NCBI RefSeq assembly: GCF_029278565.1 | Contig: NZ_CP119561.1 | Span: 62,001-126,000 of the forward strand | DNA length: 64,000 bases | Source: Haloarcula halophila | Lineage (GTDB): Archaea; Halobacteriota; Halobacteria; Halobacteriales; Haloarculaceae | Direction: 5' to 3' | Part shown: positions 1 to 64,000 of the stretch, in pieces | How the letters are laid out: the number at the start of each line of letters is the position of its first letter | Numbering within the stretch: position 1 is the stretch's first letter | Notes under the pieces: model-generated | Database searches by the model: none | Told to the model about the DNA's origin: nothing | What the model saw: the letters and a program-made list of their open reading frames with translations, nothing else | Translations under genes and position numbers: made by a program

Positions 1-1
1 C

Positions 2-412
2 ATTGCGAGTATCCTCGTCGAAGCGGGCCACGTCGTCACGTCACGCCGGATGGTTCCGGACGACTACGTCCGGATCAAGACCACAGTGAGCGACTGCCTG
101 GATCGACCGGATGTCGACCTCGTCGTGACCACAGGCGGAACGGGAGTCACCGTCGACGACGTCACTCCGGACGCGGTGAGCGAACTCTTCGACCGCGAAC
201 TGCCGGGCTTCGGCGAAGCGTTCCGATGGCTCTCGTGGGAGGAGGTACGAACGCGTATCGTCTCAACCCGTGCGACAGCGGGCATCGCCCGCGACGTGCC
301 AGTGTTCGTGCTCCCGGGAAGTGTGAACGCCGTCGAGCTCGCCACGGCGGAGATTATCAGCGAGGAAGCCCCGCATCTTGCCGGACTCGCAACCCGACAC
401 AAGGTCGAATAG
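2..412 (+). CDS. MoaB/Mog family molybdopterin biosynthesis protein (5' partial)
   Basis: The frame is open from base 2, so the N-terminus lies off the left edge; 136 residues remain. The MoaB/Mog fold is recognised from the segment ending in VSRRMVPDD-like residues (here TSRRMVPDDY), the substrate loop TTGGTGVTVDD and the later LPGSVNAVELA segment. The family adenylates molybdopterin before metal insertion; archaeal members also handle tungsten cofactor. Its stop is directly followed by the SufU-like gene at 413, so the two are probably co-transcribed with cbiL at 806. Family assignment is firm; MoaB versus MogA cannot be separated from a fragment. Confidence 0.85.
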   Translation: MASILVEAGHVVTSRRMVPDDYVRIKTTVSDCLDRPDVDLVVTTGGTGVTVDDVTPDAVSELFDRELPGFGEAFRWLSWEEVRTRIVSTRATAGIARDVPVFVLPGSVNAVELATAEIISEEAPHLAGLATRHKVE

Positions 413-802
413 ATGCAGGGTTCTAAAATGTATCAGGAGGTAATCCTGGATCACTACCGTAACCCTCGAAGGTGGGGCCGCCTCTCGCCGGTTACCTTCT
501 CGCACACTGGCGAGAATACCTCCTGTGGCGACGAACTCACGTTTGATCTCAGACTCGCCAAGGACGGTGAGACGATCGAAGAGGTCACGTTTACTGGAGA
601 AGGCTGTGCGATCAGCATTGCGAGTGCGAGCCTGCTCGCCGAAGAACTCCCAGGAATGACGCTCTCGGAGGTTCGTGACCTCGACCGTGAGGACGCCCTC
701 GATCTCTTGGGAATCGAGCTGACGCCGATGCGCGTCCCGTGTGCTGTGCTCGCGGAGAAAGTGGTTCAGGACGGTATCGAGAGCCACGAGGAGGACACGT
801 AA
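413..802 (+). CDS. SufU/IscU-type Fe-S cluster assembly scaffold
   Basis: 129 residues, usual for the NifU-N/SufU domain. The three scaffold cysteines are visible: SCGDELTFDL around residue 38, GEGCAISIAS around residue 63 and RVPCAVLAEK near residue 109, with the aspartate after the first. The family accepts sulfur from a cysteine desulfurase and assembles or relays Fe-S clusters; in Bacillus SufU is a zinc-dependent sulfur acceptor. The ATG at 413 follows the previous stop without a gap; an internal ATG at 428 is an alternative start. The location next to a cobalamin gene and a zinc importer is unusual for a SUF scaffold. Confidence 0.85.
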   Translation: MQGSKMYQEVILDHYRNPRRWGRLSPVTFSHTGENTSCGDELTFDLRLAKDGETIEEVTFTGEGCAISIASASLLAEELPGMTLSEVRDLDREDALDLLGIELTPMRVPCAVLAEKVVQDGIESHEEDT

Positions 803-805
803 CCG

Positions 806-1471
806 ATGACGCTCTACGGAATCGGGCTGGGACCGGGTTCGGCGGACCTGCTCACGGTTCGCGGCAAACGACGACTCGAATCGGTCGACGTCGTCTACTC
901 ACCGGGACGACTGTCACGGCGCGTCGCAGCCGAGTACGTTTCCGAATCGAAACTGAGTGACCTCGAGTTCCCGATGACGACCGATCCCAAAGAACTCCAG
1001 GCAGCGTGGGAGACGGCGGCCGCGGAAGTCGCGCCGAAAGCGCGAGAGGCCGACGCGGCGTTCGTCACGCTCGGCGATCCCTGTATCTACTCGACGTTCG
1101 GGCACCTGCGTCGGACGCTTCGCGAGCAGCATCCCAGCATCGACATCGAAGTCGTTCCTGGTGTCAGCAGTGTGACGGCGTTCGCTTCGGTCCTCGGGGT
1201 CGACATCGACGCTGGCGCTGAACTGACGCTACGCGAGGCGACCGACGGCGAAGCACCGATCGGTCCGAATCGGTTGATCCTGTTCAAAGTGACTGACGCA
1301 CCGACGACCTACGAAAAGATGACTGAAGCAGGGTACGAGGTGACGTTCGGACGGCGACTCTTCATGGATTCGGAAGAGGCCCTCGTTACGAACGATCCCG
1401 GTGAGGTAACTGATCGAGACTACTACACGCTCGCGTACGCAGAGAAACGGGAGGCGACCGGGTCTGCGTGA
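806..1471 (+). CDS. cbiL: Cobalt-factor II / precorrin-2 C20-methyltransferase
   Basis: 221 residues of the tetrapyrrole methylase fold. The N-terminal loop LYGIGLGPGSADLLTVRG, the central VTLGDPCIYSTFGHL loop (SAM and substrate site) and VVPGVSSVTAFAS are typical of CbiL/CobI. It uses S-adenosylmethionine to methylate C20 of the corrin precursor on the way to cobalamin. It starts 3 bp after the SufU-like stop, so it closes a three-gene operon. No other corrin gene is in the window. Confidence 0.9.
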   Translation: MTLYGIGLGPGSADLLTVRGKRRLESVDVVYSPGRLSRRVAAEYVSESKLSDLEFPMTTDPKELQAAWETAAAEVAPKAREADAAFVTLGDPCIYSTFGHLRRTLREQHPSIDIEVVPGVSSVTAFASVLGVDIDAGAELTLREATDGEAPIGPNRLILFKVTDAPTTYEKMTEAGYEVTFGRRLFMDSEEALVTNDPGEVTDRDYYTLAYAEKREATGSA

Positions 1472-1519
1472 TGGGCGGACGCTGTCGGTCGTCCGGGGTA
1501 GGACCAACGTGAAGTGTCC

Positions 1520-1654
1520 TCAGGCGATGACGCCGAGGGTTTCTAGTTCTTCGGTGGAGTATTCCGTGCGGAGTTCTTCCATCGAGTGTTCTTCGAGAAC
1601 CTCCGCTCGCTGTTCGTCACTCATCTCGGTCAACTCGCTGAAGCAGTGGCACAT
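1520..1654 (-). CDS. 44-residue CxC-containing small protein
   Basis: A minus-strand frame of 44 residues starting ATG at 1654. The N-terminus MCHCFSELTE carries a Cys-x-Cys pair with a histidine between, followed by a strongly acidic, helix-rich remainder ending LETLGVIA. The composition (Glu/Ser/Leu, no rare residues) and position between cbiL and znuA, facing away from znuA, make it a likely real gene. I do not recognise a family. A CHC head on an acidic helix could bind a thiophilic metal such as zinc, which would suit the location; this is inference. Confidence 0.6.
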   Translation of the reverse strand: MCHCFSELTEMSDEQRAEVLEEHSMEELRTEYSTEELETLGVIA

Positions 1655-1874
1655 TGCAACCGTATCTGGGTGCCACAGCTACTAAATGCCTGTTAGCACG
1701 CTTCTCGGACTTATGTAATACGGAATCTGAGGTAGCAACGATTAGCAATTCCAGAGCCCACGTTAGTTATTCCGGCATCGGTTAGTAAGTCCCTCCCTCA
1801 CCTAGATAGAGATTATTAACTCTACCGCACAAAATCATAGCTCTTATTATCTAGTCTATCAGTGTTAACAACAG
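1655..1874. promoter_or_regulatory. Divergent AT-rich promoter region before znuA
   Basis: 220 bp between the small CxC gene and znuA, much richer in A/T than the flanking genes. It holds several TATTAA and TTATTA tracts suited to archaeal TATA boxes, the 11-mer TATTAACTCTA at 1814-1824, and GTGTTAACAAC just before the znuA start, containing the self-complementary core GTTAAC. A closely related TGTTAACAA on the opposite strand lies in the cobW/FAD-oxidoreductase gap near 16360. No gene is seen here. Confidence 0.6.
1814..1824 (+). promoter_or_regulatory. Candidate metal-responsive element, 11-mer TATTAACTCTA
   Basis: The sequence TATTAACTCTA is 50 nt upstream of the znuA start. The identical 11-mer, in the same orientation relative to its gene, is 52 nt upstream of dppA (13889-13899, minus strand). 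It sits within AGAG-ATTATTAA-CTCT, a partly symmetric block. Shared sequence plus shared spacing suggests a common regulator site or upstream promoter element. Confidence 0.5.
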
Positions 1875-3464
1875 ATGCCTCGATACACCCGACGACGACT
1901 CGTCGCAACTGGAATCGGATTCACCACCATCGGCTCCCTCGCTGGCTGTCTCTCGAACGACGCCAGCTCTAATGATTCAGGTGGAGCCGGGCCGGAAGCC
2001 CAGTCTTCGTTCTTCGTATTCGGGGACTTGGCCAGTCAGGTTGCAGGCGACACTGCGACCGCAGAGACGCTCGTCCCGATCGGCCAACACGGCCACGGGT
2101 GGGAGCCTGGCTCCAAAATACAGGGAACGATCCTCGAATCGGATCTCTTCCTCTACGGGATGGAGGGATTCCAGCCTTGGGCTGACGACCTCGTGACGAG
2201 TCTCCGTGACGACGACGCCGATGTCGACATCGTCGCTGCTGGTGCTGGTATCGACCTCATCGAAGGCGGACACGACCACGGTCACGAAGAAGACCACGAG
2301 GGGGAACACGAGGAAGGCCACGAGGAAGGCCACGACGGCGAAGGAGAACACGGCCACGACGAACACGAAGAGGGAGACCACGAGGAGCACCACGGCGAAT
2401 CGGTCCCGTGGGAGTGGGTTGGTCTCTACCACCTCGAAGCTGGCACCTACACGTACACGTTCCACGAGGGCCCTGATCCGAAGATGCAGCTAGCCGTTAT
2501 CGCAACCGAAGAGGGCGGCGACCACGGCATTCACCACGTCGAGGAGACCGCAACCACCCTCTACGGCGACCACGACACGCACACACCGGTAGAAGGCGGA
2601 GAGACCCTCACGCCGTCCAGTGAGTCACTCTACCACCTCCAGTTCGCGGATTCCGGCGAGACGACGTTCTCCCTCGATATCGAAACGGAGGGCCACTACG
2701 TACTCTTCGCCCAGCACGCTCCCGCGGAGTTCGACGCGACGCTCACCAACAGCAGTGGGTCGGCCATCGAACCCGAAGTGACCGAGACTGCCGGCGAATA
2801 CGGACACGAGGGCGATGGCGAGCACGAAGGTGAACACGACCATGAGAGTGGAGAGGAACACGAAGGCGAGCACGAGGGAGAAAACGAACACGAAGGCGAG
2901 GAGGGACACAACCACGACCACTCCGGCGGAACGGACCCGCACTTCTGGCTAGACCCGGAGCGAGCGAAGCAGGCGGTCGACAACATCCGGAGCGGGTTCG
3001 TCGACGTCGACAGCGACAATGCCAGTGCCTACGCCGAGAACGCCGAGTCGTACCGTAATCGTCTAGACGAACTCGACGAGTCGTTCCAGTCCGCGCTGGA
3101 GGGCGCCTCGAAAGACGTCGTGTTTGTCGCGGGTCACAACGCCTTCCAGTATCTCGGCCAGCGCTACGGATTCGAAGTACAGACGCTGACGGGACTGTCA
3201 CCGGACGACCAGCCGACGCCGAAGGATATCGAGCGGGCCCAAGAGATCATTGCCGAGCACGACCTCCAGTACGTCTGCGCGGATCCGCTCGAATCCCAGA
3301 CCGCGGCGAACCAGCTCGTCGAAGAAACCGACGCCACCGAAGTCCTGCCGCTGACGCCGATTCCCGGACAGACCCAGGAGTGGGCCGACGAGGACTGGGG
3401 CTATGTCGAGATCATGGAAAACATCAATCTCGAGACGCTGAAGCAGGCCCTCGACGCAGAATGA
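1875..3464 (+). CDS. znuA: ZnuA-type metal-binding lipoprotein with two His-rich loops and an inserted domain
   Basis: 529 residues, well above the usual roughly 300 for ZnuA. The N-terminus TRRRLVATG plus the lipobox SLAGC (Cys25) indicates a Tat-exported, lipid-anchored protein. Residues about 35-130 are the first ZnuA lobe (QHGHGWEPG). A first His/Glu-rich stretch (about 130-175) is followed by an inserted beta-rich segment (about 175-305, WEWVGLYHLEAGTYTYTF), then a second His/Glu-rich stretch (about 309-350) and the C-terminal lobe starting DPHFWLDPERAKQAV. The family delivers zinc or manganese to an ABC permease; the His-rich loops favour zinc. The zinc ABC ATPase and permease follow downstream. 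Confidence 0.9.
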   Translation: MPRYTRRRLVATGIGFTTIGSLAGCLSNDASSNDSGGAGPEAQSSFFVFGDLASQVAGDTATAETLVPIGQHGHGWEPGSKIQGTILESDLFLYGMEGFQPWADDLVTSLRDDDADVDIVAAGAGIDLIEGGHDHGHEEDHEGEHEEGHEEGHDGEGEHGHDEHEEGDHEEHHGESVPWEWVGLYHLEAGTYTYTFHEGPDPKMQLAVIATEEGGDHGIHHVEETATTLYGDHDTHTPVEGGETLTPSSESLYHLQFADSGETTFSLDIETEGHYVLFAQHAPAEFDATLTNSSGSAIEPEVTETAGEYGHEGDGEHEGEHDHESGEEHEGEHEGENEHEGEEGHNHDHSGGTDPHFWLDPERAKQAVDNIRSGFVDVDSDNASAYAENAESYRNRLDELDESFQSALEGASKDVVFVAGHNAFQYLGQRYGFEVQTLTGLSPDDQPTPKDIERAQEIIAEHDLQYVCADPLESQTAANQLVEETDATEVLPLTPIPGQTQEWADEDWGYVEIMENINLETLKQALDAE

Positions 3465-3682
3465 GCGACACCACGTCTGGCGACACGGAACCGGAGTGGG
3501 ACGGGAACGCCGAGCCCGGTCCGTCCGAGAGCCCTCGTTCGGGATTGATGGCACTGGTTGTCGGCCCTGCGGAGAGACCCGTCTGTACGATCTATCCGCC
3601 GGACGTGGCTGTTCCGTATCGGACGACGACCTGGATTACGGCGTACGGGAACTCGTTCGTCGACCTCGACGACTACCGATGA
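3461..3682 (+). CDS. Small conserved haloarchaeal protein inside the znu operon
   Basis: 73 residues; its ATG overlaps the znuA stop (ATGA) and its own stop overlaps the znuC start, so it is translationally coupled on both sides. Residues 30-73 hold the recognisable part: a PVCTIYPPD stretch, then TTWITAYGNSFVDLDDYR. Small halophile proteins ending in a similar TWITA...SFVDL motif are known as a domain of unknown function (I recall DUF7511, not verified). No membrane segment or signal is visible. Its coupling within znuABC hints at an accessory role in metal import. Confidence 0.7.
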   Translation: MSDTTSGDTEPEWDGNAEPGPSESPRSGLMALVVGPAERPVCTIYPPDVAVPYRTTTWITAYGNSFVDLDDYR

Positions 3683-4452
3683 CGACAGCAACGACGGAGA
3701 GGGAACGGGCGGGAGACCCTCTCATCAGCGTCGACGACGTCACATTCGGCTACGGAGAGATCCCGGTTCTCGAGTCGGTGTCGATCGACGTCGAACCCGG
3801 ATCCTTCCTCGGACTGGTCGGGCCGAACGGCAGCGGCAAGAGCACGCTGCTCGACCTGATGCTCGGTCTCCGACGGCCCGACAGTGGAACGGTTTCGCTG
3901 TTCGGCGAACCCGCCCACGAGTTCGACGCCGGTGAGCGAATCGGATACGTCGCACAGGACGCGACGAAGGCGGCGCGCGATATGCCGGTCACGGTTCGAG
4001 AAGTTGTCGAGATGGGGCGGTACCCGCGGCGGCTCTTCGGCCGATTCTCGACAGCGGACCGGCGAGCGGTCGAGGAGGCGCTGGAACAGGTCGGAATCAC
4101 AGATATCGCGTCTCGTCGAGTCGGCCGACTGTCCGGTGGCCAACGACAACGGGTCTTCATCGCCCGTGCGCTCGCCTCGGAGGCCGACCTGCTCGCACTC
4201 GACGAACCGACGGTCGGCGTCGATGCCGAATCCAGAGAGGAGTTCTACAGCCTCCTGCACGACCTGAATGCGACCGGGCTGACCGTCATCCTCATCGAAC
4301 ACGACATCGGGGTCGTCACCACCTACGCGACGGATATCGCGTGTCTCAACCGCGAACTGTACTTCGACGGTGACCCCAGTACGTTCGTCGAAACGGACGC
4401 CCTCGCGCAAGCGTACGGGACCGATCAGCACGTCCTCCACCACGACCACTGA
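3679..4452 (+). CDS. znuC: Zinc-type ABC transporter ATP-binding protein
   Basis: 257 residues. Walker A is GPNGSGKST near residue 47, the ABC signature is LSGGQRQRV near residue 150, Walker B is LLALDEP and the switch histidine lies in LIEHDIG. It closely follows the layout of metal-type (ZnuC/MntB) ATPases. The ATG at 3679 overlaps the preceding stop; longer in-frame starts upstream would read through the small gene in another frame and are not needed. It powers uptake with the permease at 4455. Confidence 0.9.
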   Translation: MTTATTERERAGDPLISVDDVTFGYGEIPVLESVSIDVEPGSFLGLVGPNGSGKSTLLDLMLGLRRPDSGTVSLFGEPAHEFDAGERIGYVAQDATKAARDMPVTVREVVEMGRYPRRLFGRFSTADRRAVEEALEQVGITDIASRRVGRLSGGQRQRVFIARALASEADLLALDEPTVGVDAESREEFYSLLHDLNATGLTVILIEHDIGVVTTYATDIACLNRELYFDGDPSTFVETDALAQAYGTDQHVLHHDH

Positions 4453-4454
4453 CC

Positions 4455-5510
4455 ATGATGCAATCCTCCTCACTTGACGCAGGCGTGCCGTTCGACGAAG
4501 TGACCGCTGTCCTATGGATCGGTGGCATACTCATCGACGGCGTCGAGTGGTTCCTCGACCACATCTTCGGTCCCGGAATGGACGTGTTGGCCGACCTGCT
4601 CGGCACACCGATGCTTGGATATCCCTACATGCAGCGAGCCTACCTCGCTGCGGTATGTATCGCTGTCATCGGCCCGATCGTCGGGACGTTCCTCGTCCAT
4701 CGAGAGATGGCGATGATCGGCGACACCCTCGCACACACAGCCTTCGCCGGCGTCGCCGTCGGACTGTTCCTCAATTCGGCCCTCTCGCTCACGCTGTCCC
4801 CGCTGCTCACCGCGTTCGTGGTCGCAGTCGTCACGGCGCTGCTCGTGGAGTTACTCGTCGAACACGCCGGGGCGTACAGCGACACCTCGCTGGCGATCGT
4901 CCTGACGGGCGGGTTCGCCGTCGGCAGTATCCTCATCACTGCAACCGACGGTGGCATTGCGGTCGGCATCGACGCCTACCTCTTCGGCAGTCTGGCGACC
5001 GTCTCGACGGAGAACGTCGGGATTCTCGTGTTGATGAGCGTCCTCGTCGGCAGCCTCGTCACGCTGGCGTATCGGCCACTCCTGTACGTCACGTTCGATG
5101 CGACGGCCGCCCGCGCGGCGCGACTGAATGTCCGCCTGTACAAACGCCTCATGGTCGTGCTCACGGCGATGGTCGTCGTTAGCGCGATGCAGATCATGGG
5201 CGTCATTCTGGTCGCTGCGATGCTTGTCGTTCCGGTCGCCGCCGCGGCGCAGGTCGCCGGGAGTTTCAAGCAGTCTATCTGGTTGGCGGTCCTTGCTGCC
5301 GAGTTCGCGGCGATAGCCGGTGTGACACTATCGTACGTCTATGGAATTGCGGCCGGTGGCTCGATTGTCGTCGCGGCGATTGCTGTGTACGCTGTCGCCC
5401 TCGGCTTCCAGGGGCTGGCGCATCGTCTCCCAACCGTTCAACGGCTCCGAAGCCAACGGCCCGGACAGACCCGAGAAGGACTCGAAGCCGACGGAGGCGA
5501 GCGAGAGTGA
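4455..5510 (+). CDS. znuB: Zinc-type ABC transporter permease
   Basis: 351 residues with about eight or nine hydrophobic spans and the ABC-3 family pattern: FLVHREMAMIGDTLAHTAFAG after the first spans, a long hydrophobic run, and the later IMGVILVAAMLVVPVAAA. The C-terminal 40 residues are hydrophilic. The start lies 2 bp after znuC. Together with ZnuA and ZnuC it forms the importer in the cytoplasmic membrane. Confidence 0.9.
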   Translation: MMQSSSLDAGVPFDEVTAVLWIGGILIDGVEWFLDHIFGPGMDVLADLLGTPMLGYPYMQRAYLAAVCIAVIGPIVGTFLVHREMAMIGDTLAHTAFAGVAVGLFLNSALSLTLSPLLTAFVVAVVTALLVELLVEHAGAYSDTSLAIVLTGGFAVGSILITATDGGIAVGIDAYLFGSLATVSTENVGILVLMSVLVGSLVTLAYRPLLYVTFDATAARAARLNVRLYKRLMVVLTAMVVVSAMQIMGVILVAAMLVVPVAAAAQVAGSFKQSIWLAVLAAEFAAIAGVTLSYVYGIAAGGSIVVAAIAVYAVALGFQGLAHRLPTVQRLRSQRPGQTREGLEADGGERE

Positions 5511-6799
5511 CCGTCGACGGACTGGACACCGATCACACGATGAGCGGGCCAAAGTCCTACGAGTACGTGATCATCGGTGGCGGTATTCACGGAACGTGCC
5601 TGGCGAACTATCTCCTCACCGAGGGAGCGTACAGACACCAGGACCTCTGTCTCGTCGAACCTCGCGAGCAGTTACTCGCGTCGTTCGAGACCAAGGCTCG
5701 TCAGTGCGGAATGCGAACGCTCCGGTCGACGTTCGTCCACCATATCGGCACAGAGCCGTTCTCGCTTGAATCGTTCGCGGAGGGGGCAGGTCGGGAGGCC
5801 GAACTCGTCTCGACGGAAAACTATCCAAATCGACCGACGCTGGAACTCTTTCTCGACCACGCTCGAAACGTCATTGACCGGCGTGGTATCCACGAGTGTC
5901 ACCTCCAGTCGAGGGCGACGGGAGTTACCAGGACTGGGGCAGGCGATCGACTCGAAGTACAGACGGATGCTGGGTCGCTCGAAGCTCGCCACGTCGTGTT
6001 AGCCATCGGACTCGGTGGCTCGCGAACGCTCCCCACGTGGGGGACGTCACTCCCGGACGACGCCCCGCTCGTTCACGTCTGGTACGACGAGTTCGACCCG
6101 ACGACAGCAGCGGAATTTTCGGGGCCGACGTTCGTCGTTGGGGGCGGTATCACCGCTGGGCAACTTGCCTGCTGCCTCTCGGAACACACAGACGTGACAC
6201 TCCTTTCGCGTCACGACCTCGATATCGAACTGACCGAAGCCGACCCGTACTGGATCAACTGGCGACACATCGAACAGGAGATTCACACGCTCCCGCCGGG
6301 GTCGAAGGCCCGTCTTGACCGGATTCGGGCCGCCCGCAACGACGCGACGATTCCGCCGTACGTCGAACGTCGACTGGACGAAGCCCGTGACTGTGACGAC
6401 CTCGAACTCCGACGCGGCGAGATCGCGTCTGCATACGCGACAGACGAGGGATTACTGGTGCGGTTCGACGACGGCACGACCGCAACGAATGCACAAGTTG
6501 TCCTCGCGACCGGACTCGATCCAGTCCCAGAGCATCCATTAGTCGGATCCGTCGCCGAGTCGTTGTCACTCGAGCGCGGGGCTGGCGGCTTTCCCGTCCT
6601 CGACGACCGGACGCTCGCGTGGCGAGGGACCGATGGCAGCCGTTCTGCGGTGTACGTTTCGGGAGCGCTCGCAGAACCCAGCGTCGGTCCTTTCGCCCGG
6701 AATATCGTCGGTGCTCGTCGAGTCGCAGAACGGCTCCTCGCATCAGGAGCCGGGGCCGGTTCACGGGGAGTACCGTCGGCCCCCAGAGGAAGGTCCTAA
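5507..6799 (+). CDS. FAD-dependent oxidoreductase of the znu operon
   Basis: 430 residues from a GTG at 5507 that overlaps the znuB stop; an ATG at 5540 (MSGPKSYEY) is an equally good start. The first dinucleotide fold is VIIGGGIHGTCLANYLL, a second is FVVGGGITAGQLACCLS near residue 210, and ATGLDPVPEHPLVG marks the end of the NAD(P)/FAD part. It resembles FAD/NAD(P)-binding proteins related to N-hydroxylating flavoenzymes, but I cannot name the substrate. Tight coupling to znuB suggests work in the same metal-limited state, for example making or reducing a metal ligand; that is inference. Confidence 0.75.
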   Translation: MTVDGLDTDHTMSGPKSYEYVIIGGGIHGTCLANYLLTEGAYRHQDLCLVEPREQLLASFETKARQCGMRTLRSTFVHHIGTEPFSLESFAEGAGREAELVSTENYPNRPTLELFLDHARNVIDRRGIHECHLQSRATGVTRTGAGDRLEVQTDAGSLEARHVVLAIGLGGSRTLPTWGTSLPDDAPLVHVWYDEFDPTTAAEFSGPTFVVGGGITAGQLACCLSEHTDVTLLSRHDLDIELTEADPYWINWRHIEQEIHTLPPGSKARLDRIRAARNDATIPPYVERRLDEARDCDDLELRRGEIASAYATDEGLLVRFDDGTTATNAQVVLATGLDPVPEHPLVGSVAESLSLERGAGGFPVLDDRTLAWRGTDGSRSAVYVSGALAEPSVGPFARNIVGARRVAERLLASGAGAGSRGVPSAPRGRS

Positions 6800-6800
6800 G

Positions 6801-7184
6801 ATGCCTTCGAACGACCTCACGCTCGCCTTCTCGTTACAGGCACTCGAGAAGCTCGCACGACCGAAACGAGCATTCGAAGACGCCGCAACGTGGACCAGCT
6901 ACATCGGGATCGTCTCCTCGGAGTCGTCCTTCGTCGAACGACGGCGAGTACGAGAGGCGGGATACCCCCAGGACTTCTTATCGGGTCCGCGTTCAATCGA
7001 AGAGGCACTCTCGAGTCTTCGAAATCACTTCGAGACGGAACGGTACGTGTTCGTCGGGACGGACGAGACCGACGGGATCGTAGAGACAGTGCCTGAGTGG
7101 TCCTTCCAATCACTGACCGACGCTGCAACGGCTGCGGACTGGCGGCTTGAGAGTGCGTCAACAGTTGATGACGATTGGCCCTGA
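6801..7184 (+). CDS. DUF7124-like small protein, copy 1
   Basis: 127 residues starting ATG at 6801, one base after the previous stop. Conserved blocks are DLTLAFSLQALEKL at the start, AATWTSYIGIVS, ETERYVFVGTDE and TDAATAADWRLES. The copy at 19409-19819 has the same four blocks in the same order, so they are paralogs. Each copy ends a putative metal operon. I recall this halophile family as DUF7124; function unknown. No membrane span. Confidence 0.75.
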   Translation: MPSNDLTLAFSLQALEKLARPKRAFEDAATWTSYIGIVSSESSFVERRRVREAGYPQDFLSGPRSIEEALSSLRNHFETERYVFVGTDETDGIVETVPEWSFQSLTDAATAADWRLESASTVDDDWP

Positions 7185-7226
7185 CAGAGAAGGGGAGTTC
7201 CAGCGAACTCTCGGCGAGCTATTCGC

Positions 7227-7379
7227 TCAGTGGTTCTCGTGGATGTGGTCGCGCAGCGCGTCGGTCTCCTCGAACTTCTCGTCGCACTCGGCACACGTGT
7301 TGTGGTGAAGCGCGACGTGCTGGGTCACGCCAGCAGCGCTCTGGAACTGTGCATCGCAACTGGAGCAGGTGTACGACAT
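7227..7379 (-). CDS. 50-residue two-finger C2H2 zinc-finger protein
   Basis: A frame of 50 residues from ATG at 7379. Two ligand sets are visible: YTCSSCDAQF followed by HVALHH, and NTCAECDEKF followed by HIHENH, each a C2H2 finger with two residues between the cysteines. Haloarchaea encode many such tiny zinc-finger proteins, several of unknown role. It is convergent with the preceding gene and sits just beyond the znu operon, so it could be a zinc-dependent sensor or store; that link is only positional. Confidence 0.8.
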   Translation of the reverse strand: MSYTCSSCDAQFQSAAGVTQHVALHHNTCAECDEKFEETDALRDHIHENH

Positions 7380-7539
7380 TACATTAACAACTGAGGCCCT
7401 GAGTCACTAAAAGGGTTATTAAAAATGAAGTCAGTAGAATTGCTACGCAGTATTAATTCGCTCACCAGAATAACTAACCGCCCACCAGACGGTTCTACAT
7501 AATACGTTCCGAGAGAATGCGTCGGCGTCGGCTTGTAGT

Positions 7540-8235
7540 TTACCTCGACCCGAAGAACGTTCGCATATATTCGTTTGCGTACTCGACACGGTGTCGTCGT
7601 TCGCTATGGTCGATCTCTTCGACGCCGACCGGCACCTCGCGGTCGTATTGTTCGTAGTAGCCTTCGGGTGCGACCCAATCGTTGTAGAATTCGGGGTCGA
7701 CTTCTTCGACGATCTCGAGTGCCACGCGGGCACCGTCGCCTGCGTTGACGATCGCCTGGTGGTGGGTGTCGGTGATCCGGCCAGCGGCGTACACGCCGTC
7801 GACGTTGGTCTCCCCTCTGTCGTCGGTCGGAACCACGGAAACGGAACCACAACCGGATTCGGGCACCGTCTCGACGTCCAGCGCTTCGAGATAGTCGCCA
7901 TCGGACCAGGAAGCCGCAAGTAGTCGATCGGTGGTGATCGACCCTTGGTCGAGCGTGAGAACGAAGCCGCTCTCCGCGACCGCTGCAGAAGCAACCGACT
8001 CCTCAATCATTGTACAGCCCGCCTCGCGAGCGTGTCGTTTGACCAGCTCCAACAACGACTGGGGTTCGACCCCTGCCGGAAAGCCGAGGTAGTTCTCGAC
8101 GAACGCACATTTCTGGAGCGTCGAACGGCCGTTCGATACGACGACGGTGTCGAGCCCGGCCCGGCTACAGAACACTCCGGCCGAACAGCCCGCTGGACCG
8201 CCGCCAACAATCGCTACGTCGTAGTTCTCAGTCAT
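7540..8235 (-). CDS. Thioredoxin-reductase-like flavoprotein lacking the NADPH domain
   Basis: 231 residues from ATG at 8235 (MTENYDVAIV). The FAD fold VAIVGGGPAGCSAGVFC and the closing GVYAAGRITDTHHQAIVNAGDG match thioredoxin reductase, but the middle NADPH-binding domain and its redox Cys-x-x-Cys pair are absent: the chain runs from the first FAD half directly to the second. Residues 180-231 form an extra charged tail (DPEFYNDW...). Short proteins of this sort are found in halophiles; electron donor unknown. The much longer upstream extension of the frame is read through the ABC gene and is rejected. Confidence 0.75.
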   Translation of the reverse strand: MTENYDVAIVGGGPAGCSAGVFCSRAGLDTVVVSNGRSTLQKCAFVENYLGFPAGVEPQSLLELVKRHAREAGCTMIEESVASAAVAESGFVLTLDQGSITTDRLLAASWSDGDYLEALDVETVPESGCGSVSVVPTDDRGETNVDGVYAAGRITDTHHQAIVNAGDGARVALEIVEEVDPEFYNDWVAPEGYYEQYDREVPVGVEEIDHSERRHRVEYANEYMRTFFGSR

Positions 8236-8263
8236 CGTTTTCAGTGAATCTGACAGTTGCGTT

Positions 8264-9316
8264 CTACTCCCGAGACCGGTCGGCGCCGCTCTCGCCCGTG
8301 GCCTCGGGAGCGTGAAGACAGCGAACACGCGTCGGTTCGACCATCTCGAAGTCGGGATGATTTTCGGCACATTCCGTCGTTGCGGCCGGACAGCGCGGAT
8401 GGAACGGACACCCGGTCGGTCGGTCCGCCGGGTCCGGCGGGTCACCGTCGAGCGGCGTCGGCGGGCCGTCTCGGGGATCGTCACTGGGAATCGCGCGGAC
8501 TAACGCCTCGGTGTACGGGTGATTCGGATGCTGGAATAGACCGCTCACATCGCCCGCTTCCACTATTTCCCCGGCGTACATAACCGCGACTCTGTCCGCG
8601 AGGTATCGGACGACGGCGAGGTCGTGGGAGACGAAGAGATATCCGACACCGAATCTGCGCTGTACATCCGCCAGCAGATTGAGCACCGTCGACTGCGTGG
8701 CCACGTCGAGACCGGAAACCGGCTCGTCAAGGACGATCACTTCCGGGTCGTGGGCCAGGGCTCGGGCCAGGGCGACGCGCTGAATCTGCCCGCCCGATAG
8801 CGCTCGGGGATACCGGTCGGCGATTCTCGGGTCAAGATCGACGCTCCGCAACAGTTCGTCGACGCTGTCCATCCCAGTTGCCACTGCCGCCTCCGTTTCG
8901 GTGTCGGTGTGTGCCTCGGAGAGCGACCGACCGACCGTCCACCGCGGGTCGAAACTTCCGCGTGCGTGCTGAAACACGACACCGGTCTGTCGACGCTGGG
9001 CAGTGGACCGCTCCGAGATTCCGCCGACACGAGTGCCATTCAGACGAACCTGACCCTGGTCCGGCGTGAGCTGACCGGTGAGGGTCTTCGCGAGCGTGGA
9101 CTTTCCACAGCCGCTCTCACCGACGAGCCCGACGGTCTCTCCGCTGTGGACGGCCAGTGACACGTCACAGACCGCTCGTTGCGGTTCGTCGCCGCCCCAC
9201 AGTCGATCGAGGAGCGAGTCCGCTCTCGAGAACGCCTTCGAGACGTTCCGTAACTCGATCACCGGGAGCATTTCGTCCGCGGTTCGGTCACTCCGTGTCA
9301 TGCTGTCGTCCTCCAT
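8264..9316 (-). CDS. Oligopeptide/nickel-type ABC transporter ATP-binding protein (DppF-like)
   Basis: 350 residues from MEDDSMTRSD; a start at 9301 is also possible and either overlaps the end of the next upstream ATPase gene. Walker A is GESGCGKST, the signature LSGGQIQRVALARAL, Walker B VIVLDEP, followed by the C-terminal oligopeptide-family extension with CPFHPRCPAATTEC. Paired with the ATPase at 9288-10379. The operon order (dppA-B-C-D-F, minus strand) is typical. Substrate could be peptides, nickel or a zinc complex. Confidence 0.88.
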   Translation of the reverse strand: MEDDSMTRSDRTADEMLPVIELRNVSKAFSRADSLLDRLWGGDEPQRAVCDVSLAVHSGETVGLVGESGCGKSTLAKTLTGQLTPDQGQVRLNGTRVGGISERSTAQRRQTGVVFQHARGSFDPRWTVGRSLSEAHTDTETEAAVATGMDSVDELLRSVDLDPRIADRYPRALSGGQIQRVALARALAHDPEVIVLDEPVSGLDVATQSTVLNLLADVQRRFGVGYLFVSHDLAVVRYLADRVAVMYAGEIVEAGDVSGLFQHPNHPYTEALVRAIPSDDPRDGPPTPLDGDPPDPADRPTGCPFHPRCPAATTECAENHPDFEMVEPTRVRCLHAPEATGESGADRSRE

Positions 9317-10379
9317 CGACCATCGGCGCCTCTTGCCCACGAGATGACGCTTGCGCGGCAAAGAGGGGCGCTTCCGGGCAAGCCAGCCGATGGTCTGCGG
9401 CGCGTTCGGTCATCAGAATAGGGCCCTCACGACACGTCGCGGTCGCGTGCCGACAACGGTCGGCGAACGGACACCCTTCGTGCCCCCCGACGGAGTCGGG
9501 TGGGCGGCCGTCGAGTGACCGAACCCGCTCGTCCCGGCTGCTGTTCCGGACCGAACACTCGAGCAGCGCTCTGGTGTACGGATGTTCCGGCGCGGTCAGT
9601 ATCCGCTCGACCGGGCCGGCCTCCATGACCCGGCCACCGTACATCACGACGACGCGGTCACACGTCTGGGCGATCACGCCGAGATCGTGAGAGATGAGGA
9701 GGACACCGATGTCCCGGTCGTCGCTCAGCGATCGCAGCCGCCCGAGAATATCTGCCTGCGTCGTGGTGTCGAGCGCCGTCGTCGGTTCGTCGGCGATCAG
9801 CAGCTCGGGTTCGCTCGCGAGCGCGACTGCGAGAACCGCGCGCTGACGGAGTCCACCCGAAAACTCGTGCGGGAACGCCGAGGAGCGCGATTCTGGATTC
9901 GGGATGTCCATCCGATCCATCAACTCGACGGCGCGCTCGCGTGCGCTCTCCCAGGCCGTCTGGTCCCGAAACGGGGGTAGACCGAGGAAATCCAACAACC
10001 CTTGCCGGTCCTCGGTTTCGTGTATCCGGACCGCCTCGGCGATCTGTTCGCCGATCGGGAACACCGGATTCAGCGTCTCCGTCGGGTCCTGGAAGACCAT
10101 CGAGACGTCGTTCCCGCGGATCCGCTGGACGGTCGACTCGTCGGCAGTCGTCAGCTCGGTCCCGTCGAAGGCGATCGACCCGCTGACGATCCGTCCCGGG
10201 TCTTCGAGCCGACAGATCGACCGGGCAGTGACGGACTTGCCGCTGCCGCTCTCGCCGAGGACGCCGACGACTTCGCCTCGGTCGACGGTCAACGATACCC
10301 CGTCTACCGCGTGGACCGTTCCGCGGTCGGTGTCGAACCGGGTATGCAAGTCTTCGACGCGAAGCAGTGGATCGCTCAT
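9288..10379 (-). CDS. Oligopeptide/nickel-type ABC transporter ATP-binding protein (DppD-like)
   Basis: 363 residues starting MSDPLLRVEDLHTRF at 10379; its ATG overlaps the stop of the permease gene above. Walker A GESGSGKSV, signature FSGGLRQRAVLAVAL, Walker B LLIADEPTTALD, and the C-terminal CPFADRCRHATATC segment are seen. The gene overlaps its downstream partner by about 29 bp or less depending on that start. It forms a heterodimeric motor with the DppF-like protein. Confidence 0.88.
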   Translation of the reverse strand: MSDPLLRVEDLHTRFDTDRGTVHAVDGVSLTVDRGEVVGVLGESGSGKSVTARSICRLEDPGRIVSGSIAFDGTELTTADESTVQRIRGNDVSMVFQDPTETLNPVFPIGEQIAEAVRIHETEDRQGLLDFLGLPPFRDQTAWESARERAVELMDRMDIPNPESRSSAFPHEFSGGLRQRAVLAVALASEPELLIADEPTTALDTTTQADILGRLRSLSDDRDIGVLLISHDLGVIAQTCDRVVVMYGGRVMEAGPVERILTAPEHPYTRALLECSVRNSSRDERVRSLDGRPPDSVGGHEGCPFADRCRHATATCREGPILMTERAADHRLACPEAPLFAAQASSRGQEAPMVDGGRQHDTE

Positions 10380-11269
10380 AGTTGTTCCATCTGTGCTGAC
10401 TGTGTCGGCGAGAGCTGGTCCCTGAGACTGTCTCCGAGGAGGTTGAACCCGAGCACGGCGAGCATGATACAGATGCCGGGGGCGTTGACGAGCCACCACG
10501 CCTGCCGGAGGTAGTTTCGCCCCGATGCCAGCATCGTTCCCCACTCCGGCGTGGGCGGTTGCGCACCCAGGCCGAGGAAAGACAGTCCGGCCGTCCCGAG
10601 AATCACGCCACCGATATCGAGCGTCGCGAGAACGACCACCGGTGCGATGACGTTCGGAATCAGGTGGCGGATGACGACGTGCGTTCTGGATCTGCCGAGC
10701 AGTCTGGCGGCGGTCACGAACTCGCGCTCCCGGAGCGAGAGGACTTTGCTTCGAACCAGCCTGGCGTACGACGCCCAGCCGACGACCGCTAGTGCGAGCA
10801 TCACGTTCACGAGGCTCGGACCGAGAATCCCGGCGATGACGAGCGCGAGCACGATTCCGGGAAACGCCAACAGCGTGTCGACGAGTCGCATCAGCGCCTC
10901 GTCGACCCATCCGCCGGCGTATCCCGCGACCAGACCCACCGCCGTACCGACGACGAGTCGCACGCTCGTCACGGCCACAGCGATACCGAACGACAGCCTC
11001 GCACCGTGGAGGAGTCGCGTGAGGACGTCGCGCCCGAGCTGGTCGGTGCCGAGCGGATGGGAGAGCGACGGCGATTCGAGCCGGTTGGACAGGTCCTGCG
11101 TGACCGGGTCGTACGGCGATACCATCGGACCGAATATCGCGAGTGTGAGCAGTCCGAGCACGATACCCAGACCGACCCGTGCGAGGCGATCCGATGGGAT
11201 CACTTCTAGCCACTCTCTCCGTCGGTCGATCTCCGTCTGTGTTGCCGCTCCGGCTGGCTGCTCGCTCAC
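10376..11269 (-). CDS. DppC-like ABC permease
   Basis: 297 residues with about six membrane spans and the family loops LGTDQLGRDVLTRLLHG near residue 95 and the EAA-like VRSKVLSLREREFVTAARLLG near residue 170. The first 40 residues are a hydrophilic cytoplasmic extension. ATG overlaps the stop of the DppB-like gene by 4 bp. Confidence 0.9.
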   Translation of the reverse strand: MSEQPAGAATQTEIDRRREWLEVIPSDRLARVGLGIVLGLLTLAIFGPMVSPYDPVTQDLSNRLESPSLSHPLGTDQLGRDVLTRLLHGARLSFGIAVAVTSVRLVVGTAVGLVAGYAGGWVDEALMRLVDTLLAFPGIVLALVIAGILGPSLVNVMLALAVVGWASYARLVRSKVLSLREREFVTAARLLGRSRTHVVIRHLIPNVIAPVVVLATLDIGGVILGTAGLSFLGLGAQPPTPEWGTMLASGRNYLRQAWWLVNAPGICIMLAVLGFNLLGDSLRDQLSPTQSAQMEQL

Positions 11270-12216
11270 GTCAATTCACCCCCGAGATCGATCCGGGGAT
11301 CGAGCCGGCTGTACGTCAGGTCGACCGCGAAGTTCGTCAGCACGAAGATGACACCGATTAGTAACGTCACGCCCTGCACGACCGGATAATCGCGTGCGAA
11401 GATGGCATCGACCAGTAGCGTCCCGAGTCCCGGACGCTGGAACACGACCTCGACGACGACTGCGCCGTTGAGGACGTAACTCAACTGGAGACCGACGATG
11501 GTCACGACGGGGACGAGCGCGTTCCGGAGCGCGTGCTTGTAGACCACGATCCGCTCGCGCAATCCTTTCGATCGAGCTGTTTGGACGTACGCTTCGTCGA
11601 GCACGTCGAGCATCGCCGTTCGAACCAGCCGGGCGATAACCGCGGCCATCCCGGACCCCAGCGTCAGCGCCGGGAGAACGAGATATTCGAGACCACCAGT
11701 GCCGGCGACGGGGAAGAGGTCGAGCCAGAGCGAACAGACGATGATGAGCAAGTAGCCCAGCCAGAAGTTCGGCATCGAGACGCCGACGAGCGCACCCATC
11801 TGTGCGGCGTAGTCGTTTCGGCTGCCCGGGTCGACCGCACTCGCGATTCCGGCCGGAATCGCGATAGCTATGGCGACGAGCATCGACGCGCCGGCAAGGA
11901 CGAGTGTGTTGGGGATTCGCTGTGTGATCATCGCAGAGACCGCCTGGTCGCTGTAATACGACTGGCCGAGGTCACCTCGCAGTACTTCTCCCATCCAGTG
12001 GGCGTACTGGACCGGGAACGGGTCGTTGAGTCCTTCAGCTGCACGGAACTGTTCGACCGCTTCTTGAGATGGGCTCTGTCCACCCATTTGTTGTGCGAGG
12101 ATCGTTCGCGCCGGATCTCCGGGGGTAACGAAGATCATCCCGTAGGTAAGGATTGAAACGCCGAACAGGACGACCCCCATCGTGAGGAGCCGCTTGAACA
12201 GATCCCGCCCATTCAT
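11266..12216 (-). CDS. DppB-like ABC permease
   Basis: 316 residues. The start LLTMGVVLFGVSILTYGMIF is the usual first span; GDPARTILAQQMGG and GDLGQSYYSDQAVSAMI are family blocks, and the EAA loop is RTAMLDVLDEAYVQTARSKGL. It begins 84 bp after the substrate-binding gene and leads the coupled permease/ATPase set. Confidence 0.9.
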   Translation of the reverse strand: MNGRDLFKRLLTMGVVLFGVSILTYGMIFVTPGDPARTILAQQMGGQSPSQEAVEQFRAAEGLNDPFPVQYAHWMGEVLRGDLGQSYYSDQAVSAMITQRIPNTLVLAGASMLVAIAIAIPAGIASAVDPGSRNDYAAQMGALVGVSMPNFWLGYLLIIVCSLWLDLFPVAGTGGLEYLVLPALTLGSGMAAVIARLVRTAMLDVLDEAYVQTARSKGLRERIVVYKHALRNALVPVVTIVGLQLSYVLNGAVVVEVVFQRPGLGTLLVDAIFARDYPVVQGVTLLIGVIFVLTNFAVDLTYSRLDPRIDLGGELT

Positions 12217-12300
12217 CGCTCGTCAGTGCCCTCCTCCAGATGGTAACGGGCCTCCATCGGACGAGAAACCGAATTACTCCCGTTCTCGTTGGCGTTCATA

Positions 12301-13836
12301 TCAGTCGCTACGGGAAATATCGGACCATTCGATCATGTTGTCGACCGGATGCCAGTCGATGCCGGAAACATCGGCCTGTCGACCGAAGACGGACTCGTTG
12401 TAGTACAGGGGGACGACCGCGCCGGTATCGACGACCCGTTGCTGAACGTCGCCGTAGTGCTCGCGCTTCGCTGCAGTCGTCTCGGCCCGGTACCCTTGTT
12501 CGATGAGGCGGTCGACTTCGGCGCCGGGGTTGTAGACGCCAGTCCCGTTCTGTTCGTGGAGCTTCCGATTGTCACTCCCCTCCGAGTGGAACATCGCCCT
12601 GACAAGGTAATCACAGGCGGCACTGTTCGACCCGAAGCTGACGAGCGTCAGGTTCGCCTCGCCTGACGTGAACGTGTCGTAGAACGACGCGGGGTCGACC
12701 TGTCGGATCTCGCTCGTGACACCGATCTCCTCAAACCAGCCTGAGAGCACCTGTGCGATCGTGGCGTCGTCGGTGTTCTCGCTGTTGACGAGGATCGACA
12801 GCGGTTCACCCCTGTATTTGGATTCCTCCACCAGCTCCTGTGCCCGGTCCCTGTCCGGGCCATACGTCGGAAGCTCATCGTGGATCGCCCACGGGATGAT
12901 CGACGAAAACGGGCCTCGCGCCGGCTCACCGATCCCGTTCAGGACGTTCTCGACGATCTGCTCCTGATCGACGGCCCAGTTGAGGGCTTTGCGCAACCGT
13001 TCGTCGTCGGTCGGTGACTCGTAGAGGTTGACAGCGACGAGCCCCGCACTGGGGGTTAGATTGGTTTCGATCGCTGTCCCGGTCGCATCCCCGACGGTTG
13101 CAGCCTGACTCTTCGGGACTTTCTGTGCGACGTCGATCGATTCGTCCTGTAGCGACAGAACGCGCGTATTGGGGTCTTTGACCCACTCGAAGGTGAGTTC
13201 CGAGGGGTTCGCCCTTCCGTCTCGGTAGTTCTCGTACGGAGTGAGTGTGATCGACTGTTCCTCCTCGACGTTCGCGACTCGGAAGGGACCTGTTCCGACC
13301 GGTGACTCGGACGCGTCGGGGTGTTGGATACCGAAGTAGTGGTGAGAGATCGTCCCCGGGAACGCGGGGAACGGCTCCGTCGTTTGGAACTGAACGGTAG
13401 TGTCGTCTACCGCTGTGACGCCGTCCGGTTCGACCCCAATCCAACCCGGGACCCACGAGAACTGTTCGAACACCCGGTCGAACGAGCGGACGACGGCCTC
13501 GGCGGTTAGGGCGTCACCGTTGTGAAACGTAACGCCCTCCCGAAGCGAAAACTCCCAGGTCGTCTCGTCGACGGCCTCCCACTCGGTGGCCAGCAACGGT
13601 GCGGTCTCCATCTCGTCCGTCGTGTCCACGAGTGGCTCATACACATGCGTGTAGTACGGGGTTATCCCGCCGTAGGCATCCCACTTCTCCTCCGTCGGAT
13701 CTCGGGCCAGAGCGACCGTGAACGACTCTTTGTCGGCTCCATCGCCGGCGAACACCGACTGACAGCCGGCAGCAGTAGCCGTCGCGCCAACTGCAAGGCC
13801 ACCGAGTAACTGGCGTCGTGAAAGCGTCTGTTGCAT
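12301..13836 (-). CDS. Dpp/Nik-type ABC substrate-binding lipoprotein
   Basis: 511 residues from ATG at 13836 (MQQTLSRRQLLGG). The N-terminus has a twin-arginine motif and the lipobox TAAGC near residue 27, so it is a Tat lipoprotein. SBP family 5 blocks follow: YYTHVYEPLVDTTDE, LREGVTFHNGDALTAEAVV, SPVGTGPFRV and the RVLSLQDESIDVAQ region. The ligand is not decidable: this family carries peptides, nickel, and metal-chelate complexes. The promoter shares an exact 11-mer with znuA, which points to a zinc or metal-chelate ligand. Confidence 0.88.
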   Translation of the reverse strand: MQQTLSRRQLLGGLAVGATATAAGCQSVFAGDGADKESFTVALARDPTEEKWDAYGGITPYYTHVYEPLVDTTDEMETAPLLATEWEAVDETTWEFSLREGVTFHNGDALTAEAVVRSFDRVFEQFSWVPGWIGVEPDGVTAVDDTTVQFQTTEPFPAFPGTISHHYFGIQHPDASESPVGTGPFRVANVEEEQSITLTPYENYRDGRANPSELTFEWVKDPNTRVLSLQDESIDVAQKVPKSQAATVGDATGTAIETNLTPSAGLVAVNLYESPTDDERLRKALNWAVDQEQIVENVLNGIGEPARGPFSSIIPWAIHDELPTYGPDRDRAQELVEESKYRGEPLSILVNSENTDDATIAQVLSGWFEEIGVTSEIRQVDPASFYDTFTSGEANLTLVSFGSNSAACDYLVRAMFHSEGSDNRKLHEQNGTGVYNPGAEVDRLIEQGYRAETTAAKREHYGDVQQRVVDTGAVVPLYYNESVFGRQADVSGIDWHPVDNMIEWSDISRSD

Positions 13837-13888
13837 CGTGATTAGCAATCCTAGAGCGAATAGTAATAAGAGTTGTTAATAACGACTA

Positions 13889-13899
13889 TAGAGTTAATA
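13889..13899 (-). promoter_or_regulatory. Candidate metal-responsive element, second copy of TATTAACTCTA
   Basis: On the minus strand this reads TATTAACTCTA, 52 nt before the dppA start, matching the znuA site at 1814-1824 in sequence, orientation and spacing. A neighbouring GTTATTAACAAC lies between it and the gene, similar to GTGTTAACAAC before znuA. Confidence 0.5.
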
Positions 13900-14006
13900 C
13901 GTCGCATAGTCTGATCGGGAGTGGGCCTCGACCATTGATTCGACTGTTCGTTGGACGGACGACGCAGTAGGAAAAGAAATCGAGGAGAGGATATAGGCAA
14001 ACGGAG

Positions 14007-14774
14007 TCAGGTCCTGGGTGGTCGTGCACGGGCGAGGACGTGTCCGTCGTGACAGCGGCAGTTACACCGGAAGAAGTCTGCAGCGTAGCCCTTTTCGCGG
14101 AACGATCGAGCCACTGCCAGAGCCGATGCGTCACTCTCAACCTCGACATTGACAATCGATTGGTGACCACGGTCGAGGGTCGCCATCGCTTCGGCGGTGT
14201 CAAGCCGTTCGGGCTGGAGCGACTCCAACAGTATCGCCTCAGTCGTCCACTCTCCTAACTTTGGAACCGTTTCATCAGATATCGCCGCTGCGAGGGTGGT
14301 GTCTTCGTAGAAGTATTCCGCGAGTTCGGGACCGTCGAAATCCCTGAGTCTGTCACGGTAGCGCTCCTCGAAGCGATTGACGACGAGAAACACGTCGGAG
14401 TCGACCTGGTCTATCACGCGCTCGTAGGCAGCCACACGGTCCAGCATCGCTGGTGTCACGACGACGAAGACAGTATCGAGTGCGTCACCGGCAGTTTCGA
14501 GAGAATCCGTTCCCGGGGAGTGATCGACGACTGTCCAGTGGACGCCCAGCGGACCGACGTTCTCAGGCGAGGCCGACGGCTGTTCGAAAAACGTTGCGGC
14601 TTCCCCGACGATTGCAACGTCGGTCCGTTCGGAGAGTCGATTCGAGACCATCGTGGCGACGGTCGTTTTACCAGCGCCTTCGGGTCCAACGAACCCGATT
14701 CGCTGACGATCCACGTGGCGTTGTAGATCCTCGGTCGGCGTCTCCGTCGAGGGGGACTTCGGTTCAGAACTCAT
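14007..14774 (-). CDS. P-loop ATPase/GTPase (SIMIBI class) with a Cys/His-rich tail
   Basis: 255 residues. Walker A is FVGPEGAGKTTVATM near residue 28, and WTVVDHSPGTDS provides a DxxPG-like Walker B. This is the layout of the MinD/CooC/CobW superclass of metal-enzyme accessory NTPases. The last 19 residues open with CNCRCHDGH (Cys237, Cys239, Cys241, His242, His245), an obvious metal-binding cluster. It overlaps the HEAT-like gene by 4 bp, downstream of the CobW GTPase. I infer a metal-delivery NTPase; the exact family is not recognised. Confidence 0.75.
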   Translation of the reverse strand: MSSEPKSPSTETPTEDLQRHVDRQRIGFVGPEGAGKTTVATMVSNRLSERTDVAIVGEAATFFEQPSASPENVGPLGVHWTVVDHSPGTDSLETAGDALDTVFVVVTPAMLDRVAAYERVIDQVDSDVFLVVNRFEERYRDRLRDFDGPELAEYFYEDTTLAAAISDETVPKLGEWTTEAILLESLQPERLDTAEAMATLDRGHQSIVNVEVESDASALAVARSFREKGYAADFFRCNCRCHDGHVLARARPPRT

Positions 14775-15037
14775 AGCTGTGCTTGCTCTCTGATGGCGGG
14801 GTCGACCGCCCGGCTCTCGGAAATCGTTTCGAGCGCCTCCGTCGCGCCGAGTGCTTTGAGTTCCCTAACAGCCGCTCGCCGGAGAGGGCCAGCGATGCCG
14901 TTGGTCTGCGTGAGTGTGCTGAGTTGGTCGACGGCACCTATCCGTCTCAGCTCACTGACCGCCTCTCGGCGCGTCTCACGGGAGGCAGACTTTGCGACGG
15001 ACTGCTGGAATAGGGTTCGTTTGCTCGGCATGGTCAA
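14771..15037 (-). CDS. Small HEAT-repeat-like protein
   Basis: 88 residues, nearly all helical, with two similar repeats: RREAVSELRRIGAVDQLSTL and LRRAAVRELKALGATEALETI, the second about 35 residues after the first. That is the pattern of short HEAT/PBS-lyase-type repeats, usually protein-binding scaffolds. Its start overlaps the CobW stop and its stop overlaps the next start, both by 4 bp, so the three genes are translationally coupled. It may bridge the two NTPases. Confidence 0.7.
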   Translation of the reverse strand: MTMPSKRTLFQQSVAKSASRETRREAVSELRRIGAVDQLSTLTQTNGIAGPLRRAAVRELKALGATEALETISESRAVDPAIREQAQL

Positions 15038-16302
15038 TCAGCCAACCCCACTTCTTCCGCGTCGTCAGCATCTGTCGCTTCCGTCTGTTCGTCCGCCGTT
15101 TCGAAGTCGAACGTCGGGAAGCGGTCCTCGAATGCATTCCAGTCGGCATCCATCTCCCTGTCGGTCAGTGTAGCTGCATCGAGATCCGTTCGGAGCGCAT
15201 CGTGGTCCATGTCGGTACCGATGAGGACGAGTCGTGACGAGCGGTCGCCGTACTCGGGATGCCAGTTGGCTTCCAGTTCCGGCGACGCTTCGAGGTACTG
15301 GGCCTGTTCGTCCTCGGGAAGCGCTGCGATCCAGCGCCCTGCAGGTTCGAGTCGGATCGACTGTCCAGCGATGTCGATCCCCAGTGCCATATCCTCACGC
15401 CCCGCGAGCCAGAAGTGGCCCTTCGACCGGACCACATTCGTCGGAAACTCGTCCAGCAACTCGGCGAATCGTTCGGGGTGGAACGGTCGGCGGGACTCGA
15501 AAACGAACGAAGTGACGCCGTGCTCCTCCTCGGCAGACTCGTGGGGTTCCTGCAGTTCTTGCATCCAGCCCGCGGACTGACTCGCTGCTTCGAAATCGAA
15601 CGGACCAGTATCGATGATCGTGTCCGGGTCGACGACACCGTGTTCGGTCCGGATGATCTCCGCGCGCGGTTGCAGCACTTCGATCATCTCTTCGATCTCG
15701 TCGAGCGTCTCCTCGTCGACGAGGTCACACTTGTTCAACAGGAGAACGTCACAGAACTCGATCTGTTCGACCAAGAGGCTTCCAAGGTCCTTCTCGGTGT
15801 CGCCGTCCATCAGCGATTCCTTCGAATCGAACGTCGTCCAGAACTGGTGGGAATCGACCACGGTGACCGTCGTGTCGAGTTCGTAGTAGTCCATCACCTC
15901 GATGCCGGTCTCCTCGTAGAACTCCGTGGAGTCGAGGTCTCCCTGGTCGAATCCCATGGTGAGCGTCTGGGCGACGGGCAACGGTTCGGCGACGCCAGTC
16001 GACTCGATGACCAGGTAGTCGAACTCACGGGCTTGTGCGAGCTTCGCGAGTGCGTCCAGCAGGTCGCCGCGTAGCTCACAGCAGATACAGCCGTTCGACA
16101 GTTCGATCAGGTCCTCGTCGTCCTCCGAGATGTCCGAGTGTTCGGCGACGCGCTCGGCGTCGACGTTCACCTCGCCCATGTCGTTGACGAGGACCGCGAC
16201 GTCCAGGTCCGTTCGCGTGTTCAGGAGGTTGTTCAGCACGGTCGTCTTGCCCGCGCCGAGGTTGCCGCTCAGCACGGTGACGGGAATCGTCTCTCGACTC
16301 AT
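15034..16302 (-). CDS. CobW/COG0523 G3E-family GTPase (metal chaperone)
   Basis: 422 residues. Walker A SGNLGAGKTTVLNNLL at residue 10, the family metal motif NGCICCELRGDLL near residue 70, the ESTGVAEP loop, and LLLNKCDLVDEE as the NKxD guanine motif. The second half carries the CobW C-terminal domain (TSFVFESRRPFHPERF). COG0523 proteins use GTP to load metal, often zinc under limitation. The acidic tail lacks a His-rich stretch. The gene is first in the cobW-HEAT-NTPase operon and divergent from the FAD/S14 operon across 64 bp. Confidence 0.9.
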   Translation of the reverse strand: MSRETIPVTVLSGNLGAGKTTVLNNLLNTRTDLDVAVLVNDMGEVNVDAERVAEHSDISEDDEDLIELSNGCICCELRGDLLDALAKLAQAREFDYLVIESTGVAEPLPVAQTLTMGFDQGDLDSTEFYEETGIEVMDYYELDTTVTVVDSHQFWTTFDSKESLMDGDTEKDLGSLLVEQIEFCDVLLLNKCDLVDEETLDEIEEMIEVLQPRAEIIRTEHGVVDPDTIIDTGPFDFEAASQSAGWMQELQEPHESAEEEHGVTSFVFESRRPFHPERFAELLDEFPTNVVRSKGHFWLAGREDMALGIDIAGQSIRLEPAGRWIAALPEDEQAQYLEASPELEANWHPEYGDRSSRLVLIGTDMDHDALRTDLDAATLTDREMDADWNAFEDRFPTFDFETADEQTEATDADDAEEVGLAD

Positions 16303-16366
16303 CTGTTATTAAGACTAGAGAGTATATTATTTATAATTGGCTATCCACTACCCTATATTGTTAACA
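16303..16366. promoter_or_regulatory. Divergent promoter between cobW and the FAD/S14 operon
   Basis: 64 bp of very AT-rich sequence with TTATTAAGAC and TATTATTTATAA tracts, enough for back-to-back archaeal TATA boxes, and TTGTTAACA near 16359, whose core GTTAAC also occurs just before znuA. The shortness implies co-regulation of both operons. Confidence 0.55.
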
Positions 16367-17515
16367 GTGACATTCGAAGAAGCCCGTAAACACGAGTCGC
16401 TCGACGTAGCGATTGTCGGGGCAGGTGCCGCAGGCGTCGGTCTTGGGGCCGTCCTCGCGGATCTGGGTCTCGACTCCTACGCCATCCTCGAGCGAGGCGA
16501 AGTCGGGGCGTCGTTCCAACAGTGGCCAGAAGAGATGCGCCTCATCACGCCATCGTTTCCCAGCAACAGCTTCGGCTGCCGCGACCTCAACGCCGTCACC
16601 ACTGACACCTCACCCGCATTTGCACTCGACCGTGAACACCCGACCGGCGGAGAGTACGCCGAATATCTCCAAGGAGTCGTCGAGTTTCACGACTTACCCG
16701 TCCGAACCGGTGTCGAGGTGGAATCGGTACAGCGACACGACGACGGATTCATACTCCACACGTCTACTGGCGTCATCCACAGTCGATTCGTCATCTAGGC
16801 AGCCGGGCAGTTCGGGCAACCGAACGACGATCCGTTCCCCGGCGCGAACCACTGCGTCCACAACTCCCGAGTCGAATCCTGGAGTGCGTTCGCCGACGAG
16901 TGCGTCGAGGACCCCATCGTCGTCGTCGGCGGGTACGAGAGCGGTATCGACGCGGCACTTGCACTTGCCGACCTGGGTCACGAAGTGCTCGTCGTCGACG
17001 AGGACGGGCCGTGGCAGTTCCGGGGACCGGATCCGAGCGAAGTACTCTCCCCATACACGAGCCAGCGGTTGCAGGACGCATTCGAACACGACGCACCGAT
17101 CGCCCTCGAAGACGGAATCCGAGTCGAGCGCGTCGACGTCGAGGAGGGGACGTTCGACGTACTCGGGACCGACGGCGCGTCGTTTAGGACACGGAATCGG
17201 CCAGTGCTCGCGACTGGATTCGAGAGCGGACTCGGCCTCGTCGACGAATACTTCGAGTTTGAGAATGGCCAGCCCCAGTTGACCGAACGGGACGAGTCGA
17301 CCATCACTCCCGGCCTGTTTCTCGCCGGTCCAAAGGTCGCGCACAACGGCCAGCAGTTCTGCTTCATCTACAAATTCAGACAGCGCTTCGCCGTCGTGGC
17401 TGACGAAATCGCCTCCAGACTCGACGTCGACCGCACTCCCCTCGACGAGTACCGTGAGAAGGGCATGTTCCTCGAGGACTTGTCCTGCTGCGAACCCGAC
17501 ATGTGCGACTGCTAA
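16367..17515 (+). pseudogene. FAD/NAD(P)-dependent oxidoreductase interrupted by an in-frame TAG
   Basis: Read from a GTG at 16367 (TTG at 16337 is another option), the frame encodes 382 residues but has TAG at 16796-16798, codon 144. Both halves remain in the same frame and look intact: VAIVGAGAAGVGLGAV and the GASFQQWPEEMRLI block before it, and AAGQFGQPNDDPF, IVVVGGYESGIDAALAL and the tail [13 protein letters not shown] after it. The family normally has Trp at this spot (VVWATG/AAG), so one G-to-A change in TGG explains the stop. The C-terminal cysteines are distinctive. It leads an operon with S14 and feoB-like genes. Confidence 0.75.
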
Positions 17516-17517
17516 TC

Positions 17518-17703
17518 ATGACACGAGATACTCCGCAGAAAGACAGTGGAACTGAGCAGTCGAACGATTCGAGAGACGACGACCGACACGTCTGCCGGAT
17601 GACGGGACGCGAACAGGGTCTCGTCGGTAAGTACGACATCTGGCTCTGCCGGCAATCGTTCCGGGAACTGGCTCCGAAGATGGGGTTCAAAAAATATGAC
17701 TGA
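17518..17703 (+). CDS. Ribosomal protein S14 (uS14) with incomplete zinc site
   Basis: 61 residues from ATG at 17518, 2 bp after the preceding stop. The C-terminal half [17 protein letters not shown] and MGFKKYD identify archaeal S14. The classical zinc site is two Cys-x2-Cys pairs; here they read CRMT (Cys26, Thr29) and CRQS (Cys44, Ser47), so each pair has lost one ligand and zinc binding should fail. It is not in a ribosomal protein cluster but between a flavoprotein and a FeoB-like gene. This fits the bacterial pattern of zinc-free ribosomal paralogs used under zinc starvation. Whether the main S14 of this species keeps all four Cys must be compared. Confidence 0.85.
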
Positions 17704-19405
17704 CGCACGGAACGTCACTGACAACGTCCCATCGACCGAGAACGACGGGAAGGAAACCGTCGTGGTCGTCGGCAAGGAGAGCGTCGGGAAATCGGAACTC
17801 GTCGCTGGCCTCTCCGGGACGACGCCGACGACCGGGAACTTTCGCGGAACGACCGTCGATATCGAGCGATACGAGTCAGACGAGTTCGTCCTCGTCGACA
17901 CACCCGGCATCCTGCTCGGGACGGACACCGAGACCACTCGGACGGCGATCAGCGCCGTCGAAGAGACCGAGACCGTGTTACTCGTCGTTCGCGCGACGAA
18001 CATCGACGACGATCTCGAAGACCTGCTGCCGCTGGTGCAGGGAAAGGTCGGCGCCATCGCAGTGACGTTCTGGGACAAAGTGGAGAATTCGACCGAAGCA
18101 CGCACTGAACTGAACGCGCTCGCCGACGATCTCGGAGTTCCGCTCGCTCCAGTGGACGCGCGAAACGTCTCCCGCGTCGCAACTGACGGCGGCGGCACTG
18201 CAATCGACGGAACCGACCACAAGCAGCTCGTCAACGCGCTCCGCGACGTCGACGAGTTCCCGGGGCGGGTTCACCGACAGACGGGGATTCATCTCGACCC
18301 GCCGGAGACGATTATCGAACATCCGCTTCTCGGTCCGTTCGTCAGTATCGTCTTGCTCCTGTTGCCAGCCGCGGTCGCAGTTCACTTCGCAAACGCTGTG
18401 GCTGCCGAACTCTCTCCCCGAGTGAGTTCCCTCCTGGAACCCGCAGTCCAGTGGGCCAACGATCTTCCAGGACCCCTCGCTGCAGTGTTGGGTGGAGACT
18501 ACGGCCTGCTCTCGATGGGGCCGTTCCTGTTCGTCTGGGCTGGGCCGACGATTCTCATCTTTGCGGTCTTCATGGCCGCCTACAAGAAGAGCGGGCTCGT
18601 TACGCGAATCACGGCGTCACTCCACCCACACCTTCGGCGCGTGGGTCTCACCGGTCGGGATCTCGTTCGAGTGGTCATGGGATTCGGTTGTAACGTCCCG
18701 GCGGTCACCAGCACTCGAGGATGTTCGGACTGTACGCGTCGGACGACAGTCTCGGCGATTGGGTTCGGCTCGGCCTGCTCGTATCAGTTCCCCGCGACGC
18801 TCGCTGTGTTCGCAGCCGTCGAGATGCCGTGGCTCGTTCTCCCGTACGTCGGGATTCTCACGGTCACGACACTCGTCTATGCGCGCCTGATCGCACCCGA
18901 GCGTGCGCGAACAGCGTCACTCGCCACCGAAAACCGTGCGTTCCTCCAGTGGCCGAACTGGCAGTCTGTGTGGCGCGAGACCAGAACCGTGGTTCGGAGT
19001 TTCTTCCTGAAGGCGCTCCCTGTCTTCGCCGGGATCGTCCTCGTCGCATCACTGCTGGCCTACTTTGGAGTCCTGGATGTGATGGGTGAAGCTCTCGGAC
19101 CAGTGATGGGACTGTTCAACCTCCCCGGTGAGACAGCACTTGTCGTCGTGATGGGGTCGATCCGGAAGGACGGTCTGCTCCTGTTACAGTCGGATGGCCT
19201 CAGTGCGACGCTGTCCGCAATGAGCCCCATACAGGTACTGACCGCCGTCTACCTAGCCGGGGTGCTACTTCCGTGCCTGGTGACGGCGATTACGGTCGCG
19301 AAGGAGCTCTCCCCGAGGTACGCTGGTCGGATGCTGCTCCGGCAGGCAGCAGCTGCCATCGGTTTCTCGCTACTCATCGGATGGGGTGGTGCCGTCCTCT
19401 TCTAA
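17696..19405 (+). CDS. FeoB-like GTPase-permease
   Basis: 569 residues. The N-terminal G domain has [13 protein letters not shown] as Walker [11 protein letters not shown] as switch I and VDTPG as G3, but the NKxD motif is not seen (TFWDKVE at that place). From about residue 205 it is membrane-embedded, with [15 protein letters not shown], the Feo core motif, near residue 330, and two Gate-like domains. FeoB imports Fe2+; with S14 and zinc importers adjacent, zinc is also possible. No FeoA is adjacent. Its ATG overlaps the S14 stop by 8 nt. Confidence 0.82.
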
Positions 19406-19408
19406 TCG

Positions 19409-19819
19409 ATGACCACCGACACCATGACGCTCGCGTTCGAGCTTGCGGCGCTTCAGCAGGTTCGTGAGCCACAGGCGGTTGTCGTCGATGCACGCCGATG
19501 GGCGCAGAACGTCGGTCTCGTCTCGATCGATTCCTGCGCCGCTCACGCCTTTAGTGCCAAGCACCTCATTCGTCGAGACTTCCAGATAGCGCCGACCACC
19601 TCGAACTTCCAGCACCTCTCTAGCCGGGTCACGACCGAGAGACACGTTCTGGTCGGAGAGGCTCCTGACCGTCCAGATTACCTTCCTCAGCAGCACTGGG
19701 AGTATTTCGCTTTCGCGGACGCTGCGAGTGCTGCCAGCTGGGAACTCGACAACAATGAGACCACGTCACGGAAGCAGGTGACCGCCTGGTTAGCTCGTGT
19801 ATTCAGGAGTAAAGGGTGA
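19409..19819 (+). CDS. DUF7124-like small protein, copy 2
   Basis: 136 residues, 3 bp after the FeoB-like stop. TMTLAFELAALQQV, ARRWAQNVGLVSI, TTERHVLVGEAPD and ADAASAASWELDN align with the copy at 6801-7184. Both are last genes of metal operons, so the family may be a recurring partner of metal transporters in halophiles. Function unknown. Confidence 0.72.
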   Translation: MTTDTMTLAFELAALQQVREPQAVVVDARRWAQNVGLVSIDSCAAHAFSAKHLIRRDFQIAPTTSNFQHLSSRVTTERHVLVGEAPDRPDYLPQQHWEYFAFADAASAASWELDNNETTSRKQVTAWLARVFRSKG

Positions 19820-19885
19820 GAGATACCGTTAGGAGAGGGCCTCAAGAGTAAAGATAGCCGAGTATCAGATGTCTATCGTCTGGAT

Positions 19886-20263
19886 CTATCCCTGGAATCC
19901 AGTGAGGTTCCAAGCATCATCTGAACTCCCGGAGGAATCGAATTCGGGGGCGCTAATCAGGACGAAGGCACTTTCCTCCTCACCGTTCCTGATCTGCCTC
20001 GTTGCCTCGGGCGCAATCCAGACAGCATCTCCCTCTTCAACAGGAACCGATTCTTGATCAACTCGAACTTCGGCAGTCCCACTGACCAACACGTAGACTT
20101 CCTCGTGCTCGTCATCGACATGGTCGTGTGGTTCGCTGTTCCATCCTGGTGGACATCGGGAGAAGGTCACGCCGACCTGTCGACAGCCGAGCGGTTCACT
20201 CAGGAAATGCTTCGCATCTGAAACCTGTTCGACGTCCTCGTAATTCACCTTCCGATAGCTCAT
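19886..20263 (-). CDS. Cupin domain protein
   Basis: 125 residues with a single cupin barrel: PHDHVDDEHEEVYVLVSGTAEV is the first metal motif (histidines and glutamate), and GDAVWIAPEATRQIRN covers the second half, where the usual histidine is replaced by Arg/Gln. Such small cupins are often metal-dependent isomerases or sensors; substrate unknown. Upstream, GTATTAATAC at 20285-20294 is a perfect 10-bp dyad followed by TCTATG, close in look to the znuA/dppA element. Confidence 0.8.
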   Translation of the reverse strand: MSYRKVNYEDVEQVSDAKHFLSEPLGCRQVGVTFSRCPPGWNSEPHDHVDDEHEEVYVLVSGTAEVRVDQESVPVEEGDAVWIAPEATRQIRNGEEESAFVLISAPEFDSSGSSDDAWNLTGFQG

Positions 20264-20461
20264 ACCAGAAGTTCCGAGATGAAGGTATTAATACTCTATG
20301 TCGAATTAGCTATTATTGATAACAATGGGAAGAATAGTAATATTCGCTTTTCTAGTAGTCCGAGATCGTCGTGTAAACGAGCAGTATCTAAATCCGCGGG
20401 TAGCGCCACAGAACAGACGTTTCCGCGGCCACTTTTGTCGAACCAATCTTATCGAGAATTA

Positions 20462-22069
20462 ATGGGGGAGTCACTGGACCCGCTTTCTGACCGTGCCTGC
20501 CGGATGACCGACGCCTACAACACAGGAATCGAAATCACTGAGCAGCTGCGAGAAGGTGACTCCCTGCTATTGAGCGTTGCAGATAGTTCAATCCAGACGG
20601 AATACCTCAACGATAGCTATCCAGAGTGGCATCCTGCTCCACACTCCTTTCTCGGAATGGTTCGGCTCCTCATCTACCGAGAGGCAACAGGTGAGAGCTA
20701 TCGAGCGCTGGCTCGGTACCAAGAACTCGCCGGACCACTCGATTTGGAACACATCCCCGATGAATCCGTGTTGTCCCGAACGTGGCGGAAACGCTTCGAC
20801 GACGGCGTTCGGGAGTTCGTCCAGATTGCTTCGCACTTCGTCATTAAACAATCTCACGACCGCGAGTTTTCAGCTCCCGCTGTCCGGCCGAAAGCAGAGA
20901 TCGTCGACGAAGTGGACCCCTCCACTGATGATGAGACGGCTGGGTGTGAATTCTCCGACAAGCAAATCTACCGGACGACTCGACTCGCTCGTGATCACGG
21001 CTTCGATGAGTTTGATTCCGGTCGCGCTGCGAACACGACCTACGAAGACACGCAGTTCTTCGAATTGCAGACGTTCATGGGAATGGTCAACTGCGGGACG
21101 CCGCAAGGAGCGGCTCGGTTTCAGTATCGACACGGCTCGGACAGCAGTCCACACGGCGATACGCATCTTAGAACGATCAAACAGTTTGCGCCAGGGGAGC
21201 TGATCGATGGATTCGATGCAGTGGCCGATCGACTGCTCTCGGTCATCGAATCCGAAGCATCGTTCCGTCGGCCGGTGACAGCTGCAATCGACATCACGAC
21301 CGTCCCGTACTATGGCGATGTCGAGGGAATGGCGATGGTCAGCGGGCTCAGTCATAAGGAGCGAGCCTTCAAATTCGCTACCCTGTCGATCGTTGGGCTC
21401 AATGTCCCACTCATTCTGGCCGTCGAACCTGTCCGAGAGAGTTCAGCGTGGGACGGGAACCCGCCCAATCAGATCCACCGTGTCGTCCGTCGGTTGGTTC
21501 GGCGAGCTAAGCAGCACGTTCCAATCGAGACAGTGCTCTGCGACCGCGAGTTCGACTCGATGCGTGTCTTTCAGACGTTGTCCAATCTCGGTGTGAACTA
21601 TCTCATCCCGAAGCGAATCACCAGTACGGAGAAGGAGGTGATCGAGACGATGGAGAGTGATGGAGAAGACGTAGCCGTCGAATCGGCCTCTGTACACGTT
21701 GAGTCGGGAGAGCACTCAATGCAGTTTCTGTACGTCCCGTCGACAAAAGGCGAGGGAACGACTGTCTTCGCCACGAATCTCCGAGTCGGACCGGAGGAAG
21801 CCGAGTCGTTCTGTCGGCGGTACAGCCGCCGCTGGCAGATCGAAAGCGAGTACAAATCCATCAAGCACGACTTCCTGGCGAAGACGTCGTCGAAGGACTA
21901 CCGCGTGCGTCTGTTCTACTTCGTGTTCGCAGTACTACTCTACAATATCTGGCGGCTGACCGACTTCCTGCTGAAAGCGGGTGTCGACAGCGAGATGGAG
22001 TACGCGCCGGTCCTAACCGCAGGTGAGTGTGTTGAGATTGTTGTCTCGGCGTTGATCCCGCCTGACTGA
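20462..22069 (+). CDS. IS4-superfamily DDE transposase
   Basis: 535 residues from ATG at 20462; the frame is open further upstream but that part is not protein-like. Catalytic acids are plausible at AAIDITTVPYYGD (first Asp), VLCDREFDSM (second Asp) and the C-terminal RYSRRWQIESEYKSIK, which fits the Y-x2-R-x3-E-x6-K signature of IS4-type enzymes. It is complete, with no internal stop, so the element may be active. I looked for terminal inverted repeats and target duplications in the flanks and could not define them by eye. Confidence 0.88.
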   Translation: MGESLDPLSDRACRMTDAYNTGIEITEQLREGDSLLLSVADSSIQTEYLNDSYPEWHPAPHSFLGMVRLLIYREATGESYRALARYQELAGPLDLEHIPDESVLSRTWRKRFDDGVREFVQIASHFVIKQSHDREFSAPAVRPKAEIVDEVDPSTDDETAGCEFSDKQIYRTTRLARDHGFDEFDSGRAANTTYEDTQFFELQTFMGMVNCGTPQGAARFQYRHGSDSSPHGDTHLRTIKQFAPGELIDGFDAVADRLLSVIESEASFRRPVTAAIDITTVPYYGDVEGMAMVSGLSHKERAFKFATLSIVGLNVPLILAVEPVRESSAWDGNPPNQIHRVVRRLVRRAKQHVPIETVLCDREFDSMRVFQTLSNLGVNYLIPKRITSTEKEVIETMESDGEDVAVESASVHVESGEHSMQFLYVPSTKGEGTTVFATNLRVGPEEAESFCRRYSRRWQIESEYKSIKHDFLAKTSSKDYRVRLFYFVFAVLLYNIWRLTDFLLKAGVDSEMEYAPVLTAGECVEIVVSALIPPD

Positions 22070-22677
22070 CGGGCTGAACCCCCACTGAGTCCGCAGCTCA
22101 CCAGTAGCTACGCTGTTAGACATCGCTAGAATGCACGGTTTTTCTCACATCTATCTAACAGAGTCGGAGTTGAAGGTTCGATATCGGCGGTTGATCGTAG
22201 GGAAATAATCCGAGACGACAGCAATTTGGCCCAGAAATATCTCATCCTCCGAAACTGTGAACTTCCAACGTTCACAAATTCCTATAGCGCTATACAGTTT
22301 ATAATTCTGGATATTGGGGTAGAAGCGGTGTAGAAGGCTTGGAAATGGCGATTTGTGGTATAGCCGTTACACTGCACATTAAACCAATAATGTGCTGTGG
22401 GTTCGAGGAGGCCGCCGCCCTTTGGGAAACGTGAAAGCTGCAACCCCCTCATGAGGCCGCTTCCCCAGGGGAAATCCTGCGAATATACGTCTGTCCGCTC
22501 GAATCCAGGGACCAAGACGAGATCTATTAGCTTCAGGTCAATCAGACACCAAAGATACCGATCCGGCTCCGTTGCTTCTCTTCTTCATATATCTCCTCTC
22601 TCGAAACAGCTGTTCGCTGATGACTGCGAATCTATTGCCCCGCAAGTTCTATCATCTAACCAACTGGACTTGGAGAT
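22070..22677. other. Gene-poor flank after the transposase
   Basis: About 600 bp of mixed, AT-richer DNA. Frames here are short with unlikely composition. A small hairpin, TTCCCCAGGGGAA-type, lies near 22460. It probably holds the right end of the insertion sequence and its target DNA; I cannot place the border. Confidence 0.4.
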
Positions 22678-22836
22678 ATGGACACCAGCCCTTTCACTGA
22701 GAGCATATCCGGTATGCTCGTGTACTTCCTCTTTTTACTCGTAGCAGTGCTCCTTGGCCCGCTTGAAGCAGTACTGGGTTTGGCACTTTATTGGTTACTC
22801 GGAGACGATGAGAAACAGAGACAGTCACCCAGTTGA
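22678..22836 (+). CDS. 52-residue membrane protein
   Basis: From ATG at 22678. A short polar head (MDTSPFTESI) is followed by two hydrophobic runs, GMLVYFLFLLVAVLL and AVLGLALYWLL, separated by GPLE, and a charged tail DDEKQRQSPS. That order is typical of a small membrane protein and unlikely by chance. No family recognised; lower-GC codon use than its surroundings suggests a foreign origin. Confidence 0.5.
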   Translation: MDTSPFTESISGMLVYFLFLLVAVLLGPLEAVLGLALYWLLGDDEKQRQSPS

Positions 22837-23793
22837 ACATCGTTACCCGTTCCGCTAGTGCTGTATGAATATGCTGTATTGATCGCAGCCGGATCAGCAC
22901 GTATCACTGACTGAGGATTTCAACAGAGCCACCGATCCCAAATGACGAGTTCCGATCTAGCAGTAGGGATTGGTTGTCGCTTTCTAGTGACAATTGATAG
23001 GAATACTGGCGCTATGCCAGCTGACGAGATCGACGGTAGATTCTCCAACGAGGGCATCGATGCTTAGATGAAGACTACAGTTAGCCCTATTGAGTCAGTG
23101 ACTGGCCAGCAAGACGAGTTTTGGATCTGAATTAGCTTATTAAGTAAGCCGATATTACATATAATCTATTTATACGAGTGGATCGTGTGACGGCACATGA
23201 GCCACGAGACGGTTGATCAGATTCGAGGGGGTAGAGTCTGTTTCTGTGACTGACTGTCTGTAGGGGTGTGAGCGGTTTCTGGCATTCTTTACCCATCACG
23301 CACTAATGTGCTAAGGATTAGAGGAGAGCCGCCACTTCTAATCTCCACCGGGGGCTGTACTGAGTCGGTCCGAAACCAAACCACCGTGAGTTCGGAACAC
23401 CCAACCGTGGGCTACACTGTCTGTGACCGTGTGAACCCCACGATTTCACTCCTGGGTGAACTCAGCTCGTGTTCATACTTTGTTCTGTAAAGCTGAGCTC
23501 GGCGCTCGGGTTGAGCAGACCGGCGGAAGGCAAGCCTTCTATTGGTCAACCCGGTCGCAGGCCCGCTGTCAGCTTTCGAAGACTGCAAAAATAGTTTCGA
23601 TATTCATATATTTTCGATCTGCCGTTGGTCCTACGCAGTTGGAGCATGGATCTTGAGAGGTGGAGCACCCTCCAGGGGGATTATCAAATACCTGTACCAT
23701 TCCCAGTCTGAAAGATTCACCCATGGTAGTTTATTCACCTAAATGGGTTACATCCCGTACGATGCACGCCCAGCGAAAAGGTGATTCTGAGTA
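22837..23793. other. 957-bp intergenic region, no long gene
   Basis: No protein-like frame was found. The first part (22,840-23,150) shows nothing clear. TTTATACG near 23170 resembles a TATA box. Between about 23,300 and 23,560 there are successive perfect inverted repeats (see the RNA entry). A small TGGAG-CACC-CTCCA hairpin lies near 23,660. The last 150 bp form the promoter of the permease at 23794. Confidence 0.5.
23300..23560 (+). ncRNA. Candidate structured noncoding RNA
   Basis: Four consecutive stems can be drawn: GATTAGA 23316-23322 with TCTAATC 23337-23343; CGTGGG 23406-23411 with CCCACG 23437-23442 (inner ACAC/GTGT); CTCAGCT 23461-23467 with AGCTGAG 23491-23497; and CGGGTTGA 23507-23514 with TCAACCCG 23546-23553, enclosing AAGG/CCTT. 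A TATA-like TTTATA lies near 23168-23173. No known RNA (tRNA, RNase P, SRP) motifs were recognised. Strand is a guess from the TATA-like site. Confidence 0.4.
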
Positions 23794-25248
23794 ATGAGTG
23801 GGAGTCAGACCCGATCACCGGAGGCCGAACTCGGGTTGCTCGACGCGACGATGATCGGTATGGGGGCGATGATTGGTGCCGGCATCTTCGTGTTGACGGG
23901 GTTAGCCGCCGAGATTGCTGGCCCGGCAGCAATCCTCGTCTTTACACTGAACGGTGTCGTCACAGCATTTACCGGTCTCTCGTACGCGGAACTGGCCGCC
24001 TCAATCCCGAAAAGCGGCGGCGGCTACGCCTTTGTCCGGGAAATCTTTGCAGACCTCCCCTCGTTTATGATGGGCTGGATGCTCTGGTTCGCTTATATGA
24101 TAGCGGGAGGGCTGTACGCACTGGGCTTCGCGCCAAACTTCCTTGAACTGTTGCACGTCTATGGCGTCGTCCCGCCGCCAGACGAGGTTGGTGCTGTCGT
24201 GGTGCCGGTCGTAGACGCGGGGGTACCGCTCGCGTTCATGCTGGCGTTCGTCGCCGTTCTGGGATTGGTGGCGCTTAACGCTGTCTCGACGGCTGCGAGT
24301 GGCAGTGCCGAGACGATATTCACTATTATCAAGGTGACCATTTTGCTCGTGTTCGTCGGCTTCGGTCTCGCGTCGCCAATGTTTTCTGGGGCCGAGTTCC
24401 AGCCGCTGTTCCCCGAGGGAGCTGGCGCGGTCGCTGTCCTTCCGGCCATGGGGCTTACGTTCATCGCCTTTGAGGGATACGACCTCATCACGACTGTCAC
24501 TGAAGAAGTCCAGAATCCCCGTGAGAACATCCCGAAAGCGATCTTTCTGAGCCTGATTGCGACCGTGATTGTCTATCTCGCTGTCGTAACGGTCGCTGTT
24601 GGTACGCTCGGGGCAGAGGGACTCGCTGAGGCCGGCGAGGCAGGTATTGCCGCGGCGGCCACGTCGTTTATGCCGACTGGACTGCCGATAATCCAGAACG
24701 GCGGGGCGCTCATTGTTTTCGGGGCAGTCTTCTCGACGCTGACTGCCCTCAACGCGGTTGTCATCGCCTCCTCGCGGGTAGCGTTTTCGATGGGTCGAGA
24801 GGGACAGCTGTTGCCCTCCTTCGGCCAGATTCACCACCGATACGGGACGCCGTTCGTGGCAATCCTCGCCAGCGCAGTAGTGATGCTCGGGTCGGTGGCA
24901 CTACCGACACAGAGCGCCGGTAATATGGCCAGCCTGTTCTTCCTGCTGTCGTTTATTATCGTCAACGTCGCCGTAATCAGGCTCCGGCGGGAGCGACCGA
25001 ACATGAACCGTCCGTACGAGATGCCGTTCTATCCGGCACCGCCGGTCATCGGCGTCGTGCTCAATCTCGTTCTGGCCGCGGTGCTCGTCGAGTACCTGAT
25101 TCGGACGGACCCTCTAGCCTTGGTGCTCAGCGTAGTGTGGCTCCTCCTTGGTGGCGTCACCTACGTCGCACTTGAGCGATTGCGAGCCCAACCCGACCAC
25201 AGACCGACAGATGCTGAGACGGAAGTCATCTCGGAGGCCGAAGACTAA
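23794..25248 (+). CDS. APC-superfamily amino-acid/polyamine permease
   Basis: 484 residues with about twelve spans. The N-terminal MIGMGAMIGAGIFVLTG is the APC substrate-binding helix 1 motif (GxGI-type), and GLTFIAFEGYDLITTVTEEVQNPRENIPKA is the conserved helix 6-7 region. Family members are amino-acid/H+ or exchange transporters. A TrkA-like nucleotide-binding protein follows 5 bp downstream and probably gates it. Confidence 0.88.
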   Translation: MSGSQTRSPEAELGLLDATMIGMGAMIGAGIFVLTGLAAEIAGPAAILVFTLNGVVTAFTGLSYAELAASIPKSGGGYAFVREIFADLPSFMMGWMLWFAYMIAGGLYALGFAPNFLELLHVYGVVPPPDEVGAVVVPVVDAGVPLAFMLAFVAVLGLVALNAVSTAASGSAETIFTIIKVTILLVFVGFGLASPMFSGAEFQPLFPEGAGAVAVLPAMGLTFIAFEGYDLITTVTEEVQNPRENIPKAIFLSLIATVIVYLAVVTVAVGTLGAEGLAEAGEAGIAAAATSFMPTGLPIIQNGGALIVFGAVFSTLTALNAVVIASSRVAFSMGREGQLLPSFGQIHHRYGTPFVAILASAVVMLGSVALPTQSAGNMASLFFLLSFIIVNVAVIRLRRERPNMNRPYEMPFYPAPPVIGVVLNLVLAAVLVEYLIRTDPLALVLSVVWLLLGGVTYVALERLRAQPDHRPTDAETEVISEAED

Positions 25249-25253
25249 AACAC

Positions 25254-25907
25254 ATGACCAGAGATCTCGACATCATCATCGCCGGTGGCGGACGCGTCGG
25301 TTTCCAGACAGCCGAAATACTTGCTGACCTCGGTCACGACGTAACGATAATCGAACAGGACGAGAGACTCGTCTCGGATATCGCCGACGAGTGGATTGCG
25401 ACCGTCATAGAAGGGGATGCGACCAATCCCGACATTATCGAACAGGCCGGTATTGAGCAGGCCGATGTAATCGGCGCGCTCACGGGCGAAACCGGGTTGA
25501 ATCTCGCGGTGTGTCTCGCCGCCACGGAGCTGTCTCCCAGCATCCGGACGGTGGCTCGTATCGACCGCGCGGCCGGTGAGTCCTACACTCGGTTTGTAGA
25601 CGCAGTACTGTTCCCCGAGCGGGCGGGTGCTCGAGTGGCGGCAAACGAGATTCTCGGCAGCGACGTACAAACGTTGGCGGACGTGACAGGTACACTCGAT
25701 ATCATGCTTATCCGGGTCACCGAAGGGGCGCCGGCCGCAGGAAAACAACTGGCCGACGTGCGCTTTCCCGAAGGGACGCTGATTGTCTCCGACGCCGACG
25801 GCAACCGAATCGCCCGGCCCGACACGACGCTGACACCCGGCAGCCGGTACGTCGTCGCGCTCGAATCGGACGTCGCCGACGAAGTCATGAATCTGATGCG
25901 GGGTTAG
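25254..25907 (+). CDS. TrkA/RCK-type NAD-binding regulatory protein
   Basis: 217 residues: TrkA_N domain starting DIIIAGGGRVGFQTAEIL with GDATNPDIIEQAGI, then a TrkA_C domain (about 140-217, IMLIRVTEGAPAAGKQLADV). These bind NAD(H) or nucleotides and gate ion transporters; in halophiles they often sit beside APC permeases, as here. A close paralog is at 58403-59056 and shares the ending ADEVxNLMRG. Confidence 0.88.
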   Translation: MTRDLDIIIAGGGRVGFQTAEILADLGHDVTIIEQDERLVSDIADEWIATVIEGDATNPDIIEQAGIEQADVIGALTGETGLNLAVCLAATELSPSIRTVARIDRAAGESYTRFVDAVLFPERAGARVAANEILGSDVQTLADVTGTLDIMLIRVTEGAPAAGKQLADVRFPEGTLIVSDADGNRIARPDTTLTPGSRYVVALESDVADEVMNLMRG

Positions 25908-26073
25908 AAACCGCCTCGTTTCGAAGAGGAGGCGAGTTTGTCAGAGCAGTCTGTTCTGACTGCTGCATATGGGTACAACGGGTAACGGCTAGGATGCGGA
26001 CATCCCGCTATCTGGAAACTCGGTTCGACGAGAACCGAGTAACCCGCAAAGAGCAGTCTAAAAGTTAGCCGGG

Positions 26074-26478
26074 TTAGCTTTCGATTTGTGGGGGCGACTC
26101 GGTTTCGTTCTCGTACTTCGTCTCGAACTCTTGGATGAGCTGTCCCATCTTGGCATACCAGTCGTTGAGCATCCGTTGCATCTCTCCTGCAATCTTCGAG
26201 GGGTCGGTGGGCCGGTAGACGTGGTAGTAGCCGCCGTGGTCGTAGTTGATCTGTTCTTTCTGGATGAAGCCGGTCTGGAGCAGGCGCTGTACTGCCCGGT
26301 AGGCGGTCGACCGTTCTCTGTCGACGGCTTCTGCTATCTCGTCGACGGTGAGTGGCTCCTCGGCAGTGACGAGCGCCCAGAAACACTCCTTGTCGAGTTC
26401 CTTGAGGCCGTGGAAGCACTCTAGCAGCCCCTCACACTGCATATCCTGTTGTAGTTGTTCGCTCATCGAGTCTGGCAT
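26074..26478 (-). CDS. Helix-turn-helix regulator, TrmB-like
   Basis: 134 residues. The winged HTH spans about 30-85: LDKECFWALVTAEEPLTVDEIAEAVDRERSTAYRAVQRLLQTGFIQKEQ. The C-terminal 45 residues are a helix (MQRMLNDWYAKMGQLIQEF) suited to dimer formation. Three cysteines cluster at the N-terminus (MQCEGLLECF and KECFW), a possible thiol or persulfide sensor. It faces the TauE-like gene from downstream and is the only complete small regulator of the sulfur block; its upstream gap holds TACACAAT and CACAATTGTG. Confidence 0.78.
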   Translation of the reverse strand: MPDSMSEQLQQDMQCEGLLECFHGLKELDKECFWALVTAEEPLTVDEIAEAVDRERSTAYRAVQRLLQTGFIQKEQINYDHGGYYHVYRPTDPSKIAGEMQRMLNDWYAKMGQLIQEFETKYENETESPPQIES

Positions 26479-26516
26479 TGATATAGTTGAAAAGAGGTGT
26501 GCTGGCAGTAAAAAGA

Positions 26517-26542
26517 TTTGTGTGTGGTTTACACAATTGTGC
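26517..26542. promoter_or_regulatory. Inverted-repeat site upstream of the HTH regulator
   Basis: TTGTGT near 26519 and ACACAA at 26531-26536 form a dyad, and CACAATTGTG just after it is a perfect 10-bp palindrome. TACACAAT (26530-26537) recurs at 31803-31810 and, inverted, at 31948-31955 before sulfur genes. The site lies about 40-60 bp before the regulator start and downstream of the TauE-like gene, so it may be an autoregulatory operator. Confidence 0.5.
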
Positions 26543-26554
26543 GCGACAACTTCT

Positions 26555-27583
26555 TCAGGTAGGTGAGGACGACTGACCGTCCGCCCGGAGCGCAGTTATG
26601 CTGCTGTAGACGACGGCCCCGCTGACCAGTAGCGCGGAGCCGAGGATGAGTACCAGACTGACCGTATTGAGCACGTCGATACCGTAGACGTTTCCGATTT
26701 CACGAACTGCAACAGCTAGCGCGCCACCGAGCAGCATCAGCCCGAAGTAGATCTTGATGTCGTCTTCGTCGACGATACTCGTCGCGGCCGAGCCCACACG
26801 GGCACCGAAGGCGCTCCCTGCAAGCAGCGGGAGGACGATCGAGAGGTCGACACCGCCGTCCAGTGCGTACAGGAAGCTCCCGAGACCGCCCGAAAAGACG
26901 ATTTCGAAGAGGTCTGTCCCGACGGCGATGGGAACTGGCACGCCGATGAGGTAGAACAATGCGGGCATACGAATGAACCCACCCCCGACACCGAGGAAGC
27001 CTGAGAGCAGTCCGGTGACGAACGCGACGGCTAGTATCAGCCACAGCGAGACGCTAACGTCCCCACGTAGCGATATCATCGGTGGGGCGTTGTACGACTG
27101 AATCTTCTTGGCGATGTCCGGGATGTCGTCGGGGTCAACCTTCGCGTCCGCGGCGTCGTGATCGATACCACCATCATTGTCGCCACCTCGCAGCGCCTCG
27201 TACGTGACGAAAGCGCCGATACCGCCCAGCAGGACAACGTACGTGACGCTGATGATGCTGCCAGCCATCCCAAGGGTCTCGAGGTGGAGGACAATCTCTT
27301 TCCCGACTTCGATGCCGGCGGTTGTGCCCGCGATCATCAGTATCCCCAGCTTGTAGTCTACCTGTCCCATGTCGCGGTGTTTCAGCGTCGCAATGACCGA
27401 GGTTCCGAAGACGAACGCGAGTCCGCTCCCCACGGCGACCCGTGTAGGATAACCCATCACCAACAGTGCCGGCGTGACCAGAAACGAGCCGCCCATCCCG
27501 AAAAAGCCGAAGAGGACGCCGATGAGGAGACCGAACCCGATGAACAGCACGAACACCGCCAGACTGAGTCCCAGTATCTCCAT
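26555..27583 (-). CDS. TauE/SafE-family sulfite/organosulfonate exporter
   Basis: 342 residues, about eight to nine spans in two halves, each starting with a glycine-rich GxLxGFFGxGGG motif: FGLLIGVLFGFFGMGGSFLVTPAL and FVTGLLSGFLGVGGGFIRMPAL. A hydrophilic loop (about 130-165) separates the halves. Family members export sulfite, sulfoacetate or related anions. It follows the small membrane gene at 27587 by 3 bp. Confidence 0.85.
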   Translation of the reverse strand: MEILGLSLAVFVLFIGFGLLIGVLFGFFGMGGSFLVTPALLVMGYPTRVAVGSGLAFVFGTSVIATLKHRDMGQVDYKLGILMIAGTTAGIEVGKEIVLHLETLGMAGSIISVTYVVLLGGIGAFVTYEALRGGDNDGGIDHDAADAKVDPDDIPDIAKKIQSYNAPPMISLRGDVSVSLWLILAVAFVTGLLSGFLGVGGGFIRMPALFYLIGVPVPIAVGTDLFEIVFSGGLGSFLYALDGGVDLSIVLPLLAGSAFGARVGSAATSIVDEDDIKIYFGLMLLGGALAVAVREIGNVYGIDVLNTVSLVLILGSALLVSGAVVYSSITALRADGQSSSPT

Positions 27584-27586
27584 CCG

Positions 27587-27748
27587 TCACTCCCCTTTGA
27601 GTTGTGTGACCACACGGTCTCCGAATGCCTGTTCGAGCGCGCCGTAGCCGACGTAGAGGACCGCAGCCTCTAGGAGCACTGCGCCGATGAGCATCGCTGC
27701 GTCGGCACCGCCTGCGCCCATCGATGCGAATGCCGCGAGGTCTACCAT
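27587..27748 (-). CDS. Small membrane protein upstream of TauE (DUF7512-like)
   Basis: 53 residues from ATG at 27748 (MVDLAAFASMGAGG). One hydrophobic span, AAMLIGAVLLEAAVLYVGYGAL, followed by a short charged end. It directly precedes the TauE-like gene; I recall the pairing of this tiny protein with TauE exporters in halophiles as DUF7512, not verified. Confidence 0.7.
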   Translation of the reverse strand: MVDLAAFASMGAGGADAAMLIGAVLLEAAVLYVGYGALEQAFGDRVVTQLKGE

Positions 27749-28077
27749 CGGTACCCGCCTCCTGAATTGTGCTGTCGTGTGCATATCATACTTTTCTGAT
27801 TAGTCCACCCTAGCCGGAGGGTACTGATAACGGTTTTGGGTAGAAAAAACAATATTACTACAGGGTATCACACCGCTATCCCACGGAAATATCTGTATAC
27901 ATTATACAGATATCTGGAAGCTCCGTTAGCCGTTCTAAAACCACTTTATCGGGCGTAATTAAGTTGCGCGCGCCGTTCTCCAACGCGCTCCCGAGTGGAT
28001 ATCAGTCTGGCAGGACCCCGTGTTACGACTACAAGCGCAGCCAACATTTTACAGTCTATTACCCTTCTCTCGCACAC
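27749..28077. other. Divergent intergenic region
   Basis: About 330 bp between the TauE operon and the universal-stress-like gene. No gene is seen. It contains the 25-bp perfect palindrome at 27889-27913 and ends at a second, 27-bp one. Confidence 0.6.
27889..27913. promoter_or_regulatory. Perfect 25-bp palindrome (operator candidate)
   Basis: Arms ATATCTGTATA (27889-27899) and TATACAGATAT (27903-27913) are exact inverse complements separated by CAT. The inner TGTATA/TATACA half-sites recur with an 11-bp spacer at 31784-31806 and, with one mismatch, at 34751-34773. Its place about 140 bp before the TauE operon start suggests a regulator site. Confidence 0.6.
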
Positions 28078-28104
28078 TAATATTGTACATATAAAACAAT
28101 ATTA
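28078..28104. promoter_or_regulatory. 27-bp inverted repeat over the promoter of the stress-protein gene
   Basis: TAATATTGT (28078-28086) and ACAATATTA (28096-28104) are perfect inverse complements with a 9-bp spacer containing TATAAA. It lies 24 bp before the ATG at 28129, that is over the expected TATA box of a leaderless mRNA, so a bound protein would block transcription. Confidence 0.55.
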
Positions 28105-28128
28105 ATGGTCGGCCACGTACAGTCGAAT

Positions 28129-28374
28129 ATGAGGGCCATCTATGCGACAGCCCTCTCGGCGGCGAGTGAAGCGGCGATACAGAACGAGACGTGTCTGGAC
28201 TGTCTCGGCCGCATCGGTGTCGACACCATCCACCTCGTCACGGTCATCCCATCGAACGTCCACGTGGGAATGAACTTCAGCAAGCGGCGCGAACAGAAGC
28301 TGGCGCGCTATCAGAACGTGATGGAGAACGCTGGGTTCGACATCTACCTCGTCCCGCCGCTACGGACAGCCTGA
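28129..28374 (+). CDS. Universal-stress-protein-like fragment
   Basis: 81 residues from ATG at 28129 (MRAIYATALSAASEAA); an ATG at 28105 would add 8. The first 60 residues resemble the N-terminal half of UspA proteins (RIGVDTIHLVTVIPSNVH, then RREQKLARYQNVMENAGFD), but full UspA domains are about 140 residues and have a GxxG-x9-G-S/T ATP loop that is absent. The last residues LVPPLRTA look unrelated. The next gene, convergent, starts 3 bp after the stop, so a deletion probably truncated it. Confidence 0.65.
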   Translation: MRAIYATALSAASEAAIQNETCLDCLGRIGVDTIHLVTVIPSNVHVGMNFSKRREQKLARYQNVMENAGFDIYLVPPLRTA

Positions 28375-28377
28375 CGG

Positions 28378-29559
28378 TCAGAGCGCGCTCATCGCGGTCA
28401 TGGATCCGAAGCCAACCGCCAGAGCGAGGGCGAACGACCCGGCCCACGCGCCGACCGTAAGCGCAATTTTTCTCGGATCGACAGCCTCACTCCCTCCGAC
28501 CGCGGCGCCGCTTCCGATGATGGCGCTGACCACGATCTCGTTGAACGACACCGGCACACCGAGGAAGACGGCGAGCTGGGCGATGAGGAACGAAGGGACG
28601 AGTGCAGCGATAGAGCGCCGCGGCCCCAGTGAAGAGTAGTCCTGTGCGAGCGACTTTATCATCCGAGGCGCGCCGGTCCAGGATCCGACGAGGATACCGA
28701 GGCCGCCGCCCAGCAGGACAACCGCTGGTGAGAGCATCCCGACCTCCTCCAGTAGTGGGAGCAGCGGGCCGACCGCGAGTCCGACCTGACTGCCCCCGGC
28801 CGAAAAGGCGACTAATGAACCGAGCGCCAACAGGACGTGCCTGAGCCCGCCGGCTTCGTCGCGGCGGATATCTCGATACACCATGCCCCACACCGCGAGG
28901 GCGACGACACCGGAGAGCACGGTTATCGCTACGAGCCCATTGATGCCGAGCAGCCGCCGTCCAAGGCCGGTCAGCGAGCCTGGAGCGCCACCGGGGCCGA
29001 GAAACGCGAACTCGACGTTGGCAAGCACGACACCGACCAACGCAGCCAGCGTCGGAATCGTGGCCGCTTCCGGAACGTCCGGCCGCGGCAACACGCTGGC
29101 GATTGCGTAGGCGAGGCCGCCGCCGACGACCGGTGTCAACACCCAGATGGCCCCGATTTGCTGGTACTTATCCCAGACCGGCGAACCACCGAGGGCCATC
29201 CCAACACCGATTACCGCGCCGGTGACAGTAAAGGCCGTCGCGATGGGGTAGCCGGTGTAGATGCCGACGGCCATGAGTCCGGCGCCTGCCAGTAGTGCGA
29301 CAATGACACCCGTTGCAGGGAGGGTGACACCGCCGACGAGGCCGCGTCCGACTGCCTCCGAGACGTTCGCCCCCTGTGTCACCGCACCGGCGAGCCCGAA
29401 GATGCCGACGACAAAGGCCGCCTTCATGGTCGAGATAGCGTTGGCACCGACGGCGGGCGCGAAAGGTGTCGCGCCGCTGGAGCCGGCACCGATGACCCAG
29501 GACATAAACAGGCTGGCGATACCGGCGGTCAGGAAGAGGGCGAGAAGTTGGAGTTCCAT
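28378..29559 (-). CDS. PiT-family anion permease
   Basis: 393 residues, about ten spans, PF01384-type halves: VGANAISTMKAAFVVGIFG near residue 38 and VSFNEIVVSAIIGSGAAVGG near residue 340. In phosphate members the first half has N-D; here it is N-A. Family members outside phosphate uptake carry sulfate or thiosulfate (CysP). Last gene of the minus-strand operon with rhodanese and YeeE/YedE genes, so a sulfur anion is the likely substrate. Confidence 0.75.
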   Translation of the reverse strand: MELQLLALFLTAGIASLFMSWVIGAGSSGATPFAPAVGANAISTMKAAFVVGIFGLAGAVTQGANVSEAVGRGLVGGVTLPATGVIVALLAGAGLMAVGIYTGYPIATAFTVTGAVIGVGMALGGSPVWDKYQQIGAIWVLTPVVGGGLAYAIASVLPRPDVPEAATIPTLAALVGVVLANVEFAFLGPGGAPGSLTGLGRRLLGINGLVAITVLSGVVALAVWGMVYRDIRRDEAGGLRHVLLALGSLVAFSAGGSQVGLAVGPLLPLLEEVGMLSPAVVLLGGGLGILVGSWTGAPRMIKSLAQDYSSLGPRRSIAALVPSFLIAQLAVFLGVPVSFNEIVVSAIIGSGAAVGGSEAVDPRKIALTVGAWAGSFALALAVGFGSMTAMSAL

Positions 29560-29580
29560 TGCGACAGACGTGAGTAGTGT

Positions 29581-30051
29581 TCAGTCCGCACCCGTGGGTG
29601 CGGGGTCGACGCTGTCGGCTGCCCGGCTTCGCCACCATCCCTGCAGGTACGCCCCAAGGAACATCCCTGCCAGCGCCCAGAGGATCGTCACGTTGCCGAT
29701 CCCGAGGCTGGCGTAGGCAGCACCAGGACAGATGCCTGACAGCCCCCAGCCGACGCCGAAGACAGCGCCGCCGACCAGCACGTTCCGGTCGAAGGACTTG
29801 AGCCGGCGTTCGAACCGATCGCCGGTCAGTGGCGCTCGGTCCAGCACGTGCGGCATGACGAAGAACACGACCCCCGTGACGGCCGCGCCGCCAAACATCA
29901 CGAACAGCAGGCCGAAGTCCTCGAACTGGAGGAAGTTCAACACCACTTCGGGGCGGGCCATGTGGCTGTAGCCCAGCCCGAAGCCGAAGATGAGTCCGCC
30001 GACAAGCACGAGCGGGATGAACAGCGGATGGCGGTCACTGGACCCCGTCAT
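29581..30051 (-). CDS. YeeE/YedE (DUF6691) sulfur-transport half, C-terminal type
   Basis: 156 residues from ATG at 30051 (MTGSSDRHPLFIPLVL). About four spans; the motif GVGWGLSGICPGAAYASLG near residue 110 is the conserved YedE loop with its cysteine. The start overlaps the stop of the preceding half by 1 bp, so both halves are made together. Family members take up thiosulfate or related sulfur species. An upstream extension of this frame is read through the neighbour and rejected. Confidence 0.82.
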   Translation of the reverse strand: MTGSSDRHPLFIPLVLVGGLIFGFGLGYSHMARPEVVLNFLQFEDFGLLFVMFGGAAVTGVVFFVMPHVLDRAPLTGDRFERRLKSFDRNVLVGGAVFGVGWGLSGICPGAAYASLGIGNVTILWALAGMFLGAYLQGWWRSRAADSVDPAPTGAD

Positions 30052-30542
30052 TACGGCGTCACCCCCAGTGCGGCGACGATCTGTGCGGTCAGTATCGCCA
30101 CCAACAGGAAGGCGAGCACGCCCGCAATGGACGTTTTCGAGGCCGACCCCACGCCACAAACGCCGTGGCCCGAAGTGCAGCCCTTCCCGACTCGTGTCCC
30201 GATGCCGACGAAGACGCCGCCCAACAGGAGTCGCCACCACGAGACGTCTGTTGTCCACGCGCCGCCCTGATAGACCACCGCGTACACCGCAGCCCCGAGG
30301 ATAATACCGAGCGTGAACACGATCCGCCAGTCCCGTGAAGCCACGTACTGCTGGAACCGCGACTGGCCGGAGACGTACGACAGCGTCGACTCAAGGAACG
30401 TGCTCGCGCCGGCGCTGATACCGGTGCCCACGTAGATTACGGCCGCGCCGAGACCGACGAAGAGCCCGCCGATGGCGTACCGGCTGATGCCGTTGGGGAA
30501 CAGTTCGGCGGCCAACTGCAGCGGGACTGGATCAGCTACCAT
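30051..30542 (-). CDS. YeeE/YedE sulfur-transport half, N-terminal type
   Basis: 163 residues, about four spans. GTRVGKGCTSGHGVCGVG near residue 118 is the family signature with two cysteines that handle the sulfane sulfur in TsuA. TGISAGASTFLE precedes it. Split YeeE/YedE pairs of this size are common and act as one transporter. Confidence 0.85.
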   Translation of the reverse strand: MVADPVPLQLAAELFPNGISRYAIGGLFVGLGAAVIYVGTGISAGASTFLESTLSYVSGQSRFQQYVASRDWRIVFTLGIILGAAVYAVVYQGGAWTTDVSWWRLLLGGVFVGIGTRVGKGCTSGHGVCGVGSASKTSIAGVLAFLLVAILTAQIVAALGVTP

Positions 30543-30548
30543 TACTGT

Positions 30549-31742
30549 TCAGTCACCCGCGAGCGATTCCTGGCTCGCCGCGCAGTTGTTGGGACCCAGT
30601 TCCAGCGTGAACGCCTCGTCGTCGTCGACGGCGTTCTGTCCGAGGTTCGTCGCGATGATGTCCTCGTAGTTGGCCGGCCGCGGCGGCATGTCGGCCAGAA
30701 TCGTTTCGACGAAGTCGTCCTCGTCCATGGTCAGCGCGTCCATCTCCTCGACGAGCTGGCCGAGTGGTGCGGTGTAGGTGGTGTCGTCGGCCGGTTCAGC
30801 CGCGTCGCTGAAGTGCGCGCCTCCGACGAGCGTGTCGTCGGGCAGCGTGAGCACGCGCTCCTGCAGCGACTCGTAGAGCATGCGCGCGGCGTCGGATGCG
30901 CCCTCGTCGCCCTCTTCGAGGTCCGGCCGGGCGACGCTCTCGATAAAGAGCCCGTCGCCGGTGGCGAGCAGGCTGTCACCGACGAGGTAGGAGGTCATCC
31001 CGGTGGTGTGGCCGGGCGTCGCGACGGTTTCGATGGTCACGTCGCCGACGTGGAACTCGTCACCGTCCTCGGCGTTGGCGAGGTCGGCGGCGTAGGTGAC
31101 GCCGCGGTCGACGGACGCCGCGGGTATAACACCCTCGACGCCCTCGTCGTCAAGGTCACGAACCCCGGAGATGTGGTCCGCGTGAATGTGTGTGTCGAGT
31201 GCGTATTTCAAGTCGACACCCAGCTCATCGGCGTTGTCAAGGTAGCGGTCGGTGAAGGCCCGAAGCGGGTCAATGACCGCGGCCTCGCCGTCGTCGTAGA
31301 CGAAGTAGCCAAGACACCCGGAGGACGGGCGCTGGTACTGCAGCAGCGTCCCGGGACCGTCGTACTCGGCGACTTCGACGGCGTCGTAAATGCGGGCCCA
31401 GCCGTTCATCCCGTCTTCGAGGTGGTGCACGTCGTAGCCGCGTTCTGCCAGCGTGCCCGCGACGTACTCGCTGGCACCGCCCTTGGCACAGAGGACCGTG
31501 ACCTCGCGGTCCTCGGGAACCTCTTCGAGCACGCCCTCGTCCAAGTCATCCTCCAGGAAGTGGAAGTACGGAACGTTGGACGAGTCGACGTTATCACCGT
31601 CGATATGCCACTCCTCGTATTCCCCCGACATGCGCGTGTCGAGGATTGTGACCGACTCTCCGCCGTCGATTCGCTGTTTCAGCGTTTCGGGTGGGACAGA
31701 TTCGACTTCTGCGTCCGGCGTCGGGAAGTCTTCAGCGTTCAT
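30549..31742 (-). CDS. Rhodanese plus metallo-beta-lactamase (persulfide dioxygenase-like)
   Basis: 397 residues from ATG at 31742 (MNAEDFPTPD). An N-terminal rhodanese domain (about 15-120) has its active cysteine in VLCAKGGASEY. From about 130 an ETHE1/glyoxalase-II-type domain shows DTHIHADHISG, ATPGHTTGMTSY and LATGDGLFIES, the non-haem iron ligands. Such proteins oxidise persulfide to sulfite, which the exporter and transporters here could handle. First gene of the operon to the PiT-like permease. A further C-terminal cysteine, NNCAAS, is at the end. Confidence 0.88.
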   Translation of the reverse strand: MNAEDFPTPDAEVESVPPETLKQRIDGGESVTILDTRMSGEYEEWHIDGDNVDSSNVPYFHFLEDDLDEGVLEEVPEDREVTVLCAKGGASEYVAGTLAERGYDVHHLEDGMNGWARIYDAVEVAEYDGPGTLLQYQRPSSGCLGYFVYDDGEAAVIDPLRAFTDRYLDNADELGVDLKYALDTHIHADHISGVRDLDDEGVEGVIPAASVDRGVTYAADLANAEDGDEFHVGDVTIETVATPGHTTGMTSYLVGDSLLATGDGLFIESVARPDLEEGDEGASDAARMLYESLQERVLTLPDDTLVGGAHFSDAAEPADDTTYTAPLGQLVEEMDALTMDEDDFVETILADMPPRPANYEDIIATNLGQNAVDDDEAFTLELGPNNCAASQESLAGD

Positions 31743-31783
31743 GTAGTACACTCATTGGTACAGGGTTGAAGGATAAAAGAGTT

Positions 31784-31806
31784 TGTATAGAAATTCCCAA
31801 TATACA
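31784..31806. promoter_or_regulatory. TGTATA-N11-TATACA operator candidate
   Basis: Perfect 6-bp arms TGTATA (31784-31789) and TATACA (31801-31806). It is 42-64 bp upstream of the rhodanese/MBL start. TACACAAT at 31803-31810 overlaps it. The same arrangement occurs at 34751-34773. Confidence 0.55.
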
Positions 31807-31947
31807 CAATATCAATATCTGAGTATAGTTCGATTGAAACAATAACTGTCGCTTCAAGGGCTCTGAGTGGGTTATTTTTCCCCTCTCCCCGTATACAGAA
31901 GTTCTATTATAGCACAATAATCGACATTCTTTTAACCACCGAGATAA

Positions 31948-31955
31948 TATTGTGT
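31948..31955 (+). promoter_or_regulatory. ATTGTGTA half-site upstream of tusA
   Basis: ATTGTGTA within TAATATTGTGTAG, 36 bp before the TusA-like start; TAATATTGT is also the arm of the palindrome at 28078. Sequence between 31748 and 31991 is AT-rich, serves both divergent operons, and holds no gene. Confidence 0.45.
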
Positions 31956-31991
31956 AGTAGCTCCAATACAGTAGCTGGAGTCCTTCCAACA

Positions 31992-32237
31992 ATGAATGAA
32001 GCATTCGATATCACGGAGACGCTCGACGTGAAAGGTGCATCGTGTCCTATGCCCGTCGTCAAGACCAAGAACGCCATCGACAACCTCGCCGAGGGGTCGG
32101 TACTGGAGGTGCTGGCCACGGACAGCGGCAGCATGAGCGACATCGAGGGATGGGCTGAAGGAACGACTGGCGTCGAACTACTCGAACAGGTTGAGGACGG
32201 CAACGTGTACAAGCACTACGTCGAGAAGACGGCCTAA
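31992..32237 (+). CDS. TusA-family sulfur carrier, copy 1
   Basis: 81 residues. The sulfur-accepting cysteine lies in VKGASCPMPVVKTKNA near residue 19, the exact TusA/SirA motif. TusA carries persulfide sulfur between donors such as rhodanese and acceptors such as DsrE. Start ATG at 31992. Divergent from the rhodanese operon; followed by the DsrE-like gene after 1 bp. Confidence 0.9.
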   Translation: MNEAFDITETLDVKGASCPMPVVKTKNAIDNLAEGSVLEVLATDSGSMSDIEGWAEGTTGVELLEQVEDGNVYKHYVEKTA

Positions 32238-32238
32238 C

Positions 32239-32811
32239 ATGAGTACGGACACACCGTCGGCGGGCGACAGCGATTCGATGACCGAGGCCGAGCTACAGGC
32301 CCGAATCGAAGAGCTCGAGGAGACCGTCGCCGACCTGGAAGCCGACGACGAACAGAAGAAGATGACCATCGTCGCCACTCAGGGAACCTTCGACATGGCG
32401 TATCCGCCCCTCATCCTCGCCAGCACCGCGGCCGCCTTCGGCTGGGACGTCGTCGTGTTCCACACCTTCTGGGGGCTAGACATCCTCCACGAGGGAAAGT
32501 CCGGGAACCTCCAGCTGTCGGCTGTCGGAAATCCGAACATGCCGATGCCGAACGCGCTGGCGGCACTGCCAGGCATGGACCGGATGGCGACACGTATGAT
32601 GGAAAAGCGCATCGACGACAACGGAACGGCGACGATCGACGAACTCATCGAGCTATCGTTGGACCAGGGTGTCGAACTCCAGGCCTGCCAGATGACCATC
32701 GAGTTGATGGACTACGACGAGGACGACTTCTACGACGACGTCACCGTTGGGGTCGGCGCGGCCACTGCACTCCAGCACATGGCCGAATCCGACATCCAGC
32801 TGCTCGTCTGA
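32239..32811 (+). CDS. DsrE/DsrF/DrsH-like (DsrE2A) protein
   Basis: 190 residues: an acidic coiled start (residues 14-40, MTEAELQARIEELEETVADL), then the DsrE fold with KKMTIVATQGTFDMAYPPLILASTAAAFG and, near residue 150, VELQACQMTIELM with the conserved cysteine. DsrE2 proteins exchange sulfane sulfur with TusA and rhodanese, the combination present here. They are usually membrane-associated. Confidence 0.88.
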   Translation: MSTDTPSAGDSDSMTEAELQARIEELEETVADLEADDEQKKMTIVATQGTFDMAYPPLILASTAAAFGWDVVVFHTFWGLDILHEGKSGNLQLSAVGNPNMPMPNALAALPGMDRMATRMMEKRIDDNGTATIDELIELSLDQGVELQACQMTIELMDYDEDDFYDDVTVGVGAATALQHMAESDIQLLV

Positions 32812-32852
32812 GCGGCGACAGCCCCTGTGAGATTTCCCGCTGGAGTAAACAA

Positions 32853-33563
32853 ATGAACCAAACAATCGCAATCGTCGACGCATCAGTCGGTGAGACGCCC
32901 GCAGAGCGCAACCTGAGCCGGTCGCTCGACGCCGAGACGCAGGTGTACAAAGTCAGCGACGGTCGGTTTCCACCTGTCCCGACCGGACCAAACCGACGGT
33001 ACGACGGCGTGGTCGTCAGCGGCTCACAGACGTCGGTGTACGACGACCTCGACTGGATTCACGACCTCACGTCGTGGATTCGGGACGTCCATCGAGCGGA
33101 CGTGCCGACGCTGGGGATTTGCTGGGGCCATCAGTTCCTCGCGCAGTCCCTCGGCGGCCGCGTGGTCGACATGGGCGAACACGAACTGGGCTACCGAACG
33201 GTTCGCCGGCGGGGCGACGACCCGCTGTTTGCCGACATGCCCGCGTCATTCACCGCGTTCCAGACCCATTCGGACAGAGTCGCCGAACTACCGCCGGGCA
33301 GTGCCGAACTGGCGCGAAACGATTACGGGATACAGGCGTTCCGTCTGGGTACGCGCTACGGCGTCCAGTTCCATCCCGAGTACGACCGCGAAACGGCCGA
33401 GTGGGTCATCGGTAACAAGGAGCTCACCGACGACCGGCGGGCGGCAGTGACGGCGACGATTACCGACGAATCGGTCGCGGCCGCCCGTGATGCGACGACG
33501 GTGTTCGGCAACTTCCTCGAACTGGTCGCCGCCCACCAGCGTCGGCCGGATCGGTTCGGCTGA
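32853..33563 (+). CDS. Class I glutamine amidotransferase-like protein
   Basis: 236 residues. The nucleophile elbow is LGICWGHQFLAQSLGG near residue 90 and the catalytic His/Glu are in YGVQFHPEYDRETAEW near residue 170. It stands alone without a synthase partner, like GMP-synthase subunit A-type proteins or gamma-glutamyl hydrolases. It starts 41 bp after the DsrE-like gene; role in sulfur metabolism unknown, possibly gamma-glutamyl thiol turnover. Confidence 0.8.
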   Translation: MNQTIAIVDASVGETPAERNLSRSLDAETQVYKVSDGRFPPVPTGPNRRYDGVVVSGSQTSVYDDLDWIHDLTSWIRDVHRADVPTLGICWGHQFLAQSLGGRVVDMGEHELGYRTVRRRGDDPLFADMPASFTAFQTHSDRVAELPPGSAELARNDYGIQAFRLGTRYGVQFHPEYDRETAEWVIGNKELTDDRRAAVTATITDESVAAARDATTVFGNFLELVAAHQRRPDRFG

Positions 33564-33572
33564 CTCCGTCCG

Positions 33573-34724
33573 TCAGAGGTCCGCGTTCAGTTCAGTCGCG
33601 AGCCGGTCGACTTCCGACTCGGTGTTGACTGCGTGTATCGACGCTCGCACTGCTGAGGGCTCTGGCAGCGAGCGGACGACAATACCCGCATCGGCCAACC
33701 GTTCGACCGTCGCCTCCGGATTCGGGACGCCGACAGTCACGAGACCGGACTCGGGTGACACTGGACTCAGCAGTCGCTCGCTTGGCACCTGTTCGGTGAA
33801 ATGGGACACGAGCGTCCGGATTCGGGACTCGATACGGTCGACACCCACGTCTTCGATGGTATCGATGGCCTCCGCGAGCGCGACGTGCAGGGCGGGGTTG
33901 GCTGACCCGAGCTCGAACCGCCGGGCGCCCGCCGCGTACTCGAACGGGTCCGCCGTCGGCGTCTCGACGCTCCGGTAGCCCACCATTCTGGGTTGGAGTG
34001 AGTTGGCCGTGTCGCCGTCAATGTAGAGGAACCCCCCGCCCCAGAGCCCCAGCAGCCACTTGTGGCCCGCCGCGGCGACAGCGTCGGCCCCCCACGCCGA
34101 GACATCCATCGGCAGTTGGCCTGGTACCTGCACGGCGTCGACCAGCACGAATGCGCCCGCGTCGTGCGCGATATCGACCAGCTCGGAGACCGGCAGTCTG
34201 GTGCCGTGCGTCCACGTAACCGCGCTGAAACACGCGACGTCCGCACCCGAGACGGCCGTTTTGAAGCGTTCACGGTCCAGACGACCGCTCTCGGTCTCGA
34301 TGACGCGAACCTCGACACCCTCCCGCTCCAGCCGCTGCCACGGCAAGGTTCCGGCGGGGTGTTCGAGGTCGGTCCGGACCACCACGTCCCCGGCGTTGAG
34401 TCCGAGGCTGTCGGCTACCGCATTGATGCCGGCCGTCGTGCTCTCGGTCAGCGCGATCTCGTCGGGTTCCGCACCGACGAACGAGGCCACACGCGCCCGT
34501 ACATCGTCGAAAGCGTCGAAGGCGGTTCGGTAAGGGTCGTCCTCAACGAACGCGGCGTACTCGTGGGACGCGAAGAACTCACGGGCAGCCGAGACGACGT
34601 ATCGAGGGCTCGGCCCATGTGCGCCGTAGTTCATGTAGACGCCCCGTTGGAGCCCGGGGATGTCCGCCCGGAGTTCGCTCGGAGTGAGTGAACCGGTCAC
34701 CTGTTGCTGGTCGAACGAGGTCAT
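33573..34724 (-). CDS. Class V aminotransferase (cysteine-desulfurase-like fold)
   Basis: 383 residues. The PLP lysine is in VAAAGHKWLLGLWGG near residue 220 and the fold matches NifS/SufS or isopenicillin epimerase-like proteins (MNYGAHGPSPRYV, SVTAGINAV-like block). The active-site cysteine of desulfurases, expected near residue 345, is not seen: the segment reads LPEPSAVRASIHAVNTE. It is therefore perhaps a cysteine lyase or other beta-eliminating enzyme rather than a desulfurase. Convergent with the amidotransferase gene. Confidence 0.78.
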   Translation of the reverse strand: MTSFDQQQVTGSLTPSELRADIPGLQRGVYMNYGAHGPSPRYVVSAAREFFASHEYAAFVEDDPYRTAFDAFDDVRARVASFVGAEPDEIALTESTTAGINAVADSLGLNAGDVVVRTDLEHPAGTLPWQRLEREGVEVRVIETESGRLDRERFKTAVSGADVACFSAVTWTHGTRLPVSELVDIAHDAGAFVLVDAVQVPGQLPMDVSAWGADAVAAAGHKWLLGLWGGGFLYIDGDTANSLQPRMVGYRSVETPTADPFEYAAGARRFELGSANPALHVALAEAIDTIEDVGVDRIESRIRTLVSHFTEQVPSERLLSPVSPESGLVTVGVPNPEATVERLADAGIVVRSLPEPSAVRASIHAVNTESEVDRLATELNADL

Positions 34725-34750
34725 CGGGTGAGTCTACGCACCCAGTATCC

Positions 34751-34773
34751 AATATACTTGTGATTTCTATACA
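34751..34773. promoter_or_regulatory. Operator candidate, TGTATA-N11-TATATT type
   Basis: On the minus strand TGTATA, 11 bp, then TATATT; the spacer starts GAAAT, as in the site at 31784. It is 27-49 bp upstream of the class V aminotransferase start. Confidence 0.5.
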
Positions 34774-34799
34774 ATACTATCGTGCCGTCGAATCGCTCG

Positions 34800-35723
34800 T
34801 CAGTCAGCCGCCGCGTCGTCGATTTTCTTGTAGTCGACGTAGTCGGCCCCGCGGAACTCCTCAAGGAGATTGATGGCCGCCCGAGCGCCTTCGCCGATTG
34901 ACGTAGATATCTGTTGGTGACCGCCGGTCACGTCGCCGGCCGCGTACACCCGTTCGGCGGTCGTTGACTGGTCGGGGTCGGTCTGTACCTCCCCGCCCTC
35001 CACCGGGATACCGAGCATCTCCGCGATATCGGTGCCACCGGCAGTGCCTAGTGCGACGAACAGGCCGTCAATGTCGATGCGGTCGCCCGTCTTGGTGCGG
35101 ACGCCCTTGAGTCCGTCTTCGCCGACCAGCCTTTCGAGCCGGTCGGTGACAACCCGGATACCGGCGTCGTCGACCCGGTCCTGCAGTTCGGGGTCGGCCT
35201 CGAACGGGGAGTCGTTGGTCAGGAGTCGGACGTCGTCGGTGTAGTCCAGCAACATCAACGCCTCCTTCGCGGCGTAGTTCCCGGTACCGACCACGGCGAC
35301 GGGACTGTCGCGGTAGAAGAACGCGTCACACTCGACACAGTAGGAGACGCCGTCGCCCTCGTAGGCTTCGACCTTGGCGATAGCGGGCCGCTCGTAGTCG
35401 GCACCGGTCGCCAGTATCACGCCCTCTATCTTGTACTCGTCGTCGGTGGTCTCGACGCGGTAGCTGTCGCCGGCAAGCCCGACGTGGACGACCTCCTCCT
35501 CGACGATTTCCGCGCCGAACTTCGTCGCGTGTTTGCGCCCGAGCTCGACCAGTTCGGGGCCGGTCACGCCGTCGGGAAAGCCGTAGACGTTCTCCATCGT
35601 ATCGACGTCCCGGGTCGTCCCGCCGCCGCTGTCGAAGACAAGCGTGCGCCGGTCGGCCCGGGCCATGTAAATCGCTGCGCTCAGTCCGCTCGGTCCGCCA
35701 CCGATTACCGCCACGCCAGTCAT
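34800..35723 (-). CDS. Thioredoxin-reductase-like flavoprotein
   Basis: 307 residues from ATG at 35723. FAD fold VAVIGGGPSGLSAAIYM, the redox pair in SYCVECDAFFY near residue 130, the NADPH loop VAVVGTGNYAAKEAL and the end VYAAGDVTGGHQQISTSIGEG. All four parts are present, so this is a complete low-molecular-weight thioredoxin reductase homologue. It likely supplies electrons to the thioredoxin at 43544 or to sulfur carriers here. A longer start at 35867 is not needed. Confidence 0.85.
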   Translation of the reverse strand: MTGVAVIGGGPSGLSAAIYMARADRRTLVFDSGGGTTRDVDTMENVYGFPDGVTGPELVELGRKHATKFGAEIVEEEVVHVGLAGDSYRVETTDDEYKIEGVILATGADYERPAIAKVEAYEGDGVSYCVECDAFFYRDSPVAVVGTGNYAAKEALMLLDYTDDVRLLTNDSPFEADPELQDRVDDAGIRVVTDRLERLVGEDGLKGVRTKTGDRIDIDGLFVALGTAGGTDIAEMLGIPVEGGEVQTDPDQSTTAERVYAAGDVTGGHQQISTSIGEGARAAINLLEEFRGADYVDYKKIDDAAAD

Positions 35724-35847
35724 GTGTATATAGTACAAGACTGCGGGCACATTTATGCCCTCCGATGGGTGAACATCCCGTCGAACGACGGATCGATAAC
35801 CGGGAACACGAAAGGGCGACGCCCGGTGTCGCCCACCAGTGGTCCGA

Positions 35848-36669
35848 CTACTCGACGAGTTGGCCACGGTACTGCTCGGCCAGTTCGCCGTCGAAAGCGG
35901 TCAGTTCGACGATGTCGTCCTCGGTAAGGTAGTCGACCTCGTCGACGTAGCTGACGGCGTCCTCGCGGGCGGCAAAGGGAGCGGGATTGACCTGCATCGG
36001 GTCGTCGAGACGGTCTCCATCGGTCTCGAGGGCGTAGTACGCGGCTGTTCCATCGATGAGTTCCCGCGAGTTCAGGTCCCTGATCCACAGCCCCGTGATG
36101 TCGGCGTCGGTCGCCGCGAACTGGTCCGGGACGGCGTAGTACGTCGTCGCACAGCCGGACGTGCAGAAGAACGCCCGGGTGTTGTCGTCGTGGACGGCCT
36201 GTGCGTTCCAGTCCGGGAAGTTTGTGGCCATCATGTCACAGACGGCACACCGTGCATCCTCGGGGACGTCGACCGACGCCTGGGACTCGGTCGCGGTTTC
36301 GCTCCCCTCGTGAGCGACGTAACTCGTGCAGTACCCGCTGGGGTCTATCGTCCCCTCGACGATACCGCAGGCACCGACGCCGTCGCCGTTCTTGTCGAGG
36401 ATGTAGTAGGTACAGCCGGAACACTGCTGGCCGTCCTGTGGCTCGGACTGGTAGTTCACGGTACTCTGCGTCGAGAGGGTCGAGGGGTCGCGTTGTTGGC
36501 CGTTCAGACTCGTCGCCGTCCGGTACTGCTCGGGCACCCCGCCACTCGACGTCGCGGTCGAGGTCCGGTCACCGCCGCCCGAACAGCCCGCCAGAGCGGC
36601 GGCGGACCCGCTTCCCATCAGTGCGAGCATCGTCCGTCTGTCCAGTGTCGGGATAGTCCCTCGTGCCAT
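35848..36669 (-). CDS. HiPIP-NosL fusion, Tat lipoprotein
   Basis: 273 residues from ATG at 36669 (MARGTIPTLDRRTML). LDRRTMLALMG plus LAGCSGG gives a Tat lipoprotein signal (Cys29). Residues about 72-122 look like a high-potential iron-sulfur protein: QQCSGCTYYI, then GACGIVEGTIDPSGYCTSY, four Cys spaced as in HiPIP. From about 135 a NosL-like domain has ARCAVCDMMATNFPDW and a following FFCTSGC. NosL binds Cu(I) for oxidase or N2O reductase maturation. A fusion of an electron carrier with a copper chaperone is unusual. Divergent from a Sco gene. Confidence 0.82.
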   Translation of the reverse strand: MARGTIPTLDRRTMLALMGSGSAAALAGCSGGGDRTSTATSSGGVPEQYRTATSLNGQQRDPSTLSTQSTVNYQSEPQDGQQCSGCTYYILDKNGDGVGACGIVEGTIDPSGYCTSYVAHEGSETATESQASVDVPEDARCAVCDMMATNFPDWNAQAVHDDNTRAFFCTSGCATTYYAVPDQFAATDADITGLWIRDLNSRELIDGTAAYYALETDGDRLDDPMQVNPAPFAAREDAVSYVDEVDYLTEDDIVELTAFDGELAEQYRGQLVE

Positions 36670-36775
36670 ATCTCGATGTCCGGACGCGCTAATCAAATGC
36701 GGTCTGGTACGACCGTCGTACCGTTTCGAAAACCCCACCATACCGCTTACCTCCGGCAGTTAGAAAGAATGACCC

Positions 36776-37465
36776 ATGCAGCGACGGGCCTTCCTCACAG
36801 GCAGTCTTGGCGTCGCCGCTGCGAGTGCCGGTTGTCTCACGGCTGCACTCAGAGGCGACGACGGCGGCGAAACAGTGCTCGCCCCACAGGCCGACCAGCA
36901 ACACGACGGTGGGAGCCTCCCGTATCCGACGTACGGAGAGCCGTTGCCGTCGTTCACCGTCCCCGACCCGTTGGCCGACGAACTGGTCGCGAGCGACGAC
37001 GTCGACGGCACGCTGGTAGTAACCGCCTTCTTTACCACCTGTCCCGCCGAGTGCGTCCAGCTCATCGGCCAGCTGGCTGGCGTCCAACACGGCACCATCG
37101 AGCGGGGCATCGATGGGGAGGTGACTTTCCTCGCGGTCACGTTCGACCCCAGCCGTGACGACGCACAGGCCCTCCGGGAGTACGGACAGCAGATGAACGT
37201 CGACCTGTCGGCGGGGAACTGGCGGTTCCTCCGGCCGGACTCCCCGGAGCGCGCCGAAACCGTCGTTGAGGGGAAGCTCGGCGTGACCTTCGACCGTATC
37301 GACGCCAAGACGTCCGAACGGTTGGAGGGATACGACTTCCGGCACCTCTCGCTTACATTCCTTCGGAACCCGGGCGGCACCGTCGAGCGGGCCTACCGGA
37401 CCGAGCGGCCCGACCACCAGCGCGTGCTCTCGGACATCAAGACGGTCGTTGAGGCGACCAGCTGA
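36776..37465 (+). CDS. Sco1/SenC-family copper chaperone, copy 1
   Basis: 229 residues with RRAFLTGSLG and the lipobox ASAGC near residue 20. The copper site is FFTTCPAECVQLIG near residue 83 (Cys-x3-Cys) and the histidine in YDFRHLSLTFL near 188. Sco delivers copper to CuA of cytochrome oxidase. The paralog at 50737 shares most of the sequence. The gene is followed by the UreH/SafE-like membrane protein after 2 bp. Confidence 0.88.
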   Translation: MQRRAFLTGSLGVAAASAGCLTAALRGDDGGETVLAPQADQQHDGGSLPYPTYGEPLPSFTVPDPLADELVASDDVDGTLVVTAFFTTCPAECVQLIGQLAGVQHGTIERGIDGEVTFLAVTFDPSRDDAQALREYGQQMNVDLSAGNWRFLRPDSPERAETVVEGKLGVTFDRIDAKTSERLEGYDFRHLSLTFLRNPGGTVERAYRTERPDHQRVLSDIKTVVEATS

Positions 37466-37467
37466 CG

Positions 37468-38256
37468 ATGCAGTCCTGTACACCTGCCAATCCGCTGCTT
37501 GGCACGGAGACGCTCGGATTGCCGGTACTGGTACTCGTCGGCCTGCTCGGCGGGGCCCACTGTATCGGAATGTGCGGGCCGCTGGTCGCGATGTACGCCG
37601 ACCGGATGGACGAGGGCCGGCGCGATGACGTCCTGTCGTTCCGGGAGATTCGCCAGCATGCGATGTTCAACCTCGGACGGACGGCCACCTACACGCTTCT
37701 GGGTGGGCTGTTCGGGCTTGCGGGCCAGCTCACCTTCGTCAGCGTCCGGGAGGTAACTCTCGTCGCGACGGAAGTCAGGGCGGTGACGGGTATCGTCGTG
37801 GGTCTCGTCGTCGCCGTCGTTGGTGTCGGCTACGTTACCGGCAACGGTGTGCGAACCGTACCGATTTCAGGCCTCGACCGAGTAACGAGCCGGCTACGGA
37901 ATGCCATGCTCCAGCGAGTCGACGAGTGGGTCGGCGACTACCGCATCGCCGGCCTCGGTGCCGTTCACGGATTCCTGCCGTGTCCGCTGCTGTACCCGGC
38001 GTACCTGTACGCCTTCGTGCAAGGCTCTGCACTTGGTGGGGCGGCAGCACTTGGCGCTCTCGGGCTTGGGACCGTTCCGGCCGTCTTCGTAACCGGGACA
38101 GTGTTCGACGGACTGGATATCGGCAGTCGTCAGCGCCTCCACCGTGGCCTCGGTGTCGCCTTCGTCGTGCTCGGCTACATCCCGCTGCAACACGGTCTCG
38201 CCGCGCTCGGCATCGCGCTTCCGGCCGTCCCGCTTCCGCACTTCCAGCCCTGGTGA
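37468..38256 (+). CDS. UreH/SafE-like membrane protein (oxidase assembly)
   Basis: 262 residues, about six spans. LLGGAHCIGMCGPLVAMYA near residue 28 carries two cysteines on one helix and GAVHGFLPCPLLYPAYLYAF near 165 carries one more; this pattern belongs to the UreH_2 family found near CcoI/Sco genes, probably passing copper across the membrane. It is coupled to the Sco gene. Confidence 0.78.
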   Translation: MQSCTPANPLLGTETLGLPVLVLVGLLGGAHCIGMCGPLVAMYADRMDEGRRDDVLSFREIRQHAMFNLGRTATYTLLGGLFGLAGQLTFVSVREVTLVATEVRAVTGIVVGLVVAVVGVGYVTGNGVRTVPISGLDRVTSRLRNAMLQRVDEWVGDYRIAGLGAVHGFLPCPLLYPAYLYAFVQGSALGGAAALGALGLGTVPAVFVTGTVFDGLDIGSRQRLHRGLGVAFVVLGYIPLQHGLAALGIALPAVPLPHFQPW

Positions 38257-38286
38257 TCGGGCGCTGGCCGGCCCGGACTGTCGGTC

Positions 38287-38517
38287 TCAGTCTTCGAGTC
38301 CGAAATCGGCCAGCGAGTGCGTGTGGTGCCACACCGCGACAACCTCGTCCGTGTCGAATGTGAGGACGCCGTCCGTCAGCTGGATTCGGACGGTTCCGTC
38401 CGTTATCTCCGTGTCGTGCAGATGCATCTCCAGGGGATCATCGAACTCAGACACCGCGAGTATCAGTTCACCTTTCTCTTCGAGCTTCGACTGCAGTTCG
38501 TCGGTTTCGACTACCAT
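38287..38517 (-). CDS. Hypothetical acidic protein
   Basis: 76 residues, ATG at 38517. No membrane span; beta-rich with DGTVRIQLTDGVLTF and a WHHTHSL stretch holding three histidines near residue 63. No family recognised. It faces the Sco/SafE operon. Confidence 0.55.
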   Translation of the reverse strand: MVVETDELQSKLEEKGELILAVSEFDDPLEMHLHDTEITDGTVRIQLTDGVLTFDTDEVVAVWHHTHSLADFGLED

Positions 38518-38604
38518 TGCATCTGTGCTTGGATGGAATGTAGTAAAGGACCCTTTCTATTTGCAAAATACAATTTTTAATGAAGAGTTTTATATTCTTA
38601 ATTC

Positions 38605-39608
38605 TCATACGAGTCTGGCAACGGCCTCCCTGAGTGACAGTCCTTCCCCGACGACGCCGCGCCGGTAGTGCAGGTAGACGACGCCCACGGCGGCTGGAGG
38701 ATGTACGCCAGCGCGATGGGCAGGACGGCTCCGTTCGGCAGCGTCCCGGCGGCGACGACGATTGCCACAGCTATCGAGAGATTCCGCATGCTCGTGACAT
38801 AAACCAGTGGCACCCGTTGTTCGTCGCCGAGGAAGACGCTCCCGAGGGCCGACCCGACGACCAGCACGGCGGCGTAAAACACGACGAGCGGGACGATAAG
38901 CCTGGCAGACGTAACTGGATCGGCGAGGATCGCCCTCGACCGCATCGTCATCGCGATGAATACGATGAGCATGACGCCGACGGAGCTAAGTCCGCCGAAG
39001 GTGGGTTTCAGCTGGCGGAACCCTTCCGGACCGTACCGACAGTGGAGGAGCCGCCGGGTGAGGTTCCCGGTCACCATCGGTACGACGACGACCTGTGCGA
39101 GCTAGCGGTACAGCGCCGTCGGCTCGGACCCGACACTTCCTGGTATCATCACTGACAGGTACACCGGGAGTATCGCGACCGCGGCAAGCAGGTTCACCGC
39201 CATGGCGACCAGTGCTGACTCCAGGTCGCCGTCGGCCAGCCAGGTCCAGGCTGCGGTCATCCCGGAGGTCGGGATGAGTGCGGCGAAGCAGAGCTCGATG
39301 GATCACTCGGCGTTACCGGCAAAAAAGGCCCGTGGGAGCAGGACGGCCAGCAGCGGGGTGGGCAAGAAGTTCACCACCAGATTAAGCCCCACCGGCCGAC
39401 CGTGTGTCCGCAGGTTACGTATCTCGTCGAGGTCGATATTGATCATCATCGGATATATCATCAGGAACAACACCGGCATGATGGCTGTCTGTAACAGCCC
39501 GCGGGTACTCTTGCCGGCCACCTGCCAATAGGCGAGGCCAGTGACTAGCGCGCCGATGACGACGTAGATAAGATTGGCTTTCAGCGTCTCGAGGTGTCTC
39601 CGTATCAT
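38605..39608 (-). pseudogene. ACR3/bile-acid:sodium-symporter-type permease, broken
   Basis: From ATG at 39608 (MIRRHLETLKANLIYVVIG) one frame runs to 38670 with two stops: TGA at 39303-39305 (codon 102) and TAG at 39102-39104 (codon 169). Homologous sequence continues in the same frame past each (SIELCFAALIPTSGMTAAWT, then LAQVVVVPMVTGNLTRR). Both are easily explained as TGG to TGA and TGG to TAG. Near 38672 a one-base loss shifts the frame; restored, the tail reads VVYLHYRRGVV and ends at 38605. BASS/ACR3 fold proteins export arsenite or import organic anions. Confidence 0.78.
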
Positions 39609-39743
39609 GATTATATGGCGGTGTCTCGCCCTGTGTCACCGGTGGATGGCCCGGAACCACAGCGACTGACGCCGTACGTTCGGGGTCCGACTGCCAGTAT
39701 AAGATTGTTCAGCTGGCACAATACAAAGAGCTCCCAGCCGGCC

Positions 39744-39759
39744 GTTGGCGTGTGACAAC
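39744..39759. promoter_or_regulatory. GTTGGC-GTGT-GACAAC dyad
   Basis: A match to the TTGTC-N4-GACAA family with one arm imperfect, 36-52 bp before the ATG at 39796. See sites at 55546, 55593, 59495 and 61402. Confidence 0.5.
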
Positions 39760-39795
39760 TTCAACTACATATCGGCCTACCGCGTTCTCCCGGAC

Positions 39796-40158
39796 ATGCC
39801 AGAGACACAGTCGCACTCGACCGGTGGACGAATGAGCTCGCTGGCCACACTCGAACAGGGAATTGTCGTGCTCGTGGTCATTACTGCGTTCACACACATC
39901 TACCCCGGGGTCGTCGAGGGCGCGCCACCGCTCGTGCTCGCCGGTCTGGGATTTCTCGGCGGGGCGGCGCTGTACCTTCGAGGCGTTCGCAGACGTGAAC
40001 TCGCCCTCGCGGCGATCCCGTACACGGCCGTCCAGATACCGATGTGGCTCTTCATAAAAGCAGGCAACTACACGCTCGTCGGTTACGTCGACAAGGCCGT
40101 CCAAGTGGTACTGATCGGGGCACTGCTTGTCTTCGTTTTCGGCCGTAGCCGCGACTGA
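39796..40158 (+). CDS. Small four-span membrane protein (DUF7475-like)
   Basis: 120 residues, ATG 39796 or 39829. About four hydrophobic spans: GIVVLVVITAFTHIYPGV, LVLAGLGFLGGAALYL, LALAAIPYTAVQIPMWLF and DKAVQVVLIGALLVFVF. I recall a halophile-only family, DUF7475, with this GYVDKAVQV ending; not verified. Its upstream dyad links it to the oxidase regulon suggested here. Confidence 0.68.
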   Translation: MPETQSHSTGGRMSSLATLEQGIVVLVVITAFTHIYPGVVEGAPPLVLAGLGFLGGAALYLRGVRRRELALAAIPYTAVQIPMWLFIKAGNYTLVGYVDKAVQVVLIGALLVFVFGRSRD

Positions 40159-40273
40159 CCCGCTGTACGCTCGCTTAGACGTAGCGAGGCATGGACAACC
40201 GATTGTTTTCCATAGTCTTGGAATTTCCACACACTATTAAATGATCTCCTTGCCTACATACAGACGAGAAGCC

Positions 40274-40522
40274 ATGACCACCAATCAGAGTCAATCTGAG
40301 GCAGATACGACCGTCGACGCCAGGGGTGCGACGTGTCCGGGTCCGCTGATGGATCTCATCTCCGAGGTTCGGGCCGTCGATACCGGTACTGTCATCGCCC
40401 TGCTGAGCGACGCCGAGAAGTCGCCGACCGAGGTTGAGGAGTGGGCCGAGAAGTCCGGCAACGAGGTCACCGATGTCGTAGACCAGGGCGACCACAACAG
40501 GATTCACGTGAGGAAGCTATGA
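40274..40522 (+). CDS. TusA-family sulfur carrier, copy 2
   Basis: 82 residues. VDARGATCPGPLMDLI near residue 20 is the TusA motif with CPGP. It overlaps the flavoprotein gene that follows by 4 bp, a common TusA-SQR-DUF1641 arrangement. Confidence 0.9.
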   Translation: MTTNQSQSEADTTVDARGATCPGPLMDLISEVRAVDTGTVIALLSDAEKSPTEVEEWAEKSGNEVTDVVDQGDHNRIHVRKL

Positions 40523-41664
40523 CTGAACACATCGCAATCGTCGGCGGCGGCACCGGTGGCACCGTACTTGCAAACACCCTAGCGGAGAAACTCGGTGCGG
40601 AAATAGCCGCTGACAAAGTCGAAATCACGCTGTTCAACGACGGTGAAGACCACGTCTACAAGCCAGTGTGGCTCTACGTGGCCTTCGGCCAGCGTGAACC
40701 CGCGGACGGCCGACGACCCCTCCGAGAGGTCGTCGACGAGCGCGTCACCATCAGGCACGACTACGTCGTGGACATCGACTACGACCGGAAGGAACTCGAA
40801 CTCGTCGATGCCATAGACCCAGCGCCGTACGACAAACTCGTCGTCGCAACGGGGGCCCAGCTCGACCCTGAACGGGTCCCGGGCCTCGCCGATGGGAGCC
40901 ACCACTTCTACGGCGAAGACGGTGCACAGGCCCTCCGTGACGAGCTCCTGACGATGGACGGCGGGCACATCGTGTTGAGCGTCGTCGGGACGCCACACAT
41001 GTGTCCGGCGGCGCCGCTGGAGTTCACGTTCATGGTCGACGACTGGCTCCGAGAACGTGGTCGCCGGGACGAGTTCGACATCACTTACACCTATCCTATC
41101 ATGCGGGTCCACGGGAACGAACACATCGCCGAGTGGGCCGACCCGCGACTCCGAGAGCGCGATATCGGCGTCGAGACGGTGTTCAACGCCGAGGCCGTCG
41201 ATCCCAAGTCCGAGACCATCACGTCGATGGAAGGGACGAAGCTGGAGTACGACCTCCTCGTCGCCATCCCGCCACACACCGGCAGCGACTTCGTCGAGTC
41301 GGCCGGCCTCGGCGACGGTGGCTGGGTCGACGTCGACCAGCACACGCTCGAAGCGACCGGCTTCGAGGATGTCTACGCCATCGGTGACGCCGCCCAGACC
41401 GGGGTTCCGAAGGCCGGGAGCGCGGCCCACTATCAGGCCAACGTCGTCGCCCAGCGCCTCGCGAGCGAGGTCCGCGGCCAGCCGGCGGCGGCCGTCTACG
41501 GCGGCAAGACCATCTGTTTCATCGAGACTGGGATGGATGACGCGACCTTCGTCGAGTTCGACTACGAGCGACCGCCGGAACCCAGCGAACCGACCCAAGC
41601 CATGCACTGGTCGAAGCTCGCCTACAACGAGTCGTACTGGCTCACTGCCCGGGGGCTGCTCTGA
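40519..41664 (+). CDS. Sulfide:quinone oxidoreductase-like flavoprotein
   Basis: 381 residues. FAD fold IAIVGGGTGGTVLANTLAEKL, a second fold around LSVVGTPHMCPAAPLEFTF with a cysteine near residue 160, VYAIGDAAQTGVPKAGSAAH and a cysteine in ICFIETG near residue 332. Two cysteines at these places are a feature of SQR-like proteins. The C-terminus HWSKLAYNESYWLTARGLL looks like an amphipathic membrane anchor. It probably oxidises sulfide or carrier-bound sulfur to quinone. Confidence 0.82.
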   Translation: MTEHIAIVGGGTGGTVLANTLAEKLGAEIAADKVEITLFNDGEDHVYKPVWLYVAFGQREPADGRRPLREVVDERVTIRHDYVVDIDYDRKELELVDAIDPAPYDKLVVATGAQLDPERVPGLADGSHHFYGEDGAQALRDELLTMDGGHIVLSVVGTPHMCPAAPLEFTFMVDDWLRERGRRDEFDITYTYPIMRVHGNEHIAEWADPRLRERDIGVETVFNAEAVDPKSETITSMEGTKLEYDLLVAIPPHTGSDFVESAGLGDGGWVDVDQHTLEATGFEDVYAIGDAAQTGVPKAGSAAHYQANVVAQRLASEVRGQPAAAVYGGKTICFIETGMDDATFVEFDYERPPEPSEPTQAMHWSKLAYNESYWLTARGLL

Positions 41665-41675
41665 GGTGCCGACCG

Positions 41676-42296
41676 ATGAGTGAACAACAGCCCTCGCCCG
41701 ACGAGCCGCCGGTGGAACTGAGCGCCGCCATCAAGGAGAACCCCGAGGCCTTTGCCACGTTCGTCCGGAACCTCGATACGGTCAACGAACTGGTTGAGGT
41801 AGCCGAACTCGGTACCGCCGCGATGGACGACGAAATGGTCGCCGAACTGGCCCGGACCGGCGAACGGCTTACCGAGTCCGCCGACGCCGTCGCGACCGAC
41901 GAGACCGTCTCGCTCGCGACCGTCGTCGGCCAGAACGGGGAGACGCTTGGCGAGGCCATCGAAACGCTCGCTCGGCTCCAGCGCAGCGGTGCACTTGATG
42001 ACGTGGTCGAACTGGCCGAACTGGCGTCGCTGGCCAAGTCGGCCCTCAACGACGAGACGGTGGTCTCGCTTGCCGGGACCGGCGGGTCGCTGGGCGAACT
42101 GGCAGACACCGCGGCGAAAGACGACACCCGAGGCGCGCTGCAGACCGTCCTCGGCGCGCTCGGCGACGCGGACGCCAACGGGCCCGTCGGCCTCGGAGAC
42201 GTCTGGGCAGGGATTCGCGACGGGGAGTTCCTTGCGGGCGCCCGGTACGCGCTCTCGATAGCCAAATCGCTCGGCCACGCGGTCCAGAACCGCTGA
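41676..42296 (+). CDS. DUF1641 domain protein
   Basis: 206 residues, almost wholly helical and Ala/Glu-rich, with repeating ELVEVAELGTAAMDDEMV and VVELAELASLAKSALNDETVV units. DUF1641 proteins accompany SQR-like flavoproteins in archaea and bacteria, role unknown. It starts 11 bp after the flavoprotein stop. Confidence 0.82.
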   Translation: MSEQQPSPDEPPVELSAAIKENPEAFATFVRNLDTVNELVEVAELGTAAMDDEMVAELARTGERLTESADAVATDETVSLATVVGQNGETLGEAIETLARLQRSGALDDVVELAELASLAKSALNDETVVSLAGTGGSLGELADTAAKDDTRGALQTVLGALGDADANGPVGLGDVWAGIRDGEFLAGARYALSIAKSLGHAVQNR

Positions 42297-42309
42297 GGGG
42301 CGACTCCTC

Positions 42310-42847
42310 TTGACTCCCGTCGAGATCGTGGTACCGGCGTACGACGAAGCGGGTCGAATCGGCCCGACAGTAGCATCGCTAACCGATCGCTTCGACGTGT
42401 TCGTCGTCGACGACGGCTCGACCGACGGGACGGTTCGCGAGGCACGGGATGCTGGGGCACGCGTCGTCGAACAGCCGACCAACCGTGGCTACGTCGAAGC
42501 GCTCAAGCGAGGGTCTCGCGAGAGTGAGGCCGAAGTGCTCGTCACGTTCGACGCTGACGGCGAGCACCGCCCGGCCCTCGGCACACCCTCTCAACCGCCT
42601 CGCACGACTCCGGGTCGACGTGACCGACTCGGGAACCGGACTGCGGGCGCTCCGTCGGGAACTTGCCATGCAGTTGGACCTCGACACGGTGTGTACCTGC
42701 GGGACGTTCGTGCTCGAAGCGGCCGACGAGGGTGCGGGCATCGGCGAAGTCCCGATTACCACGCGGGAAGTGCAGAAACCGCGCGGTACCGCGTGGGTAC
42801 ACGGTTTCCAGCTGTGGCACGTCCTCAGATACCTGCTGCGTGACTAG
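42310..42847 (+). pseudogene. GT2-family glycosyltransferase, internally deleted
   Basis: The first 87 residues (TTG start at 42310) are a good GT2 start: VEIVVPAYDEAGRIG, VFVVDDGSTDGT, LVTFDADGEHRP. After that the frame turns to noise, and a different frame carries the usual C-terminal part: LARLRVDVTDSGTGLRALRRE, IGEVPITTREV, then the stop at 42847. About 50-80 central residues are missing. A dolichyl-phosphate sugar synthase type is the best guess. Confidence 0.7.
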
Positions 42848-42964
42848 TGTAACGGCTCTTACCGAAAACAGTTCTCTCTGGTCTCTATCAGGTAGCAGCG
42901 TGCGAGATGGACAGCACGTATGTAGTGACCATATTTATTCATCAGCTAGCGGTTATATATTAGC

Positions 42965-43087
42965 ATGGCCACTGAGTGGGACAGCTTTTCGACGGGACTC
43001 AAAGAACGGCTACTGTTAATTGTGGTACAATTGGTGGTTCTAATCGCTCTCGCTGGCGGTTTCGCGTATATTGCTGCGTACACTTGA
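42965..43087 (+). CDS. 40-residue single-span membrane protein
   Basis: ATG at 42965: polar head TEWDSFSTGLKERL, then one span LLLIVVQLVVLIALAGGFAYIAAY to the end. It follows an AT-rich promoter (GTTATATATTAG just before the start). Such one-span miniproteins occur next to oxidase genes; no family recognised. Confidence 0.55.
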   Translation: MATEWDSFSTGLKERLLLIVVQLVVLIALAGGFAYIAAYT

Positions 43088-43138
43088 TTCGGCCAATGCC
43101 GACGAATACTGTCTCACATCGGAATCGAACCCGCCCGT

Positions 43139-43363
43139 TCACCGGGTGTCGACCGAACAGGTGTCGACACCCAGGAGACCGTACAGGCCACAGAACCCGG
43201 TGAAGCCGGTGGCCAGCAGTATCACCGAGCCGACCCCGAGCACGGGCGCGAGTATCGCCGGCAGCGGAACGGCACTGGCGAGGATACCTAGCGAGAAGAG
43301 TCCCGCGAGGGCACCGAGCAGGATTCTGGCAGTCTTGTCCGTCGAACCGACGTTTCGTTCCAT
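43139..43363 (-). CDS. DUF2892 membrane protein
   Basis: 74 residues from ATG at 43363: MERNVGSTDKTARILLGAL is the exact DUF2892 opening, then two spans and a conserved TGFCGLYGLLG with cysteine, ending CSVDTR. The family is often fused or next to rhodanese (YgaP-like). Fits the sulfur block. Confidence 0.82.
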   Translation of the reverse strand: MERNVGSTDKTARILLGALAGLFSLGILASAVPLPAILAPVLGVGSVILLATGFTGFCGLYGLLGVDTCSVDTR

Positions 43364-43410
43364 ACTGTACAGTTGATCGCCCGGGCACAATAGCGCTTCG
43401 ATTGTACAAT
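43364..43410. promoter_or_regulatory. Two TGTACA-type palindromes before the DUF2892 gene
   Basis: ACTGTACAGT (43364-43373, touching the start codon) and ATTGTACAAT (43401-43410, 38-47 bp before it) are perfect 10-bp palindromes. TTGTACAA also lies before the thioredoxin gene at 43999-44006. Confidence 0.5.
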
Positions 43411-43543
43411 ACAAACAATAAAGGTCGCCGTCTGACTCGGGATGGTAGGGCCGCCACCCACACTCGGCCATGTCCGTCGCGCGCGTTCGGGTGACACTAT
43501 GACCACGAGCAGTGCCGTCAGCCGTGGTGGCACGACGACAGTA

Positions 43544-43957
43544 TCAGGCGTAGCTCTCGATGAGCGAGCGGAGTCGTGGTTCCTGTTGCATCCCCACCAG
43601 GTGCTCGACCGGCTCCCTGTCGGCGAACAGCAACAGTGTCGGCATGCTACGGATGCCGTACTGGACGGCCGGCTGTTGGTTCGCGTCGATGTCGACTTTC
43701 GCCACCGTCGCGTCGGTGCCGGCCGCGACGCGCTCGACGACGGGTTCGAGTTGCTTGCACGGGTCACACCAGTCGGCGTAGAAGTCCACGAGGACGACCC
43801 CGTCGCCGACGGTCTCCTGCAGTTCCTCCGCGCCGCCGACGTGGACCAGTTCGCTCGGCGACGCGTCGGCGGATGCGTCCTCGTCCGTCCGCCGTTCCCC
43901 GTTCCGAATTTCCTCTAGTTTCTGCTTTCGAATCTCCTCCAGTTCGTCGGTCATCAC
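43544..43957 (-). CDS. Thioredoxin
   Basis: 137 residues, start 43957 or 43954. A charged 35-residue N-terminal extension (LEEIRKQKLEEIRNGE) precedes the thioredoxin fold with active site FYADWCDPCKQLEP near residue 62 and the cis-proline RSMPTLLLF. WCDPC is a variant of the usual WCGPC, seen in some halophile thioredoxins. Likely partner of the reductase at 34800. Confidence 0.9.
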   Translation of the reverse strand: MMTDELEEIRKQKLEEIRNGERRTDEDASADASPSELVHVGGAEELQETVGDGVVLVDFYADWCDPCKQLEPVVERVAAGTDATVAKVDIDANQQPAVQYGIRSMPTLLLFADREPVEHLVGMQQEPRLRSLIESYA

Positions 43958-43998
43958 CAGTACGAACGCACTCGTCTGGTCTATCTGTTTTGCACGAA

Positions 43999-44006
43999 TT
44001 GTACAA
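43999..44006. promoter_or_regulatory. TTGTACAA palindrome before the thioredoxin gene
   Basis: Perfect 8-bp palindrome in AATTGTACAAC, 41-49 bp upstream of the thioredoxin start; the same core occurs at the same distance before the DUF2892 gene. Confidence 0.45.
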
Positions 44007-44079
44007 CAATGGCTGCCACGACGACCCAGTAGGTGTCGAAACTGTTTCGACGGTGACTCCCAAAATAACGGGGAGAAGT

Positions 44080-44400
44080 ATGCTTCAACTGACCGGTACC
44101 TGGCTTGGGCAGGGCCAGGCGACGGCCCTGCTCGTGGTCATCGGGCTCGCAACGCTGGGGACCGCGGCGCTCTTTCTGGTCGCCACCGCCGGTGCGCTCC
44201 GCCGGAAGAGCCAGCCGTACCTGCTGTTGACGGTTGCCATCGGTCTACTCGTCGTCCGGTCGTTCGTCGGCATCGGCACCGTCTTCGGCGCTGTCCCGAT
44301 GCCGATCCACCATCTCGCTGGCCACGGCGTCGACCTCTCGATTGCCCTGCTGGTGCTGGCGGCTATCTTCCTCGTCGATACCCCGGGCTCCCCGGAGTGA
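44080..44400 (+). CDS. Three-span hypothetical membrane protein
   Basis: 106 residues from ATG at 44080. Spans: ATALLVVIGLATLGTAALFLV, PYLLLTVAIGLLVVRSFVGIG and VDLSIALLVLAAIFLV, with GHGVDLS and PIHHLAGH histidines near the third. Similar small haloarchaeal proteins are often near NosL; function unknown. It precedes the NosL-like gene by 57 bp. Confidence 0.65.
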   Translation: MLQLTGTWLGQGQATALLVVIGLATLGTAALFLVATAGALRRKSQPYLLLTVAIGLLVVRSFVGIGTVFGAVPMPIHHLAGHGVDLSIALLVLAAIFLVDTPGSPE

Positions 44401-44457
44401 CTGGTTTTCGACGACCCCACCAAGAGCCATTTGTCCGTCCTTGCGGTAGGTTCGCGT

Positions 44458-45018
44458 ATGTCAGAACGTACACCTGGCCCAACACGGCGACAGGTGCTTG
44501 CCGGCACGGCGACGCTACTGGCGCTTGCAGGGTGTCAGAGCGGCGGTAATACGGCTGAGCCGGTCACCATCGCAGCGGACGACAACTGCGACCAGTGCGG
44601 GATGGTCATATCGGAGCATCCCGGGCCGGTCGGCCAGACCTACTACCGGGACAACACACCGACCGCTCAGGACGCACCGGCCCGCTTCTGTAGCACGACC
44701 TGTACCTACCGTCACCGGTTCGCCAAAGAACAGCAGGGATGGACACCGACGACAACTTATCTCACCGACTACAGTGCCGTCGACTACGACCTCCGGACCG
44801 AGGGCATGGCCACCGTGCTTTCACATCACCTCGGCGCGTCTGCGTTCGCCCCGTTGTCGGCCCTGACCGTCGTCGCCAACTCGGACGTGGAGGGCGCGAT
44901 GGGCACCGCTATCGTCCCCTTCGGCGATAGCGGCGACGCCGAGTCGTTCGTCAAGGAGTACGGCGGCCAGACGCTCCCCGCCGAGGACATCCAGCGCGAA
45001 CTGGTCAGCAGCGGTTGA
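44458..45018 (+). CDS. NosL-family copper-binding lipoprotein
   Basis: 186 residues from ATG at 44458. TRRQVLAGTATLLALAGC is a Tat lipoprotein signal. DDNCDQCGMVISEHPGPVGQ is the NosL metal motif (Cys-x2-Cys-Gly-Met), with FCSTTCTYRH next. NosL takes Cu(I) to oxidase or N2O reductase. It is a simple NosL, compared with the fused form at 35848. Confidence 0.85.
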   Translation: MSERTPGPTRRQVLAGTATLLALAGCQSGGNTAEPVTIAADDNCDQCGMVISEHPGPVGQTYYRDNTPTAQDAPARFCSTTCTYRHRFAKEQQGWTPTTTYLTDYSAVDYDLRTEGMATVLSHHLGASAFAPLSALTVVANSDVEGAMGTAIVPFGDSGDAESFVKEYGGQTLPAEDIQRELVSSG

Positions 45019-45082
45019 CCGGGTATTCCTGCCAACTGAGAACGGGCAACGGGCTGTTTTTACCTGAATTGAGGCGCTAAGG

Positions 45083-45125
45083 CCCCTTCCTCAAGGAGCG
45101 ACCGAAGGGAGCGAGTAGAGAGGGG
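45083..45125. repeat. IS1341-type right-end hairpin copy upstream of TnpB
   Basis: CCCCTTCCTCAAGGAGCGA ... GCGAGTAGAGAGGGG: block CTCAAGGAGCGA and GCGAGT match CTCAAGGAACGA and GCGAGT at the true TnpB right end (46563-46593). Ends CCCCT/AGGGG pair. It looks like the solo end of a second element or the left border relic. Confidence 0.5.
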
Positions 45126-45217
45126 ATACAGCGCCGCACAGTTCTCATAAACAATTCGGTGGCAGGCCCACAGGCCCACCGCCACGTTTATGTTGAAACG
45201 AAGTATAAACATGGTTG

Positions 45218-45361
45218 ATGGACAGTCACGAGATAGAAGGCCACGAGGTCATCACCGGGACGGTAAAAGCGACTGGTAACGGCGCTCACGTCCTCGTTCC
45301 GAAGGACTGGCGTGGCGCGGATGTGAAAATCGTCCGGACAAGCGAAGCCACTGACGAATAG
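45218..45361 (+). CDS. DUF2080-family transposase-associated protein
   Basis: 47 residues, ATG at 45218: EVITGTVKATGNGAHVLVPKDW is the recognisable AbrB-like beta motif of this tiny family that precedes TnpB in halophile IS elements. The TnpB start follows 8 bp later. Confidence 0.8.
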   Translation: MDSHEIEGHEVITGTVKATGNGAHVLVPKDWRGADVKIVRTSEATDE

Positions 45362-45369
45362 CCCAACAG

Positions 45370-46599
45370 ATGAACTACAACTACAGGTATCGGCTTCGTC
45401 CGTCCGACGCTCTCGAAGACCAGTTAGCGTGGACTGTCGATACCTGTAGACAGGTCTACAACCACTTCCTCTACCGACTCAATCGACACGACGATACCTT
45501 GGCATACTCCGAGCAAAAACGGCTTCCCGACCTCAAGAAGTGGTGGACCGACCTGAAGGACGTTCACTCGAAGGTTCTCCAGAAAGTCGTTCAACGGCTG
45601 TACGACAACCTCACCACGCTCCGTGGCCGCAAGGAGAACGGCCACCACGTCGGGACGCTCAACTGGAAGGTACCCGGCGAGTACCGCAGTTTCACCTACA
45701 GTCAATCCGGCTTCAAGCTCAAAAACACGAGCGGTCGAACGCGACTGTGGCTCTCGAAACTCGGTGAAATCCCGCTCACCTTCCACCGTGACCTGCCCGA
45801 CAACGTTGATATTAAGACCGTCACAATCAAGCAGGAACCGACCGGGAAGTGGTACGCCGTCCTCGGCATCGAAACGCCTGACTCTCCACCGGCGAAGCCC
45901 GAGAATCCCGAGAAGTGCGTCGGCATCGACGTGGGAATTCTCAAGTACGCTCACGACACCGACGGAACTGCCGTCGAATCGCCAGACATCGCAACCGAAC
46001 GCGAGCGGCTGGAACACGCACAGGGGGAACTATCGCGGAAGGAACACGGGTCAGAAAATTGGGAGAAACAGCGGAAGATTGTAGCCGAACGCCACGCCGA
46101 CCTCAAGCGAAAGCGTCGTGATTTCCTCCACAAACTGTCGAACTACTACGCCACCGAGTACGACTTGGTGGCCGTAGAGGACTTGGACGCGAAAGGCTTG
46201 GTCGAACTGCCGGGCAACTCGCGCAACCGGGCAGGCGCGGCGTGGGGAACGTTCCTGCGGATGCTCAAATACAAGTGCGAACGCGAAGGCACGCATTTCG
46301 TCGCCGTGAACCCGAGCGGGACGACCAAGGAGTGCGCGTCGTGCGGCGTTTCGACGGACAAGCCGTTGTGGGTCCGTGAACACTCCTGTCCAGCCTGCGG
46401 ATTCGAGGCAGACAGGGACGCGAACGCGGCATGGAACATCCTTTCTCGCGGCCTCGAAGATGTAGGAGTGGGATACTCCGAATCAACGCCTGTGGAGACT
46501 GCGCTCCCTGTGGATACCAATTCGGTGTCTGCAAAGCGCGTCGTTGAAGCAGGAAGCCCTACCCTCAAGGAACGAGCCGCGTCAGCGGCGAGTGAGTAG
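45370..46599 (+). CDS. tnpB: TnpB-type RNA-guided nuclease (IS200/IS605 OrfB, IS1341 group)
   Basis: 409 residues. RuvC-type acids: GIDVGILKYAHD near residue 193, AVEDLDAKG near 266 and ADRDANAAWN near 351. A zinc ribbon CASCGVSTDK...HSCPACGF lies between the last two. The N-terminus MNYNYRYRLRPSDALEDQLAW is the usual OrfB start. No TnpA is adjacent, so it depends on a TnpA in trans. No internal stop; probably functional. Its 3' end overlaps the structured right end that usually gives the guide RNA. Confidence 0.9.
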   Translation: MNYNYRYRLRPSDALEDQLAWTVDTCRQVYNHFLYRLNRHDDTLAYSEQKRLPDLKKWWTDLKDVHSKVLQKVVQRLYDNLTTLRGRKENGHHVGTLNWKVPGEYRSFTYSQSGFKLKNTSGRTRLWLSKLGEIPLTFHRDLPDNVDIKTVTIKQEPTGKWYAVLGIETPDSPPAKPENPEKCVGIDVGILKYAHDTDGTAVESPDIATERERLEHAQGELSRKEHGSENWEKQRKIVAERHADLKRKRRDFLHKLSNYYATEYDLVAVEDLDAKGLVELPGNSRNRAGAAWGTFLRMLKYKCEREGTHFVAVNPSGTTKECASCGVSTDKPLWVREHSCPACGFEADRDANAAWNILSRGLEDVGVGYSESTPVETALPVDTNSVSAKRVVEAGSPTLKERAASAASE

Positions 46600-46606
46600 G
46601 GTAGGG
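46557..46606 (+). repeat. TnpB right-end hairpin (guide-RNA 3' region)
   Basis: CCCTACCC (46557-46564) pairs with GGGTAGGG (46599-46606) and inside it GCCGC (46576-46580) with GCGGC (46585-46589) around GTCA. It overlaps the TnpB stop. In TnpB systems this end forms the scaffold of the reRNA, with the guide read from the next bases. Confidence 0.55.
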
Positions 46607-46640
46607 TAGTTCACTGTGGGATATCAGGTCGAACTACCCA

Positions 46641-47146
46641 ATGGCGACGGTCAGACAGCGCGTGCACGACTACGTTCGGGCCAACCCGTGGTCCACTTCA
46701 GCGCGCTCAAAGAGGAGCTGAATATCGCGACGGGGGCAGGCCCAGTACCACCTCCGGAAGCTCAACCCGGCCGGTGACATCGTCGCGGAAGAGATCCGGG
46801 GCCAGACACACTACTTCGACCGGTCCTACGACCCGTGGGAGCGCCGCGTCCTCCCGTTCGTTCGGCGCGAAACGGCCCGCGCACTGCTCGGGCACCTGCT
46901 GGAGGACGGCCCGCTGGGCGCGGCCGAGCTGAGCTGAACCGCAGTACGGTCGCGTGGCACGTCTTGTCGCTCGCCGACGCGAGCATCGTCGAGAAGTCGT
47001 ACGGCGCTCGTGGACGTGTCGGCGTTAAACTGGTCCGGCCAGCGGAGACACGTCGCCTGCTGGGCGACGTGACCGCCTCGCTTGCAGACCGCCTCGTCGA
47101 CCGCTTCAGGCTGCTCGTCGACAAAGTGTTGGCCGACGGCAATTAA
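46641..47146 (+). pseudogene. Two-domain winged-helix regulator, frameshifted
   Basis: Three frame pieces assemble into one protein: MATVRQRVHDYVRANP from 46641; HFSALKEELNIATG, AQYHLRKLNPAGDIVAEE and LPFVRRETARALLGHLLEDGPL in the next frames; and NRSTVAWHVLSLADASIVEKSY to DKVLADGN, stop 47146. At least three indels are needed, near 46,690, 46,735 and 46,930. This is the double-wHTH (ArsR-like) regulator type of halophiles. Next to nosYFD, so its loss may have deregulated them. Close to TnpB. Confidence 0.7.
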
Positions 47147-47147
47147 C

Positions 47148-47963
47148 TCATCGCAGTTGCGCGACGGCCGCCGCGCCCACCAGTGTCGATACCCACCAGC
47201 CACCCAGTGCGACGGTGGCGAGCCACCCTGGGACGAACGACGACCGGATCGGGACGGCCACGTACAGCACCTGGTCGAACACGAGCCCGCGGTACGCCCC
47301 GGCCGGTGTCACCGAGAGTGCGCCGCCGAGTGACTCGCTGGTCAGGATACCACCGTCCAGCGCCGCGAAGACGGCCACGTCCCCGCCGACGGTGAGCACC
47401 AGCAGGCCGGCCAGCGAGAGCACGAGCGCGCGGCTCCGCGAACCGGCAAGCACCGACAGGAGGACCGCCAGCGACAGCGAGACGAGACCGTAGACCAGCG
47501 TGATTGCGAGAAACCGGAGGTACAACAGGGGCGAGTCGACCCCTCGGTGGCTCGCGAACACCGTCGTCTCGGGACCGGCCGTCGTGGCCACGTGGACGCC
47601 AAGTGCCGCCAGCGGGACGCCGACGACGGCCACGAGTATCACCGCCCGTCCCGCGTACGTGCCGCCGACGTACCCCCATATCGGGAGCGGGTACGTCTCC
47701 AGTACATCGAGTTCGCCCCGCGAGATCGGGTCCGAGAGCGCCCGGTAGCCAATGGCGAAGGCGACGGCGGGCACGAGCAGCTCCACGACGACGAGCACGT
47801 CGACCACCGTCGGCACGTATCCGCCCGTGGGTCCGCCGCCGGCGATAGCGACGCCGAAGACGGCGACGACCGTCACGAGCCCCAGCGCCAAGTAGCTCCG
47901 CGAGCGGGCCGCCGCCCTGACCTCACGAGCGAACACATGCCAGACGCGGTCGGCCGTCGTCAT
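47148..47963 (-). CDS. nosY: NosY-type ABC permease
   Basis: 271 residues, about six spans: SYLALGLVTVVAVFGVAIAGG, VVVELLVPAVAFAIGYRAL and others. ISRGELDVLETYPLPIWGYVGG is the NosY core loop. With NosF and NosD it moves sulfur or copper species for maturation of the CuZ site of N2O reductase; no nosZ is in this window. Confidence 0.82.
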   Translation of the reverse strand: MTTADRVWHVFAREVRAAARSRSYLALGLVTVVAVFGVAIAGGGPTGGYVPTVVDVLVVVELLVPAVAFAIGYRALSDPISRGELDVLETYPLPIWGYVGGTYAGRAVILVAVVGVPLAALGVHVATTAGPETTVFASHRGVDSPLLYLRFLAITLVYGLVSLSLAVLLSVLAGSRSRALVLSLAGLLVLTVGGDVAVFAALDGGILTSESLGGALSVTPAGAYRGLVFDQVLYVAVPIRSSFVPGWLATVALGGWWVSTLVGAAAVAQLR

Positions 47964-48679
47964 CGGTCGCCCCCCGCGGTGACGACGCCCGTCTCGCCGG
48001 CGAGCAGCGACGTGAACGTCTCGTGTAACGGGCCGCCGGTCCGCTCCCGCAGTTCGGCCGGGCTGCCGGTGGTGTGGAGCCGCCCGGCTTCGAGGACGGC
48101 CAGTCGGTCGGCAGTCCGCTCGACCAACGGGAGTTCGTGTGAGCTCAACACCACGGCCCGGCCCTCCGCGGCAATGGACTCGACGACCTCGAATATCCGA
48201 TCGCTCATCGCCGGGTCGAGCCCGCTGGCCGGTTCGTCGAGCACCATCACGGGCGGGTCGCCGGCCAGCGCCTGCGCGATACCCAGCAGCCGCGTCATCC
48301 CGCCCGAGAGCCCGGTGACCGGGCGGTCGGCCACGGCTCCCAGCCCGACCGACTCCAGCAGCCGGTCCGGGTCGTCGTCGACGAGCCCGGCGTAGAAGTC
48401 AGCCGTCTCGGCGACCGTAAAGCCCGGGCGAAACGTCGGCCGCTGTGGCAGGTAACCAAATCGTCTGACGGCTTCGGGGCCGTGGTAAGAGACAGAGCCC
48501 AGCGTGGGCCGTTCGACACCTAACAGGAGTTCAAGCAGGGTCGTCTTCCCCGAGCCGTTCGGGCCGATGAGCCCCGTCACGGCGTTGCCAGGAATGTCGA
48601 GGGTGACCTCGTCCACGGCCGTCACGTCACCGTAGGACTTGGTCAGGTCGTCGGTCGACAGATACGGCTCGGTCGTCAC
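47960..48679 (-). CDS. nosF: NosF-type ABC ATP-binding protein
   Basis: 239 residues. Walker A GPNGSGKTTLLELLLG, signature LSGGMTRLLGIAQAL, Walker B VMVLDEPASGLDPAM. Gene overlaps nosY and nosD by 4 bp each. NosF drives NosY. Confidence 0.85.
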   Translation of the reverse strand: MTTEPYLSTDDLTKSYGDVTAVDEVTLDIPGNAVTGLIGPNGSGKTTLLELLLGVERPTLGSVSYHGPEAVRRFGYLPQRPTFRPGFTVAETADFYAGLVDDDPDRLLESVGLGAVADRPVTGLSGGMTRLLGIAQALAGDPPVMVLDEPASGLDPAMSDRIFEVVESIAAEGRAVVLSSHELPLVERTADRLAVLEAGRLHTTGSPAELRERTGGPLHETFTSLLAGETGVVTAGGDR

Positions 48680-50589
48680 GGCGGTACCTCCGTCGTGGTT
48701 CCGTTTCGTACCATGGTGAGTGTGTCGGGGTTGGCAGGTTCGGCCAGCGGTGCGGTGTCGACGATGCTCCCGCGGCGGAACCCAGGCGTCGTCCCGCGCA
48801 GCGCCCGCAACGCGCGGACACTCGGGGCCGAGCGAAGCACCACCGCGGCGTTGGTGTGGTGGAGCTGCCCGTCGACGGTGTCGGTCGGTGAGTACGGCTG
48901 GGTCAGTGTCGACCCATCGTCCGCCGAGAGGTCGTAAGCACCGCTCCAGTAGTTCCCCCGGCCGTCGTCAGTGTACCGCCGCAACGGCCCGGGGCCGGAG
49001 ACGGCGTGCTGGTCGTTCGCCACGAAGTCGTTCTCGGTGACGGTGTTCGACGGTAGGACCGTGGCGGCGGTGATACCGATGTCGTTCCCGTAGACGACGT
49101 TGTGTTCGTACAGCGACCGCCCGGCGTTGGCCGACAGCGCCCGCGTGGTGTTGGCCATGACGTTGTGGCCGATGTAGCTCCGACTGCCGGCCATCATGAT
49201 ACCGCTCCCGGCGTTCCGTACGTCGTTGCCGACGACGGCGTTGCTCTCGGGGTTCGTCATGACGACGACGCCGGCGTACTCCGGTCCCCGGGCGACGTTG
49301 TCGGCGACCAGCGTTGAGGAAGTGTACATCAGGTGGACCCCGAAGCGGTCGTTGAGGAAGGTGTTCTCGCGGACGACGGTCCCGTCGGCCCGGTGGAGAT
49401 AGATGCCGTCGCGTCCGCCGCGGAACGTACTGTGCTGGACGACGACGTCGGCGTGCATCCCGACGACGCCCATGAAGCCATCCTGCCAGTCTGCAGTTCC
49501 GTTGACGGTAACGTTCTCGACGACGGCGTCCGATGTCCGTCTGAGTACGAACCCGCTCGATCGTGTCTCGACAGTGACGTTCGCCACGTACAACTGAGAG
49601 GCGTTGTGAGCGGTGACAGCCGCGTCGCTGTTGCCGTAGGCCGCTGTCACGGTCGCGTCCCACGCCGAGCCGTTCATAGCCGAGCGGTTGCCGGTGGTCT
49701 GGTTCCCGACACCAGTGATGGCCATGTCGGTGATGGCCACGCGGTCGGCCATCACCGCAACGACGGTACCGTTGCCGCCGCCGTCGAGCGTGGCGTTCCG
49801 CCCGCGGAGCGTCAGTGGCTCGTCGATGCTCACCTGCTCGCGGTAGGTGCCGTTGGGAACGACGACGGTGGTGTTGGGTGGGGCCTCGTCGACGGCTGCC
49901 TGCACCGTCGGGGCGTCTTCACCGACCACGACCGAGACCGGCCGAGCGTCAAGTGCTCGTGCGGCCCGGACAGTCGCGTTGGCCGTCACCTGCCGATCGT
50001 CGACCTGCTGTCGGATGGTGGCGGCCCCGTCTTCCTCGAACGAGTGGGACCGGACCGTCGCCCAGTCGACGACCCCGCCGCCACAGCTGTCGGCGAACAC
50101 GTCGGCGGCGTCGCGGTTTCCGAACGGCACCACAGCGAGACCCGAGGGAGTCCGTGCGCTCCCGTTGACGACGTAGTGGGCCTCGCTCGCGCCCACCCAC
50201 CTCGGCGACGAGTCAGTCCGAAGCGTCCCGTTCTCGCCACAGCGAGCCCCCGTGTCGCTGTAGTCGGTGACGTACACCGTGAGCGGGTAGCCGAACTGCT
50301 GTTCGTGGCCCGGCTCTGTCAGCGCCGCCACCGTCCGGTCGAGGCCGACGTAGCCGACGACGTAGCGGTACTGCGAGTAGAACACCTGCGCTCGGGGAAT
50401 AGTGATATCACGGTTGAGCGCGCGCTGCTCGTCGGCCATTGTGATACCGCGCTGGACGGTCCGGTCGAACGGGACGGGGCCGGGACGCTCGCTGCTGAGG
50501 TCGACCACGAACGCAGCTCCGAACACGACGACGGCGAGGAGGACGGTGAGTGCGGTCACCGTCTGCCAGAGCGACAGTCTCGAGCCCAT
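48676..50589 (-). CDS. nosD: NosD-type secreted beta-helix copper protein
   Basis: 637 residues. N-terminal signal anchor LWQTVTALTVLLAVVVFGAAFVV, then a region about 40-215, and from about 225 parallel beta-helix repeats (TVQAAVDEAPPNTTVVVPNGTY, GIMMAGSRSYIGHNVMANTTR, FGVHLMYTSSTLVADNVARG, DIGITAATVLPSNTVTENDF). It works outside the cell in CuZ assembly with NosFY. The N-terminal 200 residues carry a NosL-like cysteine and may be another domain. First gene of nosDFY. Confidence 0.85.
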   Translation of the reverse strand: MGSRLSLWQTVTALTVLLAVVVFGAAFVVDLSSERPGPVPFDRTVQRGITMADEQRALNRDITIPRAQVFYSQYRYVVGYVGLDRTVAALTEPGHEQQFGYPLTVYVTDYSDTGARCGENGTLRTDSSPRWVGASEAHYVVNGSARTPSGLAVVPFGNRDAADVFADSCGGGVVDWATVRSHSFEEDGAATIRQQVDDRQVTANATVRAARALDARPVSVVVGEDAPTVQAAVDEAPPNTTVVVPNGTYREQVSIDEPLTLRGRNATLDGGGNGTVVAVMADRVAITDMAITGVGNQTTGNRSAMNGSAWDATVTAAYGNSDAAVTAHNASQLYVANVTVETRSSGFVLRRTSDAVVENVTVNGTADWQDGFMGVVGMHADVVVQHSTFRGGRDGIYLHRADGTVVRENTFLNDRFGVHLMYTSSTLVADNVARGPEYAGVVVMTNPESNAVVGNDVRNAGSGIMMAGSRSYIGHNVMANTTRALSANAGRSLYEHNVVYGNDIGITAATVLPSNTVTENDFVANDQHAVSGPGPLRRYTDDGRGNYWSGAYDLSADDGSTLTQPYSPTDTVDGQLHHTNAAVVLRSAPSVRALRALRGTTPGFRRGSIVDTAPLAEPANPDTLTMVRNGTTTEVPP

Positions 50590-50736
50590 CTCGCCTCTGA
50601 CTACGGGACCCCGGGCAAAACACCGTCTGGTTCGGTCGTCGAAACGTCGTGTGTCAACGTCCGTCTAGTATGTTCGACGAACCGTTACGAGAGTCCCACC
50701 AGACCGCTTTTCCGCGTGATTCGCCAATTATGACCG

Positions 50737-51402
50737 ATGCGACGCCGACAGCTACTCAAGGGGGTTACAGCGGTCGGGACAGCGTCGGTCGCCGGCTGTC
50801 TCTCGGAGTCGAACGTCGTCCTGAACGCGCCGGCCGACCGCCAGTTCGACAGCGAGGATCTCCCGTACCCCGCCCACGGGCAGGCGTTTCCGCATTTCTC
50901 GCTCCCGAACCCGCTCTCGGACGAGACGATCGGGACCGAACAGCTGGACGAGACGCTGCTGGTCACCGGCTTCTTTGCGACCTGTCCGGCCGAATGTGTC
51001 CAGCTCATCGGCCAGCTGGTCGGTGTCCAGCACGGGGTCGTCGAGGAGGGGCTGGCCGATTCGGTCCGATTTCTGGCCATCACCTTCGACCCGGAACGGG
51101 ACGACACCGAGGCGCTCCGGGAGTACGCCGACCGGATGGGTGTCGACCGCGACGCCGGCAACTGGGAGTTCCTCCGTCCTCCCGACCCGGCGGCGGCAGA
51201 GCGCGTCGTCGACGAGCAACTCGGCATCACGTACGAGCGCGTCAGCGAGAGCAGCAGGGTCGATGGGTACGACTTCAATCACCTCTCGCTGACCTTCCTC
51301 ATCAACCCCGAGGGGTACGTCGAGCGCGCCTACCGTACCTCCCAGCCGGACGCCGAGCAGGTGCTCGCGGACACCCGAACGGTCGTCCAGCGCTCGGGGT
51401 GA
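50737..51402 (+). CDS. Sco1/SenC-family copper chaperone, copy 2
   Basis: 221 residues with a Tat/lipobox signal RRRQLLKGVTAVGTASVAGC. Copper site FFATCPAECVQLIGQL near residue 85 and the histidine in YDFNHLSLTFL near 182, as in the paralog at 36776. Its promoter also begins with a CCACCAGACCGCTT-like block, similar to CCACCATACCGCTT before copy 1. Divergent from nosD. Confidence 0.88.
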   Translation: MRRRQLLKGVTAVGTASVAGCLSESNVVLNAPADRQFDSEDLPYPAHGQAFPHFSLPNPLSDETIGTEQLDETLLVTGFFATCPAECVQLIGQLVGVQHGVVEEGLADSVRFLAITFDPERDDTEALREYADRMGVDRDAGNWEFLRPPDPAAAERVVDEQLGITYERVSESSRVDGYDFNHLSLTFLINPEGYVERAYRTSQPDAEQVLADTRTVVQRSG

Positions 51403-51407
51403 CCGGT

Positions 51408-51926
51408 ATGCGTCGTCGCCACCTCCTCGCCGCCATCGGCGGGACCGCCGCCGTGGGCACGGGAACTCTCTACGTCCGACCGTGGCGGTCAGGGAACGAG
51501 AGCGCTGCGCCGGTCACCGTCGAGACGCTCGACGCACCCGGTAGCGACGCGGGGACGGTCACCGTGCCGCCGGCCGACGGCCCGCTGGTGCTAGAGTTCT
51601 TCGCCACGACCTGTTCGACGTGTGCCGACCAGATGGCGGTGCTCGCGGACGCGTATCGCCGCGCGGACGACTCGGTCCCGTTCCTGTCGGTGACGAGCGA
51701 ACCGGTCGGCCTCTCGGTCAGCCGGGCTGACGTGCGCGAGTGGTGGCGGACCCACGACGGGGGTTGGCCCGTCGGCCTCGACGACGGGACGGCGCTCGCC
51801 CAGCGGTACGACGCGACGCGGGTGCCGACGACGCTCGTGCTCGACGAGGGGATCGCGTGGCGACACACCGGCCCCTTCGACGTCGACGCTCTCCTTGCGG
51901 CTATCCGGGCGGTGACCGACGGATGA
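51408..51926 (+). CDS. TlpA-type thiol-disulfide protein
   Basis: 172 residues from ATG at 51408. Tat-like signal MRRRHLLAAIGGTAAVG, then a thioredoxin fold with LEFFATTCSTCADQM near residue 68, and ATRVPTTLVLDEG as the cis-proline. It reduces disulfides outside the cell, probably Sco or CuA cysteines. Overlaps ccdA by 4 bp. Confidence 0.82.
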   Translation: MRRRHLLAAIGGTAAVGTGTLYVRPWRSGNESAAPVTVETLDAPGSDAGTVTVPPADGPLVLEFFATTCSTCADQMAVLADAYRRADDSVPFLSVTSEPVGLSVSRADVREWWRTHDGGWPVGLDDGTALAQRYDATRVPTTLVLDEGIAWRHTGPFDVDALLAAIRAVTDG

Positions 51927-52579
51927 GCCCGGGCGTGACGCTCGCGTTCGCGTTCGGCGCTGGGTTGACGACGTTCGCTGCCCCCTGTGTGTTTCCGTTG
52001 CTCCCGGGCTACGTCGGCTACTACGCCGACCAGCATGGCGGCCGGGGAACGACGCGACCACTACAACAGGGACTGGCGGCGGCCGCGGGCGTGCTCGTCG
52101 TCTTCGCGGCGCTGACGGCCGCCGTCTACATCCTCGACAGCCGCGTAGTGTCGTCGCTCGACGGACTGGAACCCGTGGCAGGCGGCCTTCTGATAGTGCT
52201 CGGTGCCGTCACGCTTACCGGCTACGCGCCATCGATACACGTCGCGCTCCCGGAGCACCGAGACACGTCGCTGGGTCTGTTCCTCTTCGGTGGCGTCTAC
52301 GCCGTCGCCGCCGCGGGGTGTACCGTGCCGATACTGCTGGCGGTGGTCGCACAGGCGTTCGCGGTGGCACCGCTCCCGGGTGCCGTGGTTCTCTCGATGT
52401 ACGCGGTGGGCGTGGCGCTCCCGATGGTCGTGGCCACCGTCGCCGTGGGGTACGGGTCCGACATGCTAACCGGCGGCGCGGGCGTCTCCGGCTCCACGCT
52501 CACGCGTGTCGCGGGGGGTATCATGCTGGTCGCGGGTGCGGTACAGGTGCTGGCTGGGCTACCGCTCGAACTGTTGTAA
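51923..52579 (+). CDS. ccdA: CcdA/DsbD-type membrane electron carrier
   Basis: 218 residues, about six spans. Redox cysteines: TTFAAPCVFPLLPGYVGYY near residue 21 and AVAAAGCTVPILLAVVA near residue 133, both followed by prolines. CcdA moves electrons from cytoplasmic thioredoxin to extracellular TlpA-type proteins. Start overlaps the TlpA gene stop. Confidence 0.88.
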   Translation: MSPGVTLAFAFGAGLTTFAAPCVFPLLPGYVGYYADQHGGRGTTRPLQQGLAAAAGVLVVFAALTAAVYILDSRVVSSLDGLEPVAGGLLIVLGAVTLTGYAPSIHVALPEHRDTSLGLFLFGGVYAVAAAGCTVPILLAVVAQAFAVAPLPGAVVLSMYAVGVALPMVVATVAVGYGSDMLTGGAGVSGSTLTRVAGGIMLVAGAVQVLAGLPLELL

Positions 52580-52652
52580 TTCTGTGCCGACCGACGGGCG
52601 TCGACGCGTCGACAATCGTGATACTGTCAGCCGCAGTCGGTTGCAGGCCTAC

Positions 52653-53213
52653 CTACTGGGCCGTCGCCACGAGGAGGAATGTCTCGGGGCGGTCGGCCTC
52701 GAACTCGATGGTAAAGCTGCCATCTTCGAGCGTGGTGACCGCCTCCGCCAGCGAGTACCGTTCGGACGATGGCGGGCCGCGCTCACCCTCCCCGTCGGCT
52801 GTCCAGTCGGCGACGACGAGTCGGCCGCCCGGCCGGAGGACACGGTGAATCTCCTCGATGGCCTCGGCCGTCGCGAACTCGTGGTAGGTCATCGTCGAGA
52901 AGGCCCGGTCGACGCTGTCAGTATCGAGGGGCATTTCGTCGACCGGAGCGGTCACGAGGTCGACGTTCTCGGGGACCCCCTTCTCGCGGTAGAACTCGTG
53001 CATCTCCGGCTGCAGGTCGACGGCGTACACCTGGCCGGCGTCGGGGGCGATGTCGTCCGTGTAGAACCCGGTGCCGCTTCCCAGGTCAACCACGGTGTCG
53101 CCGGGGGTACAGTCGAGCGCCCAGCGCAGTTCCTCCGTGGAGAGGACACAGTAGCGCCGCGCGGGAGCTTCGAGATCGCCCGCACGGTCGGCATCGAAGG
53201 TGTGGTGCCGCAT
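52653..53213 (-). CDS. Class I SAM-dependent methyltransferase
   Basis: 186 residues. VVDLGSGTGFYTDDIAPDAGQVYAV is motif I of class I enzymes; ELLRPGGRLVVADW-like end motif is VLRPGGRLVVADW. Substrate unknown. Begins after the DUF302 gene stop. Confidence 0.82.
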   Translation of the reverse strand: MRHHTFDADRAGDLEAPARRYCVLSTEELRWALDCTPGDTVVDLGSGTGFYTDDIAPDAGQVYAVDLQPEMHEFYREKGVPENVDLVTAPVDEMPLDTDSVDRAFSTMTYHEFATAEAIEEIHRVLRPGGRLVVADWTADGEGERGPPSSERYSLAEAVTTLEDGSFTIEFEADRPETFLLVATAQ

Positions 53214-53215
53214 CG

Positions 53216-53656
53216 TTACAGGTTGTCGAAGGCTTCGTCTACTAGCTCGCCGGTGTCGGCCAGGATATCCGCCATCGCCTCGCTGTCCGGAGCCATCCCG
53301 ACGAGACGGGCGATACGCATGATGCTGATGTGGTACACTTTCTGGATACCCGGTTCTTCCTCCCAGACGACGACGTTACATGGCATCAGCGCCCCGATTC
53401 GCCCGTCGCTGACGTCGAGCGCCCGGCCGGCGACCGCCGGGTTACACGCCCCCAGGATATAGTATGGGTCTCGGTCGGCGTCGATCTTCTCGTTGAGCAT
53501 CTCCGAGGGAGAGAACTCCGTCGTCATCCCGAAGCCGGCGTCCTCAAACACCTCGCGGACGTGGTCGACGGCCGCTTCGTGGTCCATCTCCAGCGTCGTC
53601 TGAACTTCCCCGATTTCCTCCGGGTCGAACTGCTGTGGGTCGATAGGTAGCGACAT
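53216..53656 (-). CDS. DUF302 domain protein
   Basis: 146 residues, ATG at 53656. The DUF302 core is VREVFEDAGFGMTTEFSPSEMLNEKI ... YYILGACNPAVAGRAL ... LMPCNVVVWEE. Usually linked to sulfur or heavy metal proteins; function unknown. Two bases before the methyltransferase. Confidence 0.85.
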   Translation of the reverse strand: MSLPIDPQQFDPEEIGEVQTTLEMDHEAAVDHVREVFEDAGFGMTTEFSPSEMLNEKIDADRDPYYILGACNPAVAGRALDVSDGRIGALMPCNVVVWEEEPGIQKVYHISIMRIARLVGMAPDSEAMADILADTGELVDEAFDNL

Positions 53657-53761
53657 TCGTGTACTAAATTGTAACTGGCGTGCAAAACTCTTCTGTATCT
53701 ACTGTGGGCATCCACCGATGCTGCGGCGAAGTGGGGCTACCGTTAGTCCCACAAGAAGCCC

Positions 53762-55228
53762 TCAGTGGTCGGCCCGCGGGAGGCTGATAACGAACTCGGC
53801 ACCCTCGTCACTATCAGTCACGTATACGTCGCCACCGTACCGGTCGACGAGTGTATCGACCAGATACAGGCCCAGCCCAGTGCCGGAACTCTCTAGTCCC
53901 TTCTCACCGCGCCCGAATATCTCGTCTTTCCGGTCATCCGGAACGCCCGGTCCGTTGTCCGCGATGTGGACCGTGACCCATTCGTCAGTGGTCTGTACCC
54001 ACACGCGAAGCTGTGGGACTGCACTGTCGTTGTGCTGGATACCGTTGGCAAGGATGTTCCGAAAGACCGACGCTAACATGCCGTCAGCGACCACTGCCGT
54101 GCTCGGAATCTCTCCATCGACAGTGACGATAGCCTGTGAGTAGGTGCTACGTATCTCGTCTATCTGGGTTTCAAGGGTTGACTTGAGTGGAATCCGATCC
54201 GTACCGAACTCCGAGTCGAGCATCGTCTCCGTGAGGTCACGTGCCTGACGAGTGATATCGACGGCATGGTGTCCTTTTGTGACCATCGTCTCGAGATATT
54301 CTATCCCATCGTCGTCGACGTGGTCACGGAGCACCTCCGCCATCCCGAGAACTACTTGGAGGTCGTTCCGGATGTCGTGTCTCGTGACGCTGTTCAGGAT
54401 TTCGAGGTTCTCCGTCTGCTCCCGGAGGGTCTGTTCCTGTCTTCGTTGTTCGGTGATGTCCTCGATGCTGCCCACGATACCCTCTATACCCGTCCGGTCG
54501 GCGCTCAGTGGCGCCTTGTGAGTGCGGACATGTCGCTCCTCCCCCTGCAGAGTGATGGTGGCCTCCAACACCTGTTTTTCACCCGTCTCGAGTACTTTGT
54601 CGTCGTGTTTTTCACACACCGCTGCGTGTTGTTCGCTTCGCAATTCCTCAGTCCGAGACCCGATTATCTCCTCTCTCGGCTCACCACAGAATGTCTCGAA
54701 CGCCGTGTTACACCCCAGATAGACGCCGTCCGTGTCCCGGTAGAACATCGGGTGAGGGATGCGGTCGAGGATTGTTGCCAGTCGCGTCTCGGTCTGACGG
54801 CGGGTTTCGAGTTCCCGCCGGAACAGTCGCTGCATATCCTCGTCGTCAATATACGTATCTGAACCCACCATCGCCTGGAGATAGGCGAACAATTGTGTCG
54901 GTTGACCGCTGGTCGCATCGCGTTCCACGTAATCGACTGCCCCGGCCATCAGAACATCGAACACGACCAGCGGGTCCGTCGTCGGTTCGACGACTGCCAC
55001 CACCGGTGTCTCGTCCAGTCGGTCGGAAAGAGACTGTACGAGTTGGGCCGGACGCTTGACTGTGGTCGTGTCGACAACAACGACACTGTTGACACCATCC
55101 GCGGGAAATGAGTCCACGTTCTCGGCTGTCTCGGCGGTATCGACCGTTACTGTGTCTGGCGTCTCGTTATCTATTTCTGACACGTAGTCAAAATCGGTAC
55201 CGACGTAGAGTATCTTTTCAAATTTCAC
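53762..55228 (-). CDS. PAS-domain sensor histidine kinase with receiver-like N-terminus
   Basis: 488 residues from a GTG at 55228 (VKFEKILYVG); a longer start would run into the next promoter. Residues 1-150 resemble a receiver fold (VNSVVVVDTT), 165-290 a PAS domain (RIPHPMFYRDTDGVYLGCN), then H-box SVTRHDIRNDLQVVLG near 305 and the ATPase HATPase_c with HIADNGPGVP and GTGLGLYLVDTL. No membrane spans, so a cytosolic sensor. Close to cydAB; may sense redox or oxygen. Confidence 0.82.
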   Translation of the reverse strand: MKFEKILYVGTDFDYVSEIDNETPDTVTVDTAETAENVDSFPADGVNSVVVVDTTTVKRPAQLVQSLSDRLDETPVVAVVEPTTDPLVVFDVLMAGAVDYVERDATSGQPTQLFAYLQAMVGSDTYIDDEDMQRLFRRELETRRQTETRLATILDRIPHPMFYRDTDGVYLGCNTAFETFCGEPREEIIGSRTEELRSEQHAAVCEKHDDKVLETGEKQVLEATITLQGEERHVRTHKAPLSADRTGIEGIVGSIEDITEQRRQEQTLREQTENLEILNSVTRHDIRNDLQVVLGMAEVLRDHVDDDGIEYLETMVTKGHHAVDITRQARDLTETMLDSEFGTDRIPLKSTLETQIDEIRSTYSQAIVTVDGEIPSTAVVADGMLASVFRNILANGIQHNDSAVPQLRVWVQTTDEWVTVHIADNGPGVPDDRKDEIFGRGEKGLESSGTGLGLYLVDTLVDRYGGDVYVTDSDEGAEFVISLPRADH

Positions 55229-55325
55229 AGGACGCTTACACCTTGATTGGTGGGTATTTTGTGTTTGTACGTATCTTAACGCGTTGTTGACTTGGGGCAA
55301 GTGGATGTCGAGTCTGTGCCCCGGA

Positions 55326-55508
55326 CTAGCGACCAACCCGGTGCCAGTTGCGGACCAATGCGACACCGAAGGCGAACACGATGGCACCGACCCCAAGCTG
55401 TCGACCAACGGTGCCGAACTCGCCGTGCTGAACTGCAACGATTCCTCGTACCATCATGACCGCTGTCACGACCACCACGAGTGCGAGCACCGTCCACCGA
55501 ATTTCCAT
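55326..55508 (-). CDS. 60-residue membrane protein, divergent from cydA
   Basis: ATG at 55508: IRWTVLALVVVVTAVMMVRG and LGVGAIVFAFGVALV are two spans, with a basic end RNWHRVGR. Shares a control region with cydA, including the dyad at 55546-55559, so it is probably of the same regulon. Confidence 0.6.
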   Translation of the reverse strand: MEIRWTVLALVVVVTAVMMVRGIVAVQHGEFGTVGRQLGVGAIVFAFGVALVRNWHRVGR

Positions 55509-55545
55509 ACCGGGATAGAGGCGACTGTGCCAGTAAATCGCTCCC

Positions 55546-55559
55546 TTGTCATACGACAA
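55546..55559. promoter_or_regulatory. TTGTC-ATAC-GACAA dyad between the 60-residue gene and cydA
   Basis: A perfect inverted repeat with a 4-bp spacer, 38-51 bp before the minus-strand start and 73-86 bp before cydA. Same layout as the dyads at 59495-59510 and 61402-61417. Confidence 0.65.
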
Positions 55560-55592
55560 AACTGGAGCTAAGGCTTCCGCACGGCGACCGTT

Positions 55593-55606
55593 TTGTTGTA
55601 CGACAG
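55593..55606. promoter_or_regulatory. TTGTT-GTAC-GACAG dyad before cydA
   Basis: A weaker second copy of the TTGTC-N4-GACAA pattern, 26-39 bp before the cydA start. Confidence 0.45.
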
Positions 55607-55631
55607 CCCCGCAGCCACACGGTTTCAAACC

Positions 55632-57074
55632 ATGATCGACCCAGTAATCGCGAGTCGGCTCCAGTTCGCAGTCACGACGATCGTCCACATCATCTTCCCC
55701 GTGATGAGCATGGGCCTGGCCCCGTTTCTCATCTACTTCACGTGGAAGGACATCCGGACTGACGAGCCGATATACGAACAGTTGCGTCGCTTCTGGACCA
55801 AGATATTCGCCATCTCGTTCGTCGTCGGCACCGTCACGGGTATCGTCCTCGAGTTCGAGTTCGGGACGAACTTCGCAGCTTTCTCGACGGCCGCCGGCGA
55901 ACTGTTCGGCGGGCCACTGGCCGTCGAGGGGATGATGGCGTTCATGCTGGAGGCGACCTTCCTCGGTGTGTTCGTCTTCGGCCGGGACCGTGTCGGCGAC
56001 AAACTCTACTTCGTCTCCAGTATCGCTGTCGGCCTCGGGACGTGGTTGTCGGCGGTGTGGATTCTCATCGCCAACTCGTGGATGCAGACCCCGCGTGGCT
56101 ACGAACTGGTTACGGAGAACGGCCAGACCATCGTCCACCTCACCGACCCGATAGCTGCGTATCTCAACCCCCGCTTTGGTTATATGTACGTCCACATGCA
56201 GAACGCGGCCGTCGAGTCGGTCGCACTGTTCATGGCCGGCGTCGGGGCCTACTACGTGTTCCGGCACCACGTCTGGGGCTACCCCGTCGAGAACGTGAAC
56301 TTCTGGGAGGCAACGCTGAAGATTGGTCTCGTGGCCTTGCTCATCACCGCGCCGCTGCAGGTCCTCCACGGCGACATGTACGGCCGCCACGTCGCCGAGA
56401 CCCAGCCACAGAAGTTCGCAGCGATGGAGGCCGTCTGGGAAACCGAATCATACGTCCCCGAATACATCGTCGCTGTGCCGACGAGTGTCGACGGCTTCAC
56501 CGACCCGAGAGCGAAGGAGCTGTTCGGTATCGGGATACCGGGCGGTGCCTCGTGGCTGGCCAGCGGGGGTGATCCGACGGCCGAAATACGCGGCTTGAAC
56601 GACTTCGAGACCGAAGCCCCACCCGTCGCCATCGTGTTCTGGGCGTTCCGCGCGATGGTCGGGCTCGGCTTCTGGTTCATCCTGCTGGCGCTCTGGGGCG
56701 GCTACCGCTGGTACAAGGGACAGCTGCTGGAGGACGGCCTCTTGCATAAGGCGTTGATGGGGTCGTCGCTGCTCGGTATCGTCGCCGTCGAACTCGGCTG
56801 GATAGTGACGGAGGTCGGCCGCCAACCGTGGGTCATCCAGGACGTGATGCGCACCAGTGCGGGCGTCTCGCCGGGGCTGACCGGCACCGAGGCGACCATC
56901 ACACTCGTCGGGTTCGTGGGCGTCTATACGACGCTACTGGGGCTGTACAGCTACGTCGTCTGGCGCATCATCCGCAACGGGCCGCCGGGCGGCGACCAGC
57001 TCCGGGTGAACCGCGAGGAGTCGCCGACGACGGGACCGGAGACGCCGGCACCGGGGGTGGCCGACGATGACTAG
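55632..57074 (+). CDS. cydA: Cytochrome bd ubiquinol oxidase subunit I
   Basis: 480 residues from ATG at 55632. SRLQFAVTTIVHIIFPVMSMGLA is the first span with the haem histidine; EVGRQPWVIQDVMRTSAGVSP is the GRQPW quinol motif near residue 400. About nine spans. The Q-loop around 240-290 is short. It accepts electrons from quinol and reduces oxygen to water. Stop and the cydB start overlap by 8 bp. Confidence 0.93.
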   Translation: MIDPVIASRLQFAVTTIVHIIFPVMSMGLAPFLIYFTWKDIRTDEPIYEQLRRFWTKIFAISFVVGTVTGIVLEFEFGTNFAAFSTAAGELFGGPLAVEGMMAFMLEATFLGVFVFGRDRVGDKLYFVSSIAVGLGTWLSAVWILIANSWMQTPRGYELVTENGQTIVHLTDPIAAYLNPRFGYMYVHMQNAAVESVALFMAGVGAYYVFRHHVWGYPVENVNFWEATLKIGLVALLITAPLQVLHGDMYGRHVAETQPQKFAAMEAVWETESYVPEYIVAVPTSVDGFTDPRAKELFGIGIPGGASWLASGGDPTAEIRGLNDFETEAPPVAIVFWAFRAMVGLGFWFILLALWGGYRWYKGQLLEDGLLHKALMGSSLLGIVAVELGWIVTEVGRQPWVIQDVMRTSAGVSPGLTGTEATITLVGFVGVYTTLLGLYSYVVWRIIRNGPPGGDQLRVNREESPTTGPETPAPGVADDD

Positions 57075-58068
57075 CGTCGAGTCTCTCGCAGCCGGGCCGC
57101 TCTTTGGCCTCCCACTACCGGAGCTGTGGTTCGTCCTCGTATTTACGATGCTGGCCACGTTTCTCTTTCTGGACGGCTTCGACTTCGGGGCCGGCGCGAT
57201 ATTCGCGCTGCTGGAGACGGACGACGAGCGCGAGACGGTGCTGGCGGCCATCGGCCCGTTCTGGGACGGCAATGAGGTGTGGCTGGTCGTCTTCGGCGGG
57301 GCGCTGTTCGCCGCGTTCCCGCCGGCCTACGCCGGCCTGTTCAGCCGCCACTACCTGCTGATGTTCGGTATTCTGGGCACGCTCATCCTCCGTGGACTCG
57401 CCCCGGAAATGTACGAGCAGCGCCACGACAGCCAGTGGCAGCGTTGGTGGGGGCGGGCGTTCGTCACCGGTAGCGTCCTCGCGCCGTTCCTGCTCGGTGC
57501 CTTCGCCGGCAACTGGCTCGTCGGCAGTGGTCGGTCGCTGACACTCGTCGGTCTCGTCGTTGGCGTCACGGTGACGCTGTTGACCGTCGTCTCAGGGGCG
57601 GCGTTCCTGCAACTCAAGGGCCGCGAGCGACTGCCCGAGGCAGTGACGACCTACGGGACGGCGGCGACGGTGGGGTACCTACTCGCCGTCGTCGTCACGC
57701 TTGGCGTTCTCGCCGTACGGTTGCCTGGCGGCCTCGAAGCGCTGCTGGACCCCGCTATTGTCGCCCTCGTCGTGGCCTCTATCGGGCTGGCGGCGGGGTA
57801 CGTCGTGGCACTGGGGCGTGAACAGAGCCTGCTGGCGCTCGGGGCGGCAGCGGTGCTGACCTACGGGCTCGTCGCCGTCGTCGCTATACTGATGTACCCC
57901 GCTATCGACCCCGCGACGGGAGCGACGGTCCGGGGTACCATCGTCTCGACGCTGCCGCTGAATCTGATGACCATCGGCGCGTCGCTGCTGTTGCCGCTGG
58001 TGGCCATCTACTTCGTGGTGCTGTACTCGGCCTTCAGCGGCCCCATCACGCCCGAGGAGGCGTATTGA
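57067..58068 (+). CDS. cydB: Cytochrome bd ubiquinol oxidase subunit II
   Basis: 333 residues, about eight spans. ELWFVLVFTMLATFLFLDGFDFGAGAIF is the conserved CydB opening, and GPFWDGNEVWLVVFGGALFAAFP follows. Partner of CydA. Confidence 0.92.
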   Translation: MTSVESLAAGPLFGLPLPELWFVLVFTMLATFLFLDGFDFGAGAIFALLETDDERETVLAAIGPFWDGNEVWLVVFGGALFAAFPPAYAGLFSRHYLLMFGILGTLILRGLAPEMYEQRHDSQWQRWWGRAFVTGSVLAPFLLGAFAGNWLVGSGRSLTLVGLVVGVTVTLLTVVSGAAFLQLKGRERLPEAVTTYGTAATVGYLLAVVVTLGVLAVRLPGGLEALLDPAIVALVVASIGLAAGYVVALGREQSLLALGAAAVLTYGLVAVVAILMYPAIDPATGATVRGTIVSTLPLNLMTIGASLLLPLVAIYFVVLYSAFSGPITPEEAY

Positions 58069-58274
58069 GGGTGGCGACCGGGACGTGGCTCCTGTCGCGT
58101 ATCGTCGTCACGTGGGTTGAGGTCATCGCAGTCGGCTTCGTCGGCGCGGCGTTGGGCGGGGCGACGACGGGGCCGCCACAGTTCATCGTCTATCTGGCGA
58201 CAGTACTGGCCTCCGTCGGCGCGTTGCTCTACAACGTTGACAAACTGATTCAGCGCCGGCTCGCCGAACGCTGA
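58065..58274 (+). CDS. Small membrane protein downstream of cydB
   Basis: 69 residues from TTG at 58065, or GTG at 58071. Two spans, SRIVVTWVEVIAVGFVGAALGG and FIVYLATVLASVGALLY, and a basic end DKLIQRRLAER. Overlaps cydB by 4 bp, so it probably is an accessory subunit (CydX-like role); sequence unlike CydX. Confidence 0.65.
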   Translation: MRVATGTWLLSRIVVTWVEVIAVGFVGAALGGATTGPPQFIVYLATVLASVGALLYNVDKLIQRRLAER

Positions 58275-58402
58275 TACCCGGTGGTCACCGCACAGTCAGC
58301 AAGTTCGACCGGGTTTCGGGGCGCTCGCTCCGAGGACTCGGGCGGGAAGCTTCTCCGTACAGAACCGCAACGTAACACCGCGCTGTCTCGACTGTCGCGG
58401 AG

Positions 58403-59056
58403 TCAACCGCGCATGAGATTCAGCACCTCGTCGGCGACGGTCGACTTGACAGCGAGAACGTAGCCCTCGCCGGGTTCCAGCACGGTATCCGCTCTGGCCA
58501 GTTCCGTTCTGTCCGCTGTTGAGATAAGCAAACTCCCCTCGGGAAGCGCGATTTCGTCGAGCCGTCGCCCTGCGACGGGTGCCGATGGCGCGACGGTGAC
58601 CTCGATGATATCGATCTCGGCAGTCGGATAGACGAGCGTCCGTACGTCCTCCCCGACCAGCATATCCGCCGCGTAGTCGCCGCCGAGATACTCGGGTAGC
58701 AGCGTCGCGTCAATCACCTCGTCGTATTCCTGTTCGGTCCCCGTCCTCGCTCTCGCGATGGTCCGAATCGACGGGGCGTACTGCTGGGCCTCCATGCATA
58801 TCGCGAGGTTCGTACCCGGCTCGTCGGTGAGTGCGGCGATGGCGTCGGCATCGGCCACGTCGGCCTGTTCGAGAATCGACGGGCGCGTGGCGTCGCCGTG
58901 GATGACCGGCCCGAGATACGCATCGGCCAACGCCTCGACGCGATCCTCGTCGGACTCTATGAGCAGGACGTCGTGGCCCTGCTCGGAGAGGTTTTCGGCG
59001 GTCTGTTTGCCGACGCGGCCGCCACCAGCAACGATGAATCGCTGTGTCCGGCTCAT
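58403..59056 (-). CDS. TrkA/RCK-type NAD-binding regulatory protein, second copy
   Basis: 217 residues from ATG at 59056. FIVAGGGRVGKQTAENLSEQGHD and GDATRPSILEQADVADAD are the TrkA_N domain; about 140-217 TrkA_C ending ADEVLNLMRG, as in the copy at 25254. Alone here without a channel. A longer start was rejected. Confidence 0.85.
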   Translation of the reverse strand: MSRTQRFIVAGGGRVGKQTAENLSEQGHDVLLIESDEDRVEALADAYLGPVIHGDATRPSILEQADVADADAIAALTDEPGTNLAICMEAQQYAPSIRTIARARTGTEQEYDEVIDATLLPEYLGGDYAADMLVGEDVRTLVYPTAEIDIIEVTVAPSAPVAGRRLDEIALPEGSLLISTADRTELARADTVLEPGEGYVLAVKSTVADEVLNLMRG

Positions 59057-59233
59057 GAATTGATATCGTGTGCGTGTTATTATCAATACCCCGCCCGTTC
59101 TATTAGACTGGGAACGTACCATGTCTCTCCCAGGGCCGACGTATCGCGCAGCAGTCCGTAGCCCCACGTCCCCGGTCGGCAGGCGGGTCGTCGCCAGTAG
59201 CGAGACGAGACAGCACCGAGCCGAGGCCCCTCA

Positions 59234-59458
59234 TCAGTTCGTCCGCCGCTCCGACAGTGCCGTATTCTCGCGTCTGAGGCCGATTGCGAACAGCAACACC
59301 GCGCTCGGGACGAGCAGGAGGGCTCCGAGCGCAGTCACCATGTCGTCGGTCGCCACCCCGAGGGCGATTGCAGCAATAGCGATACCGGCCGTGAACAGCG
59401 CGGGGATACAGATACGACAGCCGAGTATCCGCCGTTTCATTTTCTGACCCAACGACAT
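59234..59458 (-). CDS. Small two-span membrane protein
   Basis: 74 residues from ATG at 59458 (MSLGQKMKRRILGCR). Spans IPALFTAGIAIAAIALGVA and ALGALLLVPSAVLLFAIGL. Upstream, the dyad at 59495-59510 is 37 bp before the start. Shares this with cydA and the CoA-disulfide reductase. Confidence 0.55.
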   Translation of the reverse strand: MSLGQKMKRRILGCRICIPALFTAGIAIAAIALGVATDDMVTALGALLLVPSAVLLFAIGLRRENTALSERRTN

Positions 59459-59494
59459 ACACACCGGTTGTCGCTACGAACGCGTAGCTGCAGG

Positions 59495-59510
59495 GTTGTC
59501 GTTTGACAAC
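59495..59510. promoter_or_regulatory. GTTGTC-GTTT-GACAAC dyad
   Basis: Perfect 6-bp arms with a 4-bp spacer, 37 to 52 bp before the small membrane gene start. Best copy of the repeated TTGTC-N4-GACAA element. Confidence 0.65.
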
Positions 59511-59598
59511 GCCAGTACCGGCCCACCCCGGGCGGTACGCATCTACCCTGTATCGCACCGTAACGGGCGAATAGCTGCCCGAACGTACAGCCACAGTC

Positions 59599-61266
59599 TC
59601 AATCGTAGTCGTCGATCAGCGGCGGGTCGGCCCGGGCCGCGCGGTCGCGCTGGACGCCGTCGTAGAGCGCGTAGCCGCCGCTCAGGCTCGCCGCTTCGAT
59701 ACCGTGCTGTTCGAGGACGCGACCGGCGGCGTAGGATGTCTGCCCCATCTTGCAGTAGGTGACGACCTCGTTGGGCAGTTCGTCGGTCTGGTCCCGGAGA
59801 GCGGGCAGTGGAACATTCAGCGCGTCGGGGATGTGACCCTCCGCTGTGCGCATCTCCGGCGGGCGGCAATCGAGTAGCGGCCGATCCTCGCTGTCGAGAT
59901 CGTGACAGTGTATGAGGTCGACGAGTCCCTCTAAGACGTTCTCTGCGGCCATCCCGGCCATGTTGACCGGGTCCTTGGCTGAGGAGTACGGCGGCGCGTA
60001 CGTAAGGTCCAGCTGTGCAAGCTCCGACACCGTGGCCCCGTTCTGCATCGCCGTCGCTACCACGTCGATTCGTTTGTCGACGCCGTCGCGACCCACGCTC
60101 TGGGCACCCAGAACAGTCCCGTCGGTTGGGTCGAACAGAAGCTTCAGCCAGAACCGCTCGGCGGCGGGGTAGTATTCCGCGTGGTTCGGCGGGTAGACAT
60201 ACACTTTCTCCAGTTCCTCGCCGTCACCGATACTCGCTTCGGTCTCGCCGATGGCACCCACCGTTAGGTCGAACACCTTTGCGACCGCGGTGTCGTATAC
60301 CGGGTCGAGGTGGTCTTCCCGCCCAGCGAGAACGGTGCCCAGCACGCGACCCTGTCGGTTGGCCGGACCACCCAGCGGAACCCACGCGTGCTCGCCACCG
60401 ACAGCCGGAACCGCCGCTGCGTCGCCGAGCGCGTACACGTCCGGCGCGGACGTGCGCAATTGATCGCCGACACGAATCGCCCCGGAGTCGTGGATGTCGA
60501 GGTCAGCATCCTCGGCGAGGTCGGTCCGCGGACTGACGCCGGCCGCCAGCACGACGAGGTCGACATTCTTCGTCTCGCCGTCGCCGAACTCGACCGTCGT
60601 CACCTCTCCGGGCCGGAACGCGCTGACAATGGTGTCCAGCCGCAGGTCGACGCCGGCATCGCGAACGTGATTGTGGACGTGGGCGGCCATCGCCGGTCCG
60701 AGAGTGCGGGGCATCACCTGTGACTCCATCTCCGCGGTGATCACGGACAGCCCTGCCTCATGGAGCGTCTCCGTCACCTCCAGGCCGATGTATCCGCCAC
60801 CGACGACGAGTGCCCGGTCGACACCGTCGTCCTCGACCCGCTCTCTGATAGCTGTCACGTCGTCGATGGTCCGGACGGAGTGTGTTTCGACCTCGTCGAG
60901 ACCGTCTATCGGCGGTTCGATGGGTGCCGCACCCGTCGCCAAGACGAGCGAGTCGTAGGACAGGCGCTCCCGACCGTCCGGCGAGCGGACCGTCACCGTT
61001 CGGGACTCGGTGTCGAGACCGGTAGCCTTGTGATTCGTCCGGACATCGAGGTCGAACATCGAACTGACCACCTCCGGCGTGAGCACGGCGAGGTCGTCTT
61101 CTGGGATCGTCCCGTCGAGATGATACGGGAGGCCACAACTCGCGTAAGAGACGTAGTCGCCGGCCTCGAGGACCACGATGTCCGCGTCCTCGTCCAACCG
61201 CCTGAGGCGGGTCGCGGTGCTCATCCCGCCGGCGTTCCCGCCGACGATGACTATGCGCTGTCTCAT
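59599..61266 (-). CDS. CoA-disulfide reductase/NADH oxidase fused to rhodanese
   Basis: 555 residues. FAD fold VIVGGNAGGMSTATRLRRL, the redox cysteine SYASCGLPYHLDG near residue 43, NADH fold ALVVGGGYIGLEVTE near 152, LGDAAAVPAVGG and a dimerisation domain; from about 455 a rhodanese domain with EVVTYCKMGQTSYAAG holding its cysteine. Such CoADR-Rhd proteins reduce persulfides, polysulfide or CoA persulfide. Dyad at 61402 is 136 bp upstream. Confidence 0.9.
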   Translation of the reverse strand: MRQRIVIVGGNAGGMSTATRLRRLDEDADIVVLEAGDYVSYASCGLPYHLDGTIPEDDLAVLTPEVVSSMFDLDVRTNHKATGLDTESRTVTVRSPDGRERLSYDSLVLATGAAPIEPPIDGLDEVETHSVRTIDDVTAIRERVEDDGVDRALVVGGGYIGLEVTETLHEAGLSVITAEMESQVMPRTLGPAMAAHVHNHVRDAGVDLRLDTIVSAFRPGEVTTVEFGDGETKNVDLVVLAAGVSPRTDLAEDADLDIHDSGAIRVGDQLRTSAPDVYALGDAAAVPAVGGEHAWVPLGGPANRQGRVLGTVLAGREDHLDPVYDTAVAKVFDLTVGAIGETEASIGDGEELEKVYVYPPNHAEYYPAAERFWLKLLFDPTDGTVLGAQSVGRDGVDKRIDVVATAMQNGATVSELAQLDLTYAPPYSSAKDPVNMAGMAAENVLEGLVDLIHCHDLDSEDRPLLDCRPPEMRTAEGHIPDALNVPLPALRDQTDELPNEVVTYCKMGQTSYAAGRVLEQHGIEAASLSGGYALYDGVQRDRAARADPPLIDDYD

Positions 61267-61401
61267 TCTTGCCTCTCAGGGACCCATTGGTTTCCATCAG
61301 CTGCAAGAACCCGGACTAGCACTATGCGATTGAGTTGGCGCGACAGAAGTGTGACTGTACGCATTCATTCGGGCGTTGGAGGACAGAAAATTGAACGTCT
61401 G

Positions 61402-61417
61402 GTTATCGTGTGACAAC
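61402..61417. promoter_or_regulatory. GTTATC-GTGT-GACAAC dyad before CoADR
   Basis: A copy of the TTGTC-N4-GACAA element with one arm mismatch, in the 189-bp gap between the oxidase operon end and the CoADR gene. The rest of the gap shows no gene. Confidence 0.55.
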
Positions 61418-61455
61418 CAAGTGGGAGGCCGAGCGCGTGCGTGGTAATCAGGTGT

Positions 61456-63204
61456 TCACACCGGGAACGGCGGCGCGGCGGGGCTGAATACACCATCGGC
61501 CACCATCGAGTAGATGGGGAACCCATAGGCGATGGCGACGAGCACGACGGCGATGAGGAACCAGAGTTTGACGTTGTCCAGCACCCGTGGGCTGTCCGAA
61601 GCTCCGGAGATGGGTTCGGGAAGGTGGCTGTCGACGCGCAACCGACCCCGCCCACGCTCGGCTAGCCACGTTCCGACCATCACGAACACGAACATGAGCG
61701 CACCCAACGTCAGCAGCGACCCACCGATCGCGATCTGGAGACGCATCTCCGACATCGACCCCAGCAGCGGCGCGAAGTCGAACTGCTGGTATTGCGGTTC
61801 CGCAGTCCGTCTGGGGACACCGGCCAGCCCCGCTCGGTGCATCGCGTTGGACATCAGCCCCATGCCGATGAACCAGATGTACGGCTGTATCTGGGCGACG
61901 CCGTAGAACTGCAGGCGTTTGCCGGTAATCTGCGGGTAGAGCCAGTAACTGATGGCCATCATCGTCAAGGCGCTTGCCGTCCCGACGGTGAGATGGAAGT
62001 GGCCCGGGACCCACAGCGTGTTGTGGACCAGTGAGTTGATGTTCATCCCGGCGTTGACGATGCCCGAGAAGCCCCCGGCGGCGAACATCAGGCCCGCGAG
62101 CGCACAGCCGGCAAACGCCGGGTTCCCCCACGGGAGCGACTTCAGCCAGCCCAGATACCCCGTGCCGCCCCGCTGGCGGGCCCCGTACTCCATGCTCGCG
62201 ACGACGGTGAAGGCGGTGAGGAAACTCGGGAGCAACAGGAACATCGTGTTGGTCATCGCGATGAACTTGAACCCTTCCGGCACGCCGGGGTCGGCGTACT
62301 GGTGGTGAAAGCCCACAGGCGTCGACAGCAGGAGAAAGAGGATGAAGACCACACGAGCCAGCGGGTCGCTGAACAGCCGACCGCCCGAAAGTTTCGGCAG
62401 GACGGTATACCACGTGAAGTAGGCCGGCATCAGCCAGAAGTACACCACTGGGTGGCCGAAATACCAGAACAGCGTCCTGGTCAGCAGGGGATCGACGCTC
62501 TCGATGAGCCCCAGCGACATCGGCAGGAGAAAGACCAGCACCTCGACGGCGACGCCGAGCGTGGCGATGTACCACATCAGCATCGTCGTCATGATCATGA
62601 ACATCTGCAGCGGGATGCGCTCGCCCGGGTTGTCCTGTCGCCACTGGTAGTACGTCCGGAACCAGTCGACGCCGGCGAGCCACGTCCCCGCGAGCCAGGT
62701 CGCCAGTCCCGCGTAGAACAGCGGGTGGGCCTGCAGCGGCGCGTAGAACGTATATAGGACGTCGGCCGAGAAGGGTATCTGGCCGACGAGACCGCCAAAA
62801 ATGGCCGTCGACGTCATCACCGCGCCCGAGAGCATCAGGAGGAACCAGGCGAGCGAGAACCGCGGCGAGGAGAGTTTCCGGCCGAGGCTGTTGCTGGTCC
62901 CCCAGGTGAAGATGCCCGTCAGAAAGAAGATGGTGAAAAACAGCGCGAGCAGGACGCCGTGTCCGGTCAGCACGGAGTAGTAGTCAGCTGAGCTGATGAG
63001 TCCGCGGAAGACGTTCGTCCGATGCAGCGCCTGGATGATACCCAGGATAGCACCAATAGCGAGGGCGGTAAACGAGACGCTGAGTGAGAGCCGAGTAATT
63101 CGTGCGGCATTCGGGTACCGGTCGATGAAGGCGAGGCGGTCTTTCAGCTGAGTCTCGTCTGCCTCGTACGTCTGTGGTCGCTCTGACTTGTGCGGATGTG
63201 CCAT
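61456..63204 (-). CDS. cbaA: Haem-copper oxidase subunit I (ba3 type)
   Basis: 582 residues, about thirteen spans. GHGVLLALFFTIFFLTGIFTW has the first haem His; WYFGHPVVYFWLMPAYFTWYT is the CuB/Tyr-type site near residue 245; HHQYADPGVP near 315 gives two CuB histidines, and HFHLTVGTASALTM near 412 the last haem ligands. The shape, without the A-type K-channel Tyr loop, fits B-type (ba3) enzymes. Terminal oxidase in the membrane; end of its operon. Confidence 0.92.
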   Translation of the reverse strand: MAHPHKSERPQTYEADETQLKDRLAFIDRYPNAARITRLSLSVSFTALAIGAILGIIQALHRTNVFRGLISSADYYSVLTGHGVLLALFFTIFFLTGIFTWGTSNSLGRKLSSPRFSLAWFLLMLSGAVMTSTAIFGGLVGQIPFSADVLYTFYAPLQAHPLFYAGLATWLAGTWLAGVDWFRTYYQWRQDNPGERIPLQMFMIMTTMLMWYIATLGVAVEVLVFLLPMSLGLIESVDPLLTRTLFWYFGHPVVYFWLMPAYFTWYTVLPKLSGGRLFSDPLARVVFILFLLLSTPVGFHHQYADPGVPEGFKFIAMTNTMFLLLPSFLTAFTVVASMEYGARQRGGTGYLGWLKSLPWGNPAFAGCALAGLMFAAGGFSGIVNAGMNINSLVHNTLWVPGHFHLTVGTASALTMMAISYWLYPQITGKRLQFYGVAQIQPYIWFIGMGLMSNAMHRAGLAGVPRRTAEPQYQQFDFAPLLGSMSEMRLQIAIGGSLLTLGALMFVFVMVGTWLAERGRGRLRVDSHLPEPISGASDSPRVLDNVKLWFLIAVVLVAIAYGFPIYSMVADGVFSPAAPPFPV

Positions 63205-63205
63205 C

Positions 63206-63721
63206 TCAGTTCACCTCACTCTCGTTGAACTCCGCGGGCGGGACGACATCCAGCGACCCTTCCATCGTGTGATGCCCGCTCCCGCAGTACTCGTTACAGA
63301 CGAGACCGTACTCGCCGGGTTCATCGAACTCGACAGTGACCGTTGCGACCTGTCCAGGGACGGCCATCGTGTTGATGTTCGTCCCAACGACCTCGAAACC
63401 GTGAACCACGTCGCCGCTGGTCACGTGGAAGGTGACGGTGCTGTTGGCTGGAAGACGGATAGGCTCGCTCGTCCCCGGGACGAACGCGAACTGGACGGCC
63501 TCAATATACACGTCGTAGTGGTTCGGTTCACTACCGTTGTAGACGCCCGGTTCTCGGAAGTTGTCCGAGGCCGTCGGGTTCGTCTGGTCGACTTCCCCGC
63601 CGGTCGCGTCAACCATCCCGTAGCCGGCGCCGACCGCGCCGTAGGTCACCGTTCCAATAAAGAGGACGATGAGGGTGAGCGCACCGACCAGCCACAGCCG
63701 TTCGAATCGGTGGACGTGCAC
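63206..63721 (-). CDS. cbaB: Haem-copper oxidase subunit II with CuA site
   Basis: 171 residues from a GTG at 63721 (VHVHRFERLWLVGAL). One N-terminal span GALTLIVLFIGTVTYGA, then a cupredoxin domain with VCNEYCGSGHHTM near residue 150, the CuA Cys-x3-Cys, His, Met set, with VVHGFEVVG giving the other His. The two Sco proteins and NosL-types in the window are plausible copper sources. One base separates it from subunit I. Confidence 0.88.
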   Translation of the reverse strand: MHVHRFERLWLVGALTLIVLFIGTVTYGAVGAGYGMVDATGGEVDQTNPTASDNFREPGVYNGSEPNHYDVYIEAVQFAFVPGTSEPIRLPANSTVTFHVTSGDVVHGFEVVGTNINTMAVPGQVATVTVEFDEPGEYGLVCNEYCGSGHHTMEGSLDVVPPAEFNESEVN

Positions 63722-63722
63722 G

Positions 63723-64000
63723 TCAGCCCACCACCGTCGGCCCGTTGTCGAGGAACTCGACGAAGTACATGAACAGCCACGCGAGCGTGATGACGAGGAA
63801 GTAGATGACCAGTATCGTTCCGGTCCCGATGGGGTCGAAGGCGTCGTGGTCGACCGACTCCGTCTCACCCGTGTCGACGTTGGACTCGTACATTGGTCCG
63901 GTGTCCCGCTTGGGGGGCACACGCTCTTCCGTCTGCTTCGCCGGAGCGAACGTCGGTTCCGGTCTGTCACGCCAGCTGAGCAGGTAGACCGCCCCGATAG
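63723..64000 (-). CDS. Small oxidase-operon membrane subunit (5' partial)
   Basis: The frame is open to the right window edge, so the N-terminus is off-window; at least 91 residues. The visible part reads a hydrophobic end AVYLLSWRDRPEPTF, an acidic loop DTGETESVDHDAFDP, and a clear span TILVIYFLVITLAWLFMYFVEF, ending DNGPTVVG. An ATG at 63893 would give 56 residues, but the open frame upstream with a plausible hydrophobic part argues for a longer two-span subunit. The stop overlaps the region of the subunit II start. Confidence 0.65.
   Translation of the reverse strand, partial: IGAVYLLSWRDRPEPTFAPAKQTEERVPPKRDTGPMYESNVDTGETESVDHDAFDPIGTGTILVIYFLVITLAWLFMYFVEFLDNGPTVVG

Follow-up and report, generated by a model that had tools for sequence, protein, structure and literature searches.

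The closest described counterparts of this locus are the zinc regulons that Zur controls in bacteria. They contain znuABC, COG0523 genes (YciC, ZigA) and zinc-free ribosomal paralogues besides other paralogues, and according to passages of PMC2770081, they include HisI paralogues. ZnuABC, COG0523 and an S14 with lost zinc ligands are what the locus shares with them. For archaea, Haas et al. 2009 (PMC2770081) predicted a regulon of znuABC and COG0523 genes in Methanosarcina under the DtxR-like, non-Zur repressor ZntR; section 12 of that paper names no ribosomal paralogue. In Halobacterium NRC-1, loss of sirR raises zurM, zurA and ycdH, which are called Mn(II) uptake genes, and cbiN/M/Q are among the predicted targets of SirR (passages of PMC3600143). 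Bacterial NikR operators are described in the relevant part of PMC545781 as inverted repeats of 27–28 bp. Second S14 genes are also in print. The rps14b of Natronomonas pharaonis, found in ~20% of haloarchaeal genomes, is listed as an open issue (PMC8305020), and an S14 paralogue is recorded on a plasmid of Natrialba magadii (PMC3353972); function, zinc link and operator are all absent from the passages concerned.

The island examined here is carried by an apparently circular plasmid of ~298 kb in Haloarcula halophila. It lies in the window, by which we mean the whole 64-kb stretch of DNA that was analysed. The original prediction described a set of genes linked by zinc limitation: ZnuABC with a His-loaded ZnuA, a second importer of Dpp/Nik type, a COG0523 GTPase, a P-loop protein with a Cys/His tail, an S14 missing two zinc ligands, a FeoB-like permease, tiny Cys proteins and two paralogues of a small conserved protein. 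Every one of these components was recovered, as follows.

1520–1654, minus strand: 44-aa micro-protein beginning MCHCF, kept in related islands
1875–3464, plus strand: ZnuA with two His-rich stretches (PF01297, 1e-61)
3679–4452, plus strand: ZnuC ATPase
4455–5510, plus strand: ZnuB permease (ABC-3)
5537–6799, plus strand: FAD/NAD(P)-binding oxidoreductase
6801–7184, plus strand: DUF7124 (PF23439) protein, copy 1
7227–7379, minus strand: 50-aa protein with two C2H2 zinc fingers
7540–8235, minus strand: thioredoxin-reductase-like flavoprotein (Pyr_redox_2; the finer name is by eye)
8264–12216, minus strand: DppF, DppD, DppC and DppB of an oligopeptide/nickel-type ABC importer (DppC named by eye)
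12301–13848, minus strand: SBP_bac_5 binding protein (dppA), nearest to NikA models and below their cut-offs
14007–14774, minus strand: P-loop protein with CNCRCHDGH near its end
14771–15037, minus strand: small HEAT-repeat-like protein, below Pfam cut-offs
15034–16302, minus strand: ZigA-like COG0523 GTPase (cobW 3e-49, CobW_C 1e-25)
16367–17515, plus strand: Pyr_redox_3 oxidoreductase gene, interrupted at 16796 by an in-frame TAG
17518–17703, plus strand: S14 paralogue without zinc ligands 2 and 4
17696–19405, plus strand: FeoB-like GTPase-permease with FeoB_N and Gate domains
19409–19819, plus strand: DUF7124 (PF23439) protein, copy 2
19886–20263, minus strand: cupin-domain protein

The assignment of ZnuA to its family follows from a score of 209 bits against PF01297 (cut-off 29) and the His-rich loop. 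It is the single ZnuA gene of the genome, the other matches being the contig's terminal duplicate. The second importer, counted with its binding protein, fills 8264–13848 on the minus strand; the binding protein reaches 199 bits against the NikA model, where the cut-off is 600, and the FeoB-like protein reaches 125 bits against the feoB model, where it is 316. ZigA is the best NCBIfam model for the COG0523 GTPase (429 bits, short of the equivalog cut-off of 600). Both cobW and CobW_C domains are present, and the sequence CICC fits CxCC, which we take to be the COG0523/ZigA motif. Stop-free copies of the Pyr_redox_3 oxidoreductase occur in relatives. A motif search that itself required the Cys/His tail of the P-loop protein returned the window and eight other loci, one of them with a changed residue. 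In line with the original prediction, the region of the window that was read showed no Zur-like gene, and a search of the whole genome at E 0.001 gave no FUR/Zur-family match, while the same search was positive in 13 of 14 control genomes.

Immediately upstream, outside the window, lie two further COG0523 genes, the genes of four NikR-like regulators, and two importers, one of CbiM type and one SsuA-like. Because the island runs on into these Ni/Co-type genes with their NikR regulators, it is part of a broader metal island. At its other end, a transposase-like reading frame, recognised by eye, adjoins it at 20279–22069.

The S14 paralogue reads HVCRMTGR...WLCRQSF where the chromosomal S14 reads ESCQRCGR...WLCRQCF, so that ligands 2 and 4 are gone and two of the four Cys are kept, next to a canonical four-Cys S14 in the same genome. 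This differs from the zinc-free S14 of bacteria in the retention of those two Cys. Two S14 matches are present in 21 of 194 Halobacteria genomes. Cys2 and Cys4 are absent from the second copy in all 21, and Cys3 as well in one; by eye, the remainder of the S14 domain is conserved. All 21 of these genomes, from five families, hold a gene of the ZigA clade, as against 34 of 194 overall by a cut set in this analysis (Fisher 1.3e-19, uncorrected for descent). If three partial matches are excluded, the figures are 19 of 21 and 31 of 194. In the surroundings of ten of the 21 variants, ~10 kb in either direction, no ZigA gene was found (for one draft contig, one flank extended only 7 kb). Close copies of the variant, at 74–93% identity, occur in other families or genera, and plasmid pNMAG02 of Natrialba magadii carries it with a ZigA-like GTPase and FAD/NAD genes. 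The putative zinc-starvation regulon is plasmid-borne and has probably spread horizontally. By its published description, the N. pharaonis rps14b is likewise a second, distant S14 (PMC8305020).

The comparison of neighbourhoods across Halobacteria that the original prediction had proposed bears out part of the island. The S14 variant is found in 29 of 60 loci centred on ZigA and in none of 18 centred on the neighbouring COG0523b gene, whereas ZnuA is found in only 16 of the 60. Relatives of the FAD/NAD(P) oxidoreductase at 38% identity or more are in 50 of the 60, and relatives of the 50-aa zinc-finger protein are in 28. The gene set is thus real and recurrent. The Dpp importer is a loose member of the island, because its binding protein is present in only five of the 60. 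NikR was considered as a companion of the ZigA–S14 core and set aside: each of NikR1 to NikR4 is in just two or three of the 60 ZigA loci, and in 5–14 of the 18 COG0523b loci. In Haloferax gibbonsii pHG2 and two further named genomes, a HisI gene follows the S14, FeoB-like and DUF7124 genes, a further likeness to the bacterial Zur regulons. This suggests that an importer, a G3E chaperone, a zinc-poor ribosomal protein and a HisI copy have been assembled in another domain without Zur.

A candidate dyad, GTTAWTAA-N15-TAATAAC, was read by eye from ZigA promoters and scanned against the 194 genomes, giving 203 strand matches in 111 genomes (42 matches for the reversed pattern). A ZnuA-like gene starts at most 90 bases away at 58 of 110 fetched sites. 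Other sites precede ZnuC (2), ZigA (7), the FAD/NAD gene (4), SsuA-like binding proteins (10) and CbiM (2), and the last 27 precede CrtI-like (4) or unclassified (23) genes. We trained a matrix on 48 of the 58 ZnuA sites, which themselves score 23.3–35.1. Its five best matches in the window are the following sites, given without strand.

1812–1841: operator-like dyad in the znuA promoter, score 16.1
1843–1872: operator-like dyad in the znuA promoter, score 23.9, the best in 64 kb
13872–13901: operator-like dyad in the dppA promoter, score 16.9
16305–16334: operator-like dyad between zigA and the divergent oxidoreductase–S14 genes, score 19.9
20312–20341: weak operator-like dyad upstream of the cupin gene, ranked fifth, score 16.0

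At 16.0–23.9, the window's own sites are weaker than the training sites, and only that at 1843 is within the training range. Among 2000 column-permuted matrices, five matches fell in the listed promoters 2 times and four matches 40 times, the cupin promoter having joined the list after its match had been seen. Elsewhere, scores of at least 16 occur in 62 of 64 ZigA promoters (60 permuted matrices: mean 0.8, maximum 15), a count that is partly circular given the origin of the search pattern in ZigA promoters. Within 900 bp of the ten unlinked S14 variants, the matrix scores at least 16 in five and at least 10 in eight, compared with 4 and 13 of 570 control stretches; the two low ones, L050 and L064 (4.1 and −4.8), are both cases in which the start used was off. 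DppA promoters score at least 16 in three of nine and cupin promoters in two of eight. Across the class, then, znuABC, COG0523 and the S14 paralogue share an upstream putative operator. At 30 bp with a long spacer, it is unlike the operators of bacterial Zur regulons, and the dyad is not a Zur box.

Three further possibilities were weighed. The 50-aa zinc-finger protein may lie outside the dyad regulon: the dyad fits one of its 33 promoters, which favour a 25-base gap (20 of 33) and not a 12-base gap. The short word GTTAWTAAC without spacing is no marker of the regulon, with three occurrences in the genome in total: the dppA promoter, the inside of the transposase-like frame and a site before a secreted-looking protein. 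A single NikR-type dyad running the whole island was also rejected. The half-site words are in just one of 25 COG0523b promoters, and the matrix scores are weaker there (at least 16 in 13 of 25, and in 7 of 11 NikR4 promoters); the Ni/Co part of the island therefore probably has a site of its own, related to the dyad but distinct from it.

We think it likely that the island is a regulon for zinc starvation, run by a regulator other than Zur, with zinc as the presumed signal. The recurrence of S14 with ZigA and the common putative operator uphold the original prediction on this point, while the looseness of Dpp and the extension of the dyad beyond zinc genes do not. When zinc is plentiful, a metal-loaded, non-Fur repressor would sit on dyads of the GTTATTA-N16-TAATAAC type at the promoters of znuA, zigA/oxidoreductase–S14 and dppA. 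A drop in zinc would release it. ZnuABC, the sole Znu importer found in the genome, would then scavenge zinc, and the COG0523 GTPase would deliver the scarce metal to client enzymes. Having lost two of its four zinc ligands, the S14 paralogue would be built into new 30S subunits instead of canonical S14, which would lower the zinc demand of the ribosomes. To our knowledge, exchange of a zinc ribosomal protein is known from bacteria only; the model predicts it for an archaeal ribosome. If true, this would be the first archaeal zinc-sparing ribosomal paralogue with its regulatory logic, and a candidate answer to the question posed by the second, distant S14 in about a fifth of haloarchaeal genomes (as put in PMC8305020). 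We are evenly divided on a wider proposal: that the whole class has a zinc regulon independent of Zur, with a long-spaced dyad of its own, in which rps14b is a zinc-sparing stand-in spread between families on plasmid islands and a DtxR- or NikR-type sensor has been re-tuned to zinc.

The island might instead belong to a general divalent-metal regulon, in which ZnuABC, Dpp, CbiMNQO and COG0523 serve several metals and the dyad is a site for a Mn- or Ni/Co-responsive SirR/DtxR or NikR, with zinc one signal at most. We hold this unlikely, while giving it more weight than any other alternative. It would account for the dyads before SsuA-like (10) and CbiM (2) genes among the 110, the Dpp binding protein closest to NikA, the four NikR and CbiM-type genes adjoining the island and the weaker dyads before COG0523b and NikR4. 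SirR of Halobacterium NRC-1, with its Mn(II) uptake genes and predicted cbiN/M/Q targets, also favours it, its targets resembling the dyad-bearing gene set; SirR differs in being described as Mn(II)-dependent, and S14 and COG0523 are unnamed in the passages on it (PMC3600143). The loss of zinc ligands in 21 of 21 S14 paralogues fits zinc and not Mn or Ni, however, as do the His-rich ZnuA, the ZigA-type COG0523 and the neighbouring HisI.

We regard as improbable a second alternative, in which the S14 paralogue does something non-ribosomal or unrelated and is simply carried along with metal genes on plasmids. A passage of PMC8305020 does mark its ribosomal role as unclear, and the close copies in other families or genera are what mobile DNA would give. 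Yet ten of the 21 variants have no ZigA nearby in genomes that all contain it, several of these unlinked S14 genes have the dyad in their promoters, and the rest of the domain is conserved. It is still harder to credit that the metal genes clustered by chance under no common control: plasmids gather transport genes and a transposase-like frame adjoins, but the conserved neighbourhood, the absence of the S14 variant from all 18 control loci and the operator counts speak against it.

The novelty claimed for an archaeal equivalent is in part anticipated by the predicted ZntR regulon (PMC2770081) and the S14 paralogue already described (PMC8305020), as far as those passages go. The top-ranked matches in the open-licence literature included no paper tying an archaeal S14 paralogue to zinc and none describing the dyad. 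Leyn and Rodionov, in 2015, are said to have treated archaeal DtxR regulons, in an abstract that reportedly names ZntR (zinc) regulons and a comparison with Halobacterium data; for this reason, a znu motif of haloarchaea may have been published already.

As to the regulator of the presumed zinc-starvation regulon, our best guess, a tentative one, is a chromosomal protein of the DtxR/SirR type. Two DtxR-family genes are in the genome, at C1:187067 and C1:1260411, and the two 3-kb stretches scored before them have no dyad (best scores −10.5 and 3.9). A NikR-type protein is possible with a lower probability. NikR1, encoded upstream of the window, aligns to a solved NikR with the H, HxH and C residues kept at what we take to be the ligand positions. 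NikR is in 193 of 194 genomes, so its presence or absence is uninformative on the regulator. No regulator was recognised by eye among the reading-frame families common to at least four of the 58 ZnuA-dyad loci. The class-wide candidate operator would serve as bait for an archaeal zinc sensor. NikR operators likewise consist of a pair of half-sites spaced by about two turns of the helix, with another half-site sequence, and the predicted dyad here totals 30 bp (compare the relevant part of PMC545781). In ten sampled NikR stretches, the best matrix scores are 15.5 (L266), 11.0 (L267) and 10.8 (L269), the others being at most 8.3. A different dyad, ATAATAC-spacer-GTATTAT, is visible by eye in three of the stretches (L262, L264 and L272) and could be the site of NikR itself.

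The island at about 1520-20263 is best read as a putative zinc-starvation regulon that would operate without Zur. The gene list in the original prediction was right, item by item. It lacked an oxidoreductase gene ahead of S14, whose frame is broken by an in-frame TAG; a stop at that position is absent from all 11 further loci compared, which represent 8 distinct genomes. The island also runs on for about 12 kb beyond the upstream edge of the window.

Features of the island and its edges
C3:50000-69000 (locus L011), positions 442-11844: upstream extension with 4 NikR-like regulators, an SsuA-like importer, CbiM-type importer genes (CbiN/Q/O named by eye) and 2 COG0523 genes
1520-1654: 44-aa micro-protein of the MCHCF family, with 18 frames across island loci, some of which are overlapping copies of one genome
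1875-5510: znuA, znuC and znuB
15034-16302 (-): zigA, a COG0523 GTPase
16367-17515: oxidoreductase gene
17518-17703 (+): S14 paralogue
20279-22069: a frame resembling a transposase gene, bordering the island; the start assigned to it mechanically overlaps the promoter of the cupin gene

The window covers positions 62001-126000 of contig C3. This contig is 363,408 bases long, and about 65.5 kb of it is a terminal duplicate: genes recur in pairs at an offset of 297,884, and comparison of two such pairs of loci showed them to be identical. From the sequence, we infer that C3 represents a circular plasmid of some 298 kb. The extreme end of C3 is unlike the window sequence, with a fragmented ZnuA match, and looks like an assembly artefact of such a plasmid.

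There are two S14 genes in this genome. The chromosomal one has the ligand pattern CxxC...CxxC, and the one in the window has CxxT...CxxS. An S14 match is present in 193 of 194 Halobacteria genomes, this one counted, and two matches in 21. Ligands 2 and 4 are lost in all 21 second copies, and in one (L060) ligand 3 is gone too. The four cysteines are kept in the canonical copies inspected (this genome and 12 single-copy genomes). Close copies of the variant, at 74-93% identity, are held by other families or genera, and 9 of 72,556 plasmid records match it (Halorubrum, Haloferax, Halocatena, Natrialba and others; cysteines inspected in part of them). The variant has probably spread horizontally. 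In PMC8305020, a haloarchaeal S14 paralogue is already raised as an open issue, and many haloarchaea are described as having a ribosomal protein L43e that has lost its zinc finger; a plasmid-borne S14 of Natrialba magadii is also in print (PMC3353972). Among leading matches in the open-licence literature, we found neither an archaeal S14 paralogue tied to zinc nor a description of the operator dyad discussed here.

The S14 variant travels with ZigA. By a cut that we chose after seeing the match list, a ZigA-clade gene occurs in 34 of 194 genomes, 31 full-length above 570 bits and 3 long partial. All 21 S14-variant genomes, which represent five families, carry one (Fisher 1.3e-19, kinship ignored); leaving out the three partial matches gives 19 of 21 versus 31 of 194 overall. 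The two genes lie within about 10 kb of each other in 11 of the 21, and no ZigA is near the variant in the stretch examined for the other 10. In 60 named ZigA-centred loci, several ending at contig ends, the neighbours are the FAD/NAD gene (50), the S14 variant (29), a 50-aa zinc finger (28), FeoB-like (25), HEAT-like (24), the P-loop protein (10) and the Dpp binding protein (5). Around COG0523b, one of the upstream COG0523 genes, the S14 variant appears in 0 of 18 control loci and NikR1 in 14. Thus, two modules meet in the island, ZigA-S14, here with ZnuABC, and NikR-CbiM-COG0523b/c. The predicted co-occurrence of these genes across Halobacteria holds for ZigA in S14-variant genomes and less well for ZnuA, found in just 16 of the 60 ZigA-centred loci.

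ZigA promoters contain half-sites of the GTTAATAAC type. Such words occur in 54/64 ZigA, 20/33 zinc-finger, 16/20 ZnuA and 1/25 COG0523b promoters. Near-matches to GTTAWTAAC number 6 in the window versus 2.3 expected, and 5 of the 6 are in island promoters. A dyad derived from ZigA promoters, GTTAWTAA-N15-TAATAAC, was searched in the 194 genomes with one mismatch allowed. It was present in 111 genomes, with 106 matches on the forward and 97 on the reverse strand; the reversed pattern, summed by hand, gave 19 and 23. We examined 110 sites, 30 returned with the search and 80 of 87 further places among the matches listed. Assigned by homology, the genes at these sites were ZnuA-like 58, SsuA-like (labelled NMT1) 10, ZigA 7, FAD/NAD 4, CrtI-like 4, ZnuC 2 (one at 384 bases), CbiM 2 and other 23. 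As ZigA promoters were the source of the search pattern, the independent result is the one for ZnuA. The dyad-like sites before CrtI-like carotenoid genes lie about 115-160 bp upstream in four genomes (L157, L162, L163, L166) and may reflect either a separate AT-rich palindrome or a regulator in common.

A weight matrix was built from 48 of the 58 ZnuA sites, none from this genome, ignoring the central 12 positions. Its top five separate matches in the 64-kb window are at 1843 and 1812 (znuA), 16305 (zigA and the S14 genes), 13872 (dppA) and 20312 (upstream of the cupin gene). With 2000 column-permuted matrices, all top five fell in listed promoters for 2 and four for 40, the cupin promoter having entered the list only after its match was known. 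The window sites score 16.0-23.9, mostly under the training range of 23.3-35.1, so they are degenerate. Alternative gap lengths likewise yield island matches because several half-sites are present there.

Promoters with a matrix score of at least 16
ZigA: 62/64 (60 permuted matrices: mean 0.8, maximum 15)
ZnuA: 19/20 (may overlap training sites)
FAD/NAD: 40/70, and oxidoreductase: 20/25 (many being the ZigA intergenic region in common)
COG0523b: 13/25
NikR4: 7/11
DppA: 3/9
cupin: 2/8
CbiM: 2/9
S14: 4/30 (most S14 genes being operon-internal)
zinc finger: 1/33
HEAT, ZnuB, ZnuC, COG0523c and others: 0

The best gap in the 64 ZigA promoters is 12 in 40, 15 in 17 and 9 in 4. In the 900 bp upstream of the ten S14 variants without a nearby ZigA, the dyad scores at least 16 in 5 and at least 10 in 8; among 570 control stretches, 4 and 13 reach these respective scores. 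Two of these variants (L050 and L064) have low scores and a wrongly extrapolated start; L050 has half-site words upstream nonetheless.

Sister islands occur on other plasmids. Haloferax gibbonsii pHG2 has ZigA, oxidoreductase, S14, FeoB-like, DUF7124 and then hisI, with a metal ABC importer farther along; the top matrix site in this 24-kb stretch directly precedes the importer's first gene. In Haloferax marisrubri and Haloprofundus marisrubri, too, hisI comes after S14, FeoB-like and DUF7124 (loci of the three genomes: L276:14352-14729, L048, L070, L045, L068). By eye, HisI keeps its Cys residues, as does the bacterial Zur-regulated HisI described by Haas et al. (PMC2770081). On Natrialba magadii pNMAG02, S14 is preceded by a ZigA-like gene, and the top site is in the interval separating that gene from the FAD/NAD gene; the second-best precedes the P-loop (ATP-binding) protein.

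As to the regulator, for which NikR-type and DtxR/SirR-type proteins are both candidates, the genome has no match to the Fur family and two DtxR-family genes, both chromosomal. NikR is found in 193/194 genomes. NikR1 and the aligned chromosomal copies keep H, HxH and C, and NikR2 has HTC where the others have HxH. Bacterial NikR sites, as given in PMC545781, are 27-28 bp inverted repeats with half-sites two turns apart, like this dyad. For DtxR-like control, PMC3600143 has Halobacterium SirR controlling zurM/zurA/ycdH, with cbi genes as predicted targets, a set resembling the dyad-bearing genes here. Elsewhere, COG0523-znuABC of Methanosarcina is predicted to be under ZntR (PMC2770081), and an sRNA acts on znuC1 of Haloferax volcanii (PMC8155600). 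More remotely, a small zinc-finger regulator might serve, cf. Brz (PMC2253796). One short DtxR-family protein (L275, G000:C1:1260411 of this genome) has a Cys-rich stretch, CPDCFSAEEDVC, near its end and is a possible zinc-sensing candidate. One chromosomal NikR type (L262, L264, L272) has, by eye, a different upstream dyad, ATAATAC-spacer-GTATTAT, which is possibly NikR's own site.

Follow-up and report, generated by a model that had tools for sequence, protein, structure and literature searches.

The window (the whole 64,000-nucleotide stretch of Haloarcula halophila DNA analysed here) carries a gene in which a HiPIP domain and a NosL domain are joined on one chain, close to genes of copper delivery and a heme-copper oxidase (Table 1). 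The reverse complement of positions 35848–36669 forms a single open frame of 273 residues, placing the gene on the minus strand, a detail absent from the preliminary description of this locus. The same frame extends upstream to an ATG at 36741; because homologues align from 36669, this position is the better predicted start. From its N-terminus, the encoded protein comprises a twin-arginine signal with a lipobox (DRRTMLALMGSGSAAALAGC), a threonine/serine-rich spacer, the HiPIP domain (about residues 45–120), a short variable linker and the NosL domain (about residues 135–273). Residues G28 and C29 of the lipobox are invariant in an alignment of nine fusions, made up of eight intact genome copies and the plasmid copy of Haloarcula sp. 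GH36.

Table 1 The HiPIP-NosL fusion gene, its parts and neighbouring genes, in positions of the window
Feature	Position	Strand	Basis
HiPIP-NosL fusion gene (273-residue Tat lipoprotein)	35848..36669	-	Open frame; both Pfam domains above cut-off; kept elsewhere, in genomes and on plasmids
Twin-arginine signal (RR at 11-12) with lipobox LAGC; Cys29 presumed lipidated	36583..36669	-	Sequence
HiPIP domain, residues 45-120	36310..36537	-	PF01355; PDB HiPIPs; dN/dS 0.18-0.29
Four presumed [4Fe-4S] ligands C83, C86, C101, C114	36328..36423	-	Invariant in nine aligned fusions; align with solved HiPIPs
Variable linker, residues 121-134	36268..36309	-	Length varies in alignment; dN/dS 0.63-2.9
NosL domain, residues 135-273	35851..36267	-	PF05573; AlphaFold pLDDT about 95; Foldseek to NosL 7osf/7og7
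Predicted Cu(I) motif C141-x-x-C144-x-M146 (clade II NosL type)	36232..36249	-	Invariant in fusions; motif class per PMC6530538
SCO1/SenC family lipoprotein, divergent from fusion	36776..37465	+	PF02630; near fusion in 7/9 other fusion loci
SafE/DsbD_2-type membrane protein	37468..38256	+	PF13386; 7/9 other fusion loci
Second, stand-alone NosL lipoprotein	44431..45018	+	PF05573, 139 bits
NosY-like ABC permease	47148..47963	-	PF12679
NosF-like ABC ATPase	47960..48679	-	PF00005
NosD with N-terminal NosL domain	48676..50589	-	PF05048 and PF05573
Second SCO1/SenC protein	50737..51402	+	PF02630
TlpA-like thioredoxin-fold protein	51411..51926	+	PF08534/PF00578
CcdA-like membrane protein	51920..52579	+	PF02683, 25.0 bits, just under cut-off 27.1; GH36 homologue (66% identical) annotated CcdA
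Heme-copper oxidase subunit I (b(o/a)3 type)	61456..63204	-	PF00115; GH36 homologue, 91% identical, annotated b(o/a)3-type
Oxidase subunit II, CuA motif CNEYCGSGHHTM	63206..63721	-	PF00116 over cut-off and sequence

The preliminary description had proposed the joining of HiPIP and NosL on a lipoprotein, and domain searches of both halves bear this out. Pfam HIPIP (PF01355) matches residues 73–118 at 25.1 bits (cut-off 22) and Pfam NosL (PF05573) matches residues 134–244 at 47.1 bits (cut-off 24), downstream of an RR...LAGC lipoprotein signal; each half independently matches solved relatives, and every one of the nine aligned fusions matches both families. The four cysteines in HiPIP spacing that had been placed at about residues 78–117 are present, with their positions now refined to C83, C86, C101 and C114 (CxxC-14-C-12-C), and the NosL Cu(I) motif follows them, as had been stated, at 141–146. 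Eleven positions (C29, C83, C86, C101, C114, C141, C144, M146, H160, C173 and M225) are invariant in all nine aligned fusions. At the level of sequence, these comparisons establish a HiPIP domain, a flexible linker and a NosL domain on one predicted lipoprotein, with the presumed metal ligands all conserved.

Several further comparisons support the assignment of the N-terminal half, including the conservation and HiPIP character of its cysteines, on which the preliminary proposal depended. In the PDB, its sequence matches 3h31, the HiPIP of Rhodothermus marinus and its closest solved relative (E=1.1e-6), and a profile built from 43 haloarchaeal HiPIP domains matches solved HiPIPs exclusively (3h31 best, at 5.8e-13, and 1isu at 1.2e-8). 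The four ligands and their Gly-Ala-Cys context are invariant in all 43 of these domains, and NCBIfam adds a weak, sub-cut-off match of the fusion to Iro iron oxidase, itself a HiPIP. Structure prediction, proposed earlier as a check, was clear for the NosL half (pLDDT about 95) and of low confidence for the HiPIP half, alone or within the fusion (two AlphaFold runs; pLDDT 63); the models are silent on contact between the two domains. A Foldseek search with the low-confidence model returned HiPIPs as its top matches, weak (E = 0.083) and the only sensible fold matches. Small domains built around a cofactor often model poorly, and for this reason the HiPIP identity of this half is taken from sequence and not from the structure model. 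The low confidence of the model could also be read as the mark of a degenerate, cluster-free spacer, or of a disulfide or zinc site; we consider this extremely improbable, given the invariance of ligands and context across the 43 haloarchaeal domains, the profile match to solved HiPIPs and the poor modelling expected of a small, cofactor-dominated domain.

Two features of haloarchaeal HiPIPs in general were also seen. A DKNGDG stretch before the third cysteine (residues 92–97 of the window protein) is common to these domains; this EF-hand-like DxNxDG loop is missing in 3h31 and 1isu and is a possible cation site. Furthermore, lipoproteins with two tandem HiPIP domains occur at seven loci in several haloarchaeal genera. 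In the phylum sample, HiPIPs were found almost exclusively in the window's own order, and the HiPIP of the fusion is the only one found in the window's own genome, which has four NosL domains besides that of the fusion (two of them in long NosD-type frames).

The C-terminal half remains a member of the NosL family by both sequence and predicted fold, even where a NosZ role fails (see below). Its sequence matches 7osf in the PDB (E=3.5e-4), and Foldseek with the confident model returns 7osf (E=7.3e-6) and 7og7 (E=4.5e-5), which represent NosL of the NosDFYL complex and Shewanella denitrificans NosL. The Cu(I) site of NosL consists of a CXM motif, in clade II of the form CXXCXM, plus a second conserved Met (PMC6530538); both are present, as C141/C144/M146 and as M225. 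A further NosL fusion, with a preceding domain that looks CHRD-like, was seen at another locus (L019 of genome G291, 760–1947), and no lipobox was seen in the related NosL copies of two other genomes (G387 and G096).

The search of other halophiles suggested in the preliminary description recovered the fusion in nine of 391 sampled genomes of the class, eight intact and one frameshifted, from five genera and two families, and in two more carriers among plasmid records (Haloarcula sp. GH36 and Haloarcula rara). A chance or sequencing join is ruled out by this retention in nine sampled genomes and two plasmids. The frameshifted copy (genome G333, loci L016 and L056) is broken at the first CxxC of its HiPIP, and nosD is interrupted there too, through either assembly error or decay. 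When the window gene was compared with six relatives, dN/dS was 0.18–0.29 for the HiPIP part, 0.14–0.29 for the NosL part and 0.63–2.9 for the 14-residue linker. Both domains are under purifying selection and the linker is relaxed, a pattern that two functional domains joined by a flexible tether would be expected to show. Fusions fall in three places of the HiPIP tree, with seven of the nine within one clade, and in one well-supported group of the NosL tree, which includes two lone NosL. The best trees split the fusions, and constraining them to one clade was not rejected (p-AU 0.097 for HiPIP and 0.137 for NosL); the trees would allow one origin of the fusion or more than one.

The fusion gene lies embedded in a predicted copper-insertion gene set of SCO, TlpA/CcdA, NosDFY and NosL genes. 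The NosL domain of the NosD protein (PF05573) spans its residues 65–181, and a second NosD frame with a NosL domain occurs elsewhere in the window's genome (C2:412007-412345); a NosD with NosL family membership is likewise listed for Haloferax mediterranei (PMC9240420). An IS200/IS605-family TnpB-like open frame (45370–46599, plus strand) sits between the second NosL gene and nosY. In Haloarcula sp. GH36, whose fusion copy is annotated by NCBI as NosL only, the genes for oxidase subunits, CcdA, TlpA, SCO, NosDFY, NosL, SafE, SCO and the fusion form a contiguous block. Across nine fusion loci besides the window, we found SCO, SafE and NosD at seven each and TlpA and CcdA at six each, against NosD at five, and SCO and SafE at none, of 28 lone-HiPIP loci, and SCO at four and NosD at six of 19 lone-NosL loci. 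Fisher tests on these neighbour genes favour the fusion loci, with p-values that overstate the difference because the loci are related and not independent.

Lone HiPIP genes also adjoin this system in genomes free of the fusion. Within one genus (g51), five genomes have a lone HiPIP gene that ends about 50–65 bp upstream of nosD on the same strand and is followed by nosD, nosF, nosY and then a NosL gene; at one fusion locus (L054), the fusion occupies the slot held by the lone HiPIP before nosD in that genus. Another genome (G326) has a lone HiPIP gene convergent with a NosL gene, beside nosDFY-like genes. Because lone HiPIP genes directly precede nosDFY in five genomes, HiPIP belongs with NosDFYL even without the fusion, and in our view no other evidence argues as strongly for a functional join. 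The contrary reading is a passive gene join, in which two lipoproteins of one neighbourhood came to share a single lipid anchor and the HiPIP has a function unrelated to copper. The lone HiPIP genes of most haloarchaea do lie away from copper genes, and trees that permit more than one origin are what repeated joining of neighbouring genes would give; we nevertheless find a passive join very unlikely in view of the HiPIP-nosD linkage outside the fusion, the retention of the fusion in five genera and purifying selection on both domains. As a separate observation, a lone HiPIP gene on Haloferax lucentense plasmid pSVX82-2 (L095) directly follows a heavy-metal P-type ATPase gene, another link to metal.

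NosZ was not found in seven of the nine fusion genomes, the window's genome among them, by a search that was positive in 113 of the 391 genomes. A full-length NosZ query against these seven genomes yielded only short partial matches, nearly all to the CuA-like tail. The remaining two carriers (G295 and G333) have NosZ on the same contig as the fusion, about 250–280 kb away, and NosZ is also missing from four of the five g51 genomes that carry HiPIP-nosDFY. The two NosZ searches rule out NosZ maturation as the role of the fusion in the window's genome. Since most carriers, the window's genome included, are without NosZ, the NosL of the fusion probably serves another copper enzyme, and NosDFYL in these organisms must have another client. 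To our knowledge, NosZ is the only known client of NosDFY. The absence of NosZ from most carriers also weighs against the idea that the HiPIP serves the NosDFY(L) assembly machine as its redox partner, acting on the cluster or cofactor under construction and not on chaperone-bound copper. Such a partner would replace NosR and NosX, which supply electrons in bacterial nos systems and provide the precedent, and it would fit the HiPIP genes immediately before nosD in the five fusion-free genomes; overall we judge it quite unlikely.

From the gene sets of the window and GH36, a CuA heme-copper oxidase is the best candidate client, a likely one for which the evidence is thin. Only at these two Haloarcula loci does the gene set of the fusion include a CuA oxidase; at the other fusion loci, no oxidase lay within the stretch read. 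Co-occurrence of the oxidase and the fusion was rejected as proof of a client, since it does not discriminate: a similar subunit I occurs in each of the 30 genomes tested. Two sister genomes keep a 91%-identical oxidase together with SafE; in the roughly 40 kb examined there, neither the fusion nor SCO or NosDFY was found, and that oxidase can therefore do without the fusion.

The main rival to copper reduction, treated below, is that the HiPIP serves the oxidase as electron donor. Donation of electrons to terminal oxidases is a known function of HiPIPs, as in R. marinus, the source of the closest solved relative 3h31, and aerobic electron transport is the annotation of haloarchaeal HiPIPs. 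The HiPIP domain could then be an ordinary respiratory donor to CuA, with the NosL domain only supplying the same oxidase with copper; the fusion would hold donor and chaperone together at subunit II, and the copper on the chaperone would receive no electrons. The presence of the CuA oxidase in the gene sets of the window and GH36 agrees with such a role. Set against it are the other fusion loci (NosD at seven of nine, an oxidase nearby at one of nine), the clustering of lone HiPIPs with nosDFY and not with oxidases, and the sister genomes, which have the oxidase and no match to the fusion. Taken together, we think this donor role unlikely.

We favour, tentatively and at somewhat less than an even chance, a copper chaperone that is exported by Tat, anchored to the membrane and equipped with an electron carrier of its own; it would reduce copper for the SCO/NosDFY pathway with a CuA oxidase as client. 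Briefly, the HiPIP [4Fe-4S](3+/2+) centre would draw an electron from the respiratory chain (from the quinol side or a copper protein, for instance) and pass it to copper, converting Cu(II) at the oxidising cell surface to Cu(I). The CxxCxM site of NosL would trap the Cu(I), which would then pass to the SCO/NosDFY pathway, while the lipid anchor would keep the HiPIP-NosL pair at the membrane surface. With less assurance, the client may be the CuA-containing heme-copper oxidase, here of b(o/a)3 type at 61456–63721, and not nitrous oxide reductase. A more narrowly drawn version, a dedicated extracytoplasmic cupric reductase-chaperone in which the HiPIP reduces Cu(II) and the NosL on the same chain takes Cu(I) and feeds a NosDFY/SCO machine for a non-NosZ enzyme, strikes us as possible but somewhat unlikely.

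The preliminary description had offered reduction of either copper or disulfides during oxidase assembly. Thiol/disulfide couples have negative potentials. HiPIP potentials are strongly positive (330–633 mV; PMC10879576), and we therefore judge disulfide reduction by the HiPIP unlikely; a TlpA/CcdA-like pair for that job is present in the same gene set. Since these potentials suit Cu(II) reduction coupled to NosL capture and not protein disulfides, the former is favoured, and copper reduction by the HiPIP for oxidase assembly remains a plausible reading of the predicted domains. The affinity with which NosL captures Cu(I) is attomolar (PMC6530538). A rough estimate (E0(Cu2+/Cu+) about 0.15 V, Kd about 1e-18 M, micromolar apo-protein) puts the effective potential of Cu(I)-NosL formation above 0.8 V; a HiPIP of 0.3–0.6 V could therefore drive this step. 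A HiPIP can thus reduce Cu(II) when the product is captured at very high affinity; against the copper-reduction model, so tight a Cu(I) site may do without an enzymatic reductant.

How cells maintain copper as Cu(I) on their oxidising outer side, and from where the electrons come, is poorly known. The presence of the fusion among copper-delivery genes, kept in related genera, suggests that extracytoplasmic copper delivery can bring its own electron supply, and since nature has here joined an electron carrier to a Cu(I) chaperone, this question can be tested directly with one protein. A cupric reductase-chaperone, if true, would give HiPIPs a role new to them and NosDFYL one that does not depend on NosZ. 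The NosZ-free NosDFYL clusters imply that this machine, until now linked with nitrous oxide reductase, has a further client. The preliminary description knew of no fusion of this type, and we likewise found no description of a HiPIP-NosL fusion in the open-access papers searched.

Compared with known systems, the fusion shares the four-cysteine spacing and context of HiPIPs (PF01355), both the stand-alone haloarchaeal lipo-HiPIPs and R. marinus 3h31. Its HiPIP domain is 53–68% identical to most lone haloarchaeal lipo-HiPIPs, which stop about 10 residues past the fourth cysteine, whereas in the fusion NosL follows on the same chain. With NosL (PF05573; the NosZ copper chaperone, 7osf and 7og7) it has in common its lipoprotein nature, a fold predicted with high confidence, the CxxCxM motif, the second conserved Met and the company of nosDFY; it differs in its N-terminal HiPIP domain, a Tat signal in place of Sec, a genome without nosZ, and SCO/TlpA/CcdA and an oxidase as neighbours. 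The SCO/PCuAC-TlpA module for CuA assembly of heme-copper oxidases, in which we know of no member with an Fe-S electron carrier, resembles the gene set of the fusion in its SCO, TlpA-like and CcdA-like genes and CuA oxidase. No PCuAC was recognised among the genes examined around the fusion, and in its stead the gene set contains NosL, NosDFY and HiPIP. Both domains and the gene set are of known kinds; what is new is their combination and its NosZ-free context.
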